DNA from: Bradyrhizobium sp. CCBAU 53340
Lineage (GTDB): Bacteria; Pseudomonadota; Alphaproteobacteria; Rhizobiales; Xanthobacteraceae
Direction of reading: 5' to 3'
Assembly: GCF_015291645.1 (NCBI RefSeq)
Contig: NZ_CP030055.1
Span: forward strand, 2,170,001 to 2,234,000
Length of the DNA stretch: 64,000 bases
The notes under the pieces were generated by a model. The model made no database searches and was not told the DNA's origin. It saw only the letters and a list, made by a program, of their open reading frames with translations. Every line of letters starts with the position of its first letter. Positions within the stretch are counted from its first letter, which is position 1. Made by a program: the position numbers and the translations under genes. This document shows positions 1 through 64,000 of this stretch, one piece after another.

Positions 1-122
1 GGCGCTCGTTTCACAAGACCGCTCAAATTCGAGGTAAACGTCACGCAATCAAGGCTGAGGGCTCCAGCAAGCGCTGGCCGCGATTCGCGTCGAATCTCCG
101 GGTATCACCAGTGGCTGGATTA

Positions 123-1091
123 ATGTCCGACACAATTCACACGCTCTCGACGACGGGACTGACGCCAAAGCGACAGATCCAGAGCTGGGTCGACGGGCTG
201 ACGAGTCTGTGCGGACACTTCGATGTCGATCCGCTGGAGGCGTCGTCGCTCGAAGGGCGCATCGACTACACCACGGTCTCGCGCTTGAAGCTCTGCCAGA
301 TCGAGGTGAGCCAGCACCGCATCGCACACACGCTGGCGCGCGCCAAAGCCAACGAACATCCGTACATCAAGATCCACTTCCAGACCTACGGCGTGTCCTA
401 TTTCGAGCAGGAAGGCCGCCACATCGAATTGAACCCGGGCGACATCATCGCTTATGACGTCTCATGCCCGCATCTGATCGTCAGTCCCGCCTTCACCCGC
501 CACGACGTGGTGATCGTGCCGAAGGCACTGCTGCGCGATCGCGGATTCCCGTCGCAGCGCATGCCGGCCTGCAAGCTGTCGGCGAAGACGGGGACAGGAC
601 GGATCGCCCATGATTTCGTCCATGCTACGTTTGATGAGGCTGCAAAACTGTCGGCCAACAGTGCGGTCGGCGTTGCTGATTCACTGATCGACCTGTTGCT
701 GCTGCCGCTGCGCGAAGCCGACACGATGTTCGATCGCGTCGGGCCCGAGGCGATGTATGTGCGTGCCCAATTTTTCATCCGCGAGCACCTGCGCGATCCC
801 GATCTGTGCATCGATCAGATCTCCGCGGAGCTCGGCTGCTCCAAGCGCTACCTGCACATGCTGTTCTCCGAGCGCGGCACTACGGTGAGTGACTACATCT
901 GGCAGGCGCGCCTTCAGAACTGCCGCCAGGAGCTCGAGGCTCACGCCGGCAAGACCATCACCGATGTGGCGTTTTCCTGGGGCTTCTCGAGCTCGTCGCA
1001 TTTCAGTCGCGTATTCAGGAAATATTTCGGCGTGGTGCCGTCGTCGATCCACAAGGCACAGCAGGGCGCCGTGGCCGCGGACGAGACTTGA
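123..1091 (+). CDS. AraC-family transcriptional regulator
   Basis: A DNA-binding transcription regulator of about 322 residues. The N-terminal 200 residues look like an AraC-type ligand/cupin domain (HIELNPGDIIAYD is a typical cupin turn). The last 100 residues hold the double helix-turn-helix, with the family signature around DVAFSWGFSSSSHFSRVFRK followed by a Pro-containing turn. I prefer the ATG at 123 over an in-frame GTG at 111 because the protein then begins MSDTIHT. It is transcribed away from the xox operon, with one small membrane-protein gene between. Its ligand and targets cannot be read from the sequence. A role in the neighbouring alcohol-oxidation locus is possible but only by position. 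Confidence 0.9.
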   Translation: MSDTIHTLSTTGLTPKRQIQSWVDGLTSLCGHFDVDPLEASSLEGRIDYTTVSRLKLCQIEVSQHRIAHTLARAKANEHPYIKIHFQTYGVSYFEQEGRHIELNPGDIIAYDVSCPHLIVSPAFTRHDVVIVPKALLRDRGFPSQRMPACKLSAKTGTGRIAHDFVHATFDEAAKLSANSAVGVADSLIDLLLLPLREADTMFDRVGPEAMYVRAQFFIREHLRDPDLCIDQISAELGCSKRYLHMLFSERGTTVSDYIWQARLQNCRQELEAHAGKTITDVAFSWGFSSSSHFSRVFRKYFGVVPSSIHKAQQGAVAADET

Positions 1092-1102
1092 GCCGGCCCC
1101 GC

Positions 1103-1528
1103 TTAAGTCGGCATGGCGACGTAGGGAATGCTGCTCACGAGCGCCGTGACCAGTGCTGCATTGCAGAGCATTCCGCTCCAATGCATTCGACGTAGTCGGC
1201 GCACGGCATCAGCATCGCCCGCATCCCGGGCGCTGAGTTCGTTATCCATCCGTTGCATGAACCGGCTGCGTCCCCAGATTGCGAGGACCGCAATCGAGCC
1301 AATCGCTATGGCAAAGAGCGGACGACCGGCGATGACGAAAGCCGCAGTCGCAAAGATGCCGGTCACGCTCATCATCCTGAACTGGATGTTGAACATCCCG
1401 CGCAGCAACTGCGTGACGGGCGGAATGTCGAGCTTCACCAGCAGGAATGCGGGCGAAGCGAGCAGAAAATAGCCCATCGGAAACAGCAGGACGACCAGGG
1501 CGGCCACCGCGACAGCATCGGGTTTCAT
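1103..1528 (-). CDS. Small integral membrane protein, unknown function
   Basis: A protein of about 141 residues with three to four hydrophobic helices. The first follows MKPDAVAVAALVVLL, others cover the AIAIGSIAVLAIW region and the C-terminus. A charged loop (RDAGDADAVRRLRRMHW) sits before the last helix. The reading frame extends upstream to 1582, but that part has no hydrophobic or signal character, so the ATG at 1528 is chosen. It converges on the AraC-type gene with only 11 bp between the stops. No family is recognised. Confidence 0.6.
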   Translation of the reverse strand: MKPDAVAVAALVVLLFPMGYFLLASPAFLLVKLDIPPVTQLLRGMFNIQFRMMSVTGIFATAAFVIAGRPLFAIAIGSIAVLAIWGRSRFMQRMDNELSARDAGDADAVRRLRRMHWSGMLCNAALVTALVSSIPYVAMPT

Positions 1529-1687
1529 GCGCTCGGCCTTTCTCGTTCGGAGCGGAGAGGGACGCCCGGCGACAGCGCACAATGATAGCCGGTCAAGGCG
1601 CTTGCGACACTAGGCTTTGGTCGGATGCGAAGGGGGCGAGCCACCTGGCGTCCTCAGCCGCATCCCGCGTCATTTTCGGGATGCACG

Positions 1688-2614
1688 TCACCGCTGAATG
1701 ATCTTCGTCCAGACGTCGCCGAGAATGGCAGGTTCGCGCGGCGGCAGGTAGGTCAGGCCGGCCTGCTTGCCCAACTCAGCGATCTTGCCTTCGGCGGTGA
1801 GATCCGACAGGGCCTTGTCGACTGCCTCGATCAAGGCAGGATCGCTGCCAAGCCCGACATAGCCGCGATTGGCCCCGATCGGATAATAATAGCCGGATGC
1901 CGTGATCGCAGTCTCAGGACGCGCGGCGCGGTGCGCGTCGAAACGGGCAAGGTCGATCAAGGTCGCATCATAGTCGCCGCGATCGAGTGCGCCCAGGAGG
2001 TCGGCGCGGCCGGGGACGAGATGGGTGATGTTATCGATCAGCCGCCCCTTGTCGAAGGTCATCAGGATGGCGTCACCAAGCGATCCGCTTTCGATCGCGA
2101 GGCGAAGACCGGCGAGATCGCCGAGGTCACCGATCTTGCGGTCACGGGCCTTCGGGCCGAGCACGATGGTCATCGGCGAATAGACGTAAGGCCTGGTCGG
2201 CGCGAGCTCACCGAGCGCAACGCGGCGGCGTCGGTCGTCACGCGTGGCGCCCGCGAAGTCCGGCAGGCGCGCCGTCTTCATACCGGGCTTGACGAGCGAG
2301 TCCGTCGTCAGCGCATAGCCGCCGATCAGCGCGCAGCGCCCGTCCGAGAGCAGCGCATTGGCCTCGAGCTGCGGGCTGGAATCCTCATCCAGCTTGCTCT
2401 CGAACCACTGGATCTTGAGTGGGCGTCCCATCCGGTCCGCGATCGCCTGCGCCAGCAGGACGTCGAAACCAGAGTCCGGCTTGCCGCGATGGTGCGCCGA
2501 GAGCGGTGGTCGGTCCTCGTCGAGGCAGATGCTCAGGGGATCAGCCGCCCACGCCGCGGTCGCCGGCGCAGCGAGCATCATGGCAAGACCAAGCGCTGCG
2601 AGCCGGCGCCTCAT
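1688..2614 (-). CDS. xoxJ: XoxJ/MoxJ-like periplasmic substrate-binding protein
   Basis: A family-3-type periplasmic solute-binding protein of 308 residues with a clear signal peptide (MRRRLAALGLAMMLAAPATAAWA). Early mature motifs such as SICLDEDRPPLSAH and a later GLRLAIESGSLGDAILM fit the MoxJ/XoxJ branch associated with PQQ alcohol dehydrogenases. In characterised systems this protein is thought to help load or activate the dehydrogenase rather than import a nutrient. Its ATG overlaps the stop of the upstream cytochrome gene (ATGA), so it is the third gene of the xoxF-xoxG-xoxJ operon. The reading frame runs on upstream, but those 66 residues have no signal character. The family and gene order support the assignment. 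The exact activation role is inferred. Confidence 0.85.
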   Translation of the reverse strand: MRRRLAALGLAMMLAAPATAAWAADPLSICLDEDRPPLSAHHRGKPDSGFDVLLAQAIADRMGRPLKIQWFESKLDEDSSPQLEANALLSDGRCALIGGYALTTDSLVKPGMKTARLPDFAGATRDDRRRRVALGELAPTRPYVYSPMTIVLGPKARDRKIGDLGDLAGLRLAIESGSLGDAILMTFDKGRLIDNITHLVPGRADLLGALDRGDYDATLIDLARFDAHRAARPETAITASGYYYPIGANRGYVGLGSDPALIEAVDKALSDLTAEGKIAELGKQAGLTYLPPREPAILGDVWTKIIQR

Positions 2615-2964
2615 GGCTTCCTCCGACTCGAGATGAAGGCCCAGAGATTGCCGATGTCGTCGTCGCTCAAGATGTCGCCCCAGGGCGGCATCCTGTTGTT
2701 CTTGCCGTTCTTCACGGTCGTGACGAAGCGCGCCTTGTCGTCGGGAAAGGCGCGTAAATCCGGCGTGATGGTGCCGGAATTCATCATGTTGGGGCCGTGG
2801 CAGTGCGAGCATCGTTCGGCATAGGTGGACTTGCCGTGGTCGATCTGCGTCTGCAATGGATTGCCATTCGAATCATCCGCGGCACGAACAGTCGCCGCAA
2901 GCGCGACCGTCAGCACCGCGACGGTGGCGAGGATCGCCACCGTCTTGTGAGATGTGTCTCTCAA
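2611..2964 (-). CDS. xoxG: XoxG-like c-type cytochrome, electron acceptor of the PQQ dehydrogenase
   Basis: A 117-residue exported monohaem cytochrome c. A signal peptide (residues 1-28, ending VRAA) precedes the haem-attachment motif CSHCH at residues 52-56. A likely axial Met lies in NNRMPPWG. It sits 12 bp after xoxF and overlaps xoxJ by 4 bp, the usual xoxFGJ order. It should accept electrons from the reduced PQQ enzyme and pass them to the terminal oxidase chain. At about 90 mature residues it is smaller than many XoxG/MxaG cytochromes, so it may belong to a compact subgroup. Confidence 0.88.
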   Translation of the reverse strand: MRDTSHKTVAILATVAVLTVALAATVRAADDSNGNPLQTQIDHGKSTYAERCSHCHGPNMMNSGTITPDLRAFPDDKARFVTTVKNGKNNRMPPWGDILSDDDIGNLWAFISSRRKP

Positions 2965-2976
2965 CGTCTCTTGCCG

Positions 2977-4641
2977 TTATTGCTTCACTGCAAAGACCCA
3001 GAGCGAGCCGCCGGGCGGCACCTTGGCCAGCCGTTCGTCGCCGGAAAACAGCGAGTAAACGCCGCCATAGCCAGAGGTGACGGCGACGTACTGCACGCCG
3101 TCCTGCTGCCATGTCACCGGCTGTCCCTCGATGCCGGAGCCGGTCTGAAACTGCCACAGCTTCTTGCCGCTGTCGGCATCGAAGGCCTCGAACTCGCCGG
3201 TCAGCGCGCCCGTGAACACGACGCCGCCCGCGGTCGACAGCACGCCGGAGAAGCGTGGAATGTCGGAGGCGGCTTCCCACTTCGCCTTGCCGGTCATCGG
3301 ATCGATCGCCTTCAGATGACCGCGCGCACCGTCACCGAACTCCCAGGGATCGGTGAGGTCCATGCCGAGATACCATTCACCCTGCTTGAAGGTGACGGGC
3401 TCGGCCTTGTACTTGCCGCCGAAGGCGAGCGTGTTGGCGTAGGCGAGGCCGGTCTGCGGATTGAACGACATCGGCTCCCAGTTCTTGCCGCCGAGGATCG
3501 ACGGATAGACCGTGACCTTCTTGCCCTCGCGCGCGTCCTTGGCGACGTCGGTCTCGACCGGACGGCCGGTCTTCATGTCGACGCTCGTTGCCCAGTTGAC
3601 CTTCACGTAAGGATTGGCAGCGAGCAGCTTGCCGTTGGTCCGGTCGAGCACATAGAAGAAGCCGTTGCGGTTGGCGTCCATCAGCACCTTGGTCGGCTTG
3701 CCCTCGACGTTCATGTCGGCGAGGACCATCTCGGCCACGCTGTCATAGTCGAACGGGTTGTTCGGCGAGAACTGATAGTGCCACTTGATCTTGCCGGTCT
3801 TGGGATCCATCGCCAGCACTGAGCAGGTGTAGAGGTTGTCGCCGGGACGCACCGCCGAATTGAACGGTCCGGGATTGCCGATGCCCCAATAGACCGTGTT
3901 CAGCTCCGGATCGTAGGAGCCCGTGATCCAGGTCGAGCCGCCGCCGAGCTTCCAGGTATCGCCTTTCCAGGTGTCGCCGCCGGGCTCGTCCGGCGAGGGG
4001 ATCGAATGGGTACGCCAGAGATGCTTGCCTGTTGCCGGATCCCAGCCGTCGATGAACCCGCGGGTGCCGAACTCGGCGCCGGAGATACCGGTGATGACGA
4101 CACCGTCGGCGACCAGCGGGGCCACCGTCATCGAATAGCCTTCCTTGATGTCGGCCGCCTTCTGCCGCCAGAGCTCCTTGCCGTCCTTGGCATCAATCGC
4201 GATCACGTTGGCGTCGAGTGTGGTGCGAAACAGCTTGCCGTCATAGAGCGCCGCGCCGCGGTTGATGATGCCGCAGCAGACGATGCGCGGCGTCTCGGCG
4301 GGATATTCGATCTTGGATTTCCAGATCTGCTTGCCGGTCTTGGCGTCGACCGCCATGGTCGCATTGTGGGAGGTCACGTAGATTACGCCCTGGTACACCA
4401 GCGGCTGCGATTCCTCGCTACGATCGTCGTTGAAGGAGTAATTCCAGACCGGGACGAGGTTCTTGACGGTGTCCTTGTTGATCTGGTTCAGCGTCGAGAA
4501 ACGCTGCAGATTGTAGCCCATCCCGTAATTGAGAACGTTCGACGTATCGGTTGCGCCCTTGACCAGCTGATCGGTCGTTTGTGCGCTCGCAACCGAGCAT
4601 GCGAAGATGACGAGGCTCGCGGCCATCGCAAAACGTTTCAT
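2977..4641 (-). CDS. xoxF: PQQ-dependent alcohol (methanol) dehydrogenase, lanthanide type
   Basis: A periplasmic quinoprotein of 554 residues that oxidises methanol or another primary alcohol. The sequence shows a signal peptide ending ASAQ, repeated beta-propeller blades (TGK-x-LW type) and the vicinal disulphide Cys122-Cys123. The expected metal/PQQ ligands are present: Glu190 in GISGAEFG, Asn256 in GIGNPGPFN and Asp298. Asp300, two residues after the catalytic Asp (NPFDYDS), is the mark of lanthanide-using XoxF/ExaF enzymes; calcium enzymes have a small residue there. I chose the ATG at 4641 because GGGAGG lies just upstream and the signal peptide starts there. It is shorter than the usual 590-600 residues of XoxF. 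The physiological substrate is inferred, not shown. Confidence 0.9.
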   Translation of the reverse strand: MKRFAMAASLVIFACSVASAQTTDQLVKGATDTSNVLNYGMGYNLQRFSTLNQINKDTVKNLVPVWNYSFNDDRSEESQPLVYQGVIYVTSHNATMAVDAKTGKQIWKSKIEYPAETPRIVCCGIINRGAALYDGKLFRTTLDANVIAIDAKDGKELWRQKAADIKEGYSMTVAPLVADGVVITGISGAEFGTRGFIDGWDPATGKHLWRTHSIPSPDEPGGDTWKGDTWKLGGGSTWITGSYDPELNTVYWGIGNPGPFNSAVRPGDNLYTCSVLAMDPKTGKIKWHYQFSPNNPFDYDSVAEMVLADMNVEGKPTKVLMDANRNGFFYVLDRTNGKLLAANPYVKVNWATSVDMKTGRPVETDVAKDAREGKKVTVYPSILGGKNWEPMSFNPQTGLAYANTLAFGGKYKAEPVTFKQGEWYLGMDLTDPWEFGDGARGHLKAIDPMTGKAKWEAASDIPRFSGVLSTAGGVVFTGALTGEFEAFDADSGKKLWQFQTGSGIEGQPVTWQQDGVQYVAVTSGYGGVYSLFSGDERLAKVPPGGSLWVFAVKQ

Positions 4642-4982
4642 CCGTTCCTCCCAATATGCGCGCCTTTTGACGCTGCGATCGCAACACTCTGTCGGAAACC
4701 AAAACGCGTCAATACGAAAGTCGAAAGTGGCTTGCCGAATGTTGGACGTCGGAGGGCGGTCACCTGACGGAAACCTGACGATCGACTCCTTCACTTGTGC
4801 GCAGGCGCTGGAAAATTCCGCGGCATGAAGTTGTGCTCGCGTGGGTGCTGCAACCGAAGCTGTTGGGTTCCGCCAGTTGTGCAGTGCGCAGATTGCAATT
4901 CCGGGCTTGAATCGGGGCAGGCTTGTGGACTTATGTCGTTTTCGATCCCGCCCGAATCGGGACTCATGTCAGGGAGGTTTTC
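4642..4982. promoter_or_regulatory. Divergent intergenic region between xoxF and lanM
   Basis: These 341 bp hold the control regions of both the xox operon (minus) and lanM (plus). GGGAGG precedes xoxF, and AGGGAGG at 4971-4977 precedes lanM. Direct repeats of CGAAAGT lie near 4715-4727 and of CCTGACG near 4762-4780. GAATCGGG occurs twice, near 4910 and 4954, on the lanM side. I see no convincing gene. No -35/-10 pair could be assigned with confidence. Confidence 0.6.
4951..4961. promoter_or_regulatory. Candidate operator CCCGAATCGGG upstream of lanM
   Basis: A perfect inverted repeat of CCCGA/TCGGG with a single central base lies 22 bp before the lanM start codon. The same half-sites recur as two palindromes in front of the TonB receptor gene (23251-23287). 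CCCGAATCG, one half plus the centre, occurs at 5967-5975 upstream of pqqA. Sharing of the half-site across lanthanide genes is what suggests an operator; no regulator is identified. Confidence 0.4.
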
Positions 4983-5375
4983 ATGATGTCGCGTCGCTCT
5001 GTTGCGCTTGCACTCACGATCGCAATGCTGTCGGGTCCGGCCTGGTCGGCATCCGGCGGCGTCGTCAAAATGTTCGATACCGACAATGACGGCACGCTCG
5101 ATCTTGCCGAGGCGAAGAAGGCGGCCGCCGCGTTGTTCGCAAAGCTCGATCCCGACCATGACGGGACGCTCGACGTGCGCGAATTGCGCGGACGGCTGAC
5201 GGCAAAGGAACTCGCGGCCGCAGATCCCGATCACGATGGGACCCTCACGCTCGACGAATATCTTGCCGTGGTTGAGCAGCGCTTCAACGCAGCCAATCCC
5301 GACAAGGATGGAACGCTGGATGCGAAGGAGCTGAAATCGCGCGCCGGCCGTGCACTGCTACGCCTGCTGCGATAA
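4983..5375 (+). CDS. lanM: Lanmodulin, periplasmic lanthanide-binding EF-hand protein
   Basis: A 130-residue exported protein with four EF-hand loops: residues 32-43 (DTDNDGTLDLAE), 56-67 (DPDHDGTLDVRE), 81-92 (DPDHDGTLTLDE) and 105-116 (NPDKDGTLDAKE). Pro at loop position 2, Asp at position 9, only 12-13 residues between loops and Asn as first residue of the fourth loop are hallmarks of lanmodulin, not of calmodulin-like proteins. A signal peptide ends near AWSAS. The C-terminus SRAGRALLRLLR also resembles known lanmodulins. AGGGAGG is 5 bp before the ATG at 4983 and 8 bp before a second ATG at 4986. Loop 1 has Thr instead of Pro at position 2, and loop 3 has Thr instead of Asp at position 9. 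The gene is divergent from xoxF. Confidence 0.93.
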   Translation: MMSRRSVALALTIAMLSGPAWSASGGVVKMFDTDNDGTLDLAEAKKAAAALFAKLDPDHDGTLDVRELRGRLTAKELAAADPDHDGTLTLDEYLAVVEQRFNAANPDKDGTLDAKELKSRAGRALLRLLR

Positions 5376-5499
5376 GCGGACGGCCGGCAGGCCGGAATTC
5401 TGCCCTGCAATTCGGAACATCGGCCGATTCGACCTGTTCTTCTCGACATTCCGCGCGACGCTGGCGTCGTGCGGCGGGGCGAACAAGGAGATGAAGCAG

Positions 5500-5829
5500 A
5501 TGAACACGAAACGATCCATTCTCGTTGTATGCGCGATCCTGACGCTGAGCGCCGGCTCGGCGATGGCGGGCCCCTGCAACACCGGCAGCACTGCGAGCGA
5601 CAAGGACGCCGGCTCTGGTCCTGTCACGGTAGGCTCGGCGCAGTCCCATCCATCTGACGCCGCGGGCAATACCGGTCAGCACCCGCCGACCAGCACGATG
5701 AATCGCGCAAGCGGCGAAACGCCGGCGTCGTCCGAGGATGCACAGCGTCAGATGCAAGGCCAGCCGACGGCGGCTCAAAAGGCCGAAGGTGCCAAGCCGA
5801 ATGCGATGGCATCAGACCAGGGCTGCTGA
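5500..5829 (+). CDS. Small exported protein, unknown function
   Basis: A 109-residue protein with a signal peptide (MNTKRSILVVCAILTLSAG, cleavage after SAMA). It has a low-complexity hydrophilic mature part rich in Ser, Thr, Gly, Ala and Gln. Single Cys residues lie near the mature start (GPCNTG) and at the very C-terminus (DQGC). An in-frame ATG at 5491 directly abuts AAGGAG, so the ATG at 5500, 9 bp from that site, is the better start. It lies between lanM and pqqA on the same strand. No domain is recognised. The two terminal Cys residues could form a disulphide. Confidence 0.7.
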   Translation: MNTKRSILVVCAILTLSAGSAMAGPCNTGSTASDKDAGSGPVTVGSAQSHPSDAAGNTGQHPPTSTMNRASGETPASSEDAQRQMQGQPTAAQKAEGAKPNAMASDQGC

Positions 5830-6050
5830 CAGCGAAGCGTAGCTGTATCGAGACCTTCGCGGCATCGCGCAAGGCGGTCCCCAAGGGTCGCGCTTGACCA
5901 CGAGAGAACTGGCTTTGCCCGAGAGAGAAATGCTGCCGCGAAGAATCGGCATGGACTCGCTTGATGCCCGAATCGAAGCTTGAACTGTCTGGGGCGCCGC
6001 CCTAGGTTTTGCCCGGCGCGATGTCGCGCTCAATAATTGGGGAGACCCGA

Positions 6051-6131
6051 ATGGCCTGGAAAGCTCCGAAGATCGTGGAAGTGCCGGTCGGCATGGAAAT
6101 CAACATGTACGCCTGCGCTGCGCGCAAGTAA
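6051..6131 (+). CDS. pqqA: PqqA, precursor peptide of pyrroloquinoline quinone
   Basis: A 26-residue peptide beginning MAWKAPKIVEVPVGMEIN and ending MYACAARK. The Glu16-x-x-x-Tyr20 pair in MEINMYA is the substrate pair that PqqE cross-links in PQQ synthesis. Length and C-terminus match PqqA exactly. GGGGAG lies 7 bp upstream. No pqqB, C, D or E follows; a strong hairpin lies immediately downstream and the next gene is a putative outer-membrane protein. This is therefore a stand-alone copy that would need PqqBCDE from elsewhere. Its place beside xoxF and lanM fits the supply of PQQ to the dehydrogenase. Confidence 0.95.
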   Translation: MAWKAPKIVEVPVGMEINMYACAARK

Positions 6132-6141
6132 GATTGACGAC

Positions 6142-6183
6142 CTGCCGCGGCTTCGATGGCAGATGCCATCGAAGCCGTGGCAG
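6142..6183 (+). terminator. Strong hairpin after pqqA
   Basis: A 20-bp stem (6142-6161 with 6164-6183, one G-T wobble) with almost no loop starts 10 bp after the pqqA stop codon. It is followed by a short T run. It could terminate the pqqA transcript or protect its 3' end, which suits a peptide needed in large amounts. Confidence 0.7.
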
Positions 6184-6352
6184 TGTTTCGGAGATGATGT
6201 CCCGGTGCGTTCGATGTCGATGGCAGGGGCGCAGTCGATCCGGCTTCCGCGCGCCCGCGCCAAAATCCCCACCTCGCATTTCACCATTGTGTTACGCTGA
6301 CGCCCGTCAGCGCTGCTTCCGCATTAAGCCGGCCGCGCCTTTGGGACTTGGG

Positions 6353-7222
6353 ATGCGCGTCGGAGCCTGTAAATCCTGGAGATTGGTTGCGTGCCTTGTC
6401 GCCCTTGCGCCGGCATATGCGAGCGCCGAGGAGGGGTTTGATACCGAGCACATCTTCGGTTTCATGATCGGCAGCGATGTGGGCAATCCTGGCGAGCGCG
6501 AATTCCAGACCCAGACGACGGGACGGTTCGGCAAGGGCGGGAGCACCTATCGTGCCCTCGAGCACGAGGTCGAGATTGAAATCGTCCCGCTGCCGAATTT
6601 CCGCATCGAGGTCGGCGGCACGACCACGCTGCACGACATCACGGGCGTGCCTGACATCGATGATCGCCGCCAGGTCAACTTCCAGGGCGCCTCGCTCGAC
6701 CTGCGTTATCGCCTGCTCGACCGTGAGAATGCTCCGTTCGGGATGACCATCGCCGCCGAAACCCACGGCGACCGCATCGACGAGGTCAGCGGTGCGAAGG
6801 GGCGGATGTACGGCACGGACTTCACGCTTGCCTTCGATCGCGAACTGATCCCGAACTTCGCGGTCGGCGCGCTCAATCTGATTTACCAACCGGAATGGGC
6901 GCGCTTCGAGGTGAGCGGGCTGTCCGAGAAAAGCTCGACCATCGGCGCGGCCTTCGCCGGCATGGTGCGCGTGCGCCCAAACGTGCTGCTCGGCGGGGAG
7001 ATGCGCTACTTCCTCCGATATGAGGGCATCGGCCTCGGCGAGTTCTCGGGGCAAGCCCTGTTCGTCGGTCCAACCACCTATCTCCAGCTCTCGGAGCAAT
7101 CGCGGCTCACCCTGAGCTGGAGCATGCAGGCCTGGGGCCGTCCGGCGGGATCGGGAGCCAATCTCGATCTCGTCAATTTCGAGCGCCATCAGGCGCGGCT
7201 GGTGTTCGGGATCAACTTCTAG
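6353..7222 (+). CDS. Putative outer-membrane beta-barrel protein
   Basis: A 289-residue protein with a signal peptide (MRVGACKSWRLVACLVALAPAYASA). The mature chain is built of alternating short strands ending in aromatic residues, for example LIYQPEWARFEV, EMRYFLRYEG and LTLSWSMQAWG. It closes with a C-terminal Phe (RLVFGINF), the usual barrel insertion signal. These features support an outer-membrane barrel; no specific family or substrate is recognised. The frame is open upstream to 6134 but that part overlaps the pqqA hairpin and has no signal, so the ATG at 6353 is chosen. Its location between pqqA and further quinoprotein genes suggests a role at the envelope in this system, by position only. 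Confidence 0.7.
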   Translation: MRVGACKSWRLVACLVALAPAYASAEEGFDTEHIFGFMIGSDVGNPGEREFQTQTTGRFGKGGSTYRALEHEVEIEIVPLPNFRIEVGGTTTLHDITGVPDIDDRRQVNFQGASLDLRYRLLDRENAPFGMTIAAETHGDRIDEVSGAKGRMYGTDFTLAFDRELIPNFAVGALNLIYQPEWARFEVSGLSEKSSTIGAAFAGMVRVRPNVLLGGEMRYFLRYEGIGLGEFSGQALFVGPTTYLQLSEQSRLTLSWSMQAWGRPAGSGANLDLVNFERHQARLVFGINF

Positions 7223-7327
7223 CAAAGCGGGTTCCCCGCCCATTTCTCACGCCAGATTGAAACTTCCCGCTGCTGGAAACGTAGCCCTTTGTGCTAGTCT
7301 CAATCGCTCCCGCGAGAGGATCTCTGC

Positions 7328-7537
7328 ATGAACCCGATCGACCTGGTGGTGACTGTTTGCGCGGTGCTCTCGCCTGCGACCTGCGAGGAGCAGCATCTGG
7401 TGTTCAACTTTGGCGGCTCGCCGGCGCAATGCTCCATGGCCGCGCCGCCCTACATCGCGCAATGGGTCGGCGAACATCCGAAATGGCAGGCGGTGCGCTG
7501 GCGCTGCGAATATCCGCACCCGAATGACAAAGCCTGA
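7328..7537 (+). CDS. Small conserved-type protein, unknown function
   Basis: A 69-residue protein with Cys in CAVLSPATCEE, a further Cys in AQCSMAA and one near the C-terminus (RWRCEYP), plus several Trp (WVGEHPKWQAVRW). GAGAGGA lies just before the ATG. The hydrophobic N-terminus is short and may not be a cleaved signal. It resembles small Cys/Trp proteins common in rhizobial genomes, but no function is known to me. Confidence 0.65.
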   Translation: MNPIDLVVTVCAVLSPATCEEQHLVFNFGGSPAQCSMAAPPYIAQWVGEHPKWQAVRWRCEYPHPNDKA

Positions 7538-7554
7538 CGCGTTACTCTAAGCTT

Positions 7555-7662
7555 CTCATGGTGAGGAGCGCGGAACGCGCGTCTCGAACCATGAAGGCCC
7601 CGCTGCGGCATCCGGGCCTTTCATCCTTCGAGACGCCTGCTCCGCAGGCTCCTCAGGATGAG
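7555..7662. repeat. Intergenic palindromic repeat
   Basis: Two arms face each other: CTCATGGTGAGGAGCG through CATGAAGGCCC on the left, and GGGCCTTTCATCCTTCGAG through CTCAGGATGAG on the right. Large hairpin-forming repeats of this kind are frequent between genes in bradyrhizobia. It separates convergent genes and may act as a terminator. Confidence 0.7.
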
Positions 7663-7671
7663 GAGAGGGAG

Positions 7672-8025
7672 CTACTTCGTGCAGTCCTTCAGATCCTTGT
7701 CGGCGATCGAGAACACAGCATCGGCCTTGATGTCGATGTCGCGCACGACGCATTGCCGTGAGTTGGGATAGCTGACCTTGGCGTCGTAACGACCGGGCTC
7801 GATGCCGGTGATGCGCAGCCGCTCGTCGTGGTCGACCTCCTTGTCCTTGTCGTTCAGGCACTGGTTCGGTCCCCAGTCGGTCTTGCCTGATGGCGCGAGC
7901 TGGAAGCCGGAGATCGTCTCGCTCGTCAAATTCCAGAGCCGGATGCCCTTGCCCTTGGCCTGCGCGAGCGCCGCGCCCGGCATCGCAACCAACAGGATGC
8001 CGATCGCAATCAGCTGACGGCGCAT
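7672..8025 (-). CDS. Exported protein of unknown function in the quinoprotein locus
   Basis: A 117-residue protein with a signal peptide (MRRQLIAIGILLVAMPGAALAQ). The small, probably beta-rich mature domain contains KGIRLWNLTSETISGF, two Asp-rich turns (NDKDKEVDHDERLRI and ADKDLKDC) and Cys in NQCLND, RQCVVRD and at the C-terminus. I chose the ATG at 8025; GGGAGG lies upstream, and the extra residues of the longer frame lack signal character. It follows the NitT/TauT-type ABC operon on the same strand after about 45 bp and may be its last gene. The Asp clusters might bind a metal, which is speculation. Confidence 0.7.
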   Translation of the reverse strand: MRRQLIAIGILLVAMPGAALAQAKGKGIRLWNLTSETISGFQLAPSGKTDWGPNQCLNDKDKEVDHDERLRITGIEPGRYDAKVSYPNSRQCVVRDIDIKADAVFSIADKDLKDCTK

Positions 8026-8072
8026 GGTGACCTCCCTCGACAATCTCTGATGATGCAGTTGACCACGAGTTT

Positions 8073-8783
8073 TCATTTCGATTCAAGCAGCAAGGCTGCG
8101 AGCTCTGCCCTGATCCTGGCAAGATCAGCCTCGCTGCGTCCGGCGCGCGGGATGGCGATCGGCACCTCTCGCACAATGCGGGCAGGACGCGGGGACAGGA
8201 AGAACAGGCGATCGCCGAGACGGATGGCATCGTCCAGGCTGTGCGTGACGAGCAGCGTCATCACGGAGCGGCTCGCCACCAGAGTCGCGATTTCGTCGCG
8301 CAGGCGGCCGGCGAGTGCGTCGTCGAGCGAGGCGAGGGGTTCATCGAGTACGAGCAGATCGGGCTCGACCGCAAAGGCGCGGGCAAGCGCGACCCGGCGG
8401 GCAAGGCCGAGCGACAATTCGCCGGGAAAATGGCTGCGATGCGCTTCCAGCTCGAGGATCTTGAACAGCTCTGACAGCTTCGCGTCGGTGACGTCAGGCG
8501 CCGCCAGTCGCACATTCTGCTCGACCGAGCGCCACGGCAACAGCCGCGGCTCCTGGAACACCATGCCGATCCGTGCCTCCGGCGGGCGCGCGACGTGGCC
8601 GTCGAAATCGCGGTCGAGCCCGAGGATGATGCGCAGCATCGTGCTCTTGCCACAGCCGGACGGTCCGATCAGCACGCCGACCTCGCCCGATTGCAGCGCG
8701 AACTTGACCGGTGCCAGCACCTCGTGCGTCCCGCCCGAAGCGCTCCTGTAGGTCTTGCCTGTGACGTCGACCTCAAGCCGCAC
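8073..8783 (-). CDS. ABC transporter ATP-binding protein, NitT/TauT/SsuB type
   Basis: A 236-residue ATPase of a nitrate/sulfonate/taurine-type importer. Walker A is GPSGCGKST, the Q-loop is VFQEPRLLPW, Walker B is LLVLDEP and the switch His is in VTHSLDDA. The signature loop reads LSLGLARR where LSGGQ is expected, a marked deviation also found in some members of this branch. Its start overlaps the end of the permease gene by 11 bp. With the permease and binding protein (8073-10489) it forms one minus-strand operon inside the quinoprotein region. The substrate is unknown. A chelated metal, cofactor or aromatic sulfonate are all possible. Confidence 0.88.
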   Translation of the reverse strand: MRLEVDVTGKTYRSASGGTHEVLAPVKFALQSGEVGVLIGPSGCGKSTMLRIILGLDRDFDGHVARPPEARIGMVFQEPRLLPWRSVEQNVRLAAPDVTDAKLSELFKILELEAHRSHFPGELSLGLARRVALARAFAVEPDLLVLDEPLASLDDALAGRLRDEIATLVASRSVMTLLVTHSLDDAIRLGDRLFFLSPRPARIVREVPIAIPRAGRSEADLARIRAELAALLLESK

Positions 8784-9510
8784 GGGGCCGCCACCGCGTT
8801 GCGCGGGCCTCGAACGGCTGCACCAGCGCGGTCTCGATCACGAGCACGACCGCGGCAAAGGTCAGGGAATAAGCGAGCAGGCGCGGCGTGTCGAACAGCT
8901 GGAAGGCGACGCCGATCTCGAAGCCGACGCCGTTCGGCCGTCCCAGCAGCTCGGCGACCAGCACGATCTTCCACACCAACGACAATCCTGAGCGGGCGGA
9001 GGCCGCGATATAGGGCGCGAGCTGCGGCAGCACGACGTGGCGGAACGCGCGCCAGCGCGGCATCGCAAACACCGTCGCCATCTCGTCGAGCGAGCGATCG
9101 AGCGCACGCGTGCCCTCGCGCAAGGTGACGACGGCCGTCGGCAGCTTGTTGATGGCGATCGCCGCGATCGCGGCGGCTTCGGTGAGTCCGGCCCAGATAT
9201 AGGCCAGCACGATCACCACCAGCGCCGGCAGGTTCAAGAGCAGGATCAGCCAAGGATCGCCGAGCCGGTCAGCGAGCTTCACCCGGCCCATCAAATAGCC
9301 GATGGCACTGCCGACCGACATGGCCAGCACGAATGCGAGCGCGACGCGCGCCAACGTCGCGCCGAGATGCAGAAACAGCGCGCCACTCCTGGCTTCCGCG
9401 ACGATGACGCTGAGCACGGCGTGCGGGGAGGGCAGCTTGGCACCGCCGACGAACAAGGCGCCGATCCACCAGATCGCGAGAAACAGGGCGAAGGAGAGAA
9501 GGCGCAGCAC
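8773..9510 (-). CDS. ABC transporter permease, NitT/TauT type
   Basis: A 245-residue inner-membrane permease of the BPD-type with about six helices. The conserved cytoplasmic EAA loop is recognisable in DEMATVFAMPRWRAFRHVVLPQLAPYI. I assign a GTG start at 9510, two bases after the stop of the binding-protein gene; the frame extends further upstream but only through that gene in another frame. It pairs with the ATPase at 8073-8783. A glycine in the EAA motif (normally EAA---G) is replaced by Ala in VFAMP, a minor oddity. Confidence 0.85.
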   Translation of the reverse strand: MLRLLSFALFLAIWWIGALFVGGAKLPSPHAVLSVIVAEARSGALFLHLGATLARVALAFVLAMSVGSAIGYLMGRVKLADRLGDPWLILLLNLPALVVIVLAYIWAGLTEAAAIAAIAINKLPTAVVTLREGTRALDRSLDEMATVFAMPRWRAFRHVVLPQLAPYIAASARSGLSLVWKIVLVAELLGRPNGVGFEIGVAFQLFDTPRLLAYSLTFAAVVLVIETALVQPFEARATRWRPRAA

Positions 9511-9511
9511 C

Positions 9512-10489
9512 TCAATCTCCGGAGATGGCGTGATAGAAGGTGCCGGGATCGAGCTGGGCCGCCGGCCCGACCAGGTCGCGCCCGCCGATTTCGGCCAGCA
9601 CGCGATAGAGTACGCGCGCATCGGTCTCCTCGTCACTGATGCTCCGGCGCGGAATGCCATCGCGATAGCGGTCGCGATAGGTTTTCAGCATGGCCGGATC
9701 GGTCGCGCCGGTGAGCGGGGCGATCTTGTCCCAGGCCGCATCCGAGGTGACCAGCAACTGCTTGGCCTTGCGGGTCATGGCGATGAAGCGCGCTACGGTG
9801 TCGCGATGGCTCGCGGCCCAGCCCTCGTCGAAGACATAGCCGACCGCGGATACCGCACCCTTGGCGCCGAGCTTCGGCAAGATCTCCTCGATGCCGACAA
9901 GGCGCCTGAAGCCCTTGGCCTCGAGCTGGGCGCAGAAATTCCAGAAATTCAGGCTCGCATCCATCTCGCCGTCGAGCGCCTTGGCCGCGATCAGAGGCGG
10001 GGCGCCATAGACAATGGTCGCATCCGACTTCAGGTCGATGCCGTCCTGCTTCATCCGCGCTTGCAGCAACAGCCAGCTCTTGTCGATCGGACCACCGCCG
10101 ACGGCAAGCTTGCGGCCCTTCAGATCGGCGAGTGCCTTGATTGGTGATGTGGCCGGCACCATGACCGCGCCGAGCGCGCTGGAATAGGGATAGAAGGTGA
10201 GCTTGGCGCCGAGCGCGCGCTCGCGCGACACCCACAACCAGTCCGACAGCATGATGTCGGCGTTGCCGGCGCGGAGCGCGATCTTGCCGGCCTCGGGGCT
10301 CGCAAGCTCGGTGACCTCCAGCGATAAATTGGCCTCCTTGTCGAGACCCGCCTCGCGGATCGTCGCCAGTTCCCAGGAGAATGTTCCGGTCTTCTGCACC
10401 GCCAGGCGGATGACATCGGCGGCGTGGGCCGGCGTGCCCAGCGCCAGCATCATCGCAAGCACTATTGTTCGTGCCAAAACTCTCGTCAC
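9512..10489 (-). CDS. ABC transporter substrate-binding protein, NMT1/SsuA-like
   Basis: A 325-residue periplasmic binding protein with a signal peptide (MTRVLARTIVLAMMLALG, cleavage after AHA). The body is typical of the NitT/TauT family: LAVQKTGTFSWELATI at the start, DIMLSDWLWVSR, then DLKGRKLAVGGGPIDKSW. It is the first gene of the operon that continues with the permease and the ATPase. Its position between pqqA and the SoxYZ-like carrier suggests that the ligand relates to quinoprotein or lanthanide metabolism, but the sequence does not say what it is. Confidence 0.85.
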   Translation of the reverse strand: MTRVLARTIVLAMMLALGTPAHAADVIRLAVQKTGTFSWELATIREAGLDKEANLSLEVTELASPEAGKIALRAGNADIMLSDWLWVSRERALGAKLTFYPYSSALGAVMVPATSPIKALADLKGRKLAVGGGPIDKSWLLLQARMKQDGIDLKSDATIVYGAPPLIAAKALDGEMDASLNFWNFCAQLEAKGFRRLVGIEEILPKLGAKGAVSAVGYVFDEGWAASHRDTVARFIAMTRKAKQLLVTSDAAWDKIAPLTGATDPAMLKTYRDRYRDGIPRRSISDEETDARVLYRVLAEIGGRDLVGPAAQLDPGTFYHAISGD

Positions 10490-10572
10490 TTGTGAGCCAT
10501 TTCCTCAGATTGAGTGCTTTTCAGGACAATAGGCATAGCATAGCTTCCATCGCAACCAGTGGGAGGACACTC

Positions 10573-10932
10573 ATGATCTTTGCGGGACACGTACGACCCA
10601 TTGTCGCCGCTATGGTCGTGCTCGCGGCGACCGTCACCGTGGCGCGGGCCGAGGAGTCCAATGACTATCCCACGTCGGCGCGCGCGGAATATGTCTATGG
10701 CTGCATGAAAGCCAATGGCGAGACCAGGCAGGCGATCGAGCAATGCTCCTGCTCGATCGACGTGGTCGCCTCGATCGTGCCCTATGAAAGATATGTCACG
10801 GCTGAAACGGCACTCAGCCTGTCCCAGGTCCGCGGTAATCTCGGTACCCAGTTCAGGACGTCCGAGCAGGCGAATGCAGCGGTGAACGACCTGCGCCGGG
10901 CACAGGCCGAGGCCGAGGTGAGGTGTTTCTGA
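10573..10932 (+). CDS. Small exported Cys-rich protein of the quinoprotein locus
   Basis: A 119-residue protein with a hydrophobic N-terminus (HVRPIVAAMVVLAATVTVARA) and a helical mature part. Four Cys residues stand at GCMKANG, QCSCS and the C-terminal RCF. CxC plus two flanking Cys suggests disulphides or a bound metal; there is no CxxCH, so it is not a cytochrome c. GGGAGG lies 7 bp before the ATG. The gene is divergent from the NMT1-like ABC operon. No named family is recognised, although similar small proteins occur beside PQQ dehydrogenase genes. Confidence 0.7.
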   Translation: MIFAGHVRPIVAAMVVLAATVTVARAEESNDYPTSARAEYVYGCMKANGETRQAIEQCSCSIDVVASIVPYERYVTAETALSLSQVRGNLGTQFRTSEQANAAVNDLRRAQAEAEVRCF

Positions 10933-10941
10933 TTTAGCACC

Positions 10942-11021
10942 GTCATTCCGGGATGGTTCGAAGGACCAGACCCGGAATCTCGAGATTCCGGGCTCGGTCT
11001 TGCGGACCGCTCCGGAATGAC
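10942..11021. repeat. Intergenic palindromic repeat
   Basis: The element starts GTCATTCCGGGATGG and ends CCGGAATGAC, with an inner inverted repeat (CCCGGAATCTCGAGATTCCGGG). It separates two convergent genes and could form a bidirectional terminator. Confidence 0.65.
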
Positions 11022-11036
11022 TGAGTGAAATAAGGA

Positions 11037-11855
11037 CTACGTCCCCGACTTCTCCACGTCCCATTCGTTGCGGAACACGTGCCCGTCCGTATCCTTCGCC
11101 TCGGCGCGGAAGCGCTTGGCGCCGTTGGAGACATAGGTGAAGCGCAGATTGGGATCTTCCGAGATCGAGATACCGCCTTCCATCGACAACACGGGGCTGT
11201 CGTCCTGCGTCAGCTTCAGCTGGTTGATGAAGAAGGCGGGAATATACAGCTGCGTCACCTGATCCATCTGCAGGCCGGAATTGTTGGGATGGCCGATCAT
11301 GATCTGTGCCTCGCGGATGCGACTGGCCGGCGCGTCCTCGCGCGCGAATTGGCGGTAGCGCATCTGACCGAGGCGATTGTTGGCCTCCTCGGCATTCTTG
11401 CCGGCCGGTGCCGAGCATCCGCCGGATGCCTTCACGTAGGTCTTGGAGACGTAGAGCTGGCCATCGCTGAGCTCGGCCACCGCATGGACGTCGGTGTAGT
11501 TGTTGACGCGCACGCGCGTGGAAATCTCGGAGACGTTGGCATCCGCGCCGAGCTCGAACTTCGCCGCCATCGGCGCCGGGTTGCGATCAATCACCAGCGT
11601 GATCGAGCGGATGCGCCGCGCATCGCCGGGTGACAGCTTGCTGCGCAGGGTCACCGGCACGATGGCCGCGTCCTCGGCGCGATAGGGCATTTCGATGGCG
11701 ATGACGCCGCTGCCGTCATTCATTGCACGGTTGCTGAAAATATCCTGCACCAGGCCTGGCCAGGGATCGTAGGCGTCCTCAGCGCTAACAGGTGCGGCAA
11801 AGGCGATGCCGAGCAGCGCGGCGATCAAGGGCAGGCGGGGTGTGCATCCCATCAT
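11037..11855 (-). CDS. Quinoprotein-associated SoxYZ-like carrier protein
   Basis: A 272-residue exported protein that combines an N-terminal SoxY-like domain and a C-terminal SoxZ-like domain. The SoxY swinging-arm motif appears as KASGGCSAP, an internal GGC rather than the C-terminal GGCGG of true SoxY. The SoxZ part carries the IGHPNNSGL loop typical of SoxZ (HPM-type). Signal peptide: LPLIAALLGIAFAAPVSA. A longer start at 11882 is possible but has no signal character. It is followed on the same strand by the zinc metallohydrolase gene upstream, the pairing known for the quinoprotein relay genes. The carried ligand is unknown; sulfur or an aldehyde adduct on the Cys are suggestions only. 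Confidence 0.85.
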   Translation of the reverse strand: MMGCTPRLPLIAALLGIAFAAPVSAEDAYDPWPGLVQDIFSNRAMNDGSGVIAIEMPYRAEDAAIVPVTLRSKLSPGDARRIRSITLVIDRNPAPMAAKFELGADANVSEISTRVRVNNYTDVHAVAELSDGQLYVSKTYVKASGGCSAPAGKNAEEANNRLGQMRYRQFAREDAPASRIREAQIMIGHPNNSGLQMDQVTQLYIPAFFINQLKLTQDDSPVLSMEGGISISEDPNLRFTYVSNGAKRFRAEAKDTDGHVFRNEWDVEKSGT

Positions 11856-11907
11856 GGTCGTGGTCCCGTTCGGGCGACGCAATTATCAGACAAGCGTAGC
11901 GCGCCCG

Positions 11908-12834
11908 CTATTCCCATTCAATTTCAGAAAATGCTGCGGTTGCGTTGCGGGCGTTGTAATCGTCGAACAGTTCCCAATGCGATCGTTCGACGGCAGCTGC
12001 TTTCTCAGCGGCGGTTCGGATCGGCTCGCCCTTCTTGTTGGAGGCTCGGACGTCCGACAGCAGCGTCGAAAGATAACGCCGCTCATCGGCGACCGACGCA
12101 GGCCAGTCGCTCACAGGACCGTGACCGGGAACGACGCGGACCGCCGGAACGGCCTCCAGCTGTTTCAGCAGAGCAAGCCAGCCGCGAATGCTGCCGTCCA
12201 TCACCGGAATATGGCGGAGAAAGACCAGATCGCCCGCGAACAGCGTCTTGGTGGTCTCGTCCAGCACGGTCAAATCATTGTCGCTGTGCGCTGCCGGCCA
12301 GGCCCGCAAGGTCAGCCGTCGCGATCCGAGATCGAGCGTCATCGCGTCCTTCACGAGCAAAGTGGGGGGCACGATCTTCACGGGATCGATCAGTTCCCCG
12401 CCCATGATGCGCCGGAAATTGTCGAGGTAATACGGTCCGCGGGTCGCCAGCGCCTGCGGCAGCCTGCTGTGGCCGACGAAACTGGTTCCCTCCGCGACAA
12501 AGGCTGCATTGCCGAAAACATGGTCGGGATGGCCATGGGTGTTGATGACGTAACGGATCGGTTTGCTGGTGTGGGCCCGCACTGCGGCCAGCAGCGCTTC
12601 GCCTTCACGAAGGCTGCCCCCGGTATCGATCACGGCCACCGCATCCTCGCCGACAATGAAACCGACATTGGCAATGTCGCCCTCGTTCTCGCGGGTCATC
12701 AGGGCGATGGCCCCGGAGTGCACGAAGATTCCGGGTGCGACTTCGCTCACAGGCAATTCGGCCGTCCCGGCGCGTGCTAGCGTCGCGATCCCCAGCAGGG
12801 AAAGGGCTGCGATCTTTGACGTGAGATGCGACAC
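11908..12834 (-). CDS. Periplasmic metallo-beta-lactamase-fold hydrolase, quinoprotein relay type (SoxH-like)
   Basis: A 308-residue exported zinc hydrolase. The signal peptide is [22 protein letters not shown]. The metal motif THGHPDHV, a downstream His in AHSDNDLTV and VPGHGPV give the usual MBL-fold ligand set. It lies 52 bp upstream of the SoxYZ-like gene in the same direction, so the two are probably co-transcribed. Proteins of this type are known from clusters with PQQ dehydrogenases and are related to SoxH. Hydrolysis of an adduct from the SoxYZ-like Cys is a reasonable model but untested here. The preferred substrate cannot be seen. Confidence 0.85.
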
Positions 12835-12960
12835 TTTTCCGCCTCAGTTCAGGGTTTGCCGCATTGCACTGCAATAGGATAAGCCAGCACAAAGTTGGCA
12901 AGACATGGGTGCGTCCTGCGTTGCATGGATAGCATTCGAATGAAATGAGGAGGAAGCGCG

Positions 12961-13839
12961 ATGGAGGCCGGACGACATCGTCGCTGGTTGTTTTCACTGT
13001 GTCTGATGGTGGCGTCTTGTGCGATCGGCGACGTCGCTCGCGCGCAGACGACCGATGGTGGTGACCTCTCGTTCGAGCTGGTCGATCCCAAGGTGCTGCG
13101 GGTCTGTGCCGATCCGCGCAATCTGCCGTTCTCCAATGAGAAGGGGGAAGGGATCGAGAACAAGCTCGCCGAACTGTTCGCGGAGAAGCTCGGCAAGAAG
13201 CTCGACTACGTGTATTTCCCGCAGGCCACGGGGTTCGTGCGGATGACGCTGGGTGCGCATCGCTGCGACGTCATCATGGGCTTCCCGCAAGGCGACGATC
13301 TCGTGCAGGGCACCAATCCCTATTATCGCACGACCTACGCGCTGGTTGCGAAAGCCGGCGGCGGGCTCGAAGAGGTCGACACGCTCGAGGATTCCAGGCT
13401 GAAGGGGAAGCATATCGGCATCATTGCCGGCACGCCGCCGGCGACCAACATGGCGATCGCCGGACTCATGAGCGACGCAAAACCCTATCCGTTGATGATC
13501 GACACGCGCTACGACAATTCGGCGCAAGCCATGATCGACGATCTCACCGCGGGCAAGATCGATGCCGGGGTGCTGTGGGGGCCGATGGCCGGGTACTACG
13601 CCAAGAAAGCCGGCTCACTGCACGTGACGCCGCTGGTGAAGGAAACCACCGGGCCGAAGCTGGTCTATCGTATCGGCATGGGCGTTCGCGCCGCCGACCA
13701 GAATTGGAAGCGGCAGCTCAACAAGCTGATCCAGGAGAACCAGGGCGAAATCAACAAGATCCTGCTGGATTTCGGCGTGCCGCTGCTGGATGAGAACGAC
13801 CGGCCGCTCGGCGCGGAGACGGCCAAGAAGGCGCCATGA
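12961..13839 (+). CDS. Quinoprotein-associated ABC-type substrate-binding protein (MoxJ-like)
   Basis: A 292-residue periplasmic binding protein of the MoxJ-like type that accompanies quinoprotein dehydrogenases. It begins with a signal peptide, then LRVCADPRNLPFSNEKGEGIEN, the typical first strand and loop. GAHRCDVIMGFPQGDD and KGKHIGIIAGTPPATN follow. GAGGAGG precedes the ATG. The next gene, encoding the CXXCW protein, starts 9 bp after its stop. It is a second such protein in this window besides xoxJ, with no dedicated permease beside it. It may therefore act in enzyme maturation or redox relay instead of transport. Confidence 0.88.
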   Translation: MEAGRHRRWLFSLCLMVASCAIGDVARAQTTDGGDLSFELVDPKVLRVCADPRNLPFSNEKGEGIENKLAELFAEKLGKKLDYVYFPQATGFVRMTLGAHRCDVIMGFPQGDDLVQGTNPYYRTTYALVAKAGGGLEEVDTLEDSRLKGKHIGIIAGTPPATNMAIAGLMSDAKPYPLMIDTRYDNSAQAMIDDLTAGKIDAGVLWGPMAGYYAKKAGSLHVTPLVKETTGPKLVYRIGMGVRAADQNWKRQLNKLIQENQGEINKILLDFGVPLLDENDRPLGAETAKKAP

Positions 13840-13848
13840 GGCGATATC

Positions 13849-14406
13849 ATGAGGCAACATCTTGCCGCTGCGTTCGTCGCCGCCGCCTTGATGGCGCCGG
13901 CTTTGGCGCAGCAGCAGGAGCCGTTCGAGCCTGAGGGCTATCGCACCGACAATTACCGCGCGCCGGTGCCGGCGACGCTGGAGGGCGCGCGCGTGCTCAC
14001 GACGGCTGAGGTCGAGACGATCTGGCGCGCGAAGAGCGGCGCCTTCATCGATGTGTTACCGCGGGCGCCGAAGCCGAAGAACCTGCTCGCTGGCACGGTG
14101 TGGCGCGACATGCCGCGGAAAGACATTCCGGGCAGCATCTGGCTGCCGGACACCGGCTATGGTGCATTGCCGCCAGCCATGGACGATTATCTCCAGCGTG
14201 GCCTCGCGCGTGCGTCGCACGGCGACAAGGCCGCGCTGGTGGTGGTCTATTGCCTTGCCGATTGCTGGATGTCCTGGAATGCGGCCAAGCGCGCGCTAGC
14301 TTACGGCTATTCGAATGTCGCCTGGTATCCGGATGGCACCGACGGCTGGGAGCGGGCGAAGTTGCCGACAGAGGAAGCGCAGCCGGAGCCGCGACCTGAG
14401 CAGTAG
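13849..14406 (+). CDS. PQQ-dependent catabolism-associated CXXCW motif protein (rhodanese-like)
   Basis: A 185-residue exported protein with a signal peptide ending ALAQ and a rhodanese-like fold. The name-giving motif is CLADCW, in the position of the rhodanese active-site loop (VVVYCLADCWMSWNAAKRAL). A normal rhodanese would have CxxGxR there. Upstream are GAFIDVLPRAP and PGSIWLPDTGYG, matching the strand pattern of the family. The C-terminus is Pro/Glu-rich. It follows the MoxJ-like gene and forms with it a two-gene operon divergent from the SoxYZ-like and metallohydrolase pair. A redox or sulfur-carrier function is inferred. Confidence 0.88.
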   Translation: MRQHLAAAFVAAALMAPALAQQQEPFEPEGYRTDNYRAPVPATLEGARVLTTAEVETIWRAKSGAFIDVLPRAPKPKNLLAGTVWRDMPRKDIPGSIWLPDTGYGALPPAMDDYLQRGLARASHGDKAALVVVYCLADCWMSWNAAKRALAYGYSNVAWYPDGTDGWERAKLPTEEAQPEPRPEQ

Positions 14407-14421
14407 GCCCCAACTCTCGCC

Positions 14422-14455
14422 CGTCATTGCGAGCGCACCGAAGCAATCCAGAATC
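14422..14455. repeat. Short dispersed repeat
   Basis: GTCATTGCGAGCGCACCG followed by AAGCAATCCAGAATC matches a sequence commonly repeated between bradyrhizobial genes. It is a single copy here, downstream of the CXXCW gene. Confidence 0.5.
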
Positions 14456-14488
14456 TTTCCGCGGAGGGACTTTGGACTGAGTGTCGCC

Positions 14489-14791
14489 CTACTGCTTCTG
14501 CAACTTCGTCAGCGTGCTAGCACCATCGCTGTCGGCCGCAGAATACGTCACCCTGTCGCCGGCATGAACGGTATCCAGCATTGCGGCGTCCTTGGCCTTG
14601 TACTGCTGGAGCGCGCCGGTTGCTCCACCGGTCCCGCTGCCCACGGTGCCTTTCTGTATCTGCTGGATCGAGATGGTGTTGTTGAGCCTGTTGATGCTGG
14701 TGACCATACCGGTCATGTCGTCGGCAAAGGCACTGGATGCGAGCATGGTGACGGCTGCCGCGCCTGCGAGGATGAATCTTGTGGTTCCCAT
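14489..14791 (-). CDS. Small exported protein, DUF1344/CusF-like
   Basis: A 100-residue protein with a signal peptide (MGTTRFILAGAAAVTMLASS, cleavage near AFAD). The short beta-barrel-like domain contains MTGMVTSINRLNNTISI and HAGDRVTYSA. This pattern fits small DUF1344 or CusF-type OB-fold domains. The metal-binding Met/His/Trp set of CusF is not evident. GGGAGG lies upstream of the ATG at 14791. An internal Gly-rich linker (GTVGSGTGGATG) is unusual. It stands between the quinoprotein genes and the lut-like operon. Confidence 0.6.
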   Translation of the reverse strand: MGTTRFILAGAAAVTMLASSAFADDMTGMVTSINRLNNTISIQQIQKGTVGSGTGGATGALQQYKAKDAAMLDTVHAGDRVTYSAADSDGASTLTKLQKQ

Positions 14792-14924
14792 CGAGGCCTC
14801 CCGGCGTTTTGGATTCATGGGACAAGCCATCCTAGATCGATTTGGTTCCGGCAGATAGCGCGGCAAACATTAACGATCGCGTTGATATCTCCGGAACTTT
14901 ATGAAGCTGTCAGCAAGCCTGACG

Positions 14925-15539
14925 CTATTCCATTTCCTGCTGGATCACCCGGCCGAGCGCGAACAGGCGCTGGTCGATCGTGGTCGGAACCTCGCAGACG
15001 AAGCGCACCACCTTGCGGCGGTCCTCGAAGATGCGGGTCTCCCAGATCAACTGGTTGCTCATGGCGTCGACCTTGGTGTCGTCCCGCGGCGTGGCGTCCT
15101 GGAGCGCCTGGAGCTGGATGGTCTCCTCGCGGATCTTGTCGGCGGCCTCGCGCTGCTTGCGGCTAACGCGCTCTAACCCGCTCATGACCTGGGCGCGCTG
15201 GGCGTTCAGCGTGTCGAACAGGCCGGCGAACAGCAGCTTTGCGTTGGTGCTCTTGTCGGCGGCAGAGCCGGTCAGAAACTCCTTCACCGACTTCTCGGCC
15301 TCGTCCAGCGGCGTCTTGCGTGCCGCGAGCTTGGAGACCAGCGCGCTGACCTTGCTGTCGTCCTTCCACTTGGTCTCGGCGTCACCGAGCTCCGGCCCCG
15401 CCCAGACGGCGGCCAGTGAAATCTCCGGAACCTTGGCCTGCGCACACGGCCAGTTGGGATAGCGCGGATCGGCGGCGCGCGCGGCTGTGGCTGAGGCCGC
15501 GAACGCAAGGGCCGTCAAGGCAAGTGTCCGAACCGTCAT
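14925..15539 (-). CDS. Exported helical protein, last gene of the lut-like operon
   Basis: A 204-residue protein with a signal peptide (MTVRTLALTALAFAASATAARA). YPNWPCAQAKVPEIS is followed by long charged helices that could coil (for example SRKQREAADKIREETIQLQAL). Two Cys, one near the mature N-terminus and one near the C-terminus (RFVCEVP), may pair. Its start overlaps the permease stop (ATGA), so it belongs to the ABC operon. An exported protein also follows the permease in the methylotroph lut cluster, but whether this is its counterpart cannot be settled by eye. Confidence 0.72.
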   Translation of the reverse strand: MTVRTLALTALAFAASATAARAADPRYPNWPCAQAKVPEISLAAVWAGPELGDAETKWKDDSKVSALVSKLAARKTPLDEAEKSVKEFLTGSAADKSTNAKLLFAGLFDTLNAQRAQVMSGLERVSRKQREAADKIREETIQLQALQDATPRDDTKVDAMSNQLIWETRIFEDRRKVVRFVCEVPTTIDQRLFALGRVIQQEME

Positions 15540-16384
15540 CCTTCGCCTCCCGCAGGCCCGCGCCGTGCCAGCCCGCGCGACGGATCATAGGCGAAAATCG
15601 CGCCGACCATGAAGACGATTGTGCAAGCTCCGACCACGGCGAGCGAGATCCAGTTGACCTGTCCATACAGGGCGAAGCGGATCAGCTCGACCGCATGGGT
15701 GAACGGATTGGCCTGGCAGACATAGTAGAGATAGGGACTTCCCTCCTGCACCCGCCAGAGCGGGTACAGCGCGGAGGAGGCGAAGAACATCGGAAAGATG
15801 ACGAAATTCATCACACCGGCAAAGTTCTCCAGCTGCTTGATGCCAGAGGAGATCAGCATGCCGAGCGAGCCCAGCATCAGCCCTGATAGGATCAGCGCCG
15901 GCAGCACGGTGAGATAGCCTGATAGCGGCGGGGTGATGTCCCAGAACCAGGCGATGACCAGGAACGCATAGACCTGGAGCAGCGACACTGCGGTGCCCGC
16001 AAGCAGCTTGCAGAACAAGAGGAAGCCGCGCGGCAGCGGGCTCACCAGCAGCGTGCGCATATTGCCCATCTCGCGGTCGTAGACCATCGAGAGCGAGGAC
16101 TGCATGCCATTGAACAGCTGGATCATCGCCATCAGCCCGGGCGCGATGAAGACCTCGTAGAGGATGTAGGTCTCGTAGGGCGGGATGATGGAGATGCCGA
16201 GCACCTGGCGGAAGCCGGCGGCGAAGATGAACAGCCACACCAGGGGGCGCACCAGCGCCGAGACGAAGCGCTCGCGCTGATGCAGGAAGCGCAGGCCCTC
16301 GCGCCAGACGATGCCGGTGAGGCAGGTCATGTATTCGCTAGCCGAGAAGCCGCGCGGAGCGTCGCGCGTGGCGATGCTGCTCAT
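15536..16384 (-). CDS. ABC-2 type transporter permease, PQQ/lanthanide-associated (LutF-like)
   Basis: A 282-residue inner-membrane protein of the ABC-2 family with six predicted helices. The signature region MVYDREMGNMRTLLVSPLPRGFLLFCK lies in the cytoplasmic coupling segment, and FPMFFASSALYPLWRV is the typical late helix. Start and stop overlap both neighbours by 4 bp (ATGA). ABC-2 permeases are usually exporters, yet this type is paired with a periplasmic binding protein in PQQ-associated clusters, as here. In Methylorubrum the equivalent operon (lut) is needed for lanthanide uptake. Assignment to lut is by family and gene order. Confidence 0.85.
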   Translation of the reverse strand: MSSIATRDAPRGFSASEYMTCLTGIVWREGLRFLHQRERFVSALVRPLVWLFIFAAGFRQVLGISIIPPYETYILYEVFIAPGLMAMIQLFNGMQSSLSMVYDREMGNMRTLLVSPLPRGFLLFCKLLAGTAVSLLQVYAFLVIAWFWDITPPLSGYLTVLPALILSGLMLGSLGMLISSGIKQLENFAGVMNFVIFPMFFASSALYPLWRVQEGSPYLYYVCQANPFTHAVELIRFALYGQVNWISLAVVGACTIVFMVGAIFAYDPSRGLARRGPAGGEG

Positions 16385-17187
16385 GTGCCGCCTCCCGGCA
16401 TCACTTGCGCACCGGTCAGGCGCATGAAGGCGGTGTTGACGTCCTGCGCACCGGCCTCGGTGATGACACGGCTCATCGGGCCCTGCGCCAGCACCTTGCC
16501 TTGATGCAGCACCACGAGATCGTCACCAGGCATGATCTCGTCGAACAGATGCGTGGCCCAGAGCACGCCGATGCCTTGCTCGGTGACGAGCTGGCGGACA
16601 TGGCTGATGATGTCGGCGCGCGCCTTGACGTCGAGGCCGACGGTCGGCTCGTCCAGCAGCAGCAGCCTCGGCCGGTGCAGCAGCGCGCGGGCGATCTCCA
16701 GTCGCCGCATCTGACCGCCGGAGAGATCGCGCACCTTGCTGCCGGCGCGATCCGAAAGGCCAATGCGCGAAAGCAGCTCGGCGCTGCGCGCGGCGGCGTC
16801 GCGGCGGCTGATGCCGTGGAGGGCGGCGTGATAGAGGAGGTTTTGCGTCAGCGACAGATCGAGATCGAGCGTGCGCGGCTGGAACACGACACCGAGCAGG
16901 CGCAGCGCCTCGCCGGGCGCGCGGCTGATGTCATGGCCGAAAATGCCGATGCGCCCGGTCTGGATGCCGAACAGCCGCGTGATCAGCGAGAACAGCGTGC
17001 TCTTGCCGGCGCCGTTGAGGCCGAGCAGGGCGGTGAAGCTTGCCGGCTGCACGTTGAAGGACACGTCCATCAGCGCGCGGCGCGGGCCGTAGGAATGGCT
17101 GACGCGGTCGATCGACAGCGCCGGCACCGCGGCTATTTCTAGCCTCGGCGTCTGCTGCGGTTCGGCGATGGGAGCAGGGCTGGTCAT
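16381..17187 (-). CDS. ABC transporter ATP-binding protein, PQQ/lanthanide-associated (LutE-like)
   Basis: A 268-residue ATPase with Walker A GLNGAGKST, signature LSGGQMRR, Walker B LLLLDEP and switch His in ATHLFDEI. It has the features of the ATP-binding subunit found with PQQ-dependent alcohol dehydrogenase systems. It partners the ABC-2 permease at 15536-16384 and is translationally coupled to it and to the beta-propeller gene (ATGA overlaps on both sides). The N-terminal 25 residues before AVPALSIDRVSHSYG are a Pro/Ala-rich extension. Confidence 0.88.
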   Translation of the reverse strand: MTSPAPIAEPQQTPRLEIAAVPALSIDRVSHSYGPRRALMDVSFNVQPASFTALLGLNGAGKSTLFSLITRLFGIQTGRIGIFGHDISRAPGEALRLLGVVFQPRTLDLDLSLTQNLLYHAALHGISRRDAAARSAELLSRIGLSDRAGSKVRDLSGGQMRRLEIARALLHRPRLLLLDEPTVGLDVKARADIISHVRQLVTEQGIGVLWATHLFDEIMPGDDLVVLHQGKVLAQGPMSRVITEAGAQDVNTAFMRLTGAQVMPGGGT

Positions 17188-18167
17188 GGCGCGATCGTGA
17201 TGCCCCAGGGCAGTTCGCCCACCTGAATGGTCTTGATGACTTTTTGCGCGGCGACGTCGATGACGGAGACGTCGTTGGAGACGCCGTTGGTCGTGAGCAG
17301 GTATTTTTCATCCGGCGTGAACGCCATGTGCCAGACGCGCTGACCGACCAAGAGGTACTTGGTCACCTTGCGTGTGGCGGTGTCGACCACGGCGACGCGG
17401 TTGGCGGGACCGAGCGCAACGAAGGCGGTCTTGTCGTCCTTGGTCATGCCGATACCGACAGGCTGGATCGCCTCTTTCCGCAGGCCCGGAATGTCGAAGG
17501 TCACCTTGCCGATCACCTCATGCTTGCCGGGATCGACGATCGAGACGGAGCCGCCGATCTCGGAGGATACCCACAATTCGGAGGCGTCGTGCCTGAACTC
17601 GGCAAAGCGCGGCCGCGCATCGACCAGCACATTCGCGACGATCTGGCGCGAGGACGTATCGATGAAATGCGCCATATTGGTCGTCTCGGAGGTGTTGATC
17701 AGAATCTTGCCGTCGGGGCTGATGGTCATGCCCTCTGGCTCGACGCCGACCTGGATGTCGCCGAGGCGGGCGCGCTTTTCCAGATCGATCACGGTGACCG
17801 TGTTGTCGTTCTCGTTGGCGACATAAAGCGTCTTGCCGGCGGCGTCCTGGGTGAACAATTCGGGGTCGGGGCCGGAAGGCAGCGTGTCGACAATGCCTTG
17901 CGTCTTGGCGTCGATCACCTGGATGGTGTCGTCGTCGCCGACCGCGACCATGACGAATTTTCCATCGCGGGTGAACTCGATGCCGCGCGGGCGCTGGCCG
18001 ACCTTGATGGTCTTGGTCACGGTCCAGCTGTCGGTGTCGATCACCGAGACCGTGTTGCTCTTCTCGTTCGAGACATAGGCGATGAAGGCATGCGCGGGCG
18101 CTGCCGCCAGCATCAGTCCCGTCAGCAATCCCGCGCGCAACATCCGAACGCTCATTTCAGCTTGCAT
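17184..18167 (-). CDS. PQQ-dependent catabolism-associated YVTN beta-propeller protein
   Basis: A 327-residue periplasmic propeller protein with a signal peptide ending PAHA. At least six repeats of the type SVIDTDSWTVTKTIKVGQRP, VANENDNTVTVIDL and FTPDEKYLLTTNG fill the chain. GGAGAG lies 4 bp before the ATG at 18167; a second ATG at 18155 overlaps the stop of the binding-protein gene. Proteins of this type accompany PQQ dehydrogenases, and one lies in the Methylorubrum lut cluster. It may bind or deliver the transported metal species, or dock the binding protein; neither is visible in the sequence. Confidence 0.87.
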   Translation of the reverse strand: MQAEMSVRMLRAGLLTGLMLAAAPAHAFIAYVSNEKSNTVSVIDTDSWTVTKTIKVGQRPRGIEFTRDGKFVMVAVGDDDTIQVIDAKTQGIVDTLPSGPDPELFTQDAAGKTLYVANENDNTVTVIDLEKRARLGDIQVGVEPEGMTISPDGKILINTSETTNMAHFIDTSSRQIVANVLVDARPRFAEFRHDASELWVSSEIGGSVSIVDPGKHEVIGKVTFDIPGLRKEAIQPVGIGMTKDDKTAFVALGPANRVAVVDTATRKVTKYLLVGQRVWHMAFTPDEKYLLTTNGVSNDVSVIDVAAQKVIKTIQVGELPWGITIAP

Positions 18168-19333
18168 TTGCTCTCCGGGCGATCGTAGCCGAGCGTGTCG
18201 AGCTCGGAGACCTGGTGCAGAAATCCCTCCTGCGGCGACACCGACACCACCATGCGGCCATCGACGAGGAGAATCGGCTGGCGCAGCTGAAGATTCCAGT
18301 CGCGCAACGTGAGCCTTGTGCCCTTGAAGGCGGCCACCTCGAAGTTGGGGCCCTTGATGAAATCGGTGACCTTCTTGACGTCGCCGGAATTGGTGCGCGA
18401 GGTGGCCTCGCCAATCATGCGCACTGCAGTCCAGGCCTGCATGTCGAGCGCAGTCATCCGCCGTGAGTTGAGCTTGATGAAGCGGTTCTGCATCTGGATC
18501 GCGCCCCACTGGTCCTGCGCGGCATCCCAGCTGCGCGGCACCAGGCCCGCCGAGCCCGCCACAGGGCGGGGATCCCAGGTGCGGTAGGGCAGGTAGGCGG
18601 CGAAGACTTCGCTCTCGTCGGCGGCGACCAGCACGTCATAGGCGGGAGCCTGTTGCGTGAACACCGGCATCTGGTGCTGGATCAGCGTCACGCCGCTATC
18701 CGTGCGGCGCGCGCCGCCGGTATCCTCAAATGTGCGCTCCTGTACGATCTTGGCGCCGAACCGCGTCGCGGCGCGCCGGAGCGCATCGGCGTAGAGCTTG
18801 TCCTCGTCATGCGAGCCGACGACGAGCAGCCAGCGCGACCACTTCTTCCACACCAGATATTGCCCGAGCGCATCGGCCAGCATCGCGCGCGTCGGTGCGG
18901 TGTGGATGACATTGACGCGGCAATCGGCTTCGCGCAGCCGCTCGTCGATGGCGCCGGCGTTGAACAGCAGCGTGCCGCGATCGCGCAGGGCATCGGCCAC
19001 TTTCAGAAGGGCGTCGGCCGGCAGATCAGCAATGATGAAGCCGTTCTTCTCGGCGAGCGCGGTCGCCGCCTGGATCGGATCTTCGCCTTCCTTGATCCGG
19101 CGCTCGTCCAGCGTGAAATGCTGGCCCGTGAATTTTCCGGTGGTGTTGTTGTCTTCGATGGCGAGCCTGGCACCGGCGACGCCATCATTCTCGGCGGGCT
19201 GCTCGACCAGCGACAGCGTTGCTCGGGTGCCGGCGACGCCGAGATAGCCGACGCCGATTGTGACCGGGTCGGCCGCGAGCGCTTGCATCGCTGCCAAACA
19301 CAGGCCAATCGGGCCGAGCAACCATCGGATCAT
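18152..19333 (-). CDS. PQQ-associated ABC transporter substrate-binding protein (LutA-like)
   Basis: A 393-residue periplasmic protein of the branched-chain-amino-acid-binding fold. It begins MIRWLLGPIGLCLAAMQALA, followed by TIGVGYLGVAGTRATLSL and GARLAIEDNNTTGKFTG. VAADESEVFAAYLPY and a C-terminal ELDTLGYDRPESKC are typical of the binding subunit found with PQQ alcohol dehydrogenase ABC systems. GGAGGAAGC stands directly before the ATG at 19333. It is first in a five-gene operon with the propeller, ATPase, permease and helical protein. A lanthanide or lanthanide-chelator ligand is inferred from the lut parallel. Confidence 0.85.
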   Translation of the reverse strand: MIRWLLGPIGLCLAAMQALAADPVTIGVGYLGVAGTRATLSLVEQPAENDGVAGARLAIEDNNTTGKFTGQHFTLDERRIKEGEDPIQAATALAEKNGFIIADLPADALLKVADALRDRGTLLFNAGAIDERLREADCRVNVIHTAPTRAMLADALGQYLVWKKWSRWLLVVGSHDEDKLYADALRRAATRFGAKIVQERTFEDTGGARRTDSGVTLIQHQMPVFTQQAPAYDVLVAADESEVFAAYLPYRTWDPRPVAGSAGLVPRSWDAAQDQWGAIQMQNRFIKLNSRRMTALDMQAWTAVRMIGEATSRTNSGDVKKVTDFIKGPNFEVAAFKGTRLTLRDWNLQLRQPILLVDGRMVVSVSPQEGFLHQVSELDTLGYDRPESKCKLK

Positions 19334-19393
19334 GCTTCCTCCAAAAATCCTCCCCGGCTTGACCGCCGGTTGAGAATTGTTTCTGCTGGAAGC

Positions 19394-19963
19394 ATGACCG
19401 ATTTGGCAAGGCTTGCAACCCCGCATTTCGTCCTTGCACGCACGAGCGCAGGAATCACGATCGTGCGAGCGCTGCTGTGTTTCACGGTATTGCTGTTGAC
19501 GGGATCGGCCGCGTTGGCCGATCCGCCGAAACTTGCGGTGTTCGATTTTGAGCTGATCGACACCAGCCTGCCCGGCGAGTTCTACGGTTCGAAGCCGGAG
19601 GAAGCGCGCCTCGATCGCATCAGCGAGCAGTTGCGCAAGGCATTGGCTGAGTCGGGTAAGTTCCAGGTGCTCGATATCGCGCCGGTCAGGGATGCCGCCC
19701 GTCACAGCAATCTGCAGGCCTGCGGCGGCTGCGACCTCAAGCTGGCCGGGCAGCTAGGGGCGGACCTCGAGATCACCGGCCTTGTGCAAAAAGTCTCGAA
19801 CCTGATCATCAATCTCAACATCTATCTGCGCGACGTGAAGACCGGCAACATGATCACGGCAGCCAGCGCCGACATGCGCGGCAACACGGATGAATCCTGG
19901 TCGCGCACGATGAGCTATCTGATCCGCAACCGTCTGCTGGCGCCGAACTACGGCAAGCCGTGA
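19394..19963 (+). CDS. Exported DUF2380/DUF3280-like protein
   Basis: A 189-residue protein with a hydrophobic signal segment (IVRALLCFTVLLLTGSAALA). The single domain begins KLAVFDFELIDTSLPGEF and includes LQACGGCDLKLAGQLGAD, with a CGGC pair, and NLNIYLRDVKTGNMI. The pattern (AVFDFEL...LIDVATGxxI) fits small exported proteins grouped as DUF2380 or DUF3280. It is divergent from the LutA-like gene, with only 60 bp between start codons, so the two promoters overlap. The CGGC motif suggests a disulphide or metal site. Confidence 0.7.
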   Translation: MTDLARLATPHFVLARTSAGITIVRALLCFTVLLLTGSAALADPPKLAVFDFELIDTSLPGEFYGSKPEEARLDRISEQLRKALAESGKFQVLDIAPVRDAARHSNLQACGGCDLKLAGQLGADLEITGLVQKVSNLIINLNIYLRDVKTGNMITAASADMRGNTDESWSRTMSYLIRNRLLAPNYGKP

Positions 19964-19976
19964 GTAGGGGACGCTC

Positions 19977-20128
19977 ACCCTCCCCTGGAGGGTCGATCGC
20001 GCGTAGCGCGAGCGGGGTGGGGTGACAGTCTCTCCAAGGATGCGGTGCTCGAGTGGAGAGATCACCCCACCCCGCATCGCATTCCGCTGCGCTCCATGCG
20101 CTGCGACCCTCCCCCTCCAGGGGAGGGT
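19977..20128. repeat. Intergenic palindromic repeat
   Basis: Nested inverted arms: ACCCTCCCCTGGAGGGTCG and GCGAGCGGGGTGGGGTGA on the left meet TCACCCCACCCCGC and CGACCCTCCCCCTCCAGG on the right. It lies between convergent genes (19963 and 20138) and resembles the common bradyrhizobial hairpin element. Confidence 0.7.
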
Positions 20129-20137
20129 AAGAACGAA

Positions 20138-20983
20138 CTAGCCCTTCAATCTCTCCGCATGCCAGTGCAGATGGTCGCTCATGAAGGTCGAGATGAAGTA
20201 ATAGCTGTGGTCATAGCCCGGCTGGCGCCGCAGTGTCAGCGGAATGTTGGCCTTGGTGCAGGCGGCCTGCAGCAGCTCGGGCTTGAGCTGCTCTTTCAGG
20301 AAATTGTCGGCCTCGCCGACGTCGACCAGGAAGCCGGAATATTTCGCGCCGTCCTCGATCAAGGCCACCGTGTCATGGTTGCGCCAGGCATCCTTGTTCG
20401 GACCGAGATAGCCGGTCAAGGCCTTGATGCCCCACGGCACCTGTGACGGTGCCACGATCGGGGCAAAGGCGCTGGCAGCGCGATAGCGGTGCGGGTTGCG
20501 CAGTGCCACCGTCAGCGCGCCGTGGCCGCCCATGGAATGGCCCATCACCGATTGCCGCTTGGCATCGACGGGAAAATTTCCCGATACCAGTTTGGGCAGC
20601 TCGTCGGTGACATAGCTCCACATCCGATAATTGCGCGCGAACGGCTCTTGCGTCGCATCGACATAGAACCCGGCGCCCAGACCGAAATCATAGGCATTGT
20701 TGGCGTCGCCAGGCACGTCGGGGCCGCGTGGCGAAGTGTCGGGCGCGACGAAGATCAGGCCGAGCTCGGCGCAGGCTCTGCGGAATTCGCCCTTCTCGGT
20801 GACATTGGCATGGGTGCAGGTGAGGCCGGAGAGATACCAGACCACGGGCAGCTTCGCGCCTTGGGCGTGCGGAGGAACGTAGACCGAGAACACCATGTCG
20901 GTTCCGGTCGCCTGGCTGGCATGGCGGTACACGCCCTGCACGCCGCCATAAGACATATTGGTCGAGACAGTCTGGATCGTCAT
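20138..20983 (-). CDS. fghA: S-formylglutathione hydrolase
   Basis: A 281-residue cytosolic esterase of the esterase-D family that splits S-formylglutathione to formate and glutathione. This is the second step of glutathione-dependent formaldehyde oxidation. The catalytic Ser150 lies in GHSMGGHG. The conserved WYLSGLTCTHANVTEKGEF region and the C-terminal His in PGYDHSYYFI are present. Length is normal. The matching formaldehyde dehydrogenase is not in the window. Its place between the lut-like operon and the two-component genes links it to disposal of the formaldehyde made by XoxF. Confidence 0.95.
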   Translation of the reverse strand: MTIQTVSTNMSYGGVQGVYRHASQATGTDMVFSVYVPPHAQGAKLPVVWYLSGLTCTHANVTEKGEFRRACAELGLIFVAPDTSPRGPDVPGDANNAYDFGLGAGFYVDATQEPFARNYRMWSYVTDELPKLVSGNFPVDAKRQSVMGHSMGGHGALTVALRNPHRYRAASAFAPIVAPSQVPWGIKALTGYLGPNKDAWRNHDTVALIEDGAKYSGFLVDVGEADNFLKEQLKPELLQAACTKANIPLTLRRQPGYDHSYYFISTFMSDHLHWHAERLKG

Positions 20984-21055
20984 GCCTGATAGCTCCGTGG
21001 CATCTCACCACATCGAGAATGTATTGCTTGTGTGACCGAAATTTGCGGCCTAGTT

Positions 21056-21676
21056 CTAGGCCACGCCGCTTTCGATCGCCAGCCGTACCAGCTCGACCGA
21101 GGTCTTGACGCCGAGCTTCTGACGCATGATCGAGGAGGTGTTGGCGACCGTCTTGTAGGACGATTGCACCAGCCAGGCGATCTCGGACAGGCTTTTCCCC
21201 GCGCTGAGCAGCCGCAAGATCTCCATCTCGCGCGCGTTCAGCTTCGAGAGCGGGTTCTGCGCCAGCGCAGGCCCAGCAAAGGCGATGCTGCGCGCGATCG
21301 CGCTCGGAAGATAGGTGCCGCCGCCTCCGACGGTGCGGATTGCCTCGACGAGGTCGTCAGGATCGCCGGTCTTCGACACATACCCCTTGGCGCCGCACTC
21401 GATCGCGCGTGCGGCGAAGGCGGGATCGTCGTTCATGCTGAACATGATGATGCGCGCTTCCGGTGCGCGCTCGAGGATGCGGCGCGCGAGCTCGAAGCCG
21501 GAGACGGTCGGCAGGTTGATGTCGACGACGCAGAGATCGGGGCGCTCGACGATGAAGATGCTCTCGCCATCCTCGGCGTCGGCGGCCTCCAGAATTTCGA
21601 TCTCGCCTTCGTCGGCCAGCACGGCGCGGCAGCCGGAGGCGACAATGGGATGATCGTCGACGATCAAGATGCGCAT
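21056..21676 (-). CDS. NarL/LuxR-family response regulator
   Basis: A 206-residue response regulator. The receiver domain has Asp7-Asp8, phosphoacceptor Asp52 (CVVDINLP) and Lys in GYVSKTGD. The C-terminal LuxR-type helix-turn-helix covers NAREMEILRLLSAGKSLSEI. It is divergent from the sensor kinase at 21868 and next to fghA. This matches the arrangement of formaldehyde- or methanol-responsive pairs such as FlhSR of Paracoccus. It probably controls the alcohol and formaldehyde oxidation genes here; that role is inferred from context. Confidence 0.9.
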   Translation of the reverse strand: MRILIVDDHPIVASGCRAVLADEGEIEILEAADAEDGESIFIVERPDLCVVDINLPTVSGFELARRILERAPEARIIMFSMNDDPAFAARAIECGAKGYVSKTGDPDDLVEAIRTVGGGGTYLPSAIARSIAFAGPALAQNPLSKLNAREMEILRLLSAGKSLSEIAWLVQSSYKTVANTSSIMRQKLGVKTSVELVRLAIESGVA

Positions 21677-21867
21677 AGGCGTTCCCCGTGACAGCGCCGG
21701 CCTGCATTTTCGCGTCGCATGATGCCGAACGAGACAAACGCGCCTCTTGTCGGGTCATGCAACCCGGCCGGGATTGCTGTACGTTTCCGATTAGATATCG
21801 GGCGCTTCGGCTCTGTCAACGCTGTCAGACGGGCATGAGCGATCCTTCGGGGTATGGACGAAAAGCA

Positions 21868-23226
21868 ATGTGGCAAAATCTTTCCTTGCGCGGGCGCATC
21901 AACCTTCTGCTGGCGTTGTTGCTTGCACTTGGGCTCGCCGTCAACATCGCCCGCCAGGTCGCCGAGGCGGGGCCGCGCGTGCAGGCCGAGGACCAGAGCG
22001 TGATCCGGCTGGCGCGCGAGTTCATCGAGATGATCGTTGCCGATCTCAACGAGGCGCCGGATCCCGATGCCAGGCTGAACCAGATCGCCCATGATCTCAA
22101 CCGCCTCCGCCATGTCAGCATCTCGCTGCGGGACGCGAGCGGGAACCCGCTGACACCGCCGCGCCCCGATACCGATGACGACACGGTTGGGCCGCCGGCC
22201 TGGTTCGTCAGCCTGGTTCATCCCGAGCAGACGGCGGTCAGCGTACCGGTCTCGGTGCATGACAAGCCGGGTTCGCTGGTGATTACCTCGCATCCCAATG
22301 ACGAGATCGCGGAGATCTGGGACGCCATCGTCACGCAGCTCGAGGTCGGGTCAGTCATCGCGCTGGCGCTGTTCCTGGTCATGATGACAGTGGTCGGCCG
22401 GGCGCTCGCGCCGCTGGAATCGCTGGCGCAGACGATGGGCGAGCTCGAGAATGGCCGCTATGAGGCCCGCGTCGCATCCGGCGGCGCGCCCGAATTGGCT
22501 GCGATCTGCACCAGGCTCAATCACCTGGCGGCAACGCTTGGCGAGGCGGTCGAGGACAAGCGGCGCCTGGCCGAGCGCGCGGTGTCGCTCCAGGACGTCG
22601 AGCGCAAGGAGATCGCGCGCGAGCTGCACGACGAATTCGGGCCCTATCTGTTCTCGCTGCGCGCGCATGCCAGCGCGCTGGCAAAGCTCGCCGACGGACG
22701 CGCGCCGAGCGCCGAGGCGGTGCGAAAGCACGGCGGCGCTTTGCTGGAGCAGATCAACGCGCTGCAGCAGTTCACCCGCCGCGTGCTGGAGCGCCTGCGG
22801 CCCGTCGGCCTTGCCGAGCTTGGCCTCGGCAAGGCGCTGGAATCGCTGTCGCGGCTATGGCGGGAATCGCATCCTGACGTGACGATCGAGACCACGATCT
22901 CGCCGGAGCTCGGGATCACGGGCGAGACCGCCGATCTCACCATCTACCGCGTGGTGCAGGAGGCGCTCACCAACGCGTTTCGCCACGCCGGCGCGACCGC
23001 GATCGTCGTGGTGATCGAGCCGGCGGAGCAACCGGGCCGCGACGGCCGCTTCTGTGCCCGTGTCAGGGTCAGCGACAATGGCCGCGGCATGGAGCCGGGC
23101 CAGAAGCTTGGCTTCGGCCTCGTCGGCATGCGCGAGCGCATTCTGGCGCTCGGCGGCACGCTCAACGTCGCGTCGGGCGAGGGCGGCGTCACCGTCGAGG
23201 CGCTGGTTCCGACCGCAGCGGCCTGA
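21868..23226 (+). CDS. Sensor histidine kinase of the HisKA_3 (NarX-like) family
   Basis: A 452-residue membrane sensor. A first helix (INLLLALLLALGLAVNIA) is followed by a periplasmic segment of about 130 residues, a second helix (VGSVIALALFLVMMTVVG) and a HAMP domain. The phosphoacceptor His254 lies in ERKEIARELHDEFG, and the ATPase domain shows VVQEALTNAFRHAG and SDNGRGM...GFGLVGMRER. GGGTATGG and AAAGC precede the ATG at 21868; an upstream ATG at 21835 would add 11 residues. It is divergent from its presumed partner at 21056-21676. The periplasmic domain is the likely signal receiver, but the ligand is unknown. Confidence 0.9.
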   Translation: MWQNLSLRGRINLLLALLLALGLAVNIARQVAEAGPRVQAEDQSVIRLAREFIEMIVADLNEAPDPDARLNQIAHDLNRLRHVSISLRDASGNPLTPPRPDTDDDTVGPPAWFVSLVHPEQTAVSVPVSVHDKPGSLVITSHPNDEIAEIWDAIVTQLEVGSVIALALFLVMMTVVGRALAPLESLAQTMGELENGRYEARVASGGAPELAAICTRLNHLAATLGEAVEDKRRLAERAVSLQDVERKEIARELHDEFGPYLFSLRAHASALAKLADGRAPSAEAVRKHGGALLEQINALQQFTRRVLERLRPVGLAELGLGKALESLSRLWRESHPDVTIETTISPELGITGETADLTIYRVVQEALTNAFRHAGATAIVVVIEPAEQPGRDGRFCARVRVSDNGRGMEPGQKLGFGLVGMRERILALGGTLNVASGEGGVTVEALVPTAAA

Positions 23227-23250
23227 TCGCGCCAAGTTCAATCATGGAAA

Positions 23251-23287
23251 ATTCCCGATCGGGAATAATTCCCGATTTGGTCGGGAA
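23251..23287. promoter_or_regulatory. Tandem palindromes, candidate operator of the TonB receptor gene
   Basis: ATTCCCGATCGGGAAT (23251-23266) is a perfect 16-bp palindrome. It is followed at once by TTCCCGA, 5 bp and TCGGGAA (23269-23287). Both use the half-site TTCCCGA. They lie 120-155 bp before the receptor start and just after the kinase gene. The tandem arrangement points to a dimeric regulator, not a terminator, because no T run follows. The half-site recurs before lanM. Confidence 0.6.
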
Positions 23288-23406
23288 AACGAGTGCGAAT
23301 AGCCTACGACCTTTTGTGGCTAGTGCATCAGCGAGGGCCGACTACACTTCTCCAGGCAATCGGCGACGTTCAAAACAGCCGACGTTTGGGAATGGGACGG
23401 CAGGGG

Positions 23407-25845
23407 ATGGGCGCGCGAAAGCTTTTGATTGCCTCGATGTCGACGGGGCTGGTGCTTTGGACCGACGCAGGCATAGCCGCGCAGGATGAAGACACCAATG
23501 TCCAGAACTTGCCCGCGATCGAGGTGGTGGCGCCGCAGCCGACCGCGCGGCGCAGCGCGCCGCGAACGGCCGCACGTGTCGTGAATTCCGGCAAACCCAG
23601 GATCCACGTCTACGTCTATCCGACGGCGCCCGGCAATGCGAAGGGCCTCGACGTCGACAAGGTCCCCTCCAGCATCAGCGCGGTCGATGCCAACCAGATC
23701 AAGCGTACGGGTTCGCTGAACGTCGCCGATGCACTGCGTGACAATGTCGCTGGCGTCAACATCACCGAGGTGAGCGGTAATCCGTTCCAGCCGAATGTCG
23801 AGTTTCGCGGCTTCGTCGCCTCGCCCATAACAGGCACGCCCCAGGGGCTTGCCGTCTACCAGAATGGCGTCCGCATCAACGAAGCATTTGCCGACAGCGT
23901 CAATTGGGATCTGATCCCGACCGCCGCGATTCGGTCGGTCACGGTGGTGACCAACAATCCGGCCTTCGGCCTCAATGCGCTCGGCGGCGCCGTCAATCTG
24001 CAAATGAAGGACGGCTTCACCCACCAGGGCGCCGAGATCGACACGATGGGCGGCTCATTCGGCCGCATCCAGAGCTCGGCGCAATGGGGCAAGCAGGTCG
24101 ACGCCAACTACGCCGTCTACGCCGCGCTCGAGGGCCTGCACGACAACGGCTTCCGCACCTCCTCGCAATCGGACGTGCGCCGCTTCTACGGCGATGTCGG
24201 CTACAAGGGCGGGGACAGCGAATTCCACGTCAACATGGGGCTCGCCAACAACAATTTCGGCGCATCCGCGACCGTTCCCGCCGAGCTGTTGCAGCAATAT
24301 TGGGGCGCGATCTACACCAATCCGCAGACCACCAACAACCGCGTCGGCTACATCAACCTGACCGGCAAGGCCGAGGCGACGCCGACCTGGACCTTCGAGG
24401 CGACAGCGCATGCGCGTGTGTTCGAGCAGCGCGTGGTCGACGGCAACCCCACCAATGTGCAGGAATGCGCCGCGGTCGGCTTGCTCTGCTTTGACGACAA
24501 CACGACGCCGGCGAACGGCCTCAATGGCGCACAGCTCACCAATCCTTTCCCGACCGGAACGCTGCTCGGCGAGCTCGACCGGACGACGACGCGATCGACC
24601 ACGTTCGGCGTCTCCGGCCAGGCCACCAACACCGACAGGCTGTTCGATCACGACAACCGCTTCGTCCTCGGCGCCAGCTTCGATGCCAGCGTCACGCGAT
24701 TCAATGCGTCGGCCGAACTCGGGACCATCGGTTCGGACTTCGTCGTGACCGGCAGCGGGATTCTTCTGGGCAAATCCGGCACGCCCGCGACGGGGGAGAT
24801 GGGACCGGTGTCGCTGCGCACCGTCAACCAATATAGCGGTCTCTATGCGCTCGACACCTTTAACGTGACCGATGCCTTCGCCATCACGGGCGGTGGCCGC
24901 TTCAACCACGCCCGTGTCACGCTGGAGGACCAGCTCGGCATCGATCTCAATGGCGATCACACCTATGACCGCTTCAATCCTGTGATCGGCGGCACCTACA
25001 AGATCATGCCGGAGCTGACCGCCTATGCCGGCTACTCCGAGGCCAACCGCGTGCCGACCCCGCTCGAGCTCGGCTGCGCCGATCCGAACAACCCGTGCCT
25101 GATCGCATCGTTCCTGGTCTCGGATCCGCCGCTGAAGCAGGTGGTGTCCAAGACGGTCGAAGCGGGCCTGCGCGGCACGAAGGAGCTGAACATCGGCACG
25201 CTCGGTTGGAAGATCGGCGGCTTCCGCGCCACCAATCAAGACGACATCATGGGCCTGCCCGTAGCGGGGCGCCAGGGCTTTGGCTTCTTCCAGAACGTCG
25301 GCGCGACACGCCGGCAGGGCCTCGAGGCCGAGGTCAATCTGAAATCGGCAGCGCTTCAGTTTCATGCCAGCTACGCCTTCGTGGACGCGCGTTTTCTCGA
25401 CGCGCTCGAACTTTCGTCCAATAGCCCGACGGCCGTACGCAATGGCGGCGTCATCCAGGTCGTGCCCGGCAACCAGATCCCGGCCGTGCCACGCCACCGC
25501 ATCAAGGCCGGCGTTGAATACGCCGTCACCGAACCCTGGAAGATCGGCGGTGACGCGCTCTGGGTCTCAAGCCAGTACTATGTCGGCGACGAAGCCAACC
25601 ACGAGGCCAAGCTGCCGGGCTACGCCGTGTTCAACCTGCACACGTCGTACCAGGTCGCCAAGAACGTTCAGCTCTACGGCAAGGTCGACAACGTCTTCGA
25701 CAACCGCTACGCGACCTACGGCACCTTCTTCGATACCACTGCGGTGCCGAATTTCGCCAATGGCGGAGCTCCCTTCACCGACCCGCGCTCGCTGAGCCCG
25801 GCAAGGCCGCGCGCGTTCTATGCGGGGATGCGGGTGACGTTCTGA
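23407..25845 (+). CDS. TonB-dependent outer-membrane receptor, candidate lanthanide receptor (LutH-like)
   Basis: An 812-residue TonB-dependent receptor. A signal peptide and a variable N-terminal stretch are followed by a plug domain (KVPSSISAVDANQIKRTGSL through NALGGAVNLQMKDG) and a 22-strand-type barrel. The barrel ends in the canonical aromatic terminus (RAFYAGMRVTF). FecA-like receptors share this layout. AGGGG abuts the ATG at 23407; an alternative ATG is at 23392. Tandem palindromes lie upstream. Its co-location with xoxF, lanM and the lut-like ABC operon makes a lanthanide-chelate substrate the leading idea, whereas an iron siderophore cannot be excluded from the sequence alone. There is no FUR/RirA-type neighbour. 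Confidence 0.88.
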   Translation: MGARKLLIASMSTGLVLWTDAGIAAQDEDTNVQNLPAIEVVAPQPTARRSAPRTAARVVNSGKPRIHVYVYPTAPGNAKGLDVDKVPSSISAVDANQIKRTGSLNVADALRDNVAGVNITEVSGNPFQPNVEFRGFVASPITGTPQGLAVYQNGVRINEAFADSVNWDLIPTAAIRSVTVVTNNPAFGLNALGGAVNLQMKDGFTHQGAEIDTMGGSFGRIQSSAQWGKQVDANYAVYAALEGLHDNGFRTSSQSDVRRFYGDVGYKGGDSEFHVNMGLANNNFGASATVPAELLQQYWGAIYTNPQTTNNRVGYINLTGKAEATPTWTFEATAHARVFEQRVVDGNPTNVQECAAVGLLCFDDNTTPANGLNGAQLTNPFPTGTLLGELDRTTTRSTTFGVSGQATNTDRLFDHDNRFVLGASFDASVTRFNASAELGTIGSDFVVTGSGILLGKSGTPATGEMGPVSLRTVNQYSGLYALDTFNVTDAFAITGGGRFNHARVTLEDQLGIDLNGDHTYDRFNPVIGGTYKIMPELTAYAGYSEANRVPTPLELGCADPNNPCLIASFLVSDPPLKQVVSKTVEAGLRGTKELNIGTLGWKIGGFRATNQDDIMGLPVAGRQGFGFFQNVGATRRQGLEAEVNLKSAALQFHASYAFVDARFLDALELSSNSPTAVRNGGVIQVVPGNQIPAVPRHRIKAGVEYAVTEPWKIGGDALWVSSQYYVGDEANHEAKLPGYAVFNLHTSYQVAKNVQLYGKVDNVFDNRYATYGTFFDTTAVPNFANGGAPFTDPRSLSPARPRAFYAGMRVTF

Positions 25846-26013
25846 GTGCGCCGGGACGCCTTCGGCTGCCGGGGAAGAGAGGCGTATCAGGCCGTCGATC
25901 CCGGCGTGGGCACGGCGCCTGCTTTAACGGATCTGAAACCATGGAAAATGATCGAAAAATTTTAACGAAACTGTTCGGCGGTTTCCGCGTCGATGTGCCG
26001 GAGGGTCCGTCCC

Positions 26014-26178
26014 ATGACAGAGAGCTTGAAAGAGCGGCAATTCCAGATCGCGCGCTACAGGCATCTGGAGCGCGAGGTCACCGATCCGCTTGCGGTGAGC
26101 CTGCTTCACATCATCATCGAGGATCTCGAAGCCGCCTTGCGACGAGACTCTCCGGATTCGCACGGGTCGCGTGATTAA
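26014..26178 (+). CDS. Small hypothetical protein
   Basis: A 54-residue, mostly helical and charged protein (MTESLKERQFQIARYRHLER at the start). GGAGGG lies about 10 bp before the ATG at 26014. Similar short helical proteins are common in bradyrhizobia. No function is known to me. It ends 61 bp before the GrlR-like start. Confidence 0.55.
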   Translation: MTESLKERQFQIARYRHLEREVTDPLAVSLLHIIIEDLEAALRRDSPDSHGSRD

Positions 26179-26239
26179 CGCTTCGTTAGTGCTCCTCATG
26201 CGGATCATTGGCGCGGGAATACCAGGGAAGGTTGCTCCC

Positions 26240-26647
26240 ATGCTGAAGGACGGTACCTACGCGGCGTGGTACGAGACGCCGTTTGACCAGGGCACTGGCA
26301 TCGTCCACGTCGCAGATGGCCAGATCTGGGGCCGCGACAGCCTGATGACGTATCATGGCGCCTGCAAGATCGACGGCGATCGCTTCACCGCAACCGTGTC
26401 GACGAAGCGTCACACCGATGGACGTGCCACGGTGTTCGGTGTCTATGACGAACTGACCCTGAACATCGAGGGGGTCTCCCACGGCAAGATCGCGACATAC
26501 ACGGCGACGGCCGGAGAGGCGCGGGGGATCATGCTCCGGGGAACGCTCATTCTGACGGAACGGCCGGCGGCGGCAGCTGAACGAAGCGAGCCGATCCCGG
26601 CATTCGATCCCGGCAAGCTGCCAAAGCTGTCGAAACGCTCGCGGTAA
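26240..26647 (+). CDS. GrlR-like small protein
   Basis: A 135-residue soluble protein. The lipocalin-like pattern MLKDGTYAAWYETP, GTGIVHVADGQIWGRDS and GDRFTATVSTKRH matches proteins annotated as GrlR-type (type III secretion negative regulator-like) in bradyrhizobia. The GrlR repeat motif ED is not evident, and no secretion genes are nearby, so the regulatory name should be taken as a fold label. The ATG at 26240 is chosen because GGAAGG lies 9 bp upstream and the domain starts there. The last 25 residues are Pro/Lys-rich and probably disordered. Confidence 0.7.
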   Translation: MLKDGTYAAWYETPFDQGTGIVHVADGQIWGRDSLMTYHGACKIDGDRFTATVSTKRHTDGRATVFGVYDELTLNIEGVSHGKIATYTATAGEARGIMLRGTLILTERPAAAAERSEPIPAFDPGKLPKLSKRSR

Positions 26648-26792
26648 TTGCCGGGACCCTGCGGCGCGCAGCATCGACATATTGCGCCTCGGGCAGCGCA
26701 ATTCCGTATCCTCAAACTTTGGCGGCGGCGCTTTTCAAACTGCCTGCGTCCCGTCATTGTGCCGCGGAATCAATCATCTCGAGGCAGCATCT

Positions 26793-28256
26793 ATGTCGGA
26801 CAAGGTCTCGCGTCGCCAGTTCGCGAAAATCGCGGGGTTGTCCGCAGCCGGAATGACTGGGCCCCTTGAGGCTGCCGAGGCCAGGCCCGCGGCGGCGCCG
26901 CGCAGCGCCGATGGCTTTCCAGCAGGCTTTGTCTGGGGCACGGCGACGTCGTCCTATCAGGTCGAGGGCGCGGTCGAGGAAGACGGGCGAGGGGCCTCGA
27001 TCTGGGACAAGTTCGTGCGTATTCCCGGCAAGATCGAAGATGGCACCAATGGTGACCGCGCCGTTGAGCATTACCACCGTTACAAGCAGGACATCGCGCT
27101 CATCAAGGAACTCGGCTGCAAGGCCTATCGCTTCTCGGTGGCCTGGCCAAGGGTGTTTCCGGATGGCGACAGCAAGCCCAATCCGAAAGGGCTCGACTTC
27201 TACAATCGTCTGGTCGACGAGCTCCTCAAGAACGGCATCGAGCCGTGGCTGACGCTTTATCACTGGGACCTGCCGCAAGCGCTGCAGGACCGTCTTGGCG
27301 GCTGGCGCTCGACCGAGACCTGCAAGATCTTCGGCGACTACGCGGCCTATGTCGCCGAGCATCTCACCGATCGCGTCAAAAGCGTGTTCACACTGAACGA
27401 GAGCGGCCGCTTCGTCTATTTCGGCTACGGTATCGGCATCGATGCGCCGGGCCTGACCTTGCCGCAGGCCGACGTGAACCAGATCAGGCACAACAGCGCG
27501 CTCGCGCACGGGCTTGCGGTGCAGGCGGTTCGCGCCCATGGCCGCCGCGGCACGCGCGTCGGACCTGCCGAGAACATCGATGCCTGCATTCCCGCGATTG
27601 ACACGCCCGAGAACGTCCGCGCCGCCGAGATCGCGCTGCGCGAGCTGAATGCCGGCTATCTCAACGTCATCATGACCGGCGCCTACACCGACGCGTTCCT
27701 GAAATATGCCGGCGCCGCCGCGCCGAAATACACCGACGCGGAGCTGAAAATCATCGGCTCACCGATCGATTTCCTCGGCCTCAACATCTACGCACCGCAG
27801 CACTACATCGTCGCGTCCGACCAGGGCGCGGGCTTCATGCCGCTGCCGATCCCGAAAGCCTTTCCGCACATGAATTCGGATTGGCTGCGCGTCGGCCCCG
27901 AGACGATCTACTGGGTGCCGAAGCTCGCGGCCAAGATCTGGAAGACGAATGCGATCTATATCAGCGAGAACGGCACCTCCGGTGACGATCAGGTGACGCA
28001 AGACGGCAAGATCTACGACACCGATCGCATCATGTACTTGCGCAACTATCTCGCCCAGCTCCAGCGCGCCACCGCGGAAGGCGTGCCGGTACGCGGCTAT
28101 TTCCTCTGGAGCCTGTTGGACAATTTCGAATGGGTGTTCGGGCTCAACAAGCGCTTCGGGCTGTATCACGTCAATTTCGACACCCAGGTGCGTACGCCAA
28201 AGCTGAGCGCAAGCTTCTACCGCAACGTGATCGCAAAGAACGCCGCGGGGGCGTAA
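26793..28256 (+). CDS. Tat-exported glycoside hydrolase family 1 protein (beta-glucosidase-like)
   Basis: A 487-residue GH1 enzyme preceded by a twin-arginine signal (SRRQFAKIAGLSAAGM), so it should act in the periplasm. The family signature FVWGTATSSYQVEGA opens the catalytic domain. The nucleophile Glu sits in YISENGTSG. The acid/base Glu is in TLNES, where nearly all GH1 enzymes have NEP; the Glu is kept but Pro is replaced by Ser. The Trp-rich end FLWSLLDNFEWVFG is intact. Export of a GH1 protein is unusual. It stands alone, with no sugar transporter nearby, and the natural glycoside is unknown. Confidence 0.9.
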   Translation: MSDKVSRRQFAKIAGLSAAGMTGPLEAAEARPAAAPRSADGFPAGFVWGTATSSYQVEGAVEEDGRGASIWDKFVRIPGKIEDGTNGDRAVEHYHRYKQDIALIKELGCKAYRFSVAWPRVFPDGDSKPNPKGLDFYNRLVDELLKNGIEPWLTLYHWDLPQALQDRLGGWRSTETCKIFGDYAAYVAEHLTDRVKSVFTLNESGRFVYFGYGIGIDAPGLTLPQADVNQIRHNSALAHGLAVQAVRAHGRRGTRVGPAENIDACIPAIDTPENVRAAEIALRELNAGYLNVIMTGAYTDAFLKYAGAAAPKYTDAELKIIGSPIDFLGLNIYAPQHYIVASDQGAGFMPLPIPKAFPHMNSDWLRVGPETIYWVPKLAAKIWKTNAIYISENGTSGDDQVTQDGKIYDTDRIMYLRNYLAQLQRATAEGVPVRGYFLWSLLDNFEWVFGLNKRFGLYHVNFDTQVRTPKLSASFYRNVIAKNAAGA

Positions 28257-28277
28257 TCGCTTCAATCATGCAGAGGT

Positions 28278-28400
28278 CGTCATGCCCGGGCTTGTCCCGG
28301 GCATCCACGTTCTTTGTGCCGCGTTGCGAGGCGTGGATGGCCGGGACATAGGCGAGCGGAAGCGACGCCGTCCTTCGGGCGGCTATGCCCGGCCATGACG
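28278..28400. repeat. Intergenic palindromic repeat
   Basis: The element begins CGTCATGCCCGGGCTTGTCC and ends TATGCCCGGCCATGACG, with the inner arms GCATCCACG and CGTGGATGG. It is a large hairpin of the bradyrhizobial intergenic type, between the GH1 gene and the thiolase gene. Confidence 0.75.
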
Positions 28401-28518
28401 TGGCGGATGCTTTCGCGTCGCGGAAAATGCACGTGAGAGGCGTGAGCGCCGCGCATTGACTCCACTCTCCCCCTGATTCAAAACCGTCCCCAACACGCAT
28501 AACAAGAGGACAACGCCC

Positions 28519-29751
28519 ATGGCCGACGCGCTGATCATCGATGCCTGCCGAACCCCGCGTGGCATCGGCAAGGCTGGCAAGGGAGCATTGTCAGGCATTC
28601 ATCCGCAGCAGCTTGGCGCCACCGTGCTGCGTGCGCTCGCCGATCGCACCGGCATCGACACCGCCGATGTCGACGACATCGTCTGGGGATGCAGCGCGCA
28701 GGTCGCAACGCAAAGCGGCGACCTCGGCCGGATGTCGGCGCTCGATGCCGGCTATGACGTGCGCGCCAGCGCCGTGACGCTGGACCGCTTCTGCGGCTCC
28801 GGGATCACCAGCGTCAACATGGCGGCCGCATCGATCATGGCGGGCGCGGAAGATCTCGTCATCGCCGGCGGCTGCGAGATGATGTCGATGGAAGGACGCC
28901 GCGGCGGCGGACCGATGATGATGGACTCCGGAAATCTGCGGCTTCGCGCGCGGCATCCGCAATCGCATCAGGGTGTCTGCGCCGATGCGATCGCGACGCT
29001 GGAAGGCATCACGCGTCGGGACGTCGACGCGCTCGGGCTGGAAAGCCAGAAGCGAGCCGCGCATGCGATTGCCGGCGGTCACTTCAAGAAGAGCCTCGTG
29101 CCCGTGCATCGCGAGGACGGCAGCCTCGCGCTCGACCATGAGGAATATCCGCGGCCGCAGACCACGATGGAGGGGCTAGCTGTGCTCAAGCCGGCATTCC
29201 CCGCGATCGCCGACTATGCGCTGGACGACAAGGGCACGACCTATCGCGGCCTGATCCTGCAAAAATATCCTGATCTTGACATCGACTTCATGCACCACGC
29301 CGGCAACTCGTCGGGCGTCGTCGATGGCGCCGCTGCGATCCTTCTCGCCTCTCCGTCTTACGCCAAGGCGCATGGCCTTAAAGCCCGCGCCCGCGTGGTC
29401 GCGATGGCCAATATGGGAGACTCGCCGACCCTGATGCTGAACGCGCCGGTGCCGGCGACGCGCAAGGTGCTGGCGAAGGCCGGGCTCACCATCGACGACA
29501 TCGACCTGTTCGAGATCAACGAGGCCTTTGCGGTGGTGGCGGAAAAATATATCCGCGACCTCAAGCTCGACCGCGCCAAGGTCAACGTCAATGGCGGTTC
29601 GATCGCGCTCGGCCATCCCATCGGCGCAACCGGCTCGATTCTGATCGGCACCGTGCTCGACGAGCTCGAACGGCGCGACCTCAAGCGCGGTCTCGTCACC
29701 ATGTGCGCGGCCGGCGGCATGGCTCCGGCCATCATCATCGAGCGCGTCTAG
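28519..29751 (+). CDS. Acetyl-CoA C-acyltransferase (thiolase)
   Basis: A 410-residue type II thiolase that joins or splits acyl-CoA units. The active-site Cys is in DRFCGSGITSVNMAA. The His of NGGSIALGHPIGATGS and the second Cys of TMCAAGGMAP complete the triad. Length and motifs are normal. AAGAGGA lies 10 bp before the ATG. It stands alone, with no beta-oxidation partners next to it, so degradative or biosynthetic direction cannot be decided. The segment 29752-30041 after it shows no gene I can support. Confidence 0.95.
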   Translation: MADALIIDACRTPRGIGKAGKGALSGIHPQQLGATVLRALADRTGIDTADVDDIVWGCSAQVATQSGDLGRMSALDAGYDVRASAVTLDRFCGSGITSVNMAAASIMAGAEDLVIAGGCEMMSMEGRRGGGPMMMDSGNLRLRARHPQSHQGVCADAIATLEGITRRDVDALGLESQKRAAHAIAGGHFKKSLVPVHREDGSLALDHEEYPRPQTTMEGLAVLKPAFPAIADYALDDKGTTYRGLILQKYPDLDIDFMHHAGNSSGVVDGAAAILLASPSYAKAHGLKARARVVAMANMGDSPTLMLNAPVPATRKVLAKAGLTIDDIDLFEINEAFAVVAEKYIRDLKLDRAKVNVNGGSIALGHPIGATGSILIGTVLDELERRDLKRGLVTMCAAGGMAPAIIIERV

Positions 29752-30041
29752 ACCGCCGTCCTCATCGGCATCGGGCCAGACGACCGGGGTCGCCCGGCCG
29801 CCTGCCACGGGCGGCTGTCTTGGTCACAGCAGCGCAGCCGGGAGATGCACATCTGGATGCGACGGCCTCCGTAGAATTGCGGGAACAAGGCCGGGTTCTG
29901 TCGCATCATCCGTGACGACGAAACGCGCAGGTAACCGTGACCGACAGTCGATGGTCGTCCTCGCGCGGCCTTTAACCTGATTCGACATACTCGAAGCCCT
30001 ACGGTCCGAAGGATGGGCCGTTCTGGGAGTTGTGTTTCCTG

Positions 30042-32729
30042 ATGCTTCGGGCTGTTCGCGCGCTCAAAGGCCGATTGGCGATGTTGGTGGCGGAGGGGAG
30101 AGCCCAGCCGATCCGCCGGACCGATGCGACGCGTCCCGTTGCCCTGCTGGTGCTGTGCGGCGCGTTTCTGATCGCGCTCGTCGTGTGCACCATCGCTCTC
30201 ATCCTGTCCAATCTGCGCGATCACGCGCTCGCCGCGAGCAAGCAGCAACTGCTGGCGACTGCGACGATGCTGGCCGAGCAGGCGGCACGCGATTTCGAGG
30301 CCCTCGACCTGATCGAGGCAAATCTGATCGAGCACATGCAGATTCTCGCCGTCGTCTCCGACGAGGTCTATGCACGTTCGATGGCGAGCCGCGACATCCA
30401 GCTCATGCTGGAGGACAAAATCGGGAGCTTTCCGCATATCGGGGCCGTCATGCTGGTTGGCGCCGACGGGACGGTGATCAATTGGTCCGTCGCATGGCCG
30501 ACACCACCCCTCAACGTCGCCGATCAGGACTATTTCCTGGACCTGAAGGCCACACCGGCCTTGATTTCGAAGCTCGGCCGTCCGGTCAAGGATGCGCGCA
30601 CCGGAGCCTGGACCGTCCCGCTTGCCCGCAAATTCATGGGGGCGGACGGCGAATTTCTCGGGCTCGTCGTCGGCATGATCAAGTCCCGGCATTTCGAGGA
30701 GCTCTATCGGACGCTGGTCCGCGGCGCGGACGAAAGCATTGCGCTGATCGGCCGTGACGGCGTAACGCTGGCGCGCTATCCGCATGTCGATCCCGTCGTT
30801 GACCGGTCCATCTCGATCGCCCGGCTGGCCGAGATCACCCGATCGGGCGGAGGTGTCGTCCGGGAATTCGACGCGCTCGATGGCACCGACCGGCTGATCG
30901 CGGCGACATCTCTCGTCAAGGTTCCCATCCTCCTGACGACCAGCACGACGGTGCCGGCGGCGCTCGCCGGCTGGCGGACGGAGGCCTGGTTTCTGATCGG
31001 CCTCACCCTGGTTCTCGTCGTCGCCATCGGCGGCACCGGGGCCGTCGTCGTGCAGCATTTCCGCAAGCAGAGCATCCGGCTCGATGCGACGCTGAACAAC
31101 CAGTCGCAGGGCGTCTGCATGTACGACGCCCATCATCGCCTGATCGTCTGCAACGACCGCTACGCCAAGATGTTCAACCTTCCCAACGAGCTTATGAGAC
31201 CGGGAACCGCGCTGCGCGAGGTGTTCGAGTATCGGCTTTCGCGGGGGCTGTTCCCTGCAGACGGCGCCGACGCACTGAAGGCGATCATTGCCGCCAACGA
31301 ACCGGCAAGCATCGTGGCGGAGCTTCCCGACGGGCGCGCGGTGGTGATCGTCTTCCGTCCGGTGCCCGGTGGTGGCTTCGTGAAGACGGTCGAGGATATC
31401 ACCGAGCAAAAGCGCACCGAGAAGCGGATCGCCCACATCGCACACCACGATGCGCTGACCGGATTGCACAACCGCGCCTCGTTTTCCGACTATCTGGCGA
31501 CGACGGTCGACGAGACCATCCGCGCCGGAGGGGCCTTCGCGATTCTGTGCCTCGACCTCGACCGCTTCAAGGAGATCAACGACCTCTATGGCCATCCGGT
31601 CGGTGACGCGCTGTTGTGTGAGGTGACACGGCGTCTGAAGCAGGTTGCGGGCGATGCCTTCCTGGCGCGGGTCGGCGGCGATGAGTTCATCGCGGTGCTG
31701 CTTGGCGAGGCCCAGGCTGCGGGTGCCGGCCGGCTTGCGGAGCAGCTGCGGGCGGCCCTTGTCGGAGACATAGAGATCGCCGGCCGGCAGGTACGTATCG
31801 GCGTCAGCATTGGCATTGCATGCTCTCCGATCGACGGCGACGATCCGACGACGCTTCTGGCCAATGCAGATATCGCGCTCTATCGCGCCAAGTCTGAAGG
31901 ACGCAATGCGATCCGGTTCTTCGAGGCGGACATGGCGACGCAGCTTCGTGACCAGCGCGAATTGCAGCATGATCTGCAATCCGCCGTGGCCGATGACGAG
32001 CTGCGACTCGATTTTCAGCCGCTGGCGCGGATCGGCGGCGAGATTGTGGGCTTCGAAGCGCTGGTCCGCTGGTGGCACCCGAAACGCGGCCTGATCTCGC
32101 CCGGCACATTCATTCCGCTTGCCGAGAAGAACGGGCTGATCGTCGCGATCGGCGAATGGGTTCTGCGTGCCGCGTGCCGCGAGGCCGCATCCTGGACGAA
32201 CCAGCTCAAGATTTCTGTCAACCTGTCGCCGGCGCAGTTCCGCAACGACGACATCGTGCGGCTCGTCCATGGGATCCTGATCGAAACCGGATTGAGCGCC
32301 GGCCGGCTGGAGCTCGAGATCACGGAAGGTGTTCTGATCGATGATTTCTCGCGCGCGGTCTCGATCCTGCGCCGGCTCAAGGCGCTCGGAGTGCGCATCG
32401 CGCTCGATGACTTCGGCACGGGTTACTCGTCGATATCCTACCTGCACGCGTTCCCGTTCGACATGATCAAGATCGATCGCAGCTTCATTTCGAACCTGGA
32501 TCACCCGCAATCGAAGGCGGTCTTGCGCGGCGTCGTCGGACTGGCACGGGGGCTCGAGCTTCCGGTCACCGCTGAGGGCGTCGAAACGAAGGTGCAGCTC
32601 GATGTTCTCACCCAGGCTGCTTGCGAATTCGCACAAGGCTTCCTGATCGGACGGCCGGGCTCGATGACCCAATATGCGGAGGTCGTGGGGCGGCCGGTTC
32701 ATCGGGAGCGGCTGGCCGCCAAGATGTGA
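30042..32729 (+). CDS. GGDEF-EAL cyclic-di-GMP signalling protein with periplasmic sensor domain
   Basis: An 895-residue membrane protein. TM1 (VALLVLCGAFLIALVVCTIA) and TM2 near residue 320 bracket a dCACHE-like periplasmic domain. A PAS-like segment (LDATLNNQSQGVCMYDAHHR), a GGDEF domain with an intact active site (RVGGDEF) and an EAL domain with GFEALVRW follow. DDFGTGYSS and the late Glu in TAEGVE of the EAL are also kept. Both domains therefore look catalytically able, giving a potential bifunctional cyclase/phosphodiesterase. An in-frame TTG at 30030 is a possible earlier start. The binding-protein gene 60 bp downstream may feed the same signal. Confidence 0.93.
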   Translation: MLRAVRALKGRLAMLVAEGRAQPIRRTDATRPVALLVLCGAFLIALVVCTIALILSNLRDHALAASKQQLLATATMLAEQAARDFEALDLIEANLIEHMQILAVVSDEVYARSMASRDIQLMLEDKIGSFPHIGAVMLVGADGTVINWSVAWPTPPLNVADQDYFLDLKATPALISKLGRPVKDARTGAWTVPLARKFMGADGEFLGLVVGMIKSRHFEELYRTLVRGADESIALIGRDGVTLARYPHVDPVVDRSISIARLAEITRSGGGVVREFDALDGTDRLIAATSLVKVPILLTTSTTVPAALAGWRTEAWFLIGLTLVLVVAIGGTGAVVVQHFRKQSIRLDATLNNQSQGVCMYDAHHRLIVCNDRYAKMFNLPNELMRPGTALREVFEYRLSRGLFPADGADALKAIIAANEPASIVAELPDGRAVVIVFRPVPGGGFVKTVEDITEQKRTEKRIAHIAHHDALTGLHNRASFSDYLATTVDETIRAGGAFAILCLDLDRFKEINDLYGHPVGDALLCEVTRRLKQVAGDAFLARVGGDEFIAVLLGEAQAAGAGRLAEQLRAALVGDIEIAGRQVRIGVSIGIACSPIDGDDPTTLLANADIALYRAKSEGRNAIRFFEADMATQLRDQRELQHDLQSAVADDELRLDFQPLARIGGEIVGFEALVRWWHPKRGLISPGTFIPLAEKNGLIVAIGEWVLRAACREAASWTNQLKISVNLSPAQFRNDDIVRLVHGILIETGLSAGRLELEITEGVLIDDFSRAVSILRRLKALGVRIALDDFGTGYSSISYLHAFPFDMIKIDRSFISNLDHPQSKAVLRGVVGLARGLELPVTAEGVETKVQLDVLTQAACEFAQGFLIGRPGSMTQYAEVVGRPVHRERLAAKM

Positions 32730-32789
32730 GCGGGCCGAGGACCAATCGTACTGACAGGATTTGGCGATCCCAACGAAGGAAATGGAGCG

Positions 32790-33713
32790 ATGCGTATCAA
32801 GATCATCCTGGCCATAGCCGCGCTGAGCATTGCGAGCCGATCGGCGGTCGCCGAGGACCTGACCGGTACACTGGAGAAGATCAGGAGCACCGGGACGATC
32901 GCGATCGGACATCGTGAATCGTCGATTCCGTTCTCGTATTACGACGACAACGAGAAGGTCGTCGGCTATGCCATGGACCTCTGCTATCTGGCGGTCGACG
33001 CCGTGAAGGCGAAGCTGGGGCTGCAAAAGCTCGATGTGAAGCTCGTGCCCGTCACGCCGTCGGGGCGAATCCAGTCCGTGCTGAGCGGGGCGATCGACCT
33101 CGAATGTGGAACGACCACCAACAATCTCGAGCGCCAGAAGGTGGTGACGTTCTCGACCACGTATTTCGTTGCTGCAAACCGTATCATGGCCAAGACGGCG
33201 AGCAATGTGCGGACCCTCGATGACATCAGGGGCAAGACTGTCGTGTCCACTGTCGGGTCCACCAATCTCAAGCAGATCAGTGAGCTCAATACCCAGCGTC
33301 AGCTCGGTCTCACCATTCTGGCCGTCAAGGACAACGGGGAAGGGTTTCGGATGCTGGAATCCGATCGGGCCGCCGCGTTCGTGATGGACGACATTCTGCT
33401 CTACAGCCGGATGGCCAATTCGGAGAATCCGGGCGCCTACCTCGTTTCGGAGGAGGCGCTGTCGGTCGAGCCCTACGGCATCATGCTCCGGCGCGACGAT
33501 CCGGCTTTCAAGAAGGTGGTCGACGATGCGCTGGCGGCGGTCTATCGCAGCGGGGAAATCCAGAAGATCTATGCCAGATGGTTCCTGACGCCGATTCCAC
33601 CGAACAACGTCAATCTCAACGTCCCGATGAGCGCGCCGCTCAAGCTTGCGATTGAGCATCTGATCGACAACGGCGACCCGGCTGCCTATCGGACGGAAAG
33701 CCTCGCGCGGTGA
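32790..33713 (+). CDS. Amino-acid ABC transporter substrate-binding protein (GltI-like)
   Basis: A 307-residue periplasmic binding protein of family 3, closest in pattern to glutamate/aspartate-binding GltI. Signal peptide ends SAVA. GTIAIGHRESSIPFSYYDD, SGAIDLECGTTTNN and the terminal IYARWFLTPIPPNNVNLN are typical. GGAAATGGAGCG precedes the ATG. It has no permease or ATPase next to it and follows the GGDEF-EAL gene closely, so a sensing role is possible. A hairpin after it probably ends the transcript. Confidence 0.9.
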   Translation: MRIKIILAIAALSIASRSAVAEDLTGTLEKIRSTGTIAIGHRESSIPFSYYDDNEKVVGYAMDLCYLAVDAVKAKLGLQKLDVKLVPVTPSGRIQSVLSGAIDLECGTTTNNLERQKVVTFSTTYFVAANRIMAKTASNVRTLDDIRGKTVVSTVGSTNLKQISELNTQRQLGLTILAVKDNGEGFRMLESDRAAAFVMDDILLYSRMANSENPGAYLVSEEALSVEPYGIMLRRDDPAFKKVVDDALAAVYRSGEIQKIYARWFLTPIPPNNVNLNVPMSAPLKLAIEHLIDNGDPAAYRTESLAR

Positions 33714-33744
33714 GGCGGGACTGACGCATTTCGATGCTTCTCTT

Positions 33745-33776
33745 GCGACCGGCCTTTCACAAAGAGGCCGGTCGTC
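33745..33776 (+). terminator. Rho-independent-type terminator after the GltI-like gene
   Basis: CGACCGGCCT at 33746-33755 pairs with AGGCCGGTCG at 33765-33774 around a short loop. It begins 32 bp after the stop codon. The T run is weak. Confidence 0.65.
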
Positions 33777-34004
33777 GCTTGTCGAAAGTATCGAATCAGC
33801 TTTAGCAAGTTGCTTGCGGGCCTTTGAAACAAGGCAAAAACCGCTGCGCGAGGTACCTTCCGCCCCGGAAGTCGCTAAAATGCAGGGGTTTTTGTCACAG
33901 GAGGGCCAAAAAAGCCCGTAAAACCGCGACAAAACTGTGCAGAAGGCTATAGGCCTTCGCCGGTTGGTCTAATATGCAACCGGCAACGAATCAGAGGAGA
34001 CACG

Positions 34005-34307
34005 ATGCCAACCCAAATGTCCAAATCGCAGTTGATCGAAAAGATTGCGACCGCCACCGAGCTCTCCAAGCGCGACGTCAAGAGCGTCATGGAGACGCTG
34101 ACCGACGTCGGTCACAAGGAGCTCAAGAAGAACGGCCTGTTCCTGGTGCCGGGCTTCGCGAAGTTCGTGGTCATCAAGAAGCCTGCGACCAAGGCGCGCA
34201 AGGGCACCAACCCGTTCACGGGTCAGGAGATGATGTTCAAGGCCAAGCCGGCCCGGAAGATCGTCCGCGCCCGCCCGGTCAAGGCCGCCAAGGACGCCGT
34301 GGCCTGA
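34005..34307 (+). CDS. HU-family DNA-binding protein
   Basis: A 100-residue nucleoid protein of the HU/IHF family. The helical N-terminus (SKSQLIEKIATATELSKRDV) is followed by the beta-arm region. FLVPGFAKFVVIKKPATKAR and a TGQEMMFKAKPARK stretch stand in place of the canonical GRNP arm. The C-terminus is a basic tail rich in Ala, Lys and Arg. The arm motif is less conserved than in HupB, which suggests a diverged paralogue. AGAGGAGAC precedes the ATG. A strong terminator follows 7 bp after the stop. Confidence 0.92.
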   Translation: MPTQMSKSQLIEKIATATELSKRDVKSVMETLTDVGHKELKKNGLFLVPGFAKFVVIKKPATKARKGTNPFTGQEMMFKAKPARKIVRARPVKAAKDAVA

Positions 34308-34314
34308 TAACGCA

Positions 34315-34343
34315 AAGGCCCCCTCGATGAGAGGGGGCCTTTT
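34315..34343 (+). terminator. Terminator of the HU gene
   Basis: AAAGGCCCCCTC and GAGGGGGCCTTTT form a GC-rich stem with a GATGA loop, ending in TTTT. It is one of the clearest intrinsic terminators in the window. Confidence 0.88.
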
Positions 34344-34377
34344 GTCTTGAGTGACGCAGGGGTCGATACGGAGGGGA

Positions 34378-34533
34378 TCAGCCCTTGCGGCGCTTCACCC
34401 GAACCGGGATCGGCTGAAGCCGCGGCTCCGGTGCTGCGAGCGCATCGCGCACCCGGTCGATGGCACGACCGAGCAGCTGGCGCAGCCGCTGCGTTTTCCG
34501 CGATTTCCTGGCCTCTTCCAGCAGTTTCTTCAT
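34378..34533 (-). CDS. Small basic protein downstream of lon, unknown function
   Basis: A 51-residue open frame from an ATG at 34533. It is strongly basic and helical at first (MKKLLEEARKSRKTQRLRQL) and ends with a Pro/Arg/Lys-rich tail (PIPVRVKRRKG). AAGG lies 4 bp upstream. The gene starts 5 bp after the lon stop, so it is probably translated from the same transcript. It could be an adaptor or a nucleic-acid-binding peptide; no homologue is recognised and the coding status is only moderately supported. Confidence 0.5.
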   Translation of the reverse strand: MKKLLEEARKSRKTQRLRQLLGRAIDRVRDALAAPEPRLQPIPVRVKRRKG

Positions 34534-34538
34534 CGCCT

Positions 34539-36920
34539 TCACTCCGCCGCTTCGACCTTGGCCGCATCGGGCTCGAGCGCGGCGGCGATGGCCTCGTCGA
34601 CGCGCTCCAGCCAGATGAATTCGAGGTTGTCCCGCGCGCTCTTCGGGATGTCGTCGTAGTCCCGCTTGTTGCGCGCCGGTAGCATCACCCGCTTCAGCCC
34701 GGCGGCGGCTGCGGCCACCACCTTCTCCTTGATGCCGCCGACCGGCAGCACCAGGCCGCGCAGCGAGATTTCGCCGGTCATCGCCGTGTCGCTCCTCACC
34801 GTGCGATTGGTGAGCAGTGACGTCAGCGCGGTGAACATCGCCACGCCCGCGCTCGGTCCGTCCTTCGGGGTTGCACCCGCCGGAACGTGAACGTGGATGT
34901 CGCTCTTCTCGAACACCTGGGGATCGATGCCGAGCTGGGTGGCTCTGCTCTTCACCAGAGTCAGCGCCGCCTGCACGCTTTCGCGCATGACCTCGCCGAG
35001 CTGGCCGGTCAGGATCATGCCGCCGCGGCCGGGCACGCGCGAAGCCTCGATGAACAGGATGTCGCCGCCGACTGGCGTCCAGGCAAGTCCGGTGGCCACG
35101 CCGGGGATGCTGGTGCGCTGCGCGATCTCGCCTTCGAAACGCGGCTGGCCGAGCACGGTGGCGATGTCCTTCGTCGCCACCACGACTTTGGCGGCCGTGC
35201 CCTCGGCCACCTGCACTGCGGCATGGCGAAACACCTTGCCGATCTCGCGCTCGAGGTTACGCACGCCGGCTTCGCGGGTGTAACCCTTGACGATCAGCTT
35301 CAGTGCCTCCGGCTCGATCTCGGCTTGGTCTGCCGTCAGGCCGTTGGCCTCCAGCTGCCGCCGCACCAGGTAGCGCTGCGCGATCTCCAGCTTCTCGTCC
35401 TCGGTGTAACCGGCGAGGCTGATCAGCTCCATGCGGTCCAAGAGCGGGCCCGGAATCTGGTCCAGCATGTTGGCGGTCGCGATGAACACCACGCGCGACA
35501 GGTCGAAGGGCACGCCCAGGTAATTGTCCCGGAACGTCCCGTTCTGCTCGGGGTCGAGCACCTCCAGCATCGCGGCGGAAGGGTCGCCCTGCACGCCACG
35601 GCCCATCTTGTCGATCTCGTCCAGCATCATGACGCAGTTGCGTGCGCCCGCCTTCTTGATGCCCTGGATGATGTTGCCGGGCAGCGCGCCGATATAAGTG
35701 CGGCGGTGACCGCGGATCTCGGCCTCGTCATGCACGCCGCCCAGGCTGACGCGCACGAAAGGGCGATCCATCGCACGCGCGATGGATTGGCCGAGCGAGG
35801 TCTTGCCGACGCCGGGCGGGCCGACGAAGCACAGGATCGGCGCCTTGCCCTGCGGGGCCAGCTTGCGCACCGCCAGATATTCGATGATCCGGCTTTTGAT
35901 CTTCTCGAGGCCGAAGTGATCGGCATCCAGGATACGACGTGCTTCCTTGATGTCGATCGGCTTCTCCGCGGGCAGCGCCCAGGGCAGCTCGATCAGCCAG
36001 TCGAGATAGGTGCGGACCATGCCGGCTTCACCGGCAGTCTCGGGCATGCGCTCGTAGCGGCGCAGCTCCTTCTTGGCGTGCGCCTCCGCCTCCGGCGGCA
36101 TGTTGGCCTTGGCGATCGCAGCCGTCAGCTCGGCGACCTCGGCAGCCTTGCCGTCGCCTTCGCCCAGTTGCCGCTGGATAGTCGCCATCTGCTCGCGCAG
36201 GATCGCCTCGCGCTGCCGCTCGTCGAAAGACGCCTTGGTCTTCTGGCCGATCTCGTTGGAGATGCGCAGCACCTCCAGCCGTTCGGCCAGGTGCTTGGAC
36301 ACCTTCTCGACGCGCAAGGCGAGGTCGATGGTCTCCAGGACCTCCTGCTTGTCCTGCGGCTTGATGTCCATGAACGAGGTCGCCAGATCCGCCAGCGCGC
36401 CGGGCGCACTGGTGCTCTGGAACATCGCGACCAGCTCGGGCGGCGCCTGCGGCAGCAGCTCGATCGCCTCGACGGCCTGGCGCTGCAGGTTCAAGGCGCG
36501 TGCCTCGATCTCCGGCGAATTCGTGGTCGGCTCCGGAATCTGCTGGATGCGCGCGGCCGGGAACGGCGTCCCCGGCAGGAAGTCGAGGATGCGCGCGCGC
36601 TGCACGCCCTGACAGACGATGTGATGCGTGCCGTCTGGCGCGGTGATGTAGCGCACGATGTTGGCGATGGTTGCGACCCGGTAGAGGTCGTCCGGACCGG
36701 GCTCATCGATCTCGGGGCTGCGCTGCAGGACGATGCCGATCGGCCGCTGCTCGCGCAGCGCCTGCTGCGCGGCGGCGACGGACTTGGGCCGCGCGATCGC
36801 GATTGGCGCGATGGCGCCGGGGAACAGCACCATTTCGCGCACGGGTATGATGATCAGGGCGTCTTCGGGGATATTCACGTCGGAATTCGTCTGTGGGTTA
36901 TTCATCTGTTCGGTGGCCAT
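34539..36920 (-). CDS. lon: ATP-dependent Lon protease (second, stress-type copy)
   Basis: A 793-residue AAA+ protease with the full LonA layout. The N-terminal substrate domain starts [16 protein letters not shown], Walker A is GPPGVGKTS and Walker B is VMMLDEID. The proteolytic Ser is in [10 protein letters not shown] and the catalytic Lys in [10 protein letters not shown]. It begins 8 bp after an Hsp20 gene and is followed by a short basic protein. A Lon gene coupled to a small heat-shock protein is typically an additional copy besides the housekeeping lon. It is about 15 residues shorter than most LonA. Heat or stress induction is likely but no promoter was identified with confidence. Confidence 0.95.
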
Positions 36921-36928
36921 GATCGACC

Positions 36929-37312
36929 TCAGGATTTGGCGAGGCGCAGTGCGACGCAGCCGTCCATCACGAAGCGGCTGATGGCGTAGCGGCCAAGCGG
37001 CAAGGCAATGCGGCGCTCAAATCGTCCTTGCGGCAGCTCGAGCCGGTGGATGCGGGCGTTGCGAAGCTCCGGCGGCAGCGTGCGCTGGCCGGAAATGACC
37101 AGCACGCCGTCATGGATGACAGTCTCGACATTGTCCGGATTGACGCCCGGAAGCGCGACCAGGATCAGGAGCTCATGCTCGGTCTCGAGCACGTCGATCG
37201 GCGGCTCCCAGCAGGTGTCCTGGCGGCCAAACTGCTGGCGCAGCCGTTCGGCGCGGGTCAGCTGGTCCAGGGCTTCGGACAGCATCCAGTCGAAGGGATT
37301 TTTGGGTTGCAT
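36929..37312 (-). CDS. Hsp20/alpha-crystallin small heat-shock protein
   Basis: A 127-residue small chaperone. The alpha-crystallin domain runs from about residue 35 (WEPPIDVLETEHELLIL) through LVALPGVNPDNVETVIHDGV to RRIALPLGRY. The usual C-terminal I-x-I tail is not obvious, and the end is RFVMDGCVALRLAKS. I chose the ATG at 37312 (MQPKNPFDWM) because the longer frame is out of keeping with the family. It heads the operon with lon. Confidence 0.9.
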   Translation of the reverse strand: MQPKNPFDWMLSEALDQLTRAERLRQQFGRQDTCWEPPIDVLETEHELLILVALPGVNPDNVETVIHDGVLVISGQRTLPPELRNARIHRLELPQGRFERRIALPLGRYAISRFVMDGCVALRLAKS

Positions 37313-37500
37313 GGCAAGACTCGGGGAAGACGCTGCGGTTGGAAAACGGGGATATGGTGATGGTTCCCGCAAATTCCAGCATCGCGCGTTTGCGGCATGC
37401 CTGCCTCTCGCAGCGAAGCCGACCCTTGCGCTCAGACGCATCGACGCCGCGAAAGATGTTCCGCGGCGTCGGCGGCAGCAATTGGGCGGGACTGACGGGA

Positions 37501-38070
37501 TCAGGCGGCTTGACGGTATTCGGCCTCCGCCTCGAGGTTGATTACGGAGGTGGCGAGTTCGGACAGGGTGTGATCGGTCGCCTCTTCCTCCTCCAGCGTC
37601 TCCTGGAGCAGTCTTGCGGCATCAGCCATGCCGAGCTCCTCGGCCCAGGTGCGAAGTGTGCCGTAGCGGGAGATCTCGTAATGCTCGACGGCCTGCGCCG
37701 CGGCGAGCAGGCCGGCGTCGAGGGCAGGGGCGTTCTTGAAGTCCTTCATGATCTCGGCGCCTTCGTCGGTGATGCCGTTGATCGCCTCGCACGGCTTGCC
37801 GCGCGCCGGCTTGCCCAGCATTCCGAAGATCTGGTCCAGACGTTTGACCTGGCCCTGCGTCTCGCGCAGATGCTTGTTGAAGGCGGCGGCGAGCTCCTTG
37901 GAATGCGCGGCCTTGGCCATCTTGGGCAACGTCTTGATGATCTTGTTCTCGGCGAAATAGATGTCCTTCAGTGTTTCCAGAAACAGGTCGCTCAACATCT
38001 TGGGCGCCTGACGCGGGCGGCGCGATGCGGTCTTTTTCGCAGAGGCACGTTTCTTTGCTCGTTTAGCCAT
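37501..38070 (-). CDS. DUF892 ferritin-like protein (YciE/YciF type)
   Basis: A 189-residue four-helix protein. After a Lys/Arg/Ala-rich N-terminal 24 residues comes the DUF892 core: LFLETLKDIYFAENKIIKTLPKM, then AAAQAVEHYEISRYGTLRTWAE and LLQETLEEEEATD. Glu and His residues at EN, HYE and EEEE positions could bind a di-iron centre. Proteins of this group respond to osmotic and oxidative stress. It lies upstream of the Hsp20-lon operon on the same strand. The basic N-terminal extension could bind DNA. Confidence 0.92.
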   Translation of the reverse strand: MAKRAKKRASAKKTASRRPRQAPKMLSDLFLETLKDIYFAENKIIKTLPKMAKAAHSKELAAAFNKHLRETQGQVKRLDQIFGMLGKPARGKPCEAINGITDEGAEIMKDFKNAPALDAGLLAAAQAVEHYEISRYGTLRTWAEELGMADAARLLQETLEEEEATDHTLSELATSVINLEAEAEYRQAA

Positions 38071-38220
38071 AGATCCTCCTCATGAGGCGACACGGGAAGG
38101 CATGCCCTTCCTCAATCCTCACGCGATCAAGAGTCGGGATCAGCAAATGTTCCTCGCGAAGGTCCGCGCGAGCCGCTATGGCTGGCCAGCAGAACCCCGC
38201 TCGCCCGAGACCCCTGTCCC

Positions 38221-38847
38221 ATGCTCGACTTCGCCCTGTCCGCCTTCGTCACGCTGCTGCTGGTGGTCGATCCCGTCGGCCTTGCGCCGGCCTTCCTGGC
38301 CGCGACCGGCGGCATGCCCGACAAGATCAAGCGGACGGTCGCGCTGCGGGCGCCGTTCATCGCAGCCTCGATCCTGGTCGTGATCGCGCTGGTCGGAAAC
38401 TGGCTGCTGCGCCAGCTCGGGATCGGCATCCCCGCCTTCCAGATCGCGGGTGGGCTGCTCTTGTTCGGCGTGTCCTACCAGATGATCTTCGGCGACCGGC
38501 CGCATCGCGAGGCGCGGGAGGCCGACAAGGCGACCGCCGAGCACGCCTCCGACGTCGCGGTGTTTCCGCTCGCCATCCCCATGATGGCCGGTCCCGGGGC
38601 CATTGCGACCACGCTGCTGCTGTCGGGCGGTGCCGGCTATGGGGCGAAGCTCGCGATCATCATCGTGATCGTCCTCGCGGTGTGCCTGATTTGCATGCTC
38701 TGCTTTCTCTCGGCCCACCTGATCGCACGGACGCTGGGGCGGACCGGAAATGCCGTGCTGTCGCGTGTGCTCGGCATGCTGCTCGCGGCCTATTCGGTGC
38801 AATTCGTGATCAACGGGATCGCGGCCGTTCGGGCGAGCTTGTCATAG
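38221..38847 (+). CDS. MarC-family membrane protein
   Basis: A 208-residue inner-membrane protein with six helices. Typical MarC features are the first helix FVTLLLVVDPVGLAPAFLA, the GIPAFQIAGGLLLFGVSYQM segment and FPLAIPMMAGPGAIATTLLL. The family has no established function, despite its old link to antibiotic resistance. It starts 150 bp from the divergent DUF892 gene. No strong ribosome-binding site is visible. Confidence 0.9.
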   Translation: MLDFALSAFVTLLLVVDPVGLAPAFLAATGGMPDKIKRTVALRAPFIAASILVVIALVGNWLLRQLGIGIPAFQIAGGLLLFGVSYQMIFGDRPHREAREADKATAEHASDVAVFPLAIPMMAGPGAIATTLLLSGGAGYGAKLAIIIVIVLAVCLICMLCFLSAHLIARTLGRTGNAVLSRVLGMLLAAYSVQFVINGIAAVRASLS

Positions 38848-39017
38848 CCCTGCGACGATCTGTTAATCTATTGATTTTACAATTTATTTTCTGTCGCTCG
38901 GGGAGTGGCGGAAAGACGGCGCCTGAACAGGTCCGCTTTCGCTTGCGCTGCCACATTGCTTTGACGTACTTCGGGTCTAACAACGCCCATAGCCAAGAAG
39001 GTGGAGATGAACTCGAG

Positions 39018-39671
39018 ATGTCGGTGACAGCGGACGAGCTCGACAAGAGACAGGCCATCATCGACGCCTGCCGCCGCATGAACGCGCTCGGCATCAACCA
39101 GGGCACCTCGGGCAATATCAGCGTGCGGCACGGCGACGGCATCCTGGTCACGCCCACCAGCGTGCCCTATGACGCCATGACGCCGGACCAGATCGTCTTC
39201 ATGGCGATGGACGGCTCGCACGCCCCGAGCCGGAAGCCCTCCAGCGAGTGGCGCTTCCACCTGGACATCCTGAAGGCGCGCACTGATGTCAACGCCGTCG
39301 TCCACGCCCATCCGACCTATTGCACCATCCTGGCGATCATGGGCATGGACATCCCGCCGGTGCATTACATGATCGCGGCCGCCGGCGGCGACAGCATCCG
39401 CTGCGCGCCCTATGCCACCTTCGGGACAGCGGAACTGTCCGCGCATGCGGTCCACGCGCTGGAGGGGCGGCAGGCCTGCCTGCTCGACCATCACGGCATG
39501 ATCGCGATCGGCAAGACCCTCGACAAGGCGATGTGGCTTGCCGTCGAGGTCGAGACGCTGGCGCGGCAATATCACGGCTGCCTCCAGATCGGGAAACCGC
39601 CGCTGCTGTCGAGCGCCGAAATCGAACGGGTCCGCCAGCGCATGGCCGGCTACGGCCTGTCGGAAGGGTAG
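39018..39671 (+). CDS. Class II aldolase / L-fuculose-phosphate aldolase-like
   Basis: A 217-residue cytosolic zinc aldolase. GTSGNISVR marks the phosphate loop, HAHPTYCT (two zinc His) and the later HHGMIAIG complete the metal site. It belongs to the FucA/AraD group that cleaves short sugar phosphates; the substrate cannot be chosen from the sequence. GGTGGAGATG lies upstream of the ATG at 39018. The ClC-type gene follows 12 bp after its stop, suggesting co-transcription although the functions seem unrelated. Confidence 0.92.
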   Translation: MSVTADELDKRQAIIDACRRMNALGINQGTSGNISVRHGDGILVTPTSVPYDAMTPDQIVFMAMDGSHAPSRKPSSEWRFHLDILKARTDVNAVVHAHPTYCTILAIMGMDIPPVHYMIAAAGGDSIRCAPYATFGTAELSAHAVHALEGRQACLLDHHGMIAIGKTLDKAMWLAVEVETLARQYHGCLQIGKPPLLSSAEIERVRQRMAGYGLSEG

Positions 39672-39683
39672 GGCTCGCAAGCG

Positions 39684-41471
39684 GTGTTCGCGCGGATCAG
39701 ATATTTCGTCGACGGCAAGGGGACCAACCGCACCATGGTGCGGCTGCGCGCGCTATTGCGCAGCAACGAATTCTACCTGATCCCGCTGGCGCTCGTGATC
39801 GGCACGCTCGCCGGCGCGATCGTGACGCTGATGGCCGAGATCGCGCAGATCGCCCACGTCATCATCTACGGCATTCCCATCGACGTCCGCCTCTCGGCCA
39901 ATACCTATATCAGTCCGTGGGCGGCGATGATGGCGCCCGCGCTGGGCGGCCTCGCGCTTGGCGTCATGGAATGGTGGCGGCGGCGGCTGAAGATTTCCAG
40001 CGCGGTCGACCCGATCGAGGCCAATGCGCTGCGCGGCGGCAATCTGTCGATGCGCGACAGCGTGGTGGTGTCCGGCCAGACGCTGATCTCGAACGGCTGC
40101 GGCGCGTCGGTCGGCCTCGAGGCCGGCTACACCCAGATCGGCTCCGGCATCGCCTCGCTGTTCGGCAAGTTCTTCAATCTCCGCCGCAACGATCTCCGCC
40201 TGGTCGTCGGCTGCGGTGCTGCGGCGGCGATCGCGGCGGCCTTCGGCGCGCCGATCACCGGCGCATTCTACGCCTGCGAGCTGATCGTCGGCGTCTATGC
40301 AGTCGGTAGCGCCGCCCCGATCCTGGCGGCCTCGCTTGCCGGCGCGCTGACGGCGCAATGGCTCGGCGGCGCGCCTTACTCGCTCGAAATTCCCAAGGTC
40401 AGCGCTGTCGGCGTTGAGCAATATCTGGCGCTGATCGGGCTCGCGCTCGTCACCAGCGGCGTCGGCATCGCCGTGATGCGCTCGTCCTCGGTGTTCGAGG
40501 GCCTGTTCAAATGGCTGCCGGTGTGGCTGCGGCCGGTGATCGGCGGCTTCATCGTCGGCGGCTTCGCTCTGGTCACACCGCAGGTGCTGGCGGCCGGTCA
40601 CGGCGCCATGGTGCTCGATCTCTTTCACGACATGGCCATCGGCCTGATCGCGATCATCATCGCGCTGAAGGTGACGGCCTGCCTGGTCTCGCTGGCGTCC
40701 GGCTTCCGTGGCGGGCTGTTCTTTGCCTCGCTGTTCGTCGGCAGCCTGATCGGAAAATTCTTCGCCGCGGTGCTGCTGCTGATCAGCCCGAACTTCGCGA
40801 TCGACCCGCTGGTGGCGATGCTGACCGGCATGGCGACGCTCGGCGTCGCCATCGTCGGCGGTCCCCTGACCATGTCGTTCCTCGTGCTCGAGATGACCCG
40901 CAATGTCGACGTCACCGCCGTGGTGCTGGCCGGCTGCATCGTCACCTCGATCTGCGTGCGCTTCATGTTCGGCCACTCCTTCTCGACCTGGCGCCTGCAT
41001 CTGCGCGGCGAGACCATCCGTAGCGCCAACGACGTCGGCTGGCTGCGCAACCTCACCGTCGAGCGGCTGATGCGCTCGGACGTCGGCAAGGTGCCGTCGA
41101 CCACCACCATCGCCGCGACACGGCGGGAATTCGCGTTGGGGTCACGGCCCGGGGTCGTCATCGTCAACAATGCTGACGAATATGTCGGCCTCGTTCTGCT
41201 GCCGGATCTGTTCTCCAGCGATCTCGATACCATCGCCGACGACATCCAGGTCATCGAGCTCGCGCGTCTGACCGACATCGTGCTGATCCCGGAAATGAAC
41301 GTGAAGAGCGCGATGGCGGTGTTCGACGAGGCCGAGGCCGAAATGCTGGCGGTGGTCGATTCCACCGACAGCCGCAAGGTGGTCGGCTTCCTGACCGAGA
41401 CCTTTGCCCGCCGCCGCTATGTCGAGGAGATCGACAAGGCCACGCGCGGCGTGCTGGGCGCGTTGTCATAA
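39684..41471 (+). CDS. ClC-type anion channel/transporter with C-terminal CBS domains
   Basis: A 595-residue membrane protein of the ClC family with about ten helices, followed by a cytoplasmic pair of CBS-like domains (from VERLMRSDVGKVPSTTT). The filter regions are altered: NGCGASVGLEAGYTQIG covers the site of the GxGxP and GREGP motifs, keeping the gating Glu but losing the Pro residues. SGFRGGLFFASL stands where GxFxP is expected. Ion selectivity may therefore differ from classic chloride transporters. A GTG at 39684 is the first start; an ATG at 39735 (MVRLRALL) is an alternative. Confidence 0.88.
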   Translation: MFARIRYFVDGKGTNRTMVRLRALLRSNEFYLIPLALVIGTLAGAIVTLMAEIAQIAHVIIYGIPIDVRLSANTYISPWAAMMAPALGGLALGVMEWWRRRLKISSAVDPIEANALRGGNLSMRDSVVVSGQTLISNGCGASVGLEAGYTQIGSGIASLFGKFFNLRRNDLRLVVGCGAAAAIAAAFGAPITGAFYACELIVGVYAVGSAAPILAASLAGALTAQWLGGAPYSLEIPKVSAVGVEQYLALIGLALVTSGVGIAVMRSSSVFEGLFKWLPVWLRPVIGGFIVGGFALVTPQVLAAGHGAMVLDLFHDMAIGLIAIIIALKVTACLVSLASGFRGGLFFASLFVGSLIGKFFAAVLLLISPNFAIDPLVAMLTGMATLGVAIVGGPLTMSFLVLEMTRNVDVTAVVLAGCIVTSICVRFMFGHSFSTWRLHLRGETIRSANDVGWLRNLTVERLMRSDVGKVPSTTTIAATRREFALGSRPGVVIVNNADEYVGLVLLPDLFSSDLDTIADDIQVIELARLTDIVLIPEMNVKSAMAVFDEAEAEMLAVVDSTDSRKVVGFLTETFARRRYVEEIDKATRGVLGALS

Positions 41472-41596
41472 GGCTTCAGCCCCCCGGGCAAGTTGACGCC
41501 GGCACGCGCAGCGGACTTGCCAGATCGTTCACAACCTCTAGGCTAGGGGCGCGGCAGGCTGTTGCCCTGGCCGCATTCAGCGACGAGGGACGTGCG

Positions 41597-42916
41597 ATGT
41601 CGGACACGCTTCGCCTGTTGCTTGCCTTGCTCGAACTCGGGCCCCGGCTGAAGGGCCTGCTGGGCGACAAATGGCCACCTTATGCCGAGGAATTGCAGGC
41701 GCTCGCGGGGCGCGCTGGCCAGGGTGAAGATCCGGACAAGCTTCGCCAGTCGCTGGACCTCTTGCTCGTGCGGCTGCTCGCCGAGCCGCCGGCCATGGAA
41801 TTGGTCGAGCGCGTGATGGCAGACATGGCAGCGCCCGTTGCTGCTCAGGAGACCGTGACCCGTCGCGGGGGGGTGTCACCGCCCGTTGTTCCCGATACCA
41901 TCAGGCCGACCACCGATGAAACCACCGGTGTTGTCACGATTCCCGTCTTCTACGGCACCGACCGCGCCCGGGGCGACGATACGCCGGCGGCCTATTTCCG
42001 TGGCGAGCGCGGGATGCTGTCCTTCGGCGTCGCCGAGGTCGGCGTGCCCACGCGCGGCCGCGACCTCGGCGAGCTCACCAGCCCAAGCTGGTGGCGTCTC
42101 GAATTCTCGCCCAATCCCGAAAAGCACGTGATCCTCAAAAGCGTCGGGCCGCTCGGCCGGGACGCCTTCGTCACGAGCCTGAAGGACTCGCTTGCTGCGG
42201 CAGACTTGCGCGACGTCCTGGTCTTCGTGCACGGCTACAACGTGACATTTGCGGATTCGGCGCGGCGGGCGGCGCAGCTCGCGGTGGATCTGAAATTTGC
42301 CGGCAGGACGCTGCTATATAGCTGGGCGTCGGCGGCGGACACCAAGAAGTACACGGTGGACGAGAGCACGATCGACTGGTCGCGCGATCATTTCGAGGCG
42401 TTTCTCCAGCTTGCGCTCGGCGAGGTCGGCGCCGGCAAAGTTCACATCATCGCCCACAGCATGGGTAACCGCGCCGTGATCAACACGCTCGAACGCGCTA
42501 CCTCCTGGCAGCTGCCGGCCGGCGCCGCAAAGCTCGGCCAGATCATCTTTGCGGCGCCCGACATCGATCGCGACCGCTTCGTCCAGCTCGCAGCGAAATT
42601 CAAGGGCTGCGCCGCGCGTGTCACGCTTTATGCCTCGTCGCGCGACGTGGCGCTGCTCGCCTCAAAATTCGTGCACGGCTATTCCCGGGCGGGCGAGGCC
42701 GGCGAGGCGTTGACGGTCGTCGATGGGGTCGACACGATCGATGCCTCGCTGGTCGATACCAGCCTGGTCGGCCTGCACCATTCCTATTTCGGCGAGAAGC
42801 GCTCGATCCTGAACGACATGTTCAATCTGATCGCGCAACAACTCGCGCCAGACCAGCGCTTCGACCTCCAGGCCGCAGGCGATGCACTCCGGAAATACTG
42901 GAGTTACCGGGCCTAG
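41597..42916 (+). CDS. DUF900-type alpha/beta hydrolase
   Basis: A 439-residue protein. The first 110 residues are helical and variable. The rest is the DUF900 hydrolase domain: VTIPVFYGTDRARG, then VLVFVHGYNVTFADSARRAAQ with the oxyanion HGYN, and the nucleophile Ser in IIAHSMGNRAVIN. Asp and His for the triad probably lie in FAAPDIDRD and GLHHSYF. There is no signal peptide. The native substrate of DUF900 enzymes is unknown. GAGGGAC lies upstream of the ATG. Confidence 0.88.
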   Translation: MSDTLRLLLALLELGPRLKGLLGDKWPPYAEELQALAGRAGQGEDPDKLRQSLDLLLVRLLAEPPAMELVERVMADMAAPVAAQETVTRRGGVSPPVVPDTIRPTTDETTGVVTIPVFYGTDRARGDDTPAAYFRGERGMLSFGVAEVGVPTRGRDLGELTSPSWWRLEFSPNPEKHVILKSVGPLGRDAFVTSLKDSLAAADLRDVLVFVHGYNVTFADSARRAAQLAVDLKFAGRTLLYSWASAADTKKYTVDESTIDWSRDHFEAFLQLALGEVGAGKVHIIAHSMGNRAVINTLERATSWQLPAGAAKLGQIIFAAPDIDRDRFVQLAAKFKGCAARVTLYASSRDVALLASKFVHGYSRAGEAGEALTVVDGVDTIDASLVDTSLVGLHHSYFGEKRSILNDMFNLIAQQLAPDQRFDLQAAGDALRKYWSYRA

Positions 42917-43102
42917 AGGTCACTCCAGCTTGTCCACCTCGCGCAGCACCGGAAACAATGTCATCGCGATGCGATGTAGAGCAGCAGCGGGGGATGTCGC
43001 GACAATGCGACGGATGGGGCGGGAAGTGTGGAAGCTTGGTCCAAGGTAGTCAGCAATCATGGAAGCGGGACGGCGCGCGGGAAGCACTGCCGTCCGCGCC
43101 GG

Positions 43103-43360
43103 CTATCGGCCTGGTTGAGGAGGAGATGCGACGAGGCAGGCCACGATCCGGCGGACCAGTGGCAGCACCATCAGCAGTGTTGGAAAGGCGACGAGCCAGG
43201 ACAGTGCCCAGGCGCCCGGCCAGGTCGCAAGGAAGGCTGGCGTTGCGCCGAGGCTTCGCAGCGTCGAAATGACCGACACCACGGCCGTCATGAGGGTGGA
43301 CAGCACGAATGGCATCACGATCGGCGCATAGCGCGCCGGCAGTTTGCGAACCGCAATCAT
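43103..43360 (-). CDS. DUF2798 small membrane protein
   Basis: An 85-residue protein with two membrane helices. RYAPIVMPFVLSTLMTAVVS and WPGAWALSWLVAFPTLLMVL match the DUF2798 pattern, including the conserved Ala-Pro and the Trp-Ala-Leu-Ser-Trp-Leu-Val-Ala-Phe-Pro stretch. The function is unknown. The flanks 42917-43102 and 43361-43650 hold no other gene I can support. GTTCACGTGAAC at 43445-43456 is a perfect palindrome. Confidence 0.85.
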   Translation of the reverse strand: MIAVRKLPARYAPIVMPFVLSTLMTAVVSVISTLRSLGATPAFLATWPGAWALSWLVAFPTLLMVLPLVRRIVACLVASPPQPGR

Positions 43361-43650
43361 TTGATTTCTCGGAAAGAAAAAGACGCGTCAGTCACGTTGA
43401 ACCCCAAAATGGCATCGATCCCGACGGCGTCGGTTGATGCGTTGGTTCACGTGAACGCTTACGGCGACCGGAAAACCGGCGCGCCTGTTCATTATCCGCC
43501 CAGGTCGAATGGATCAAGCCGGATCTGACGTCTCGGTTTACAATCGTTCAAAGCGTGGCAGATTGCCGCGATCGCGAAACTATTCCAATGCCTTGCGCAT
43601 TGTCCGTTGTGTTCACATCTCTTTGTTTGGCGAGAGTGGAGGACGTTGAG

Positions 43651-44043
43651 ATGAGTGACAGGTCCGTGAATTCGAGCGGTGGCCGCCGCACCGCATTGGC
43701 CGCATTCGCCGGTCTCGCTTTGGTCGTCGCTTCCATCTCGCCTTCGACGGCCGCGGCTCCGACACCGGCCAACGCCGTGTCCGCGGCGGGCACTGCAGCG
43801 GGGCCGGGCTCATCCAATGCGACCGATTTCAGCGCCGCCCGGCGTCACTATCGGCATTACCGGCGCGGACCGAACGCTGCGGGCCTCGCCTTCATGGGCC
43901 TCGCGGCCGGCCTGATCGGAGGTGCGATCGCCGAGAGCCGCCGCCAGGAATATTACGACAACTACTATTATGGCGGCCCGCGCTATTACGGTCCCGGCTA
44001 CGGCTACTATGGCGGCCCGCGCTACTATTACAATCCGTACTGA
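43651..44043 (+). CDS. Exported Gly/Tyr-rich protein
   Basis: A 130-residue protein with a signal-like helix (RTALAAFAGLALVVASI) and a second hydrophobic segment (GLAFMGLAAGLIGGAIA). The tail is made of Tyr-Gly-Pro repeats (YYGGPRYYGPGYGYYGG). Such tails occur in many small rhizobial cell-envelope proteins. GGAGGAC lies 7 bp before the ATG at 43651. Function unknown. Confidence 0.75.
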   Translation: MSDRSVNSSGGRRTALAAFAGLALVVASISPSTAAAPTPANAVSAAGTAAGPGSSNATDFSAARRHYRHYRRGPNAAGLAFMGLAAGLIGGAIAESRRQEYYDNYYYGGPRYYGPGYGYYGGPRYYYNPY

Positions 44044-44760
44044 CCGCTGGCGTAGCCCGGATGAAGCGCAACTCCATCCGGGCGAACAGGCTGTGTCGCC
44101 CGGTTGTCAATCCCGTTACGCCAAAATATTCCGCTTTACCGAAATTCGGAAATGGCGTATGTGTTGCCCATCCCGGCTCGATCTGGAGGGGCGATCGTAC
44201 GTCGTCACTGATTGCGAGCCGGGTTTGCGGTGGACGCGGCAGCGTCGGCACGAAAAGGTGCGGGCAGGGCGGGTAGTCCCTGTGAGCCCGAAACCGCGTG
44301 CGGATGAGCGGCGCTGTGACAATCGTCTCGCCAACATTCTTTCGGCGCGTGTGCACACTGCCGAAAGACCCTGTGGCATCAGGCGATACGCGTACGGCAA
44401 AACCGTGTGGTCCTGGCCGTCGTCGCTACGGTCAAGCCTGTCGCGGAGGTGTGGAGCGCCCAACCGGGTTAACCGCATCGCCAATCTGCGGGGCGAGGGA
44501 GGCCAGAGGGAATTCGGCTCCCGGGAGAGCACGGCATAAGCCGTCAAACCATCGCGCAGGGAAGGCCGTGTGTTCGGCTCCACCTGTATGCTGCTGTGCG
44601 GTCTTCTTGCGCTACACTTCGCGCAGCAGACCGTGGGTGCGAGGTCAGCACCCGGCCTTCCCTGCGCCCTCCTGATTTTTGAGGGGGGAGAGATCAAGCA
44701 AAGCTCGGGCGAATTGAGCCGCGAGAACGCGAAGGTGTGTCTACAAATTGAAATGCGATA
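44044..44760. repeat. Noncoding repeat-like region with long-range RNA/DNA stems
   Basis: This stretch has open frames on both strands, but none shows domain structure. Its sequence resembles a block I associate with repeated noncoding copies in bradyrhizobial genomes. It contains GCGCAGGGAAGGCCG at 44554-44568, perfectly complementary to 44653-44667. Two further hairpins lie inside (44591-44600 with 44620-44629; 44635-44640 with 44648-44653). Together they would make a three-way junction. The copy number cannot be seen from one window. Confidence 0.55.
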
Positions 44761-44819
44761 GAGCGATGTCGCTACTTGCTCGCAATGACTATGTGGAGAG
44801 AGCCGTCCGTCAAACTTTG

Positions 44820-44978
44820 TTGTCGTGCCCCGGACGCAGCGCAGCGCCCCGGCGATGCGAAGCATCGTCCGGAGCGGTGCGCTGCAGAGCCGGGGCCCAT
44901 ATCTCCGAGCAATCCGGGTGGCGTGGGTCCCGGCTCTGCGCAGCAGCGTTGCACGCTGCAGCGCGTCCGGGACACGAG
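44820..44978. repeat. Intergenic palindromic repeat
   Basis: It starts TTGTCGTGCCCCGGACGCAG and ends TGCAGCGCGTCCGGGACACG; inner arms include GGTGCGCTGCAGAGCCGGGG and CCCCGGC. This is another large hairpin element between genes. Confidence 0.7.
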
Positions 44979-45001
44979 AGCCTCGCCGTATCGCTCCTGC
45001 C

Positions 45002-45220
45002 TCACCGTCCCGCCGGTGCCGACATGGCGCCGTTGGCGTAGCGCGACCAGTCGGGGGCAGTCGGTTGCGATGGCCACATGGCCGCGTTGGAGTCGCGCAC
45101 CGACTGGGTGATGGGGGCGGGCTGTGCCTTGCGGATGTGATGGCGCTCGCCCGCTGCGGCGGTCTGGACGGTGATGACGGTAATCAGCGTGGCGCCGAGA
45201 ATGGCAAGAGTCTTGTGCAT
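45002..45220 (-). CDS. Small exported protein, unknown function
   Basis: A 72-residue protein with a signal peptide (MHKTLAILGATLITVITVQT, cleavage near AAAG) and a short hydrophilic mature part (ERHHIRKAQPAPITQSV). GGGAGAAAC lies just upstream of the ATG at 45220. The longer upstream frame is not signal-like. No domain is recognised. Confidence 0.6.
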   Translation of the reverse strand: MHKTLAILGATLITVITVQTAAAGERHHIRKAQPAPITQSVRDSNAAMWPSQPTAPDWSRYANGAMSAPAGR

Positions 45221-45473
45221 GGTTGTTTCTCCCGTGACGACGTTTCCCACGGCGAGAGGAATGTCTCTTCTGTGCGTCGTCGCAACTGACATGGCGACGC
45301 GTCCGGCCGAATATCACCGTCGCCGGCTTCACGATCGGCAACGCCGCTTCACGATGGGGCGAGCAAATTTTTTGGCCTCGGCTAAATATTCGGCATCCGC
45401 CGCGCCGGGCCCGATGGACTTGACCGGCGCAATCCGGTTCAATGGGGCAATGAAGGTTTTAGGCGCGACAACG

Positions 45474-45752
45474 ATGTCGAAATATCTGCTGGTCCTGCTT
45501 TTGATCGCCTCGCCGGCCGTGGCGCAGTTGAAACCTGCTCCCAAAAGCTCGGCGGCGCATGCCGACCCCTGCGCTCCCATTGGGCGCACCGCGGACGGCA
45601 AGCTGGTCTATTCCATGAAATGCGAGAGCCTGCCGGCGCCTCCGCCGCCCCCGCCGCAGGCGGAACTGAAGGAGGCTCCTGCGCCGGCCGCAGAGCCCGA
45701 GCCGGAGGTGCGGCGGAGCGGGGTGTTCGGCTGGTCATACGACCGCAGGTGA
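45474..45752 (+). CDS. Small exported Pro-rich protein, unknown function
   Basis: A 92-residue protein with a signal peptide (MSKYLLVLLLIASPAVAQ). A small segment with two Cys (ADPCAPIGRTADGKLVYSM, then KCESL) is followed by a run of Pro and an Ala/Glu/Pro linker, and the end is FGWSYDRR. An ATG at 45450 would add eight residues and is also possible. It precedes the purine operon by 50 bp and might be transcribed with it. Confidence 0.65.
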   Translation: MSKYLLVLLLIASPAVAQLKPAPKSSAAHADPCAPIGRTADGKLVYSMKCESLPAPPPPPPQAELKEAPAPAAEPEPEVRRSGVFGWSYDRR

Positions 45753-45802
45753 GGGCACTTTGCAAGTTCCCGGGGGCTATGGCCCCGAGCCAGAGAAATG
45801 AG

Positions 45803-46216
45803 ATGAGCAAACTCGTTATCCGCGCCGGCGATTTCACCTTCGACGCCCGCTTCGAGGAGCAGGCAGCGCCGAAGACCGTCGCGGCGTTCCGCAAGACGTT
45901 GCCGTTCGAGAGCCACATCATCCATGTGCGCTGGAGTGGTGAAGGCGTCTGGATGCCGCTTGGCGACCTCGACTTTGGCGTCGGCTACGAAAACCACACC
46001 AGCTATCCGGCGCCCGGCCAGATCGTTCTCTATCCCGGCGGGATCAGCGAGACCGAGATCCTGCTCGCTTATGGCAGCGTCCACTTCGCCAGCAAGATGG
46101 GCCAGCTCGCCGGCAATCACTTCATCACGCTGACCTCGGGCCTTGATAATCTGGCGACGCTGGGCGAGAGCGTGCTGTGGAAGGGCGCGTTGCCGATCCG
46201 TTTCGAGGAAGTCTGA
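45803..46216 (+). CDS. DUF3830 cyclophilin-like protein
   Basis: A 137-residue protein of the DUF3830 group, which adopts a cyclophilin-like barrel. AAPKTVAAFRKTLPFESHIIH, then HVRWSGEGVWMPLGDLDFG and PGQIVLYPGGISETEILLAYG are the typical core. It is directly followed by puuE (its TGA touches the GTG start) and then by the UraD-UraH fusion, so it is part of a urate-degradation operon. Its role there is not established; a lyase or binding function has been proposed for related folds. Confidence 0.85.
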   Translation: MSKLVIRAGDFTFDARFEEQAAPKTVAAFRKTLPFESHIIHVRWSGEGVWMPLGDLDFGVGYENHTSYPAPGQIVLYPGGISETEILLAYGSVHFASKMGQLAGNHFITLTSGLDNLATLGESVLWKGALPIRFEEV

Positions 46217-47152
46217 GTGACTGATACAAGCTACCCCCGCGATCTCCGCGGTTACGGCCGCAACCCGCCGCATCCAGAGTGGCCCGGCGGCGCACGGGTC
46301 GCGGTGCAGTTCGTCGTCAATTTCGAGGAAGGCGGCGAGAACAACATCCTGCACGGCGACCGCGCCTCTGAAGCGTTCCTGTCCGACGTGCTCGGTGCGC
46401 AGCCATGGCCGGGCCAGCGTCACGCCAATATCGAATCCATGTTCGAATATGGCTCGCGCGCCGGCTTCTGGCGGCTGTGGCGGATGTTCAATGAGCGGAA
46501 GTGGCCGACCACCGTGTTCGGTGTCGCCACCGCGCTGAAGCGCAATCCGGAAATCGTCGCGGCGATGAAGGAATCGGGCTGGGACATCGCGAGCCACAGC
46601 CTGAAATGGATCGAGCACAAGGACATGACGGAAGCGCAGGAGCGCGCCGAGATCGCCGAGTCGATCCGTGTCCACACCGAGGCGACCGGTTCGCGGCCGC
46701 TCGGCTGGTACACCGGGCGCTCCTCGATCAACACCAACCGGCTGTTGATGGAGGAGGGCGGCTTCCTTTATCTCTGCGATTCCTATGCCGACGATCTGCC
46801 CTATTGGGTCAAGGGCGCGAACGGCAAGCAGCTCATCATTCCCTATACGCTTGACGCCAACGACATGCGCTTCATCAACCCACAAGGGTTTGCCGAAGGC
46901 GAGCAGTTCTACACCTATTTGAAGGACGCCTTCGACGTGCTCTATGCCGAGGGCGAGACCGCACCGAAGATGATGTCGGTAGGGCTGCACTGCCGTCTCG
47001 CCGGCCGGCCCGGCCGGGCCGCTGGTCTGATCCGCTTCCTGGATTACATCGGCAAGCACGAGCGGGTCTGGGTGCCGACGCGGCTCCAGATTGCGCAGCA
47101 TTGGTACAACAAGCATGCACATCTTGCGGCCGATGCGTTCGAGATTGGGTGA
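46217..47152 (+). CDS. puuE: Allantoinase PuuE (polysaccharide-deacetylase fold)
   Basis: A 311-residue enzyme that hydrolyses allantoin to allantoate. The NodB-type catalytic domain starts with VAVQFVVNFEEGGENNIL. DIASHSLKWIEH carries the family His, and LGWYTGRSSINTNRLL is typical of PuuE. The normal deacetylase zinc motif HTxxH is relaxed, as known for PuuE. Translation starts at a GTG that directly abuts the stop of the DUF3830 gene. The next gene encodes the preceding steps of the pathway, consistent with a urate operon. Confidence 0.92.
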   Translation: MTDTSYPRDLRGYGRNPPHPEWPGGARVAVQFVVNFEEGGENNILHGDRASEAFLSDVLGAQPWPGQRHANIESMFEYGSRAGFWRLWRMFNERKWPTTVFGVATALKRNPEIVAAMKESGWDIASHSLKWIEHKDMTEAQERAEIAESIRVHTEATGSRPLGWYTGRSSINTNRLLMEEGGFLYLCDSYADDLPYWVKGANGKQLIIPYTLDANDMRFINPQGFAEGEQFYTYLKDAFDVLYAEGETAPKMMSVGLHCRLAGRPGRAAGLIRFLDYIGKHERVWVPTRLQIAQHWYNKHAHLAADAFEIG

Positions 47153-47158
47153 GGCGCG

Positions 47159-48046
47159 GTGTCGCAGATAGCTCTTTCCGATCTCAATGCCGCAAGCAAG
47201 GACGACTTCGTCGCCGCGCTTGCCAATGTCGTCGAATATTCGCCGTGGATCGCCGAGCAGATCGCGGCGCAGCGGCCGTTCGCCGGTGTCAATCAGCTCC
47301 ATGCTGCGCTGATGGCGGCGATCCAGGCGGCCGACCCGGACGTACAGCTGGCGCTGATCCGGGCGCACCCCGATCTCGCCAACAAGACCCAGCGTGCAGC
47401 GGGCCTGACGGCGGAATCGACCGCGGAGCAGAACAGCGCCGGGCTCGACCGGCTGTCGGAGGCCGAATATTCGGCCTTCGAACGCGTCAACAACGCCTAC
47501 CGCGAAAAATTCGGCTTCCCCTACATCGTCTGCGTGCGGCGTCACACCAAGGATTCCGTGCTGCGCGACTTCGAGACGCGCCTGCGCAACATTGCCAAGA
47601 CCGAGACTCGCCGTGCGATCGAGGAGATCGGCCGTATCTCGGCGCTGCGGCTGGATCAGCTCGTCATCGCCGACGACAAGCTGAAAGTGCACGGCCGGCT
47701 TTCCACCCATGTGCTGGACAATCACGTCGGCAAACCCGCGGCGGGAATCGCAGTTGAGCTGGTCGAGCTTGCCGCGCTCGGCGAGAACCGCATCATCACG
47801 CGTAGCGTCACCAACGCTGACGGCCGTACCGACCAGCCGCTGATCGGCGGCCGCCCGCTGCCGGTTGGCCGCTACGAGCTTCGCTTCAGCGTCGGAAAAT
47901 ATTACGCCGAGCGCAATGTGCAGCTTCCCGACCCGCCGTTCCTCGACGAGATCCCGTTGCGCTTTGCGATCAGCGAGCCCGAGGGACACTACCACGTGCC
48001 GCTGCTGGTGACACCTTGGAGCTATTCGACCTATCGCGGCAGTTAG
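47159..48046 (+). CDS. Bifunctional OHCU decarboxylase - 5-hydroxyisourate hydrolase (UraD-UraH fusion)
   Basis: A 295-residue fusion of the two enzymes that turn 5-hydroxyisourate into S-allantoin. Residues 1-165 are the OHCU decarboxylase, with IRAHPDLANKTQRAAGL as its signature and FPYIVCVRRHTKDSVL as core. Residues 175-295 are the transthyretin-like hydrolase, with LSTHVLDNHVGKPAAGIAVEL and the terminal YRGS. The start is GTG at 47159, six bases after puuE. Fusions of this kind are also known in plants, where the order is the same. The stop overlaps that of the convergent xdh gene by 4 bp. Confidence 0.94.
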   Translation: MSQIALSDLNAASKDDFVAALANVVEYSPWIAEQIAAQRPFAGVNQLHAALMAAIQAADPDVQLALIRAHPDLANKTQRAAGLTAESTAEQNSAGLDRLSEAEYSAFERVNNAYREKFGFPYIVCVRRHTKDSVLRDFETRLRNIAKTETRRAIEEIGRISALRLDQLVIADDKLKVHGRLSTHVLDNHVGKPAAGIAVELVELAALGENRIITRSVTNADGRTDQPLIGGRPLPVGRYELRFSVGKYYAERNVQLPDPPFLDEIPLRFAISEPEGHYHVPLLVTPWSYSTYRGS

Positions 48047-50769
48047 TCGCCGAACTTGTCGTGCAGCGCTGGAAACAGCCGGTCCGGCTTGAAGGGCGGT
48101 GCCGTGAAGCGGATGCCGGTGGCATCGGCGATTGCGTTGCCGAGTGCGGCGGCGACCGGATTGTACGGGCTCTCGCTCATCGACTTCGCACCTAACGGCC
48201 CGATCGTGTCCGAAGTCTCGGCGAACAATACCTCCGTGCGCGGCACGTCCGCGAAGGACGGCAGATGGTAGTCACGGAATTTGGGATTGGTGACACGGCC
48301 CTCGGCGTCGATCACCATCTCCTCGTAGAGCGCTGCACCAAGGGCCTGCGCGACGCCACCCTCGACCTGGCCACGGCACTGCATGGGATTGGCAACGACG
48401 CCCGCATCCGCCGCCTGCACGCTCCTGAGAATCCTGACCTCGCCGGTGCCCTTGTTTACCGCGACACGGAAGCCCTGCACGTTGAAGCCAACCGAGCGCG
48501 GCGTGCCCTCGGAATTGCCGTGCGCTACGAGCGGCCGGCCCGCCTCGCGCGCGAGCTTCGCCAGCTCGACAAAGGACATGCGACGCACGCCGCTGACGAC
48601 GAACTCGCCCTCGAGCGTGCAACTGGCCGCATCGCAAAGCCACGCGCCGGCGGCGGCGGCCTTCAGCTCGGTCGCAAGCTGTGTCGCCGCGGCCTGTGTC
48701 GCCTTGCCGGCGACGAACGTGCCGGTGCTGCCATAGGCGCCGGTGTCGTGACCACCATGGGCGGTGTCGGACTGGCGCAGGCGGATCCTGTCGACGGTGA
48801 TCGCGAGGGCGGTCGCGGCGATCTGCCGGTGCACGGTGCTGGTGCCGTTGCCGAACTCGGCGGTGCCAACGGTGAGATCGAAGCCGCCATCGTCGTTCAG
48901 CGCGATCACCGCGTCCGCGATGTGGCCGGCCGGCGGCGCCGTGTCGATCATGGTCAGGGCGATGCCGTCGCCGGTCAGCCAGTCCGGCGACAGTGCGGCT
49001 GGCGGCTGATCCGCCTGCATCGCGCGCTCGACGAGGTCGATGCACTGGTCGAGCCCGTAGGAACCGTAGAGTACGTCGTGATATTCGGGCTCAGGCGGCG
49101 ACAGCATGGGATCGCCCTCCCTGACGATATTGCGTCGTCGCATGTCATAGGGGGTGATGCCGAGCTGCTTGGCCAGCTCGTCGATCGCGGCCTCCACCGC
49201 GATCAGGGCTTGCGGCAGCCCATAACCGCGAAACGCGCCGGCAGGTACCGTATTGGTGTAAACCACGAAGCCGTCGACCCGTTTGTTCGGACAGTTGTAG
49301 ACGGCGATGGACTCGGACACCGCGTGGAACATCACGGAGCCGCCGTGATTGCCATAGGCGCCGGTGTTGGAGAGCACGTCGAGCTGGAGCGCAGTGAGCT
49401 TGCCCTCGGCATCGGCGCCGGCCTTGATGTGGACGCGCATCGGATGCCGCGTCGAGGTCGCGATGAACTGCTCCTCGCGGGTGAGCTCGAGCTTGACGGG
49501 ACGTCCCGTCTTGAGCGCGGCGAGCGCCAGAATATCCTCGACGAACATCTCCTGCTTGCCACCAAACCCGCCGCCGACGCGCTCGCAGAACACGCGGACC
49601 TTGTCCATGGGAAGCCGGAAGATGTCCGCGAGCGCGCGCCGGGTCAGGAACGGCACCTGCGTCGAGGTGCGGACGTTGAGCACGCCTGTCGCGTCGAGCC
49701 AGGCGAGGCCGCCATGGGTCTCCAGCGCCGCGTGCTGCACACGATGGCTGTTGAAGGTGTCCTCGTAAGTGACGGCGGATGTGGCGAGTGCCGCGGCGAC
49801 ATCGCCGAACTCGCCATGAATCTCCGCGACGAGGTTGCGCTGCGCGTCCGCGACGCGGTTCGCGCTGGTGCGGTCAGGATGAACGAGCGGCGCGCCCGGC
49901 GTCATCGCCTGCTCCGGATCGATCAGCGCGGGCAAGATTTCGTACGCGACCTTCATCCGGCGGCAGGCCTCCTCGGCCGCGCCTTCGCTCTCGGCGACGA
50001 CGGCCGCGACCTTCTGGCCGACGAAGCGGACGACATCGTCGAGGATGCGGGTGTCCTCGGGATCCATCCAGTCCTTCTCATGCCGCGCGGTCGAGAACAG
50101 CACCGATGGCGCATCCTCATGCGTCAGCACCGCATGCACGCCGGGCACGGCCATCGCCGCCGATCTGTCGATCGAAACGATCCTGGCATGCGCATGCGGC
50201 GAGCGCAGCAGCTTGATGTGCAGCAGACCCTCGATCTCCGTGTCGAACGCGTAGCGCGCCGTACCGCGAACGACGTCGGGGCCTGCGGGCGCCGGCAGAC
50301 TGCGCCCGAATGCGCCGCCGGCCTCGACAACCTCGTCGATATTGCTCTTGCCGTGGATTGCGTCCTCGATCGCGCGATAGCCGGTGCAGCGGCAGATGTT
50401 GCCCTTCAGCGCGGCACCGAGATCGGTGCGCTGCGCCTGGTTCAGCGAGGCACAGGTCAGGATCATGCCGGCGGTGCAGAAGCCGCATTGAAACCCTTGC
50501 GCGTCGAGGAAGGCCTGCTGCATCGGATGCGCCCCGTCCTCACCGCCGAGACCTTCGATCGTGGTGATGGCGTGCCCGTCCGCGCGAAACGCAGGGATCA
50601 GGCAGCTGTGCACGGGCTCGCCGTCGAGCAGCACGGTGCAGGCGCCGCAATCGCCGGCATCGCAGCCTTTTTTCACTCCGAAATGGCCGAGCTCCCGCAA
50701 AAACGAGCGCAAGCATTGGCCGGCGCGCGGCGCTTGCGGAAACGGCTTGCCGTTGATCTCGAAGCTCAT
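48043..50769 (-). CDS. Molybdenum hydroxylase large subunit with fused 2Fe-2S domain (xanthine dehydrogenase-like)
   Basis: A 908-residue protein. Residues 1-155 are a two-cluster iron-sulfur domain (CDAGDCGACTVLLDGEPVHSC and CGFCTAGM...CRCTGYR). The rest is the molybdopterin domain, with GGFGGKQEMFVED and FRGYGLPQALI. The active-site region reads LGAKSMSESPYNP in place of the GxGE of classical xanthine dehydrogenase; the Glu remains. In most bacteria the FeS domain is joined to FAD, not to the Mo domain, so this arrangement is uncommon. The FAD subunit is encoded just upstream with an ATGA overlap. Xanthine or hypoxanthine is the probable substrate given the operon. Confidence 0.87.
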   Translation of the reverse strand: MSFEINGKPFPQAPRAGQCLRSFLRELGHFGVKKGCDAGDCGACTVLLDGEPVHSCLIPAFRADGHAITTIEGLGGEDGAHPMQQAFLDAQGFQCGFCTAGMILTCASLNQAQRTDLGAALKGNICRCTGYRAIEDAIHGKSNIDEVVEAGGAFGRSLPAPAGPDVVRGTARYAFDTEIEGLLHIKLLRSPHAHARIVSIDRSAAMAVPGVHAVLTHEDAPSVLFSTARHEKDWMDPEDTRILDDVVRFVGQKVAAVVAESEGAAEEACRRMKVAYEILPALIDPEQAMTPGAPLVHPDRTSANRVADAQRNLVAEIHGEFGDVAAALATSAVTYEDTFNSHRVQHAALETHGGLAWLDATGVLNVRTSTQVPFLTRRALADIFRLPMDKVRVFCERVGGGFGGKQEMFVEDILALAALKTGRPVKLELTREEQFIATSTRHPMRVHIKAGADAEGKLTALQLDVLSNTGAYGNHGGSVMFHAVSESIAVYNCPNKRVDGFVVYTNTVPAGAFRGYGLPQALIAVEAAIDELAKQLGITPYDMRRRNIVREGDPMLSPPEPEYHDVLYGSYGLDQCIDLVERAMQADQPPAALSPDWLTGDGIALTMIDTAPPAGHIADAVIALNDDGGFDLTVGTAEFGNGTSTVHRQIAATALAITVDRIRLRQSDTAHGGHDTGAYGSTGTFVAGKATQAAATQLATELKAAAAGAWLCDAASCTLEGEFVVSGVRRMSFVELAKLAREAGRPLVAHGNSEGTPRSVGFNVQGFRVAVNKGTGEVRILRSVQAADAGVVANPMQCRGQVEGGVAQALGAALYEEMVIDAEGRVTNPKFRDYHLPSFADVPRTEVLFAETSDTIGPLGAKSMSESPYNPVAAALGNAIADATGIRFTAPPFKPDRLFPALHDKFGD

Positions 50770-51593
50770 GGCTGCGCGATGTCCAGCAATTCACTGCGAA
50801 TCTCCTCGGCGAGCCGCAGCGTCATGTGCTTGCGCCAAAGCGGTTTGCCGTGGATGTCGGTGTGGTACAGGTCATCCGTGATCTGCTGCGCAATCGTATC
50901 GCGAAGCGCGCTCGCGTCAGGCGGCTTGGCCAAGGAAAGCTGGATCGGCCGCACTGTCGATGCGGTGACCGTGAGCGTCAGTTTGCCATTGGCGTCCAGG
51001 CTGCCGATCACAAGCGCCGCGGAGCGGCCGACCGGCGCGAGCGAGATCTGGCGAAGTGCGGAGCGGCGCTTCAGTGCGGCAAGTGGAATGTCGATCTGCC
51101 GCAGCAAATCGCCCGGCGACAGGCGGTTGCGCTGGTTGCCCGTGACGAATTCGGCGACGGGAATCCTCTGCTCGCCGCCGCCGGCCTTCCAGATGGTGCA
51201 GACGCCGTCGAGCGCTGATGTGAGCGAGATCATCGGTCCCGCCGGCAGCGACATGCAGAGATTGCCGCCCACCGTTGCCGTCTTCCAGATCTTGAACGAA
51301 GCGAGAAAGGCGCGGCAGCATTGGCCGATCAGCGGTGCGGCGAGCCAGTCGGGCGGGCAGGTGAACGCATCGAGCTGCGAGATGGTGCAGGTGGCGGCGA
51401 TGCTGAGATGATCAGGCATGATTGTCAGCGCCGGCCATTTCAGATCGGTAAGATCGATCAGCCGCGTGAGGTGGACCTGCGGCTCCGAGAACAGCCACGT
51501 GCCGCCCGCGAGCCAAGCATCACCTGGCGTCCAAACGGGCAGTTCGGAGCGCGTTTGCGGATGGGAGACCGCTGTGATGGTATTCAAGTCCAT
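50766..51593 (-). CDS. Molybdenum hydroxylase FAD-binding subunit (xanthine dehydrogenase-like)
   Basis: A 275-residue FAD subunit of the CoxM/XdhB type. LAGGTWLFSEPQVHLTRLID and TVGGNLCMSLPAGPM correspond to the two FAD-binding loops (GG-T and TxGGN). It is translated just before the FeS-Mo subunit, with overlapping stop and start. It transfers electrons from the iron-sulfur centres to an acceptor. AGPMISLTSALD is a diverged form of the region that usually reads SPAAD. It is divergent from the deaminase gene at 51747. Confidence 0.88.
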   Translation of the reverse strand: MDLNTITAVSHPQTRSELPVWTPGDAWLAGGTWLFSEPQVHLTRLIDLTDLKWPALTIMPDHLSIAATCTISQLDAFTCPPDWLAAPLIGQCCRAFLASFKIWKTATVGGNLCMSLPAGPMISLTSALDGVCTIWKAGGGEQRIPVAEFVTGNQRNRLSPGDLLRQIDIPLAALKRRSALRQISLAPVGRSAALVIGSLDANGKLTLTVTASTVRPIQLSLAKPPDASALRDTIAQQITDDLYHTDIHGKPLWRKHMTLRLAEEIRSELLDIAQP

Positions 51594-51636
51594 GGCTGCG
51601 AGAATGCCTGCACCGGGTGATTTGACTTAAGGGAAA

Positions 51637-51648
51637 GTCTTGCAAGAC
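51637..51648. promoter_or_regulatory. Candidate operator palindrome in the xdh / deaminase promoter
   Basis: GTCTTGCAAGAC is a perfect 12-bp palindrome in the 153-bp region between the divergent FAD-subunit and deaminase genes. A similar site, ACTTTGCAAGT, lies at 45757-45767 before the DUF3830-puuE operon. A purine-responsive repressor site is the suggestion. Confidence 0.4.
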
Positions 51649-51746
51649 CAGCGCCAAGTGGCAACAACAAGTCGCAGCAATAACGCTCTCGGGATGGCCT
51701 CTGGCTTGCAGGTCATTCGTTAACGAGGGCGAGGAGAAACAGAGTT

Positions 51747-53096
51747 ATGGGTGACTCAAAGCCGATCTGGATCAGGGATCCCTTGGCCATCCTCGCTGAC
51801 GGCGCGGAGCGCGGGATCGTTGTTAAGGGTGGCCGTATCGTCGAGCTCGTGCCTTCAGGCGGAACGCCGGCGACCGCCGATATCACGGTGTTCGATGCGC
51901 GTGAGCATGTCGTGCTGCCGGGCCTCATCAACACCCATCATCACTTTTATCAGACGCTGACGCGGGCATTGCCTGCCGCGATGGACCGCGAACTGTTTCC
52001 CTGGCTTCAGGCGCTCTATCCGGTGTGGGCGAAGCTGACGCCTGAGGCGCTGGAGCTCGGCGTCACCGTGGCGATGTCCGAGCTCTTGCTCTCGGGTTGC
52101 ACCACCACGACCGATCATCATTATGTCTTCCCGGCGGGGCTCGAAGAATCCGTCGATATCGAGGTCGCCGTCGCAAAGCGGCTCGGCGTGCGCGTGCTGT
52201 TGACGCGCGGCTCGATGAACCTGTCGCAGCGCGACGGTGGCCTGCCACCTGACAGCGTCGTGCAGGACGAGGATACGATTCTCGCCGATAGCGCGCGCGT
52301 GGTCGCCAAGCATCATCAGCGCGGTGCGGATGCGATGGTGCAGATCGCGCTCGCGCCATGTTCGCCGTTCTCGGTGACGACCTCGCTGATGCGCGCCACC
52401 GCCGATCTCGCCGACAAGCTCGACGTGCGCCTGCACACTCATCTGGCCGAAACCGAGGACGAGAACAAATTCTGCCAGCAGATGTATGGCTGCCGGCCGC
52501 TCGATTATCTCGAGCAATGCGGCTGGCTCAATGCGCGGACCTGGCTCGCTCACGGCATCTTTTTCAACGCCGACGAGATGAAGCGGCTCGGCAAGGCGAA
52601 GACGACGATCAGCCACTGCGCGTGCAGCAACCAGTTGCTGGCGTCGGGCTGCTGCCCGGTGTGCGAGATGGAGGAGGCGGGCGTCGGAATCGGTATCGGC
52701 GTCGACGGCTCGGCCTCGAACGATGGATCGAACCTGATGCAGGAGGTGCGCGCAGCCTTCCTGCTGCAGCGGGCGCGCTATGGCGTGACCAAGGTGAGCC
52801 ACAAGGATGCGTTGCGCTGGGCCACCCGGGGCTCGGCGGCCTGTGTCGGTCGCCCGGAACTCGGTGAGATCGCGGTCGGCAAGGCTGCCGACCTCGCGCT
52901 GTTTAGGCTCGATGAGCTGCGCTTCTCCGGCCATGGTGATCCCCTGGCCGCGCTGGTCCTGTGCGGGGCGCATCGGGCTGACAGGGTAATGGTGGCGGGG
53001 AACTGGGCCGTGATCGACGGCGCGATTCCCGGACTGGACGTTCCGGACCTCATCCGCCGGCACAGCGCCGCGGCGCGGGCGATACAGGCGGGATAG
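51747..53096 (+). CDS. 8-oxoguanine deaminase-like amidohydrolase
   Basis: A 449-residue amidohydrolase of the TrzN/guanine-deaminase group. The metal site is visible: GLINTHHHFYQTLTRALP, HTHLAETEDE and GVDGSASNDGSN, with WLAHGIFF between them. TDHHYVFPAG is typical of the 8-oxoguanine deaminase branch. It would convert 8-oxoguanine (or a related aminopurine or triazine) to the hydroxy form and ammonia, feeding the adjacent molybdenum hydroxylase. GAGGAG lies upstream of the ATG. Triazine hydrolases share these motifs, so the substrate is not certain. Confidence 0.88.
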   Translation: MGDSKPIWIRDPLAILADGAERGIVVKGGRIVELVPSGGTPATADITVFDAREHVVLPGLINTHHHFYQTLTRALPAAMDRELFPWLQALYPVWAKLTPEALELGVTVAMSELLLSGCTTTTDHHYVFPAGLEESVDIEVAVAKRLGVRVLLTRGSMNLSQRDGGLPPDSVVQDEDTILADSARVVAKHHQRGADAMVQIALAPCSPFSVTTSLMRATADLADKLDVRLHTHLAETEDENKFCQQMYGCRPLDYLEQCGWLNARTWLAHGIFFNADEMKRLGKAKTTISHCACSNQLLASGCCPVCEMEEAGVGIGIGVDGSASNDGSNLMQEVRAAFLLQRARYGVTKVSHKDALRWATRGSAACVGRPELGEIAVGKAADLALFRLDELRFSGHGDPLAALVLCGAHRADRVMVAGNWAVIDGAIPGLDVPDLIRRHSAAARAIQAG

Positions 53097-53198
53097 GAAA
53101 TAAATAGAGGGGGCGACCACAAGTGCCGGGTGCTTCTGGCCACCCCCTCCGAACCTCCTCCGGGAGGAGCAGGTGATTTAGTCGATGCAAGAAGCGTG

Positions 53199-54278
53199 CT
53201 ACTTGCCCGGCAGCTTGTCGTCGATGCCCTTGACGTAGAAATTCATGCCGAGGATCTGGCCGTCGGCGAGATTGGCGCCGCCCTTGCACTCGATCTCCTT
53301 GCCGTCCTGCCCAATGACCGGGCATTTGAACGGGTGCAGCTTGCCGGCGGTGATCGCCGCCTGGGCATCCTCGGCGATCTTTTTCACGTCGTCAGGCATG
53401 TTGGTGTACGGCGCCATCGCGAACATATGGCTGTCGAGGCCGCCCCATGTGTCCTCGGACTTCCAGGTGCCGTCGAGCTCGGCCTTGACGCGGGCGATGT
53501 AGTAGGGGGCCCAGGTGTCGAGGATCGAGGTGAGCTGGGTCTTCGGACCGAACTTGATCATCTCGGAGTCCTGGCCGAAGGCGAGCTTGCCGCGTTCGCT
53601 GGCAATCTGCATCGCGGCCGGCGAATCCGTGTGCTGCATGATCACGTCGGCGCCCTGGTCGATCAGCGCCTTGGCGGCGTCAGCCTCCTTGCCCGGGTCG
53701 AACCAGGTGTTGGCCCAGATGATCTTGACCTTGATGTTCGGGTTGATGCTCTGAGCCGCGATCATCGTCGCGTTGATGCCGGAGACGACCTCGGGAATCG
53801 GGAACGAGCCGATATAACCGAGCACGCCTGACTTCGACATCTTGGCCGCAATCAGGCCTTGAATGTAGCGGCCCTGGTACCATTTCGAAGAATAGGTCGA
53901 CATGTTTTTGTCGCGCTTGTAGCCGGTGGCGTGCTCGAAATGCACGTTCGGATATTTCTTCGCGACCTTCAGCGTCGGGTCCATGTAACCGAACGAGGTC
54001 GTGAAGATCAGCTTGTTGCCGGCGCGGACGAGCTGCTCGATGGCGCGCTCGGCGTCGGGGCCTTCGGGCACGTTTTCGAGATAGGTGGTTTCGATCTTGT
54101 CGCCGAACTCCTTCACCAGCGCCTGGCGCGCAAGCTCGTGTTGATAGGTCCAGCCGAGATCGCCGATCGGGCCGAGGTAGATGAAACCGACTTTCAGCTT
54201 GTCGGCAGCGGAGGCTGCGCTGACGCTCCCGGCGAGCAGAAGCCCGGCAGCCAGCGCAAGAAGTGATTTCCTCATCAT
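53199..54278 (-). CDS. BMP-family nucleoside/purine ABC substrate-binding protein
   Basis: A 359-residue periplasmic binding protein of the Bmp/PnrA family. The signal peptide is MMRKSLLALAAGLLLAGSVS. LKVGFIYLGPIGDLGWTYQHE, IFTTSFGYMDPTLKVAKKYP and HTDSPAAMQIASERG are the family signatures. Family members bind guanosine, adenosine or other purines. GGAG is 4 bp from the first of two adjacent ATGs. It stands with two permeases and an ATPase (54355-57923) in one direction. Confidence 0.93.
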   Translation of the reverse strand: MMRKSLLALAAGLLLAGSVSAASAADKLKVGFIYLGPIGDLGWTYQHELARQALVKEFGDKIETTYLENVPEGPDAERAIEQLVRAGNKLIFTTSFGYMDPTLKVAKKYPNVHFEHATGYKRDKNMSTYSSKWYQGRYIQGLIAAKMSKSGVLGYIGSFPIPEVVSGINATMIAAQSINPNIKVKIIWANTWFDPGKEADAAKALIDQGADVIMQHTDSPAAMQIASERGKLAFGQDSEMIKFGPKTQLTSILDTWAPYYIARVKAELDGTWKSEDTWGGLDSHMFAMAPYTNMPDDVKKIAEDAQAAITAGKLHPFKCPVIGQDGKEIECKGGANLADGQILGMNFYVKGIDDKLPGK

Positions 54279-54354
54279 TAATCTCCAAACATCAGGGGAA
54301 AGCCACGATCCGCAACGTGCGCGCCCCATCGCGCACGCTGCGGAAATCAAAACT

Positions 54355-55272
54355 CTAGCGATCAGGCACGAACACGGTGCCGAGCGCGGCCGGTGCGGTC
54401 GAGCCGCCGGTGCGCGCTCGGGAGAGCAAGACCAGCACGATGACGGTTGCGAGATAGGGCAGCGCCGACATGAACTGCGAGGGAATGCCGACGCCCCAGC
54501 CTTGCGCATGCAGCTGGAGGATCGTCACCGCACCGAACAGATAAGCGCCGACCACGAGCCGGCCCGGCCGCCAGGATGCGAACACGACCAGTGCCAGTGC
54601 GATCCAGCCGCGGCCCGCGGTCATGCCGGGAATGAAGAACGGCGTATAGGCGAGCGGCAGATAGGCACCCGCAAGTCCGGCGCAAGCGCCGCCGAACATC
54701 ACGGCGAGAGTGCGAATGCGCAGCACGGGATAGCCGAGCGCGTGTGCGGAGATGTGATTGTCGCCGCACGCGCGCAGAATCAATCCCGCGCGCGTGCGGT
54801 ACAGGAACCACCACACGCCGACGATGAGTGCGATGGAGAAATAGACGAAAGCGTCCTCGCCGAACAGCACGCGGCCCATCAATGGAATGTCGGTAAAGCC
54901 GGGAATGTACAAGTGCGCGGCTGGCGTCAGTCGCTCGCCGACGAAACCTGCACCGATCAGGCCTGACAGGCCGATGCCGAAAATGGTCAGCGCGAGTCCC
55001 GTCGCGACCTGGTTGACGGCGAGGCCGAGCGCCATCAGCGCGAAGATCAACGACATCAGCATACCCGCGACGATGCCGAACAGCGCGCCGACGAAGATTG
55101 ATCCGGTCAGCCAGGCGCCGCCAAAGCCGCAAGCGGCGCCGACGATCATCATGCCTTCGACGCCGAGATTGAGCACGCCGGAGCGCTCGGTCACGAGCTC
55201 GCCGGTTGCCGCGATCAGGAGCGGTGTCGAGGCGGCGAGGACCGACAGGATGATGGCTTCAACCAGCTCCAC
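54355..55272 (-). CDS. ABC transporter permease, BMP/nucleoside type (second permease)
   Basis: A 305-residue inner-membrane permease of the BPD_transp_2 family with about nine helices. Typical stretches are TPLLIAATGELVTERSGVLN, GVEGMMIVGAACGF and the late GRGWIALALVVFASWRPGRL. It starts at a GTG within the last 14 bp of the other permease gene. It works with the permease at 55259-56350 and the ATPase at 56334-57923 in purine or nucleoside import. Confidence 0.92.
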   Translation of the reverse strand: MELVEAIILSVLAASTPLLIAATGELVTERSGVLNLGVEGMMIVGAACGFGGAWLTGSIFVGALFGIVAGMLMSLIFALMALGLAVNQVATGLALTIFGIGLSGLIGAGFVGERLTPAAHLYIPGFTDIPLMGRVLFGEDAFVYFSIALIVGVWWFLYRTRAGLILRACGDNHISAHALGYPVLRIRTLAVMFGGACAGLAGAYLPLAYTPFFIPGMTAGRGWIALALVVFASWRPGRLVVGAYLFGAVTILQLHAQGWGVGIPSQFMSALPYLATVIVLVLLSRARTGGSTAPAALGTVFVPDR

Positions 55273-56350
55273 GGGTCACCTGTCGGTTCGGGAAGGCCAG
55301 CTTGAAGCGGTAGAGAATGAGAGAATCGCAGGCGAGCACGTAGAACAGCAAAATGCCCTGGAACACCTTGGTGACGTCCAACGGGATCTTCATTGCGATC
55401 TGCGCCTGCTCGCCGCCGATAAAGGTCAATGCGAGAAAAAGGCCTGCAATTAATATTCCAAGCGGGTTCAAGCGGCCGAGGAAGGCGACGATGATCGCAG
55501 TGAAACCGTAGCCGGGCGAGATGCCGGGCTGGAGATGTCCGACGGGACCTGCGACCTCGATGATGCCGGCAAGGCCGGCCAACGCGCCTGAGACCGCGAA
55601 GGTCAGGATAATCAGCTGGTTGGCGTTGAACCCACCGAACCGAGCGGCGCGCGGCGCGGCACCCACGACGCGGATCTCGAAGCCCTTGATGGTGCGTCCG
55701 AGCAGGATTGCTGCGGCTGCAACGACCAGCAATGCGATGATCGAGCCGAAATGCAGCCGGCCGCCTTCGATCAACAATGGCACCGTCGCCACAGGATCGA
55801 ATTCAGCCGTGGTCGGGAAGTTGAAGCCGTTCGGGTCGCGCCAGGGACCGCGCACGAGATAATCGAGGAGGAGATCGGCGACATAGACCAGCATCAGGCT
55901 GGTCAGGATTTCACTGGCGCCGAATTTCACCTTGCAGATCGCCGGGATCAGCGCAAAGAGCGCGCCAGCAGCGGCAGCAAGCACCAGCATCGCCGGCAGC
56001 ACCCAGGCGCCGGCGTCGGTGCCTTGCGTCTTCACAGCGATCCAGCTTCCGGCAACAGCACCGATCAGGAATTGCCCTTCGGCGCCGATGTTCCAGGCAT
56101 TGGCGAGATAGCAGAGCGACAGCCCGATCGCGATCATCACCAGCGGCGTCGCCTTCACCGCGATCTCCTGCAGCGAATAGCCGTCGGCCAGGGGCGCGAT
56201 GAAATAGGCGTGGAGCGCGAGCAGCGGATTCTTGCCAAGGATCGCGAACAGGATCGTCATCGTGACGATCGTGAGCCCGATCGCGATCAGCGGCGAGACC
56301 AGCGCGATCGTGCTGGAGCGCTCGGTGCGCTTCTCAAGCACCAATTGCAT
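55259..56350 (-). CDS. ABC transporter permease, BMP/nucleoside type (first permease)
   Basis: A 363-residue permease of the same family with ten hydrophobic segments. ATPLVMIAIGLSLCYLANAWN and IGAEGQFLIGAVAGSW carry the conserved NIGAEGQ motif, and GYGFTAIIVAFLGRLNP is the late conserved loop. I chose the ATG at 56350 (MQLVLEKRTERSS) because upstream residues in this frame overlap the ATPase gene without family similarity. It still overlaps the end of the ATPase gene by 17 bp. Confidence 0.92.
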   Translation of the reverse strand: MQLVLEKRTERSSTIALVSPLIAIGLTIVTMTILFAILGKNPLLALHAYFIAPLADGYSLQEIAVKATPLVMIAIGLSLCYLANAWNIGAEGQFLIGAVAGSWIAVKTQGTDAGAWVLPAMLVLAAAAGALFALIPAICKVKFGASEILTSLMLVYVADLLLDYLVRGPWRDPNGFNFPTTAEFDPVATVPLLIEGGRLHFGSIIALLVVAAAAILLGRTIKGFEIRVVGAAPRAARFGGFNANQLIILTFAVSGALAGLAGIIEVAGPVGHLQPGISPGYGFTAIIVAFLGRLNPLGILIAGLFLALTFIGGEQAQIAMKIPLDVTKVFQGILLFYVLACDSLILYRFKLAFPNRQVTRGAG

Positions 56351-57923
56351 GCGCGGCCTCCTTCGGCTCAAGACTGCTGCCGCCCATGAGAAGCCCGAGC
56401 TTTTCGCGTGTGGCATCGCGCGTAGCGAGCGGCTCCGACAGCCGGCCGTGGAACATCACGGCGATGCGGTCGGCGATCTCCGTGAGCTCGTCGAGATCCT
56501 GGCTGGTCACGAGCACGGCGGCACCTGCGGTAGCAAGATCGAGCAGCGCCTGGCGGATGACGGCGGCGGCGCCGGCGTCGACACCCCAGGTCGGCTGGCT
56601 TACCACCAGCACGGCCGGGTTGCGCAGAATCTCCCGGCCGACGATGAATTTTTGCAAGTTACCGCCAGAGAGGCTCGCTGCTTCCGGATCGCGCTTGGCC
56701 TTGCGCACGTCGAAAGTCTCGGTGGCCTTGTCCACCGTCTTCAGTGTGGCCGCTGTGTCGATGAAGCCATGATTGACCATGCCGCTGGCGGCATGTCCCG
56801 TCAGTAGTGCGTTCTCCGACAGTTTCATGCGCGGCGCGGTGCCGTGGCCAAGCCGCTCTTCGGGCACGAAGGCGGCGCCGAGCTTGCGGCGCTTAGTGAT
56901 CGAAAGGTGGCCGGCGGCGATGCCTTCGATGACAACGGTGCCGGGATCCTTCGACAGCCGCTCGCCGGATAATGCCGCGAACAGCTCATCCTGACCGTTG
57001 CCGGCGACGCCGGCGATGCCGAGGATCTCGCCCCCTTTCAGCTCGAACGAGATATGCTCGAGCCGTACACCGTGCGCCTCGTCGGGTGCGAGCGAGAGAT
57101 CGTTGACGACCAGCCGCGGGATCGTGGTCTGGCGGCCGGGGGCCGACCTCACTTCCTTGATCTCGCCCCCAACCATCATGCGGGCAAGCGAGGCTGCAGT
57201 CTCGACCCGTGGATTACAGGTCTGGATCTTCCGGCCGCCGCGCAGAATTGTGGCGGTATCGCAGAGGCGCTTCACCTCCTCGAGCTTGTGGCTGATGTAG
57301 AGGATGGCGCGGCCTTCGGCCTTGAGGCGCTCCAGCACGACAAAGAGCTGGTCGGCCTCCTGCGGCGTCAGCACCGCGGTCGGCTCATCCAGGATGAGGA
57401 ACTTCGGGTCCTGCATCAGCGCCCGGACGATCTCGATGCGCTGGCGTTCGCCGACCGACAGCTGCCAGACCTCGCGCTTGGGATCGAGCGGCAGGCCGTA
57501 GGTCTTCGACACCTGTTCCAGCCGTGCCGACATGTCCTTGAAGGATTCCTTGCCGTCGAGGCCGAGCGCGACATTCTCGGCGACGGTGAGATTGTCGAAC
57601 AGCGAGAAGTGCTGAAACACCATGCCGATGCCGCGGCTGCGCGCCTCGGAGGGACCGGACAGCACGATCGGCGCGCCCTGCCAGCGGATCTCGCCGGCGC
57701 TGGGCTGGATCAGACCGTAGATCGCCTTCACCAACGTCGACTTGCCGGCGCCATTTTCGCCCAGCAGCGCGTGGATTTCCTTCGGCCAGACGTCAATGTC
57801 GATGGTGTCGTTGGCGAGGAAATCCCCATAGCGTTTGGTGAGGCCGACCGTTTGAAGCAACGGGGCCTCACCGGAATGCAGGCCGTTAGGCGTCGAATCT
57901 AACATTCGCTGATACGCTGGCAT
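56334..57923 (-). CDS. ABC transporter ATP-binding protein, duplicated, nucleoside/sugar type
   Basis: A 529-residue fusion of two ATPase domains. The first has Walker [10 protein letters not shown], a VFQHFSLFDNLTV Q-loop, LSVGERQRIEI and [10 protein letters not shown]. The second lacks a normal Walker A (GVAGNGQDE) but has LSGGNLQKFIVGREI; its Walker B region reads VLVVSQPTWGVD, with Ser-Gln replacing Asp-Glu. The second site is probably inactive, as usual in this family. It heads the importer operon and fits the binding protein at 53199. Confidence 0.92.
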   Translation of the reverse strand: MPAYQRMLDSTPNGLHSGEAPLLQTVGLTKRYGDFLANDTIDIDVWPKEIHALLGENGAGKSTLVKAIYGLIQPSAGEIRWQGAPIVLSGPSEARSRGIGMVFQHFSLFDNLTVAENVALGLDGKESFKDMSARLEQVSKTYGLPLDPKREVWQLSVGERQRIEIVRALMQDPKFLILDEPTAVLTPQEADQLFVVLERLKAEGRAILYISHKLEEVKRLCDTATILRGGRKIQTCNPRVETAASLARMMVGGEIKEVRSAPGRQTTIPRLVVNDLSLAPDEAHGVRLEHISFELKGGEILGIAGVAGNGQDELFAALSGERLSKDPGTVVIEGIAAGHLSITKRRKLGAAFVPEERLGHGTAPRMKLSENALLTGHAASGMVNHGFIDTAATLKTVDKATETFDVRKAKRDPEAASLSGGNLQKFIVGREILRNPAVLVVSQPTWGVDAGAAAVIRQALLDLATAGAAVLVTSQDLDELTEIADRIAVMFHGRLSEPLATRDATREKLGLLMGGSSLEPKEAAHAIGA

Positions 57924-58487
57924 GGGACGAGTTGCCTCAATAGTGGGCTAGTTTAAACCGCCGCGTAAGGTGTGAAAAAGCGTCATCCCTTGCTCAACGC
58001 TTCGGCAGGAAGCCGGTGTCGCGAGTCGCGGCCGTTTTTGCACGCGAGTTCTCCCCAATCCGCGCCTTGCAGGGCCGTCCCAGGCTCGCCTTCCACGACC
58101 TGGCTGTTGCAAATTTGTGACGGCTCAAACCAAATCGGAACTCGCTGTGCAGGCTTGACGTGAAGTTGAGCAGGGTGGCGCCATCGCTCGTATGCACTGG
58201 ACCGCGGCTCGCCGATCGCTTCGACGGGCGCGCTTGGATCCTGGTCTCAACGCAAAAAGCAAGCAGAATCAAACGGGATAGTTCGGCAATGGCGTCCTGG
58301 CGTCGTCGATCGACGGGGAGGGCTCTCGTACAAAATTTCGCAATATTCGGCTGCGCCATGTCGCGTGCTGCCAAAACAAGCGGCATGCCTTGAAAAAAGT
58401 TGAGGCTTCTCACCTCGGGACTTCGGCGCAAGTGTCGCACCCAAGGGACGTTCATTTCTTACGCGTCCAAACTTGGGGGTATTCAGG
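57924..58487. other. Intergenic region without recognised gene
   Basis: These 564 bp separate the divergent importer operon and the Tsx-like channel gene, so they must hold two promoters. I see open frames with no domain or good start site. GGATG at 58486 is the channel start context. No clear operator, riboswitch or repeat was recognised. Confidence 0.5.
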
Positions 58488-59594
58488 ATGTCGTTTCGTT
58501 TCAGGGCGATTGCAGCCGCAGCGCTGTCACTTGCTACGCTCGCCGCTGGTGGTCTGGCCAAGGCTGCGGATCTGCCGGTCAAGGCTGCAAAGAAGGCGCC
58601 TGACCTCCCATTCTTCCTGGTGATCGACGACCGCGTGTCGTTCTCCTGGATGCCGAAGGGCACCGACCCCGGCATGTGGAGCGTGCGCCCGGATGGCAGC
58701 ATCAATGGCAAGACGGCCAAGCAGGTGTACTCGTTCACCCACTTCGACCTGTGGGCCTACGGCACCAACTTCTTCACCATCTCGATGTTCAAGTCGGGTC
58801 ACAACGACCCTGCTTCGCCCTGTGTCGCGCCTGGCGTGACGATCACCGGCGGCGCTGCCGATTGCGCCGGCGCAACCGAGATCTACGGCCTGTTCCGCTC
58901 GACCTTCGGCTGGAACGAGTTGTTCAACACTAAGGCCTTCACGATGGGGCCGTTGCACAACATCTCGTTCGAAGTCGGTATGGACGGCAACACCGAGAAC
59001 AACTTCCTCGCGCCCGCCAAGCGCGACGTCGTTGCCGGTCTGCAGTTCGCCTTCGATCTTCCCTACAAGGGCTACTTCAACGTCGCGCCGTTGATGTACT
59101 ACGAGTTCCTGAACCACAACGCGTTCACCCAGTGCGGCTTGTTCGGACCGGGCGTGGCGGGCGTGACCTGTAACTCGGACGGCAATGTGAGCTATCGTCC
59201 GACCTGGGCTGTCGAAATCAACTACTACATGGATCTCGGCTTCCTGCCGCCGAACATGCAGTTCTGGTCAATCAGCGGCCGTGCTGGCTGGTATGGCCCG
59301 AAGGGCGACTCGAACGGCCTGCCTGCGCTCTCCGGTATCGGCCGGTTCTCCACCTCGTCCAAGACCGAACTGAACAGCGAACCGGTCCGCCTGACCTTCG
59401 ACGCTTCGAAGGCGGTCTGGGGCGACAAGTACTCGCACTTCGTCGACCTTTGGGTCGCCTACCGCTACTGGCAGAACAAGTTCGGCCTCGATCACAACGC
59501 CATGCCCGGCGTCTGCACGGTCGCGGCGACTGGTCAGAGCACCAATAGCTGCACCGAGTCCACGGTGTATGGTGGTGTGACTGTGAAGTTCTGA
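58488..59594 (+). CDS. Tsx-like nucleoside-specific outer-membrane channel protein
   Basis: A 368-residue outer-membrane barrel protein. The signal peptide ends GLAKAA. FTHFDLWAYGTNFFTISMFK is close to the Tsx-type strand pair that begins the nucleoside channel. LFRSTFGWNELFNTKAF and QFAFDLPYKGYFNVAPLMYY continue the barrel, and the C-terminus is VYGGVTVKF with the terminal Phe. It is divergent from the purine ABC importer and fits as the outer-membrane step of purine nucleoside uptake. Tsx itself is shorter, so this is a larger variant. Confidence 0.85.
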   Translation: MSFRFRAIAAAALSLATLAAGGLAKAADLPVKAAKKAPDLPFFLVIDDRVSFSWMPKGTDPGMWSVRPDGSINGKTAKQVYSFTHFDLWAYGTNFFTISMFKSGHNDPASPCVAPGVTITGGAADCAGATEIYGLFRSTFGWNELFNTKAFTMGPLHNISFEVGMDGNTENNFLAPAKRDVVAGLQFAFDLPYKGYFNVAPLMYYEFLNHNAFTQCGLFGPGVAGVTCNSDGNVSYRPTWAVEINYYMDLGFLPPNMQFWSISGRAGWYGPKGDSNGLPALSGIGRFSTSSKTELNSEPVRLTFDASKAVWGDKYSHFVDLWVAYRYWQNKFGLDHNAMPGVCTVAATGQSTNSCTESTVYGGVTVKF

Positions 59595-59619
59595 TCGTCT
59601 GAGGATCTCCAAGGTTTGG

Positions 59620-59655
59620 ATGACGCCGCGCGGAGATGCGCGGCGTCATTCATAT
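59620..59655 (+). terminator. Terminator after the Tsx-like gene
   Basis: GACGCCGCGC and GCGCGGCGTC form a perfect 10-bp stem with a GGAGAT loop, 27 bp after the stop codon. It is followed by ATTCATATTT. Confidence 0.85.
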
Positions 59656-59675
59656 TTGCGGAGAGAAACGCTGCC

Positions 59676-59766
59676 GTAGGGTGGGCAAAGCAAAGCGTGC
59701 CCACGCATCTTTTGCGATCAAGAGAGATGGTGGGCACGGCGCAAACGCGCCTTTGCCCACCCTTGT
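59676..59766. repeat. Intergenic palindromic repeat
   Basis: GTAGGGTGGGCAAAGC at the left end pairs in inverted form with GCCTTTGCCCACCCT at the right. It is another member of the dispersed hairpin elements seen across the window. Confidence 0.7.
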
Positions 59767-59892
59767 ATTAGCGCGATCGCCTATAGTGAGCCGTTCCATG
59801 AGGAATGGCCCAGCCCGGGTAGCCGCCCGAGCTGGGTCGCCGTTCGATCGGATCGGTGCCCATCGAAGCCTTGAGGGCTGTCTGACGTAGGA

Positions 59893-60644
59893 ATTACGGT
59901 GACAGTGCACTAAATTGACGCCGCCCGCCTTTGCGAGCATGATGCGGCATGGCTCGTCTTGCCCGTGTCGTCATCCCCGGCCATCCCCACCATGTCACCC
60001 AGCGCGGCAATGGCCGGGCCCGCACTTCTTCGGCGATGACGACTATGCGCTGTATCGCGACTTGCTCGCGGCGAATTGTAAGGCCGCCGGGGTCGAAGTG
60101 TGGGCCTGGTGCCTGATGCCCAACCACGTGCACCTCATCCTGGTGCCATCCGATCCCGACGGGCTGCGCCATGCGCTCGCACGCGTACACCGCAGCTATG
60201 CCGGGATCATCCAGGCGCGACGCAAGCGCACCGGCCATTTCTGGCAAGGCCGGTTCGGCGCCGTCGTCATGGACGAACAGCATCTTGCTGCGGCGCTGCG
60301 CTACGCGTCGCTCAATCCGGTACGGGCGCGTCTGGTGCAGCGCGCCCAGGATTGGCGCTGGTCGAGCACGCGCGCGCATTTGCGCGGGCGCGACGATGGC
60401 CTGACCGCGCAGGCGCCGATCCGCGACCGTTTTCCGGATTTCGCCGATCTGTTGGCATCCGAACCGGAAGCCGATCTGTTCGGCGCGCTGCGTTCCGCGG
60501 AGAGTGTCGGGCGACCGCTGGGAGATAGCCGATTTCTCGCCCGTATCGAACGCCAGACCGGACGCGTCCTCAAGCCGGCCAAGCGCGGGCCAAAGCCCTC
60601 CGTGGAAGACGAATGATCTATTTAGTGCACTGTCACCGTAATTC
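59893..60644 (+). mobile_element. RAYT transposase unit with 25-bp terminal inverted repeats
   Basis: GAATTACGGTGACAGTGC plus ACTAAAT at 59893-59917 is repeated exactly in inverted orientation at 60620-60644. The two copies bracket one REP-associated tyrosine transposase gene, giving a 752-bp unit. A third, partial copy (18 bp) lies at 61143-61160. Such flanking repeats are the mark of RAYT/REP elements. No target-site duplication can be defined with confidence. Confidence 0.85.
59949..60616 (+). pseudogene. REP-associated tyrosine transposase (RAYT), frameshifted
   Basis: A single-stranded-DNA transposase of the Y1/IS200-like group. It would begin at 59949 with MARLARVVIPGHPHHVTQRG, but after codon 23 (about 60018) the frame shifts by one base. 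The family continuation HFFGDDDYALYRDLLAANCK appears in the next frame. From there on it is intact to 60616, with the HUH motif in CLMPNHVHLILVP, GHFWQGRFG and LRYASLNPVRARLV. One missing base explains the break; a programmed frameshift is less likely because no slippery run is seen. It is probably inactive. Confidence 0.82.
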
Positions 60645-60665
60645 CGTAATTCTAGGATAGCAGCG

Positions 60666-61118
60666 ATGATACCTTTTGGTTTCGCTGGCGTGTTGCTCGT
60701 TCCTCTCTCTACGTCTGCGCAAGTGTTAGCTCTTAGAGATAAAATTGCTGAAGCGCTTCGTTCCGAAGGCGCGAGAGGCATAGGGGTTGGTGAAACACGG
60801 ATTGTGTTTTCCGGACTCACTGGCACTCGTACTCTTCGTCCGTTGGTGAACATTCAAAAGTGCGAAATCTGTTTCGAGAAGGAGGCGGAATCAGCGCGTG
60901 TTAGCTACATCTGTTCGGTAGAGTGGTGGCCGTTTCTTGGCGTTGTCCTCATTTCATTTGGATTTGCGATACTCGCCGTCAGTGGATCGCCGGCTGCTTA
61001 CCATGCGGGTATATTCGCATTGATTGCGTTTGTTTTATTCGTTGCCAATTCATTGATTGTGCGTCGGCGATTTCGGCGCTGGCTAGCGAGCATAGTTACC
61101 CGTCGTGAGGCACCCTGA
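60666..61118 (+). CDS. Putative two-helix membrane protein, atypical composition
   Basis: A 150-residue protein with a hydrophilic N-terminal domain of about 85 residues, which includes QKCEICFEKEA with two close Cys. Two adjacent membrane helices follow (WWPFLGVVLISFGFAILAVS and IFALIAFVLFVANSLIV), then a basic tail (RRRFRRWLASIVTRR). Codon use is clearly AT-richer than in neighbouring genes, a sign of transfer. It lies between the right repeat of the RAYT unit and a third repeat copy. No homologue is recognised. The ATG at 60666 follows AGGATAG. Confidence 0.65.
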   Translation: MIPFGFAGVLLVPLSTSAQVLALRDKIAEALRSEGARGIGVGETRIVFSGLTGTRTLRPLVNIQKCEICFEKEAESARVSYICSVEWWPFLGVVLISFGFAILAVSGSPAAYHAGIFALIAFVLFVANSLIVRRRFRRWLASIVTRREAP

Positions 61119-61142
61119 CCTGCCTGAACTAGGGAATTACGG

Positions 61143-61160
61143 GAATTACGGTGACAGTGC
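61143..61160 (+). repeat. Third copy of the RAYT terminal repeat
   Basis: GAATTACGGTGACAGTGC matches the first 18 bases of the left repeat, in the same orientation. GGGAATTAC is duplicated just before it. With the repeat at 60620-60644 it brackets the atypical membrane-protein gene. Confidence 0.85.
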
Positions 61161-61230
61161 TGGACCGCACCCCTGAAGTGAGACACGATAATTTCAGTGA
61201 CAGGCATTCCGAGGATGACCTGTGGCAGCT

Positions 61231-61710
61231 CTTAGGATGGGTTGAGCCCTTGCGAAACCCATCGCTCCTCCATCACCGCTCTCCGTCGTCGCGGTCATCA
61301 TCGGACTGCCTTGGCGTCCAGCTCGTGCCGCCCCGAAAACGGCCAGCATGGCATAGTGCCATTGTTTTGCCCGACGGGTCAAACGATATTCGTTAAAAAC
61401 GAAATTTTGTCCAGCTGAAGTGCTGCCGACTGGCGGTGCGGCTGGTTGCGAAAACGAACCTGTGCCGCGTCCAGGACGATCCTCGCCGGTTCGCTGCGGA
61501 TTTGCTCGATGCTGCAATGACTTGCCGATCGGATTGCCGATTGACACCCGTGCCGGCCAGCAATCGCGCTTCTACTGTGCATGGGGTTGTTTTCATTTTT
61601 TTGCCGGAACGCGAGCCGGCGAGGAGGGAAGGGCGCGTCGCCCTCAAGCGAAACCCATCAATAGCTGTCGCGGAATGATGGGTTTCGCAAGAGCGCAACC
61701 CGTCCTGCGG
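61231..61710. repeat. Repeat-rich noncoding segment
   Basis: CTTAGGATGGGTTGAGCCC with TTGCGAAACCCATC at 61231-61263 recurs in inverted form at 61676-61710. A 12-bp stem (CGAAACCCATCA at 61649-61660 with 61676-61687) lies at the right end. Apart from this the segment 61161-61728 shows no supported gene. Confidence 0.6.
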
Positions 61711-61728
61711 TATCGGCACTTGGAGAAC

Positions 61729-62214
61729 CTACTTCGTCCATGCGCCGTCGTGCAGCGCGGCGGCTTCGTCTTCGAGCAACGGCCCCACCACGTCGGTCGG
61801 CCGCTGGCCGCTCGCAAACACGTCGCGGCAAGGCAGGTCGAGTGTCGGATTCTCCGGATGGTTAGCGGTGATGCCGCGCAGGCGGTGCTCGCTGAGACCG
61901 TAGACCACGCGGCCGATGCCGGCCCAGTAGATCGCGCCTGAACACATCGCGCAGGGCTCGGCGGAGGAATAGAGCGTCGACTGCGCGAGCACGTCGCGGC
62001 TGAGCGTGCGGCAGGCCTGCGTGGCCGCGAGGCGCTCGGCATGTGCGGTGCCATCGTGGTCCGGCATGTAGCCGTTCTCGGCCTCGATCAGCACCTTGCC
62101 GTCGGCATCGACGACGATGCAGCCGAAAGGATGGTTGCCATGAGTGAGGGAGCGGCGGGCGACCGCGAAGGACAGCCGCAAGAAATGCTCGTCGCGTTCG
62201 CTCACGCCGTCCAT
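61729..62214 (-). CDS. Nucleoside/cytosine-type deaminase (CMP/dCMP deaminase family)
   Basis: A 161-residue zinc deaminase. The zinc and catalytic residues are seen in GTAHAERLAATQA and SSAEPCAMCSGAIYW. HPFGCIVVDADGKVL opens the fold. Length and motifs fit guanine or cytosine deaminases of the nucleoside deaminase type; guanine deaminase would match the purine island. I prefer the ATG at 62214 (MDGVSERDEHF) to longer starts. It starts 14 bp after the stop of the upstream importer ATPase gene. Confidence 0.88.
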   Translation of the reverse strand: MDGVSERDEHFLRLSFAVARRSLTHGNHPFGCIVVDADGKVLIEAENGYMPDHDGTAHAERLAATQACRTLSRDVLAQSTLYSSAEPCAMCSGAIYWAGIGRVVYGLSEHRLRGITANHPENPTLDLPCRDVFASGQRPTDVVGPLLEDEAAALHDGAWTK

Positions 62215-62227
62215 CGCTGCTCCGCGG

Positions 62228-63760
62228 TTAGTGTCCCGCCATGTGCCGGCCGACCTCGGTGAGATCGGCCTCGCTGGTCCGTGCTTCATACACGAATTCG
62301 CCGTGGAACATTACCACCAGCCGGTCGGACAGTTCGAGCAGTTCGTCCAAGTCTTCGCTGACGAGCAGCACAGCGGCGCCGCGGTTGCGGGCTGCCATGA
62401 TCTCGGCGTGGATTTGCGCCACCGCGGCAAAGTCGAGGCCGAAGCAGGGATTGGCTGCGATCAGCACTTCGACATCGCCCGCAAGCTCGCGGGCGAGCAC
62501 AGCGCGTTGGACGTTGCCGCCAGACAGCGCCGAGATCGGCGTATCCGGCGTGCGGGTCTTGATCTTGTATTGTCCGATCTTCTTCTTCGCGTCGTCGCGA
62601 AAGGCGCCGCGGTTGAGCCACCAGCCGCCGCTGGCAAAGGGCGCGCGGTCGAACTCGCGGAAGGCGATGTTGTCAGCAACGCTCATGCCGCCGACACAGG
62701 CGTTCTTCAAGGGCTCCTCGGGCAGGAGCGACATCTTGTGGCGGCGCATCTCCTCGCGGCTGGCGCGATAGGGATCACCGGCGACACGAATCTCGCCGCC
62801 CTCCGCCTCGCGCTGGCCGGCCAGAACTTCGACCAGCTGGCGCTGGCCGTTGCCGGAGACGCCAGCAATGCCGACGATCTCGCCGGCGCGGACGGTCAGT
62901 GAGACGTCGTGGACAGCAACGGCGCCGGCATCGTCGAGCGCGCGGAGCTTTTCCAGCTCAAGGCGCGCCTTCCCGGCTTCTCCGGTGCGCGGGGGCTGGA
63001 CCGTCAGTTCCTCGGCGCCGATCATGGTGCGCGCCATCGCGTCGGGCGTCAGCTCGGAAACCTTACCGGCGCCGGCGAGCTTGCCGCGGCGCAGGATGGT
63101 GACCTCGTCGGCGAAGGCCATGACTTCGCGGAACTTGTGCGTGATCATCAGGATGGTCAGCTCGCCCTTGACAACCATGTCCCGGAGCATGCCGAGCACT
63201 TCGTCGGCCTCGGCCGGCGTCAGCACCGAGGTCGGCTCATCCAGGATCAGGAAGCGGCGCTTCAGATAGAGCTGCTTCAGGATCTCGCATTTCTGCCGCT
63301 CGCCGGCCGAGATGTCGGAGACCTTGGCAGAGAGCGGCACCTTGAAGGGCATCCGCGCCAGGAAGGCCTCGAGCTCCTTCATCTCCTTCGGCCAATTCAC
63401 TATGGCCGGCACATTGTCGCGGGCCAGCACCAGGTTTTCGGCAACGGTCATGGCCGGCACCAGCGTAAAATGCTGATAGACCATGCCAAGACCGAGTGCG
63501 TGCGCGTCCTTCGGGTTGGCGATCACCTGCTCGCGGCCGCCGATGAGGATGTCGCCTTCGGTGGCGTGATAGTAGCCCATGATGCATTTGACGAGGGTCG
63601 ACTTGCCGGCGCCGTTCTCGCCGAGCAGCGCGTGGAACGAGCCGGGCCGCACCTTCAGCTCGACATTGTCCAGCGCCAGGAAGTCGCCGAAGCGCATGGT
63701 CATGGCGATGGCATCGACGCCGAAGGCGCCGACAAGTGGCGGCGATTCGCCGATAATCAC
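62228..63760 (-). CDS. ABC transporter ATP-binding protein, duplicated, second purine-type system
   Basis: A 510-residue two-domain ATPase, a paralogue of the one at 56334. The first domain is complete: [44 protein letters not shown]. The second has [10 protein letters not shown] and [14 protein letters not shown], with [12 protein letters not shown] where Walker B is expected. Translation starts at a GTG at 63760 that overlaps the stop of the hydrolase gene (GTGA). Its permeases and binding protein are not in the window and probably lie beyond 64000 on the minus strand. Confidence 0.9.
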
Positions 63761-64000
63761 GAAATCGCTCCGATGAAGGCGTCGGAGGTCGAGACCGCGC
63801 CGAACACGCCGCCCTGCATCTTGATCATCTTCAGCGCGTGGTCGTGGTTGCTCTTGTCGGTCGCGCCGCAGCAATCGTGCAGCAGCACGCATTCGAAGCC
63901 GCGGTCATTGGCCTCGCGCATGGTGGTGTGGACGCAGACATCGGTGGTGATCCCTGTGAGGACGATGTTCTCGATGCCGCGTACGCGCAGGATCAACTCG
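63757..64000 (-). CDS. Isochorismatase-like cysteine hydrolase, C-terminal part
   Basis: Only the last 80 or so codons are in the window; the 5' part lies past the right edge. [20 protein letters not shown] contains the nucleophilic Cys of the family, and [18 protein letters not shown] is the following helix. The ureide-handling members of this family (for example biuret or ureidoacrylate hydrolases) would suit the adjacent purine genes. It is translationally coupled to the ATPase gene. Confidence 0.8.

Follow-up and report, generated by a model that had tools for sequence, protein, structure and literature searches.

A Bradyrhizobium lanthanide-dependent alcohol-oxidation island and a small exported protein co-inherited with XoxF5

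Positions 1688 to 25845 of the window, the 64,000-nucleotide stretch of Bradyrhizobium sp. CCBAU 53340 DNA that was analysed, hold the Bradyrhizobium form of a known lanthanide (Ln)-dependent alcohol-oxidation island, and most of its genes are of known type. Gene content and order are kept across Bradyrhizobium beyond chance, with lanM present in 74 of 75 loci; presence counts within the genus used only loci in which both flanking genes were found, drawn from 80 loci. A preliminary description of this DNA had claimed a joint locus for Ln capture, alcohol oxidation and aldehyde disposal. This was correct, and the locus extends further, with the genes for XoxF5, XoxG, GSH-formaldehyde dehydrogenase (GS-FDH) and Gfa adjoining just upstream of the window. 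The positions given there for lanM, lutA/B/E/F, the XoxJ-type gene, fghA, the TonB receptor, the kinase and regulator, and pqqA were also borne out.

The gene at 2977-4794 (minus strand) had been called xoxF-type, but structure-sequence scores and identity show that it encodes a PedH/ExaF-like Ln-type PQQ alcohol dehydrogenase instead. Its best solved relatives are the quinoprotein ethanol dehydrogenases 6zcv (455 bits) and 1flg (440 bits), no solved relative exceeding 457 bits, compared with 367 and 327 bits for the XoxF structures 6dam and 6oc5. The assignment as XoxF5 was rejected, as the protein is closest to 6zcv/1flg and is 41% identical to the XoxF5 of this genome, against a criterion of about 60%. 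Ln-type PQQ dehydrogenases carry a second Asp two residues past the catalytic Asp, and the motif FDYD (WDFD in 6zcv, WDYD in XoxF 6dam, WDFS in 1flg) places the enzyme in the Ln type, as judged from its sequence. The true XoxF5 (L001:17803-19614) lies outside the window, starting 387 bp before the window's first base; it scores 1073 bits against AM1 XoxF1 (6oc5) and has the motif WDYDG. Beside the PedH/ExaF-like gene, a small cytochrome c (2611-2964, minus; PF13442) occupies a PedF-like position and reaches 43.8 bits with the PedF c550 model TIGR04494, under its cut-off of 122. A solute-binding-protein-like periplasmic protein found by profile search (1688-2812, minus), with no match to TIGR03871, occupies a PedG-like position when compared with the ped and exaF loci in the available part of PMC12997753.

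Lanmodulin (4986-5375, plus) scores 181 bits with NF053806 (cut-off 135) and matches Methylorubrum extorquens LanM (6mi5) at E=9e-33. The two proteins share four EF loops, the last opening with NPD, and a similar C-terminal helix. They differ in loop 1, where the island protein has Thr rather than Pro at position 2 (Pro occupies this position in its other three loops), and in loop 3, where it has Thr at position 9. In a sample of 160 genomes from the order, lanM was rare (7 genomes above the cut-off, 12 with scores of at least 70 bits), so its co-occurrence is a poor criterion. The 26-residue PqqA precursor peptide (6054-6131, plus) was identified by its sequence. Around it, a small exported protein (gene 5500, 5491-5829, plus) is patchy, being present in 24 of 74 loci, and within Bradyrhizobium, where it was examined, it is not Ln-gene-like. 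An exported protein without a family (6353-7222, plus) occurs in 56 of 74 testable Bradyrhizobium loci and has homologues in 15 genomes, 7 with XoxF5 and 8 without; its distribution is not that of an Ln gene. A conserved 69-residue protein (7328-7537, plus), absent from the preliminary description, was found in 74 of 74 loci, and homologues also lie near xox genes in other families. An exported protein rich in beta structure and carrying an acidic loop (7672-8028, minus) is likewise fixed in testable Bradyrhizobium loci (74/74) and weak outside.

An NMT1-type importer follows on the minus strand, comprising an ABC ATPase (8073-8783) and a permease (8773-9660), both found by profile search, and a substrate-binding protein (9512-10489; PF09084). 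Further on lie a quinoprotein dehydrogenase-associated SoxYZ-like carrier (11037-11882, minus; TIGR04557 285.6 bits, cut-off 140) and a SoxH-like quinoprotein relay zinc metallohydrolase 2 (11908-12834, minus; TIGR04559 405 bits, cut-off 280). A XoxJ/MxaJ-type periplasmic protein (12961-13839, plus; TIGR03871 300 bits, cut-off 212) and a rhodanese-like PQQ-associated CXXCW protein (13849-14406, plus; TIGR03865 250.8 bits, cut-off 128) come next. The CusF-like small exported protein at 14489-14866 (minus; PF11604 35.5 bits, cut-off 27) was present in 12 of 12 testable loci, in Bradyrhizobium only.

The uptake genes lie on the minus strand and encode a LutA-type periplasmic binding protein (18152-19705, true start probably near 19330; TIGR03863 501 bits, cut-off 414), a LutB-type beta-propeller (17184-18509, true start probably near 18152; TIGR03866 519 bits, cut-off 287), a LutE-type ABC ATPase (16381-17187; TIGR03864 346 bits, cut-off 302) and a LutF-type ABC-2 permease (15536-16384; TIGR03861 405 bits, cut-off 241). 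With these four models over their cut-offs and the order A-B-E-F-G, the genes qualify as a Lut Ln-uptake system. The gene at 14925-15539 (minus) is LutG by position in that order, as given in the available text of PMC7391723; it occurs in 42 of 160 genomes, namely all 41 with XoxF5 plus one fragmented genome. Divergent from lutA, an exported DUF3280 protein (19394-19963, plus; PF11684) was found in 33 of 160 genomes (30 of the 41 with XoxF5 and 3 others); in 23 of the 30 it is no more than 6 kb away from lutE, and it is in part a lut-linked accessory. The remaining genes encode the S-formylglutathione hydrolase FghA (20138-20983, minus; TIGR02821 406 bits, cut-off 282), a LuxR-type response regulator (21056-21676, minus; PF00072, PF00196), a histidine kinase with a LapD/MoxY periplasmic domain (21688-23226, plus; PF16448, PF07730) and a TonB-dependent receptor (23293-25845, plus), a candidate LutH identified by its PF00593 and PF07715 domains only. 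Ln would be taken up through the TonB receptor and LutABEFG, buffered by LanM and used by Ln-type PQQ dehydrogenases, the PedH/ExaF-like enzyme within the window and XoxF5 just outside, together with their cytochromes and with helpers of the XoxJ type; disposal of formaldehyde through glutathione and the MoxY-like two-component pair would complete the island.

The main new element is the protein encoded at 10573-10932 (plus), hereafter 10573, which is transcribed divergently from the ABC importer genes, whose operon ends at 10489. Profiles and an AlphaFold2 model describe a 119-residue exported, helical four-Cys protein of no named family. It has no Pfam or NCBIfam match at E<=0.001 and no EF-hand, and nearly all the named entries among its matches are labelled hypothetical. 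The alignment of 27 members showed four invariant Cys residues (C44, C58, C60 and C118) and conserved acids at D63, E113 and E115. The model is confident (mean pLDDT 86.9), and its fold comparison gave no match pointing to a mechanism. Within Bradyrhizobium, 10573 is present in 59 of 59 testable loci.

We analyzed the distribution of 10573 in two genome samples, in the order sample taking XoxF5 as present at 60% identity or more with E<=1e-180 and 10573 as present at E<=1e-4. It was found in all 41 genomes of the order sample with XoxF5 and in none of the 119 without; XoxF5 occurs in 19 families, 14 of which are mixed for its presence and absence. Within-family shuffling gave a probability of 1.1e-9 for this perfect match by chance, a rough figure because the sampled genomes share ancestry. 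In the phylum sample (358 genomes), the counts were 31 of 31 with XoxF5 and 0 of 327 without, including G413, in which a contig end truncates XoxF5, and setting aside one 10573 hit in G184 (E 5e-4) that arose by chance; five concordant genomes belong to other classes. Neither sample contains a confirmed exception to the pairing. The protein is also absent from four genomes in which the sole match at E<=1e-180 is 53-55% identical and carries the motif WDYAG, which we take to be that of Ca-type MxaF. The two genes are less than 10 kb apart in 23 of the 41 genomes and within 25 kb in 10 more, so part of the match reflects joint transfer. The other eight genomes agree as well, although the two genes are separated there by more than 100 kb or lie on different contigs, and linkage alone is therefore insufficient to explain the match; three of these genomes carry both genes on a single contig, 185, 336 and 741 kb apart, and five are drafts with the genes on different contigs, which may be nearer than they look. 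In many other genomes 10573 lies near soxYZ, xoxF5, gfa or lut genes, and on a Phyllobacterium plasmid its homologue lies between xoxF5 and soxYZ. Sinorhizobium meliloti 2011 carries an orthologue on pSymB (NC_020560.1, 185064-185345). In the sampled genomes, 10573 is thus inherited with XoxF5.

The preliminary description had proposed seven exported proteins of unknown function as new parts of the system. Co-occurrence with xoxF, run for five of them, picked out 10573, which makes it the one most worth a mutant, and failed for 6353; 14925 is already known as LutG by position, the lut linkage of 19394 is partial, and 6353 and 5500 drop out. This sets 10573 apart from candidates already identified or lacking such a link.

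Since 10573 and XoxF5 occur in exactly the same sampled genomes, 10573 probably acts as a helper of XoxF5 that has been overlooked, a maturation or partner protein whose mechanism we infer. We put the probability of the joint reading, that of a known Ln island with a protein co-inherited with XoxF5 that would act as its dedicated periplasmic helper, at about 0.75. The stronger claim, that 10573 founds a new family of obligate partners in several classes of Pseudomonadota, in whose absence XoxF5 is not fully active, has roughly an even chance of being right. A one-to-one XoxF5 partner in experimentally tractable methylotrophs and rhizobia offers a direct genetic handle on how, in the periplasm, apo-XoxF acquires its lanthanide and PQQ and its active-site disulfide is formed; it might also serve Ln biotechnology as a marker or part. 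The leading mechanism, still tentative, is that a disulfide-braced small helical protein would hold immature XoxF5, binding as metal and PQQ are loaded or as the adjacent-cysteine disulfide closes. This step would be shared with the neighbouring SoxYZ-like, SoxH-like and CXXCW proteins, a trio for which roles in maturing the enzyme, controlling redox state or forming disulfides have been proposed (PMC12997753, section 15). A structural protein with two disulfides need not be a redox catalyst. Among the genes listed for the AM1 transposon screen in the available text of PMC7391723, none is identifiable as 10573; it may be non-essential in AM1, or the gene may be too small for the transposon.

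It is unlikely that the region is just a routine Ln methylotrophy cluster of Bradyrhizobium that holds no novelty. The lut homologues and the xoxF/GSH cluster are already published for Bradyrhizobium (available text of PMC12628762), and named models cover most genes; however, this leaves aside 10573 itself, a protein mostly labelled hypothetical and outside Pfam and NCBIfam that matches XoxF5 in two samples. We also regard as doubtful a periplasmic Ln chaperone delivering Ln to XoxF5. Such a role would suit a protein that accompanies the Ln enzyme and is missing from the MxaF-type-only genomes, and a general Ln chaperone is still missing because LanM is so rare, but 10573 lacks an EF-hand and its invariant set includes all four Cys. 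Equally doubtful is a loosely bound XoxF5 subunit or adaptor, for example between XoxF5 and cytochrome XoxG, analogous to the small subunit of MxaFI. The one-to-one occurrence and the small, exported, four-Cys character of 10573 are in keeping with this; on the other hand, the gene is often divergent from xoxF and outside its operon, and the available part of PMC6277846 presents XoxF as having a single subunit. A passenger linked to xoxF5 with no part in Ln methanol oxidation is very improbable, as the close spacing in 33 of the 41 genomes favours it but the eight unlinked concordant genomes, the 14 mixed families and the five concordant genomes of other classes do not.

Several known systems resemble the island, as far as the available parts of the sources describe them. 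The ped cluster of Pseudomonas putida and the exaF locus of AM1 (PMC12997753) likewise combine a PedH-like enzyme, a cytochrome and a solute-binding protein, and also share SoxYZ-like, SoxH-like and rhodanese proteins and Lut-like ABC genes; 10573 is not among the genes given there. The xoxF-GSH cluster of Bradyrhizobium and Sinorhizobium (PMC12628762) shares XoxF, XoxG, a frmA-type GS-FDH, gfa, a fghA-type gene and lut homologues; 10573 was not seen in that account, and the words lanmodulin and ExaF are absent from its main text. In the XoxF3 clusters of Acidobacteria and Gemmatimonadetes (PMC10875860), small unnamed proteins of about 110-130 residues stand beside XoxF, like 10573; they belong to other phyla, lie near CoxIII/CtaG or NRAMP, and are likened to 10573 by description only. 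The lut cluster of Methylorubrum extorquens AM1/PA1 (PMC7391723) has lutA, B, E, F and G in the same order, together with lanM and a TonB receptor as here. Unlike that cluster, lutB and lutE overlap in the island, so no lutC or lutD lies between them, and the island is joined to the xox/pqqA/ABC region.

The preliminary description of the window, which took it for a compact lanthanide (Ln)-dependent alcohol-oxidation and uptake locus, had asked whether its exported unknowns co-occur with xoxF and lanM. For one of them, the protein encoded at 10573-10932 (+) (hereafter 10573), co-occurrence with xoxF held without a confirmed exception. Every query was run against one set of 160 genomes sampled evenly across the order, with XoxF5 called at ≥60% identity and E ≤ 1e-180 and 10573 at E ≤ 1e-4. 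XoxF5, the Ln-dependent methanol dehydrogenase, was found in 41 of the 160 genomes, and four further genomes met the E-value with only 53-55% identity; 10573 was found in the identical 41 genomes and in 0 of the 119 others. XoxF5 is spread over 19 families, 14 of them mixed (with and without the enzyme), and 10573 tracks it throughout. Under random shuffling of labels within each family, such a match has a probability of 1.1e-9, a rough value that ignores kinship inside families. Of the 41 genomes, 23 have the two genes within 10 kb of each other, another 10 have them within 25 kb, and 8 have them more than 100 kb apart or on different contigs. Three of these 8 have both on the same contig (185, 336, and 741 kb apart); the remaining five are drafts with the genes on separate contigs, and some of these pairs may be nearer than they appear.

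The dehydrogenase motif was inspected in eleven copies and in the XoxF5 of the strain itself. WDYAG, which we take to be the Ca-type MxaF motif, occurs in G031, G074, G109, and G124, whose sole match is 53-55% identical, and in four second copies of XoxF5 genomes; three copies at 62-69% identity carry WDYDG. The order-sample search did not find 10573 in the four WDYAG-only genomes, so within this sample it tracks the Ln enzyme rather than methanol oxidation in general.

The pattern was also examined in 358 genomes of the phylum, using a 10573 profile at E ≤ 0.001 and an XoxF match at E ≤ 1e-180. The profile matched 32 genomes, 31 of which are the 31 genomes with an XoxF match. The seeming exception G413 (a 52% match only) has an XoxF5 piece, 88% identical, at the end of the contig bearing 10573, and in G361 the XoxF5 match spans residues 178-602 only. 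The 32nd genome, G184 (E 5e-4), was rejected as a chance match because the hit falls inside a 334-aa frame whose sequence looks like that of a sugar-nucleotide epimerase. Ten positives were re-used from the order sample, leaving 21 new ones; five are from other classes and four from another family of the same class, and all nine of these proteins keep the four cysteines.

The 119-aa protein starts like a signal peptide and typically shows, in order, NDYPT..RADYV..CM, C[SAV]C[SA]ID, and a C-terminal AQAEAE.RCF; C44, C58, C60, and C118 are invariant in 27 diverse members. AlphaFold2 predicts five helices past the signal (mean pLDDT 86.9; block means 89-97 from residue 31 on), and a hairpin geometry would suggest C44-C58 and C60-C118 as putative disulfide pairs. 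A PDB sequence search found no relative below E 1, and a fold search with the model gave no match above background. At least 6,217 relatives exist in databases; among the best 120 rows per search, no Pfam domain is annotated and the proteins are hypothetical or unnamed, apart from a few labels (lipoprotein, secreted protein, DUF5330, and lysyl-tRNA synthetase). Orthologues lie between XoxF5 and a SoxYZ-like carrier in Phyllobacterium sp. T1293 (WP_112522178.1), next to a PQQ dehydrogenase with 69% identity to XoxF5 in Rhizobium leguminosarum (WP_245372615.1), and in a pSymB stretch of S. meliloti 1021 and 2011 where no gene is listed.

Apart from this one gene, which gives the cluster its value, the locus belongs to a type that is already understood, and the preliminary description mislabelled part of it. 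The window corresponds to C1:2170001-2234000 of a Bradyrhizobium-like chromosome (G000). Curated models confirm LanM, LutA, LutB, LutE, LutF, an XoxJ-type protein, SoxYZ-like and SoxH-like relay proteins, a CXXCW rhodanese, and FghA in the window; Pfam adds a TonB receptor, as well as a response regulator next to a histidine kinase that has a LapD/MoxY domain, and pqqA (26 aa) lies at 6054-6131. The dehydrogenase at 2977-4794, labelled xoxF-type, is not XoxF: among solved structures, quinoprotein ethanol dehydrogenases match it best (6zcv, 455 bits; 1flg, 440 bits), XoxF structures rank lower (6dam, 367 bits; 6oc5, 327 bits), and its identity to the genome's real XoxF5 is 41%. The additional Asp typical of Ln enzymes is present (FDYD; WDFS in 1flg). 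Together with the small cytochrome at 2611-2964 and the binding protein at 1688-2812, it forms a layout similar to the exaF/ped arrangement in PMC12997753. Scanning named genomes with this dehydrogenase confirmed 245 relatives, and the best 80 of these (92-98% identity) comprise 79 titled Bradyrhizobium or Bradyrhizobiaceae and one titled Frankia sp. RB7. The latter record holds a Bradyrhizobium-type locus, 97% identical, and is probably mislabelled. The gene at 111-1091, situated between XoxF5 and the PedH/ExaF-like operon, encodes an AraC-type regulator that resembles FeaR but scores below the cut-off of the curated model (178 vs 199 bits).

Immediately upstream of the window, C1:2159940-2169614 of the genome encodes the real XoxF5, which scores 1073 bits against AM1 XoxF1, together with XoxG, GS-FDH, Gfa, a third PQQ dehydrogenase (DWD motif), and a CoxL-type oxidase. 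The neighbours were named by reading the sequence; XoxG, GS-FDH, and Gfa also match genes annotated in named records. The LanM gene begins some 5.4 kb away from XoxF5, and both were seen in 62 of 80 Bradyrhizobium loci, spaced 5.2-11.2 kb; PMC10875860 reports one Bradyrhizobium genome in which LanM and XoxF are not co-localised. Above its cut-off, LanM was found in 7 of the 160 order genomes, and in 12 at ≥70 bits, every one with XoxF5; at E ≤ 0.001, 121 match, mostly through weak EF-hand matches.

Among the other listed unknowns, 14925-15539 directly follows lutF, matching the A-B-E-F-G order of M. extorquens AM1, and is by position the known LutG. PMC7391723 describes an AM1 lutG mutant with delayed and slow growth on methanol plus La, and PMC12628762 reports lutABEFG homologues in Bradyrhizobium. 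lutG (E ≤ 1e-6) was found in 42 order genomes, namely the XoxF5 genomes and G141, whose contig stops about 1.1 kb past lutG, so the rest may be absent from the assembly. The lutE model scored above cut-off in 53, including all 41 with XoxF5; the four WDYAG-only genomes (L177-L180) have such an ATPase and no LutG. The DUF3280 protein (PF11684) at 19394-19963 was found at E ≤ 1e-6 in 33 genomes, 30 with XoxF5 (23 of them with it within 6 kb of lutE) and 3 without, and is absent from 11 XoxF5 genomes. The unknowns 7672 (E ≤ 0.001) and 6353 (E ≤ 1e-4) occurred in 10 and 15 order genomes, 6 and 7 of them with XoxF5, and 5500 and 14489 in 24/74 and 12/12 testable loci, all Bradyrhizobium. The protein at 7672-8028 has an acidic, nearly invariant loop, LNDKDKEVDHDERL, modelled at low confidence, which could bind metal.

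Two further neighbours recur. An NMT1-type ABC importer (ATPase, permease, and binding protein; 8073-10489) is found near xoxF5 or 10573. Of 37 order loci outside Bradyrhizobium, 13 have both the ATPase and the permease, and three named rhizobial records have the complete set of three genes. A 69-aa protein at 7328-7537, overlooked in the preliminary description, is present in 74/74 testable Bradyrhizobium loci; the genome has a second, weaker copy, and other families have weak homologues near xox/lut/ABC genes.

Genes near 10573 include soxYZ (seen in 20 of the 37 non-Bradyrhizobium order loci), xoxF5, gfa, and lut genes. Most likely, 10573 is a periplasmic maturation or partner protein of XoxF5; an Ln chaperone and an adaptor between XoxF5 and XoxG are live alternatives. 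As such, it would act alongside the SoxYZ-like, SoxH-like, and rhodanese proteins in XoxF5 maturation. For these three, PMC12997753 argues for enzyme maturation, redox control, disulfide formation in Ln dehydrogenases, or PQQ protection. Small unnamed proteins adjoin XoxF3 in other phyla according to PMC10875860. The rhodanese/SoxYZ/SoxH trio also accompanies PedH in Pseudomonas according to PMC12997753; 10573, by contrast, was seen only with XoxF5.
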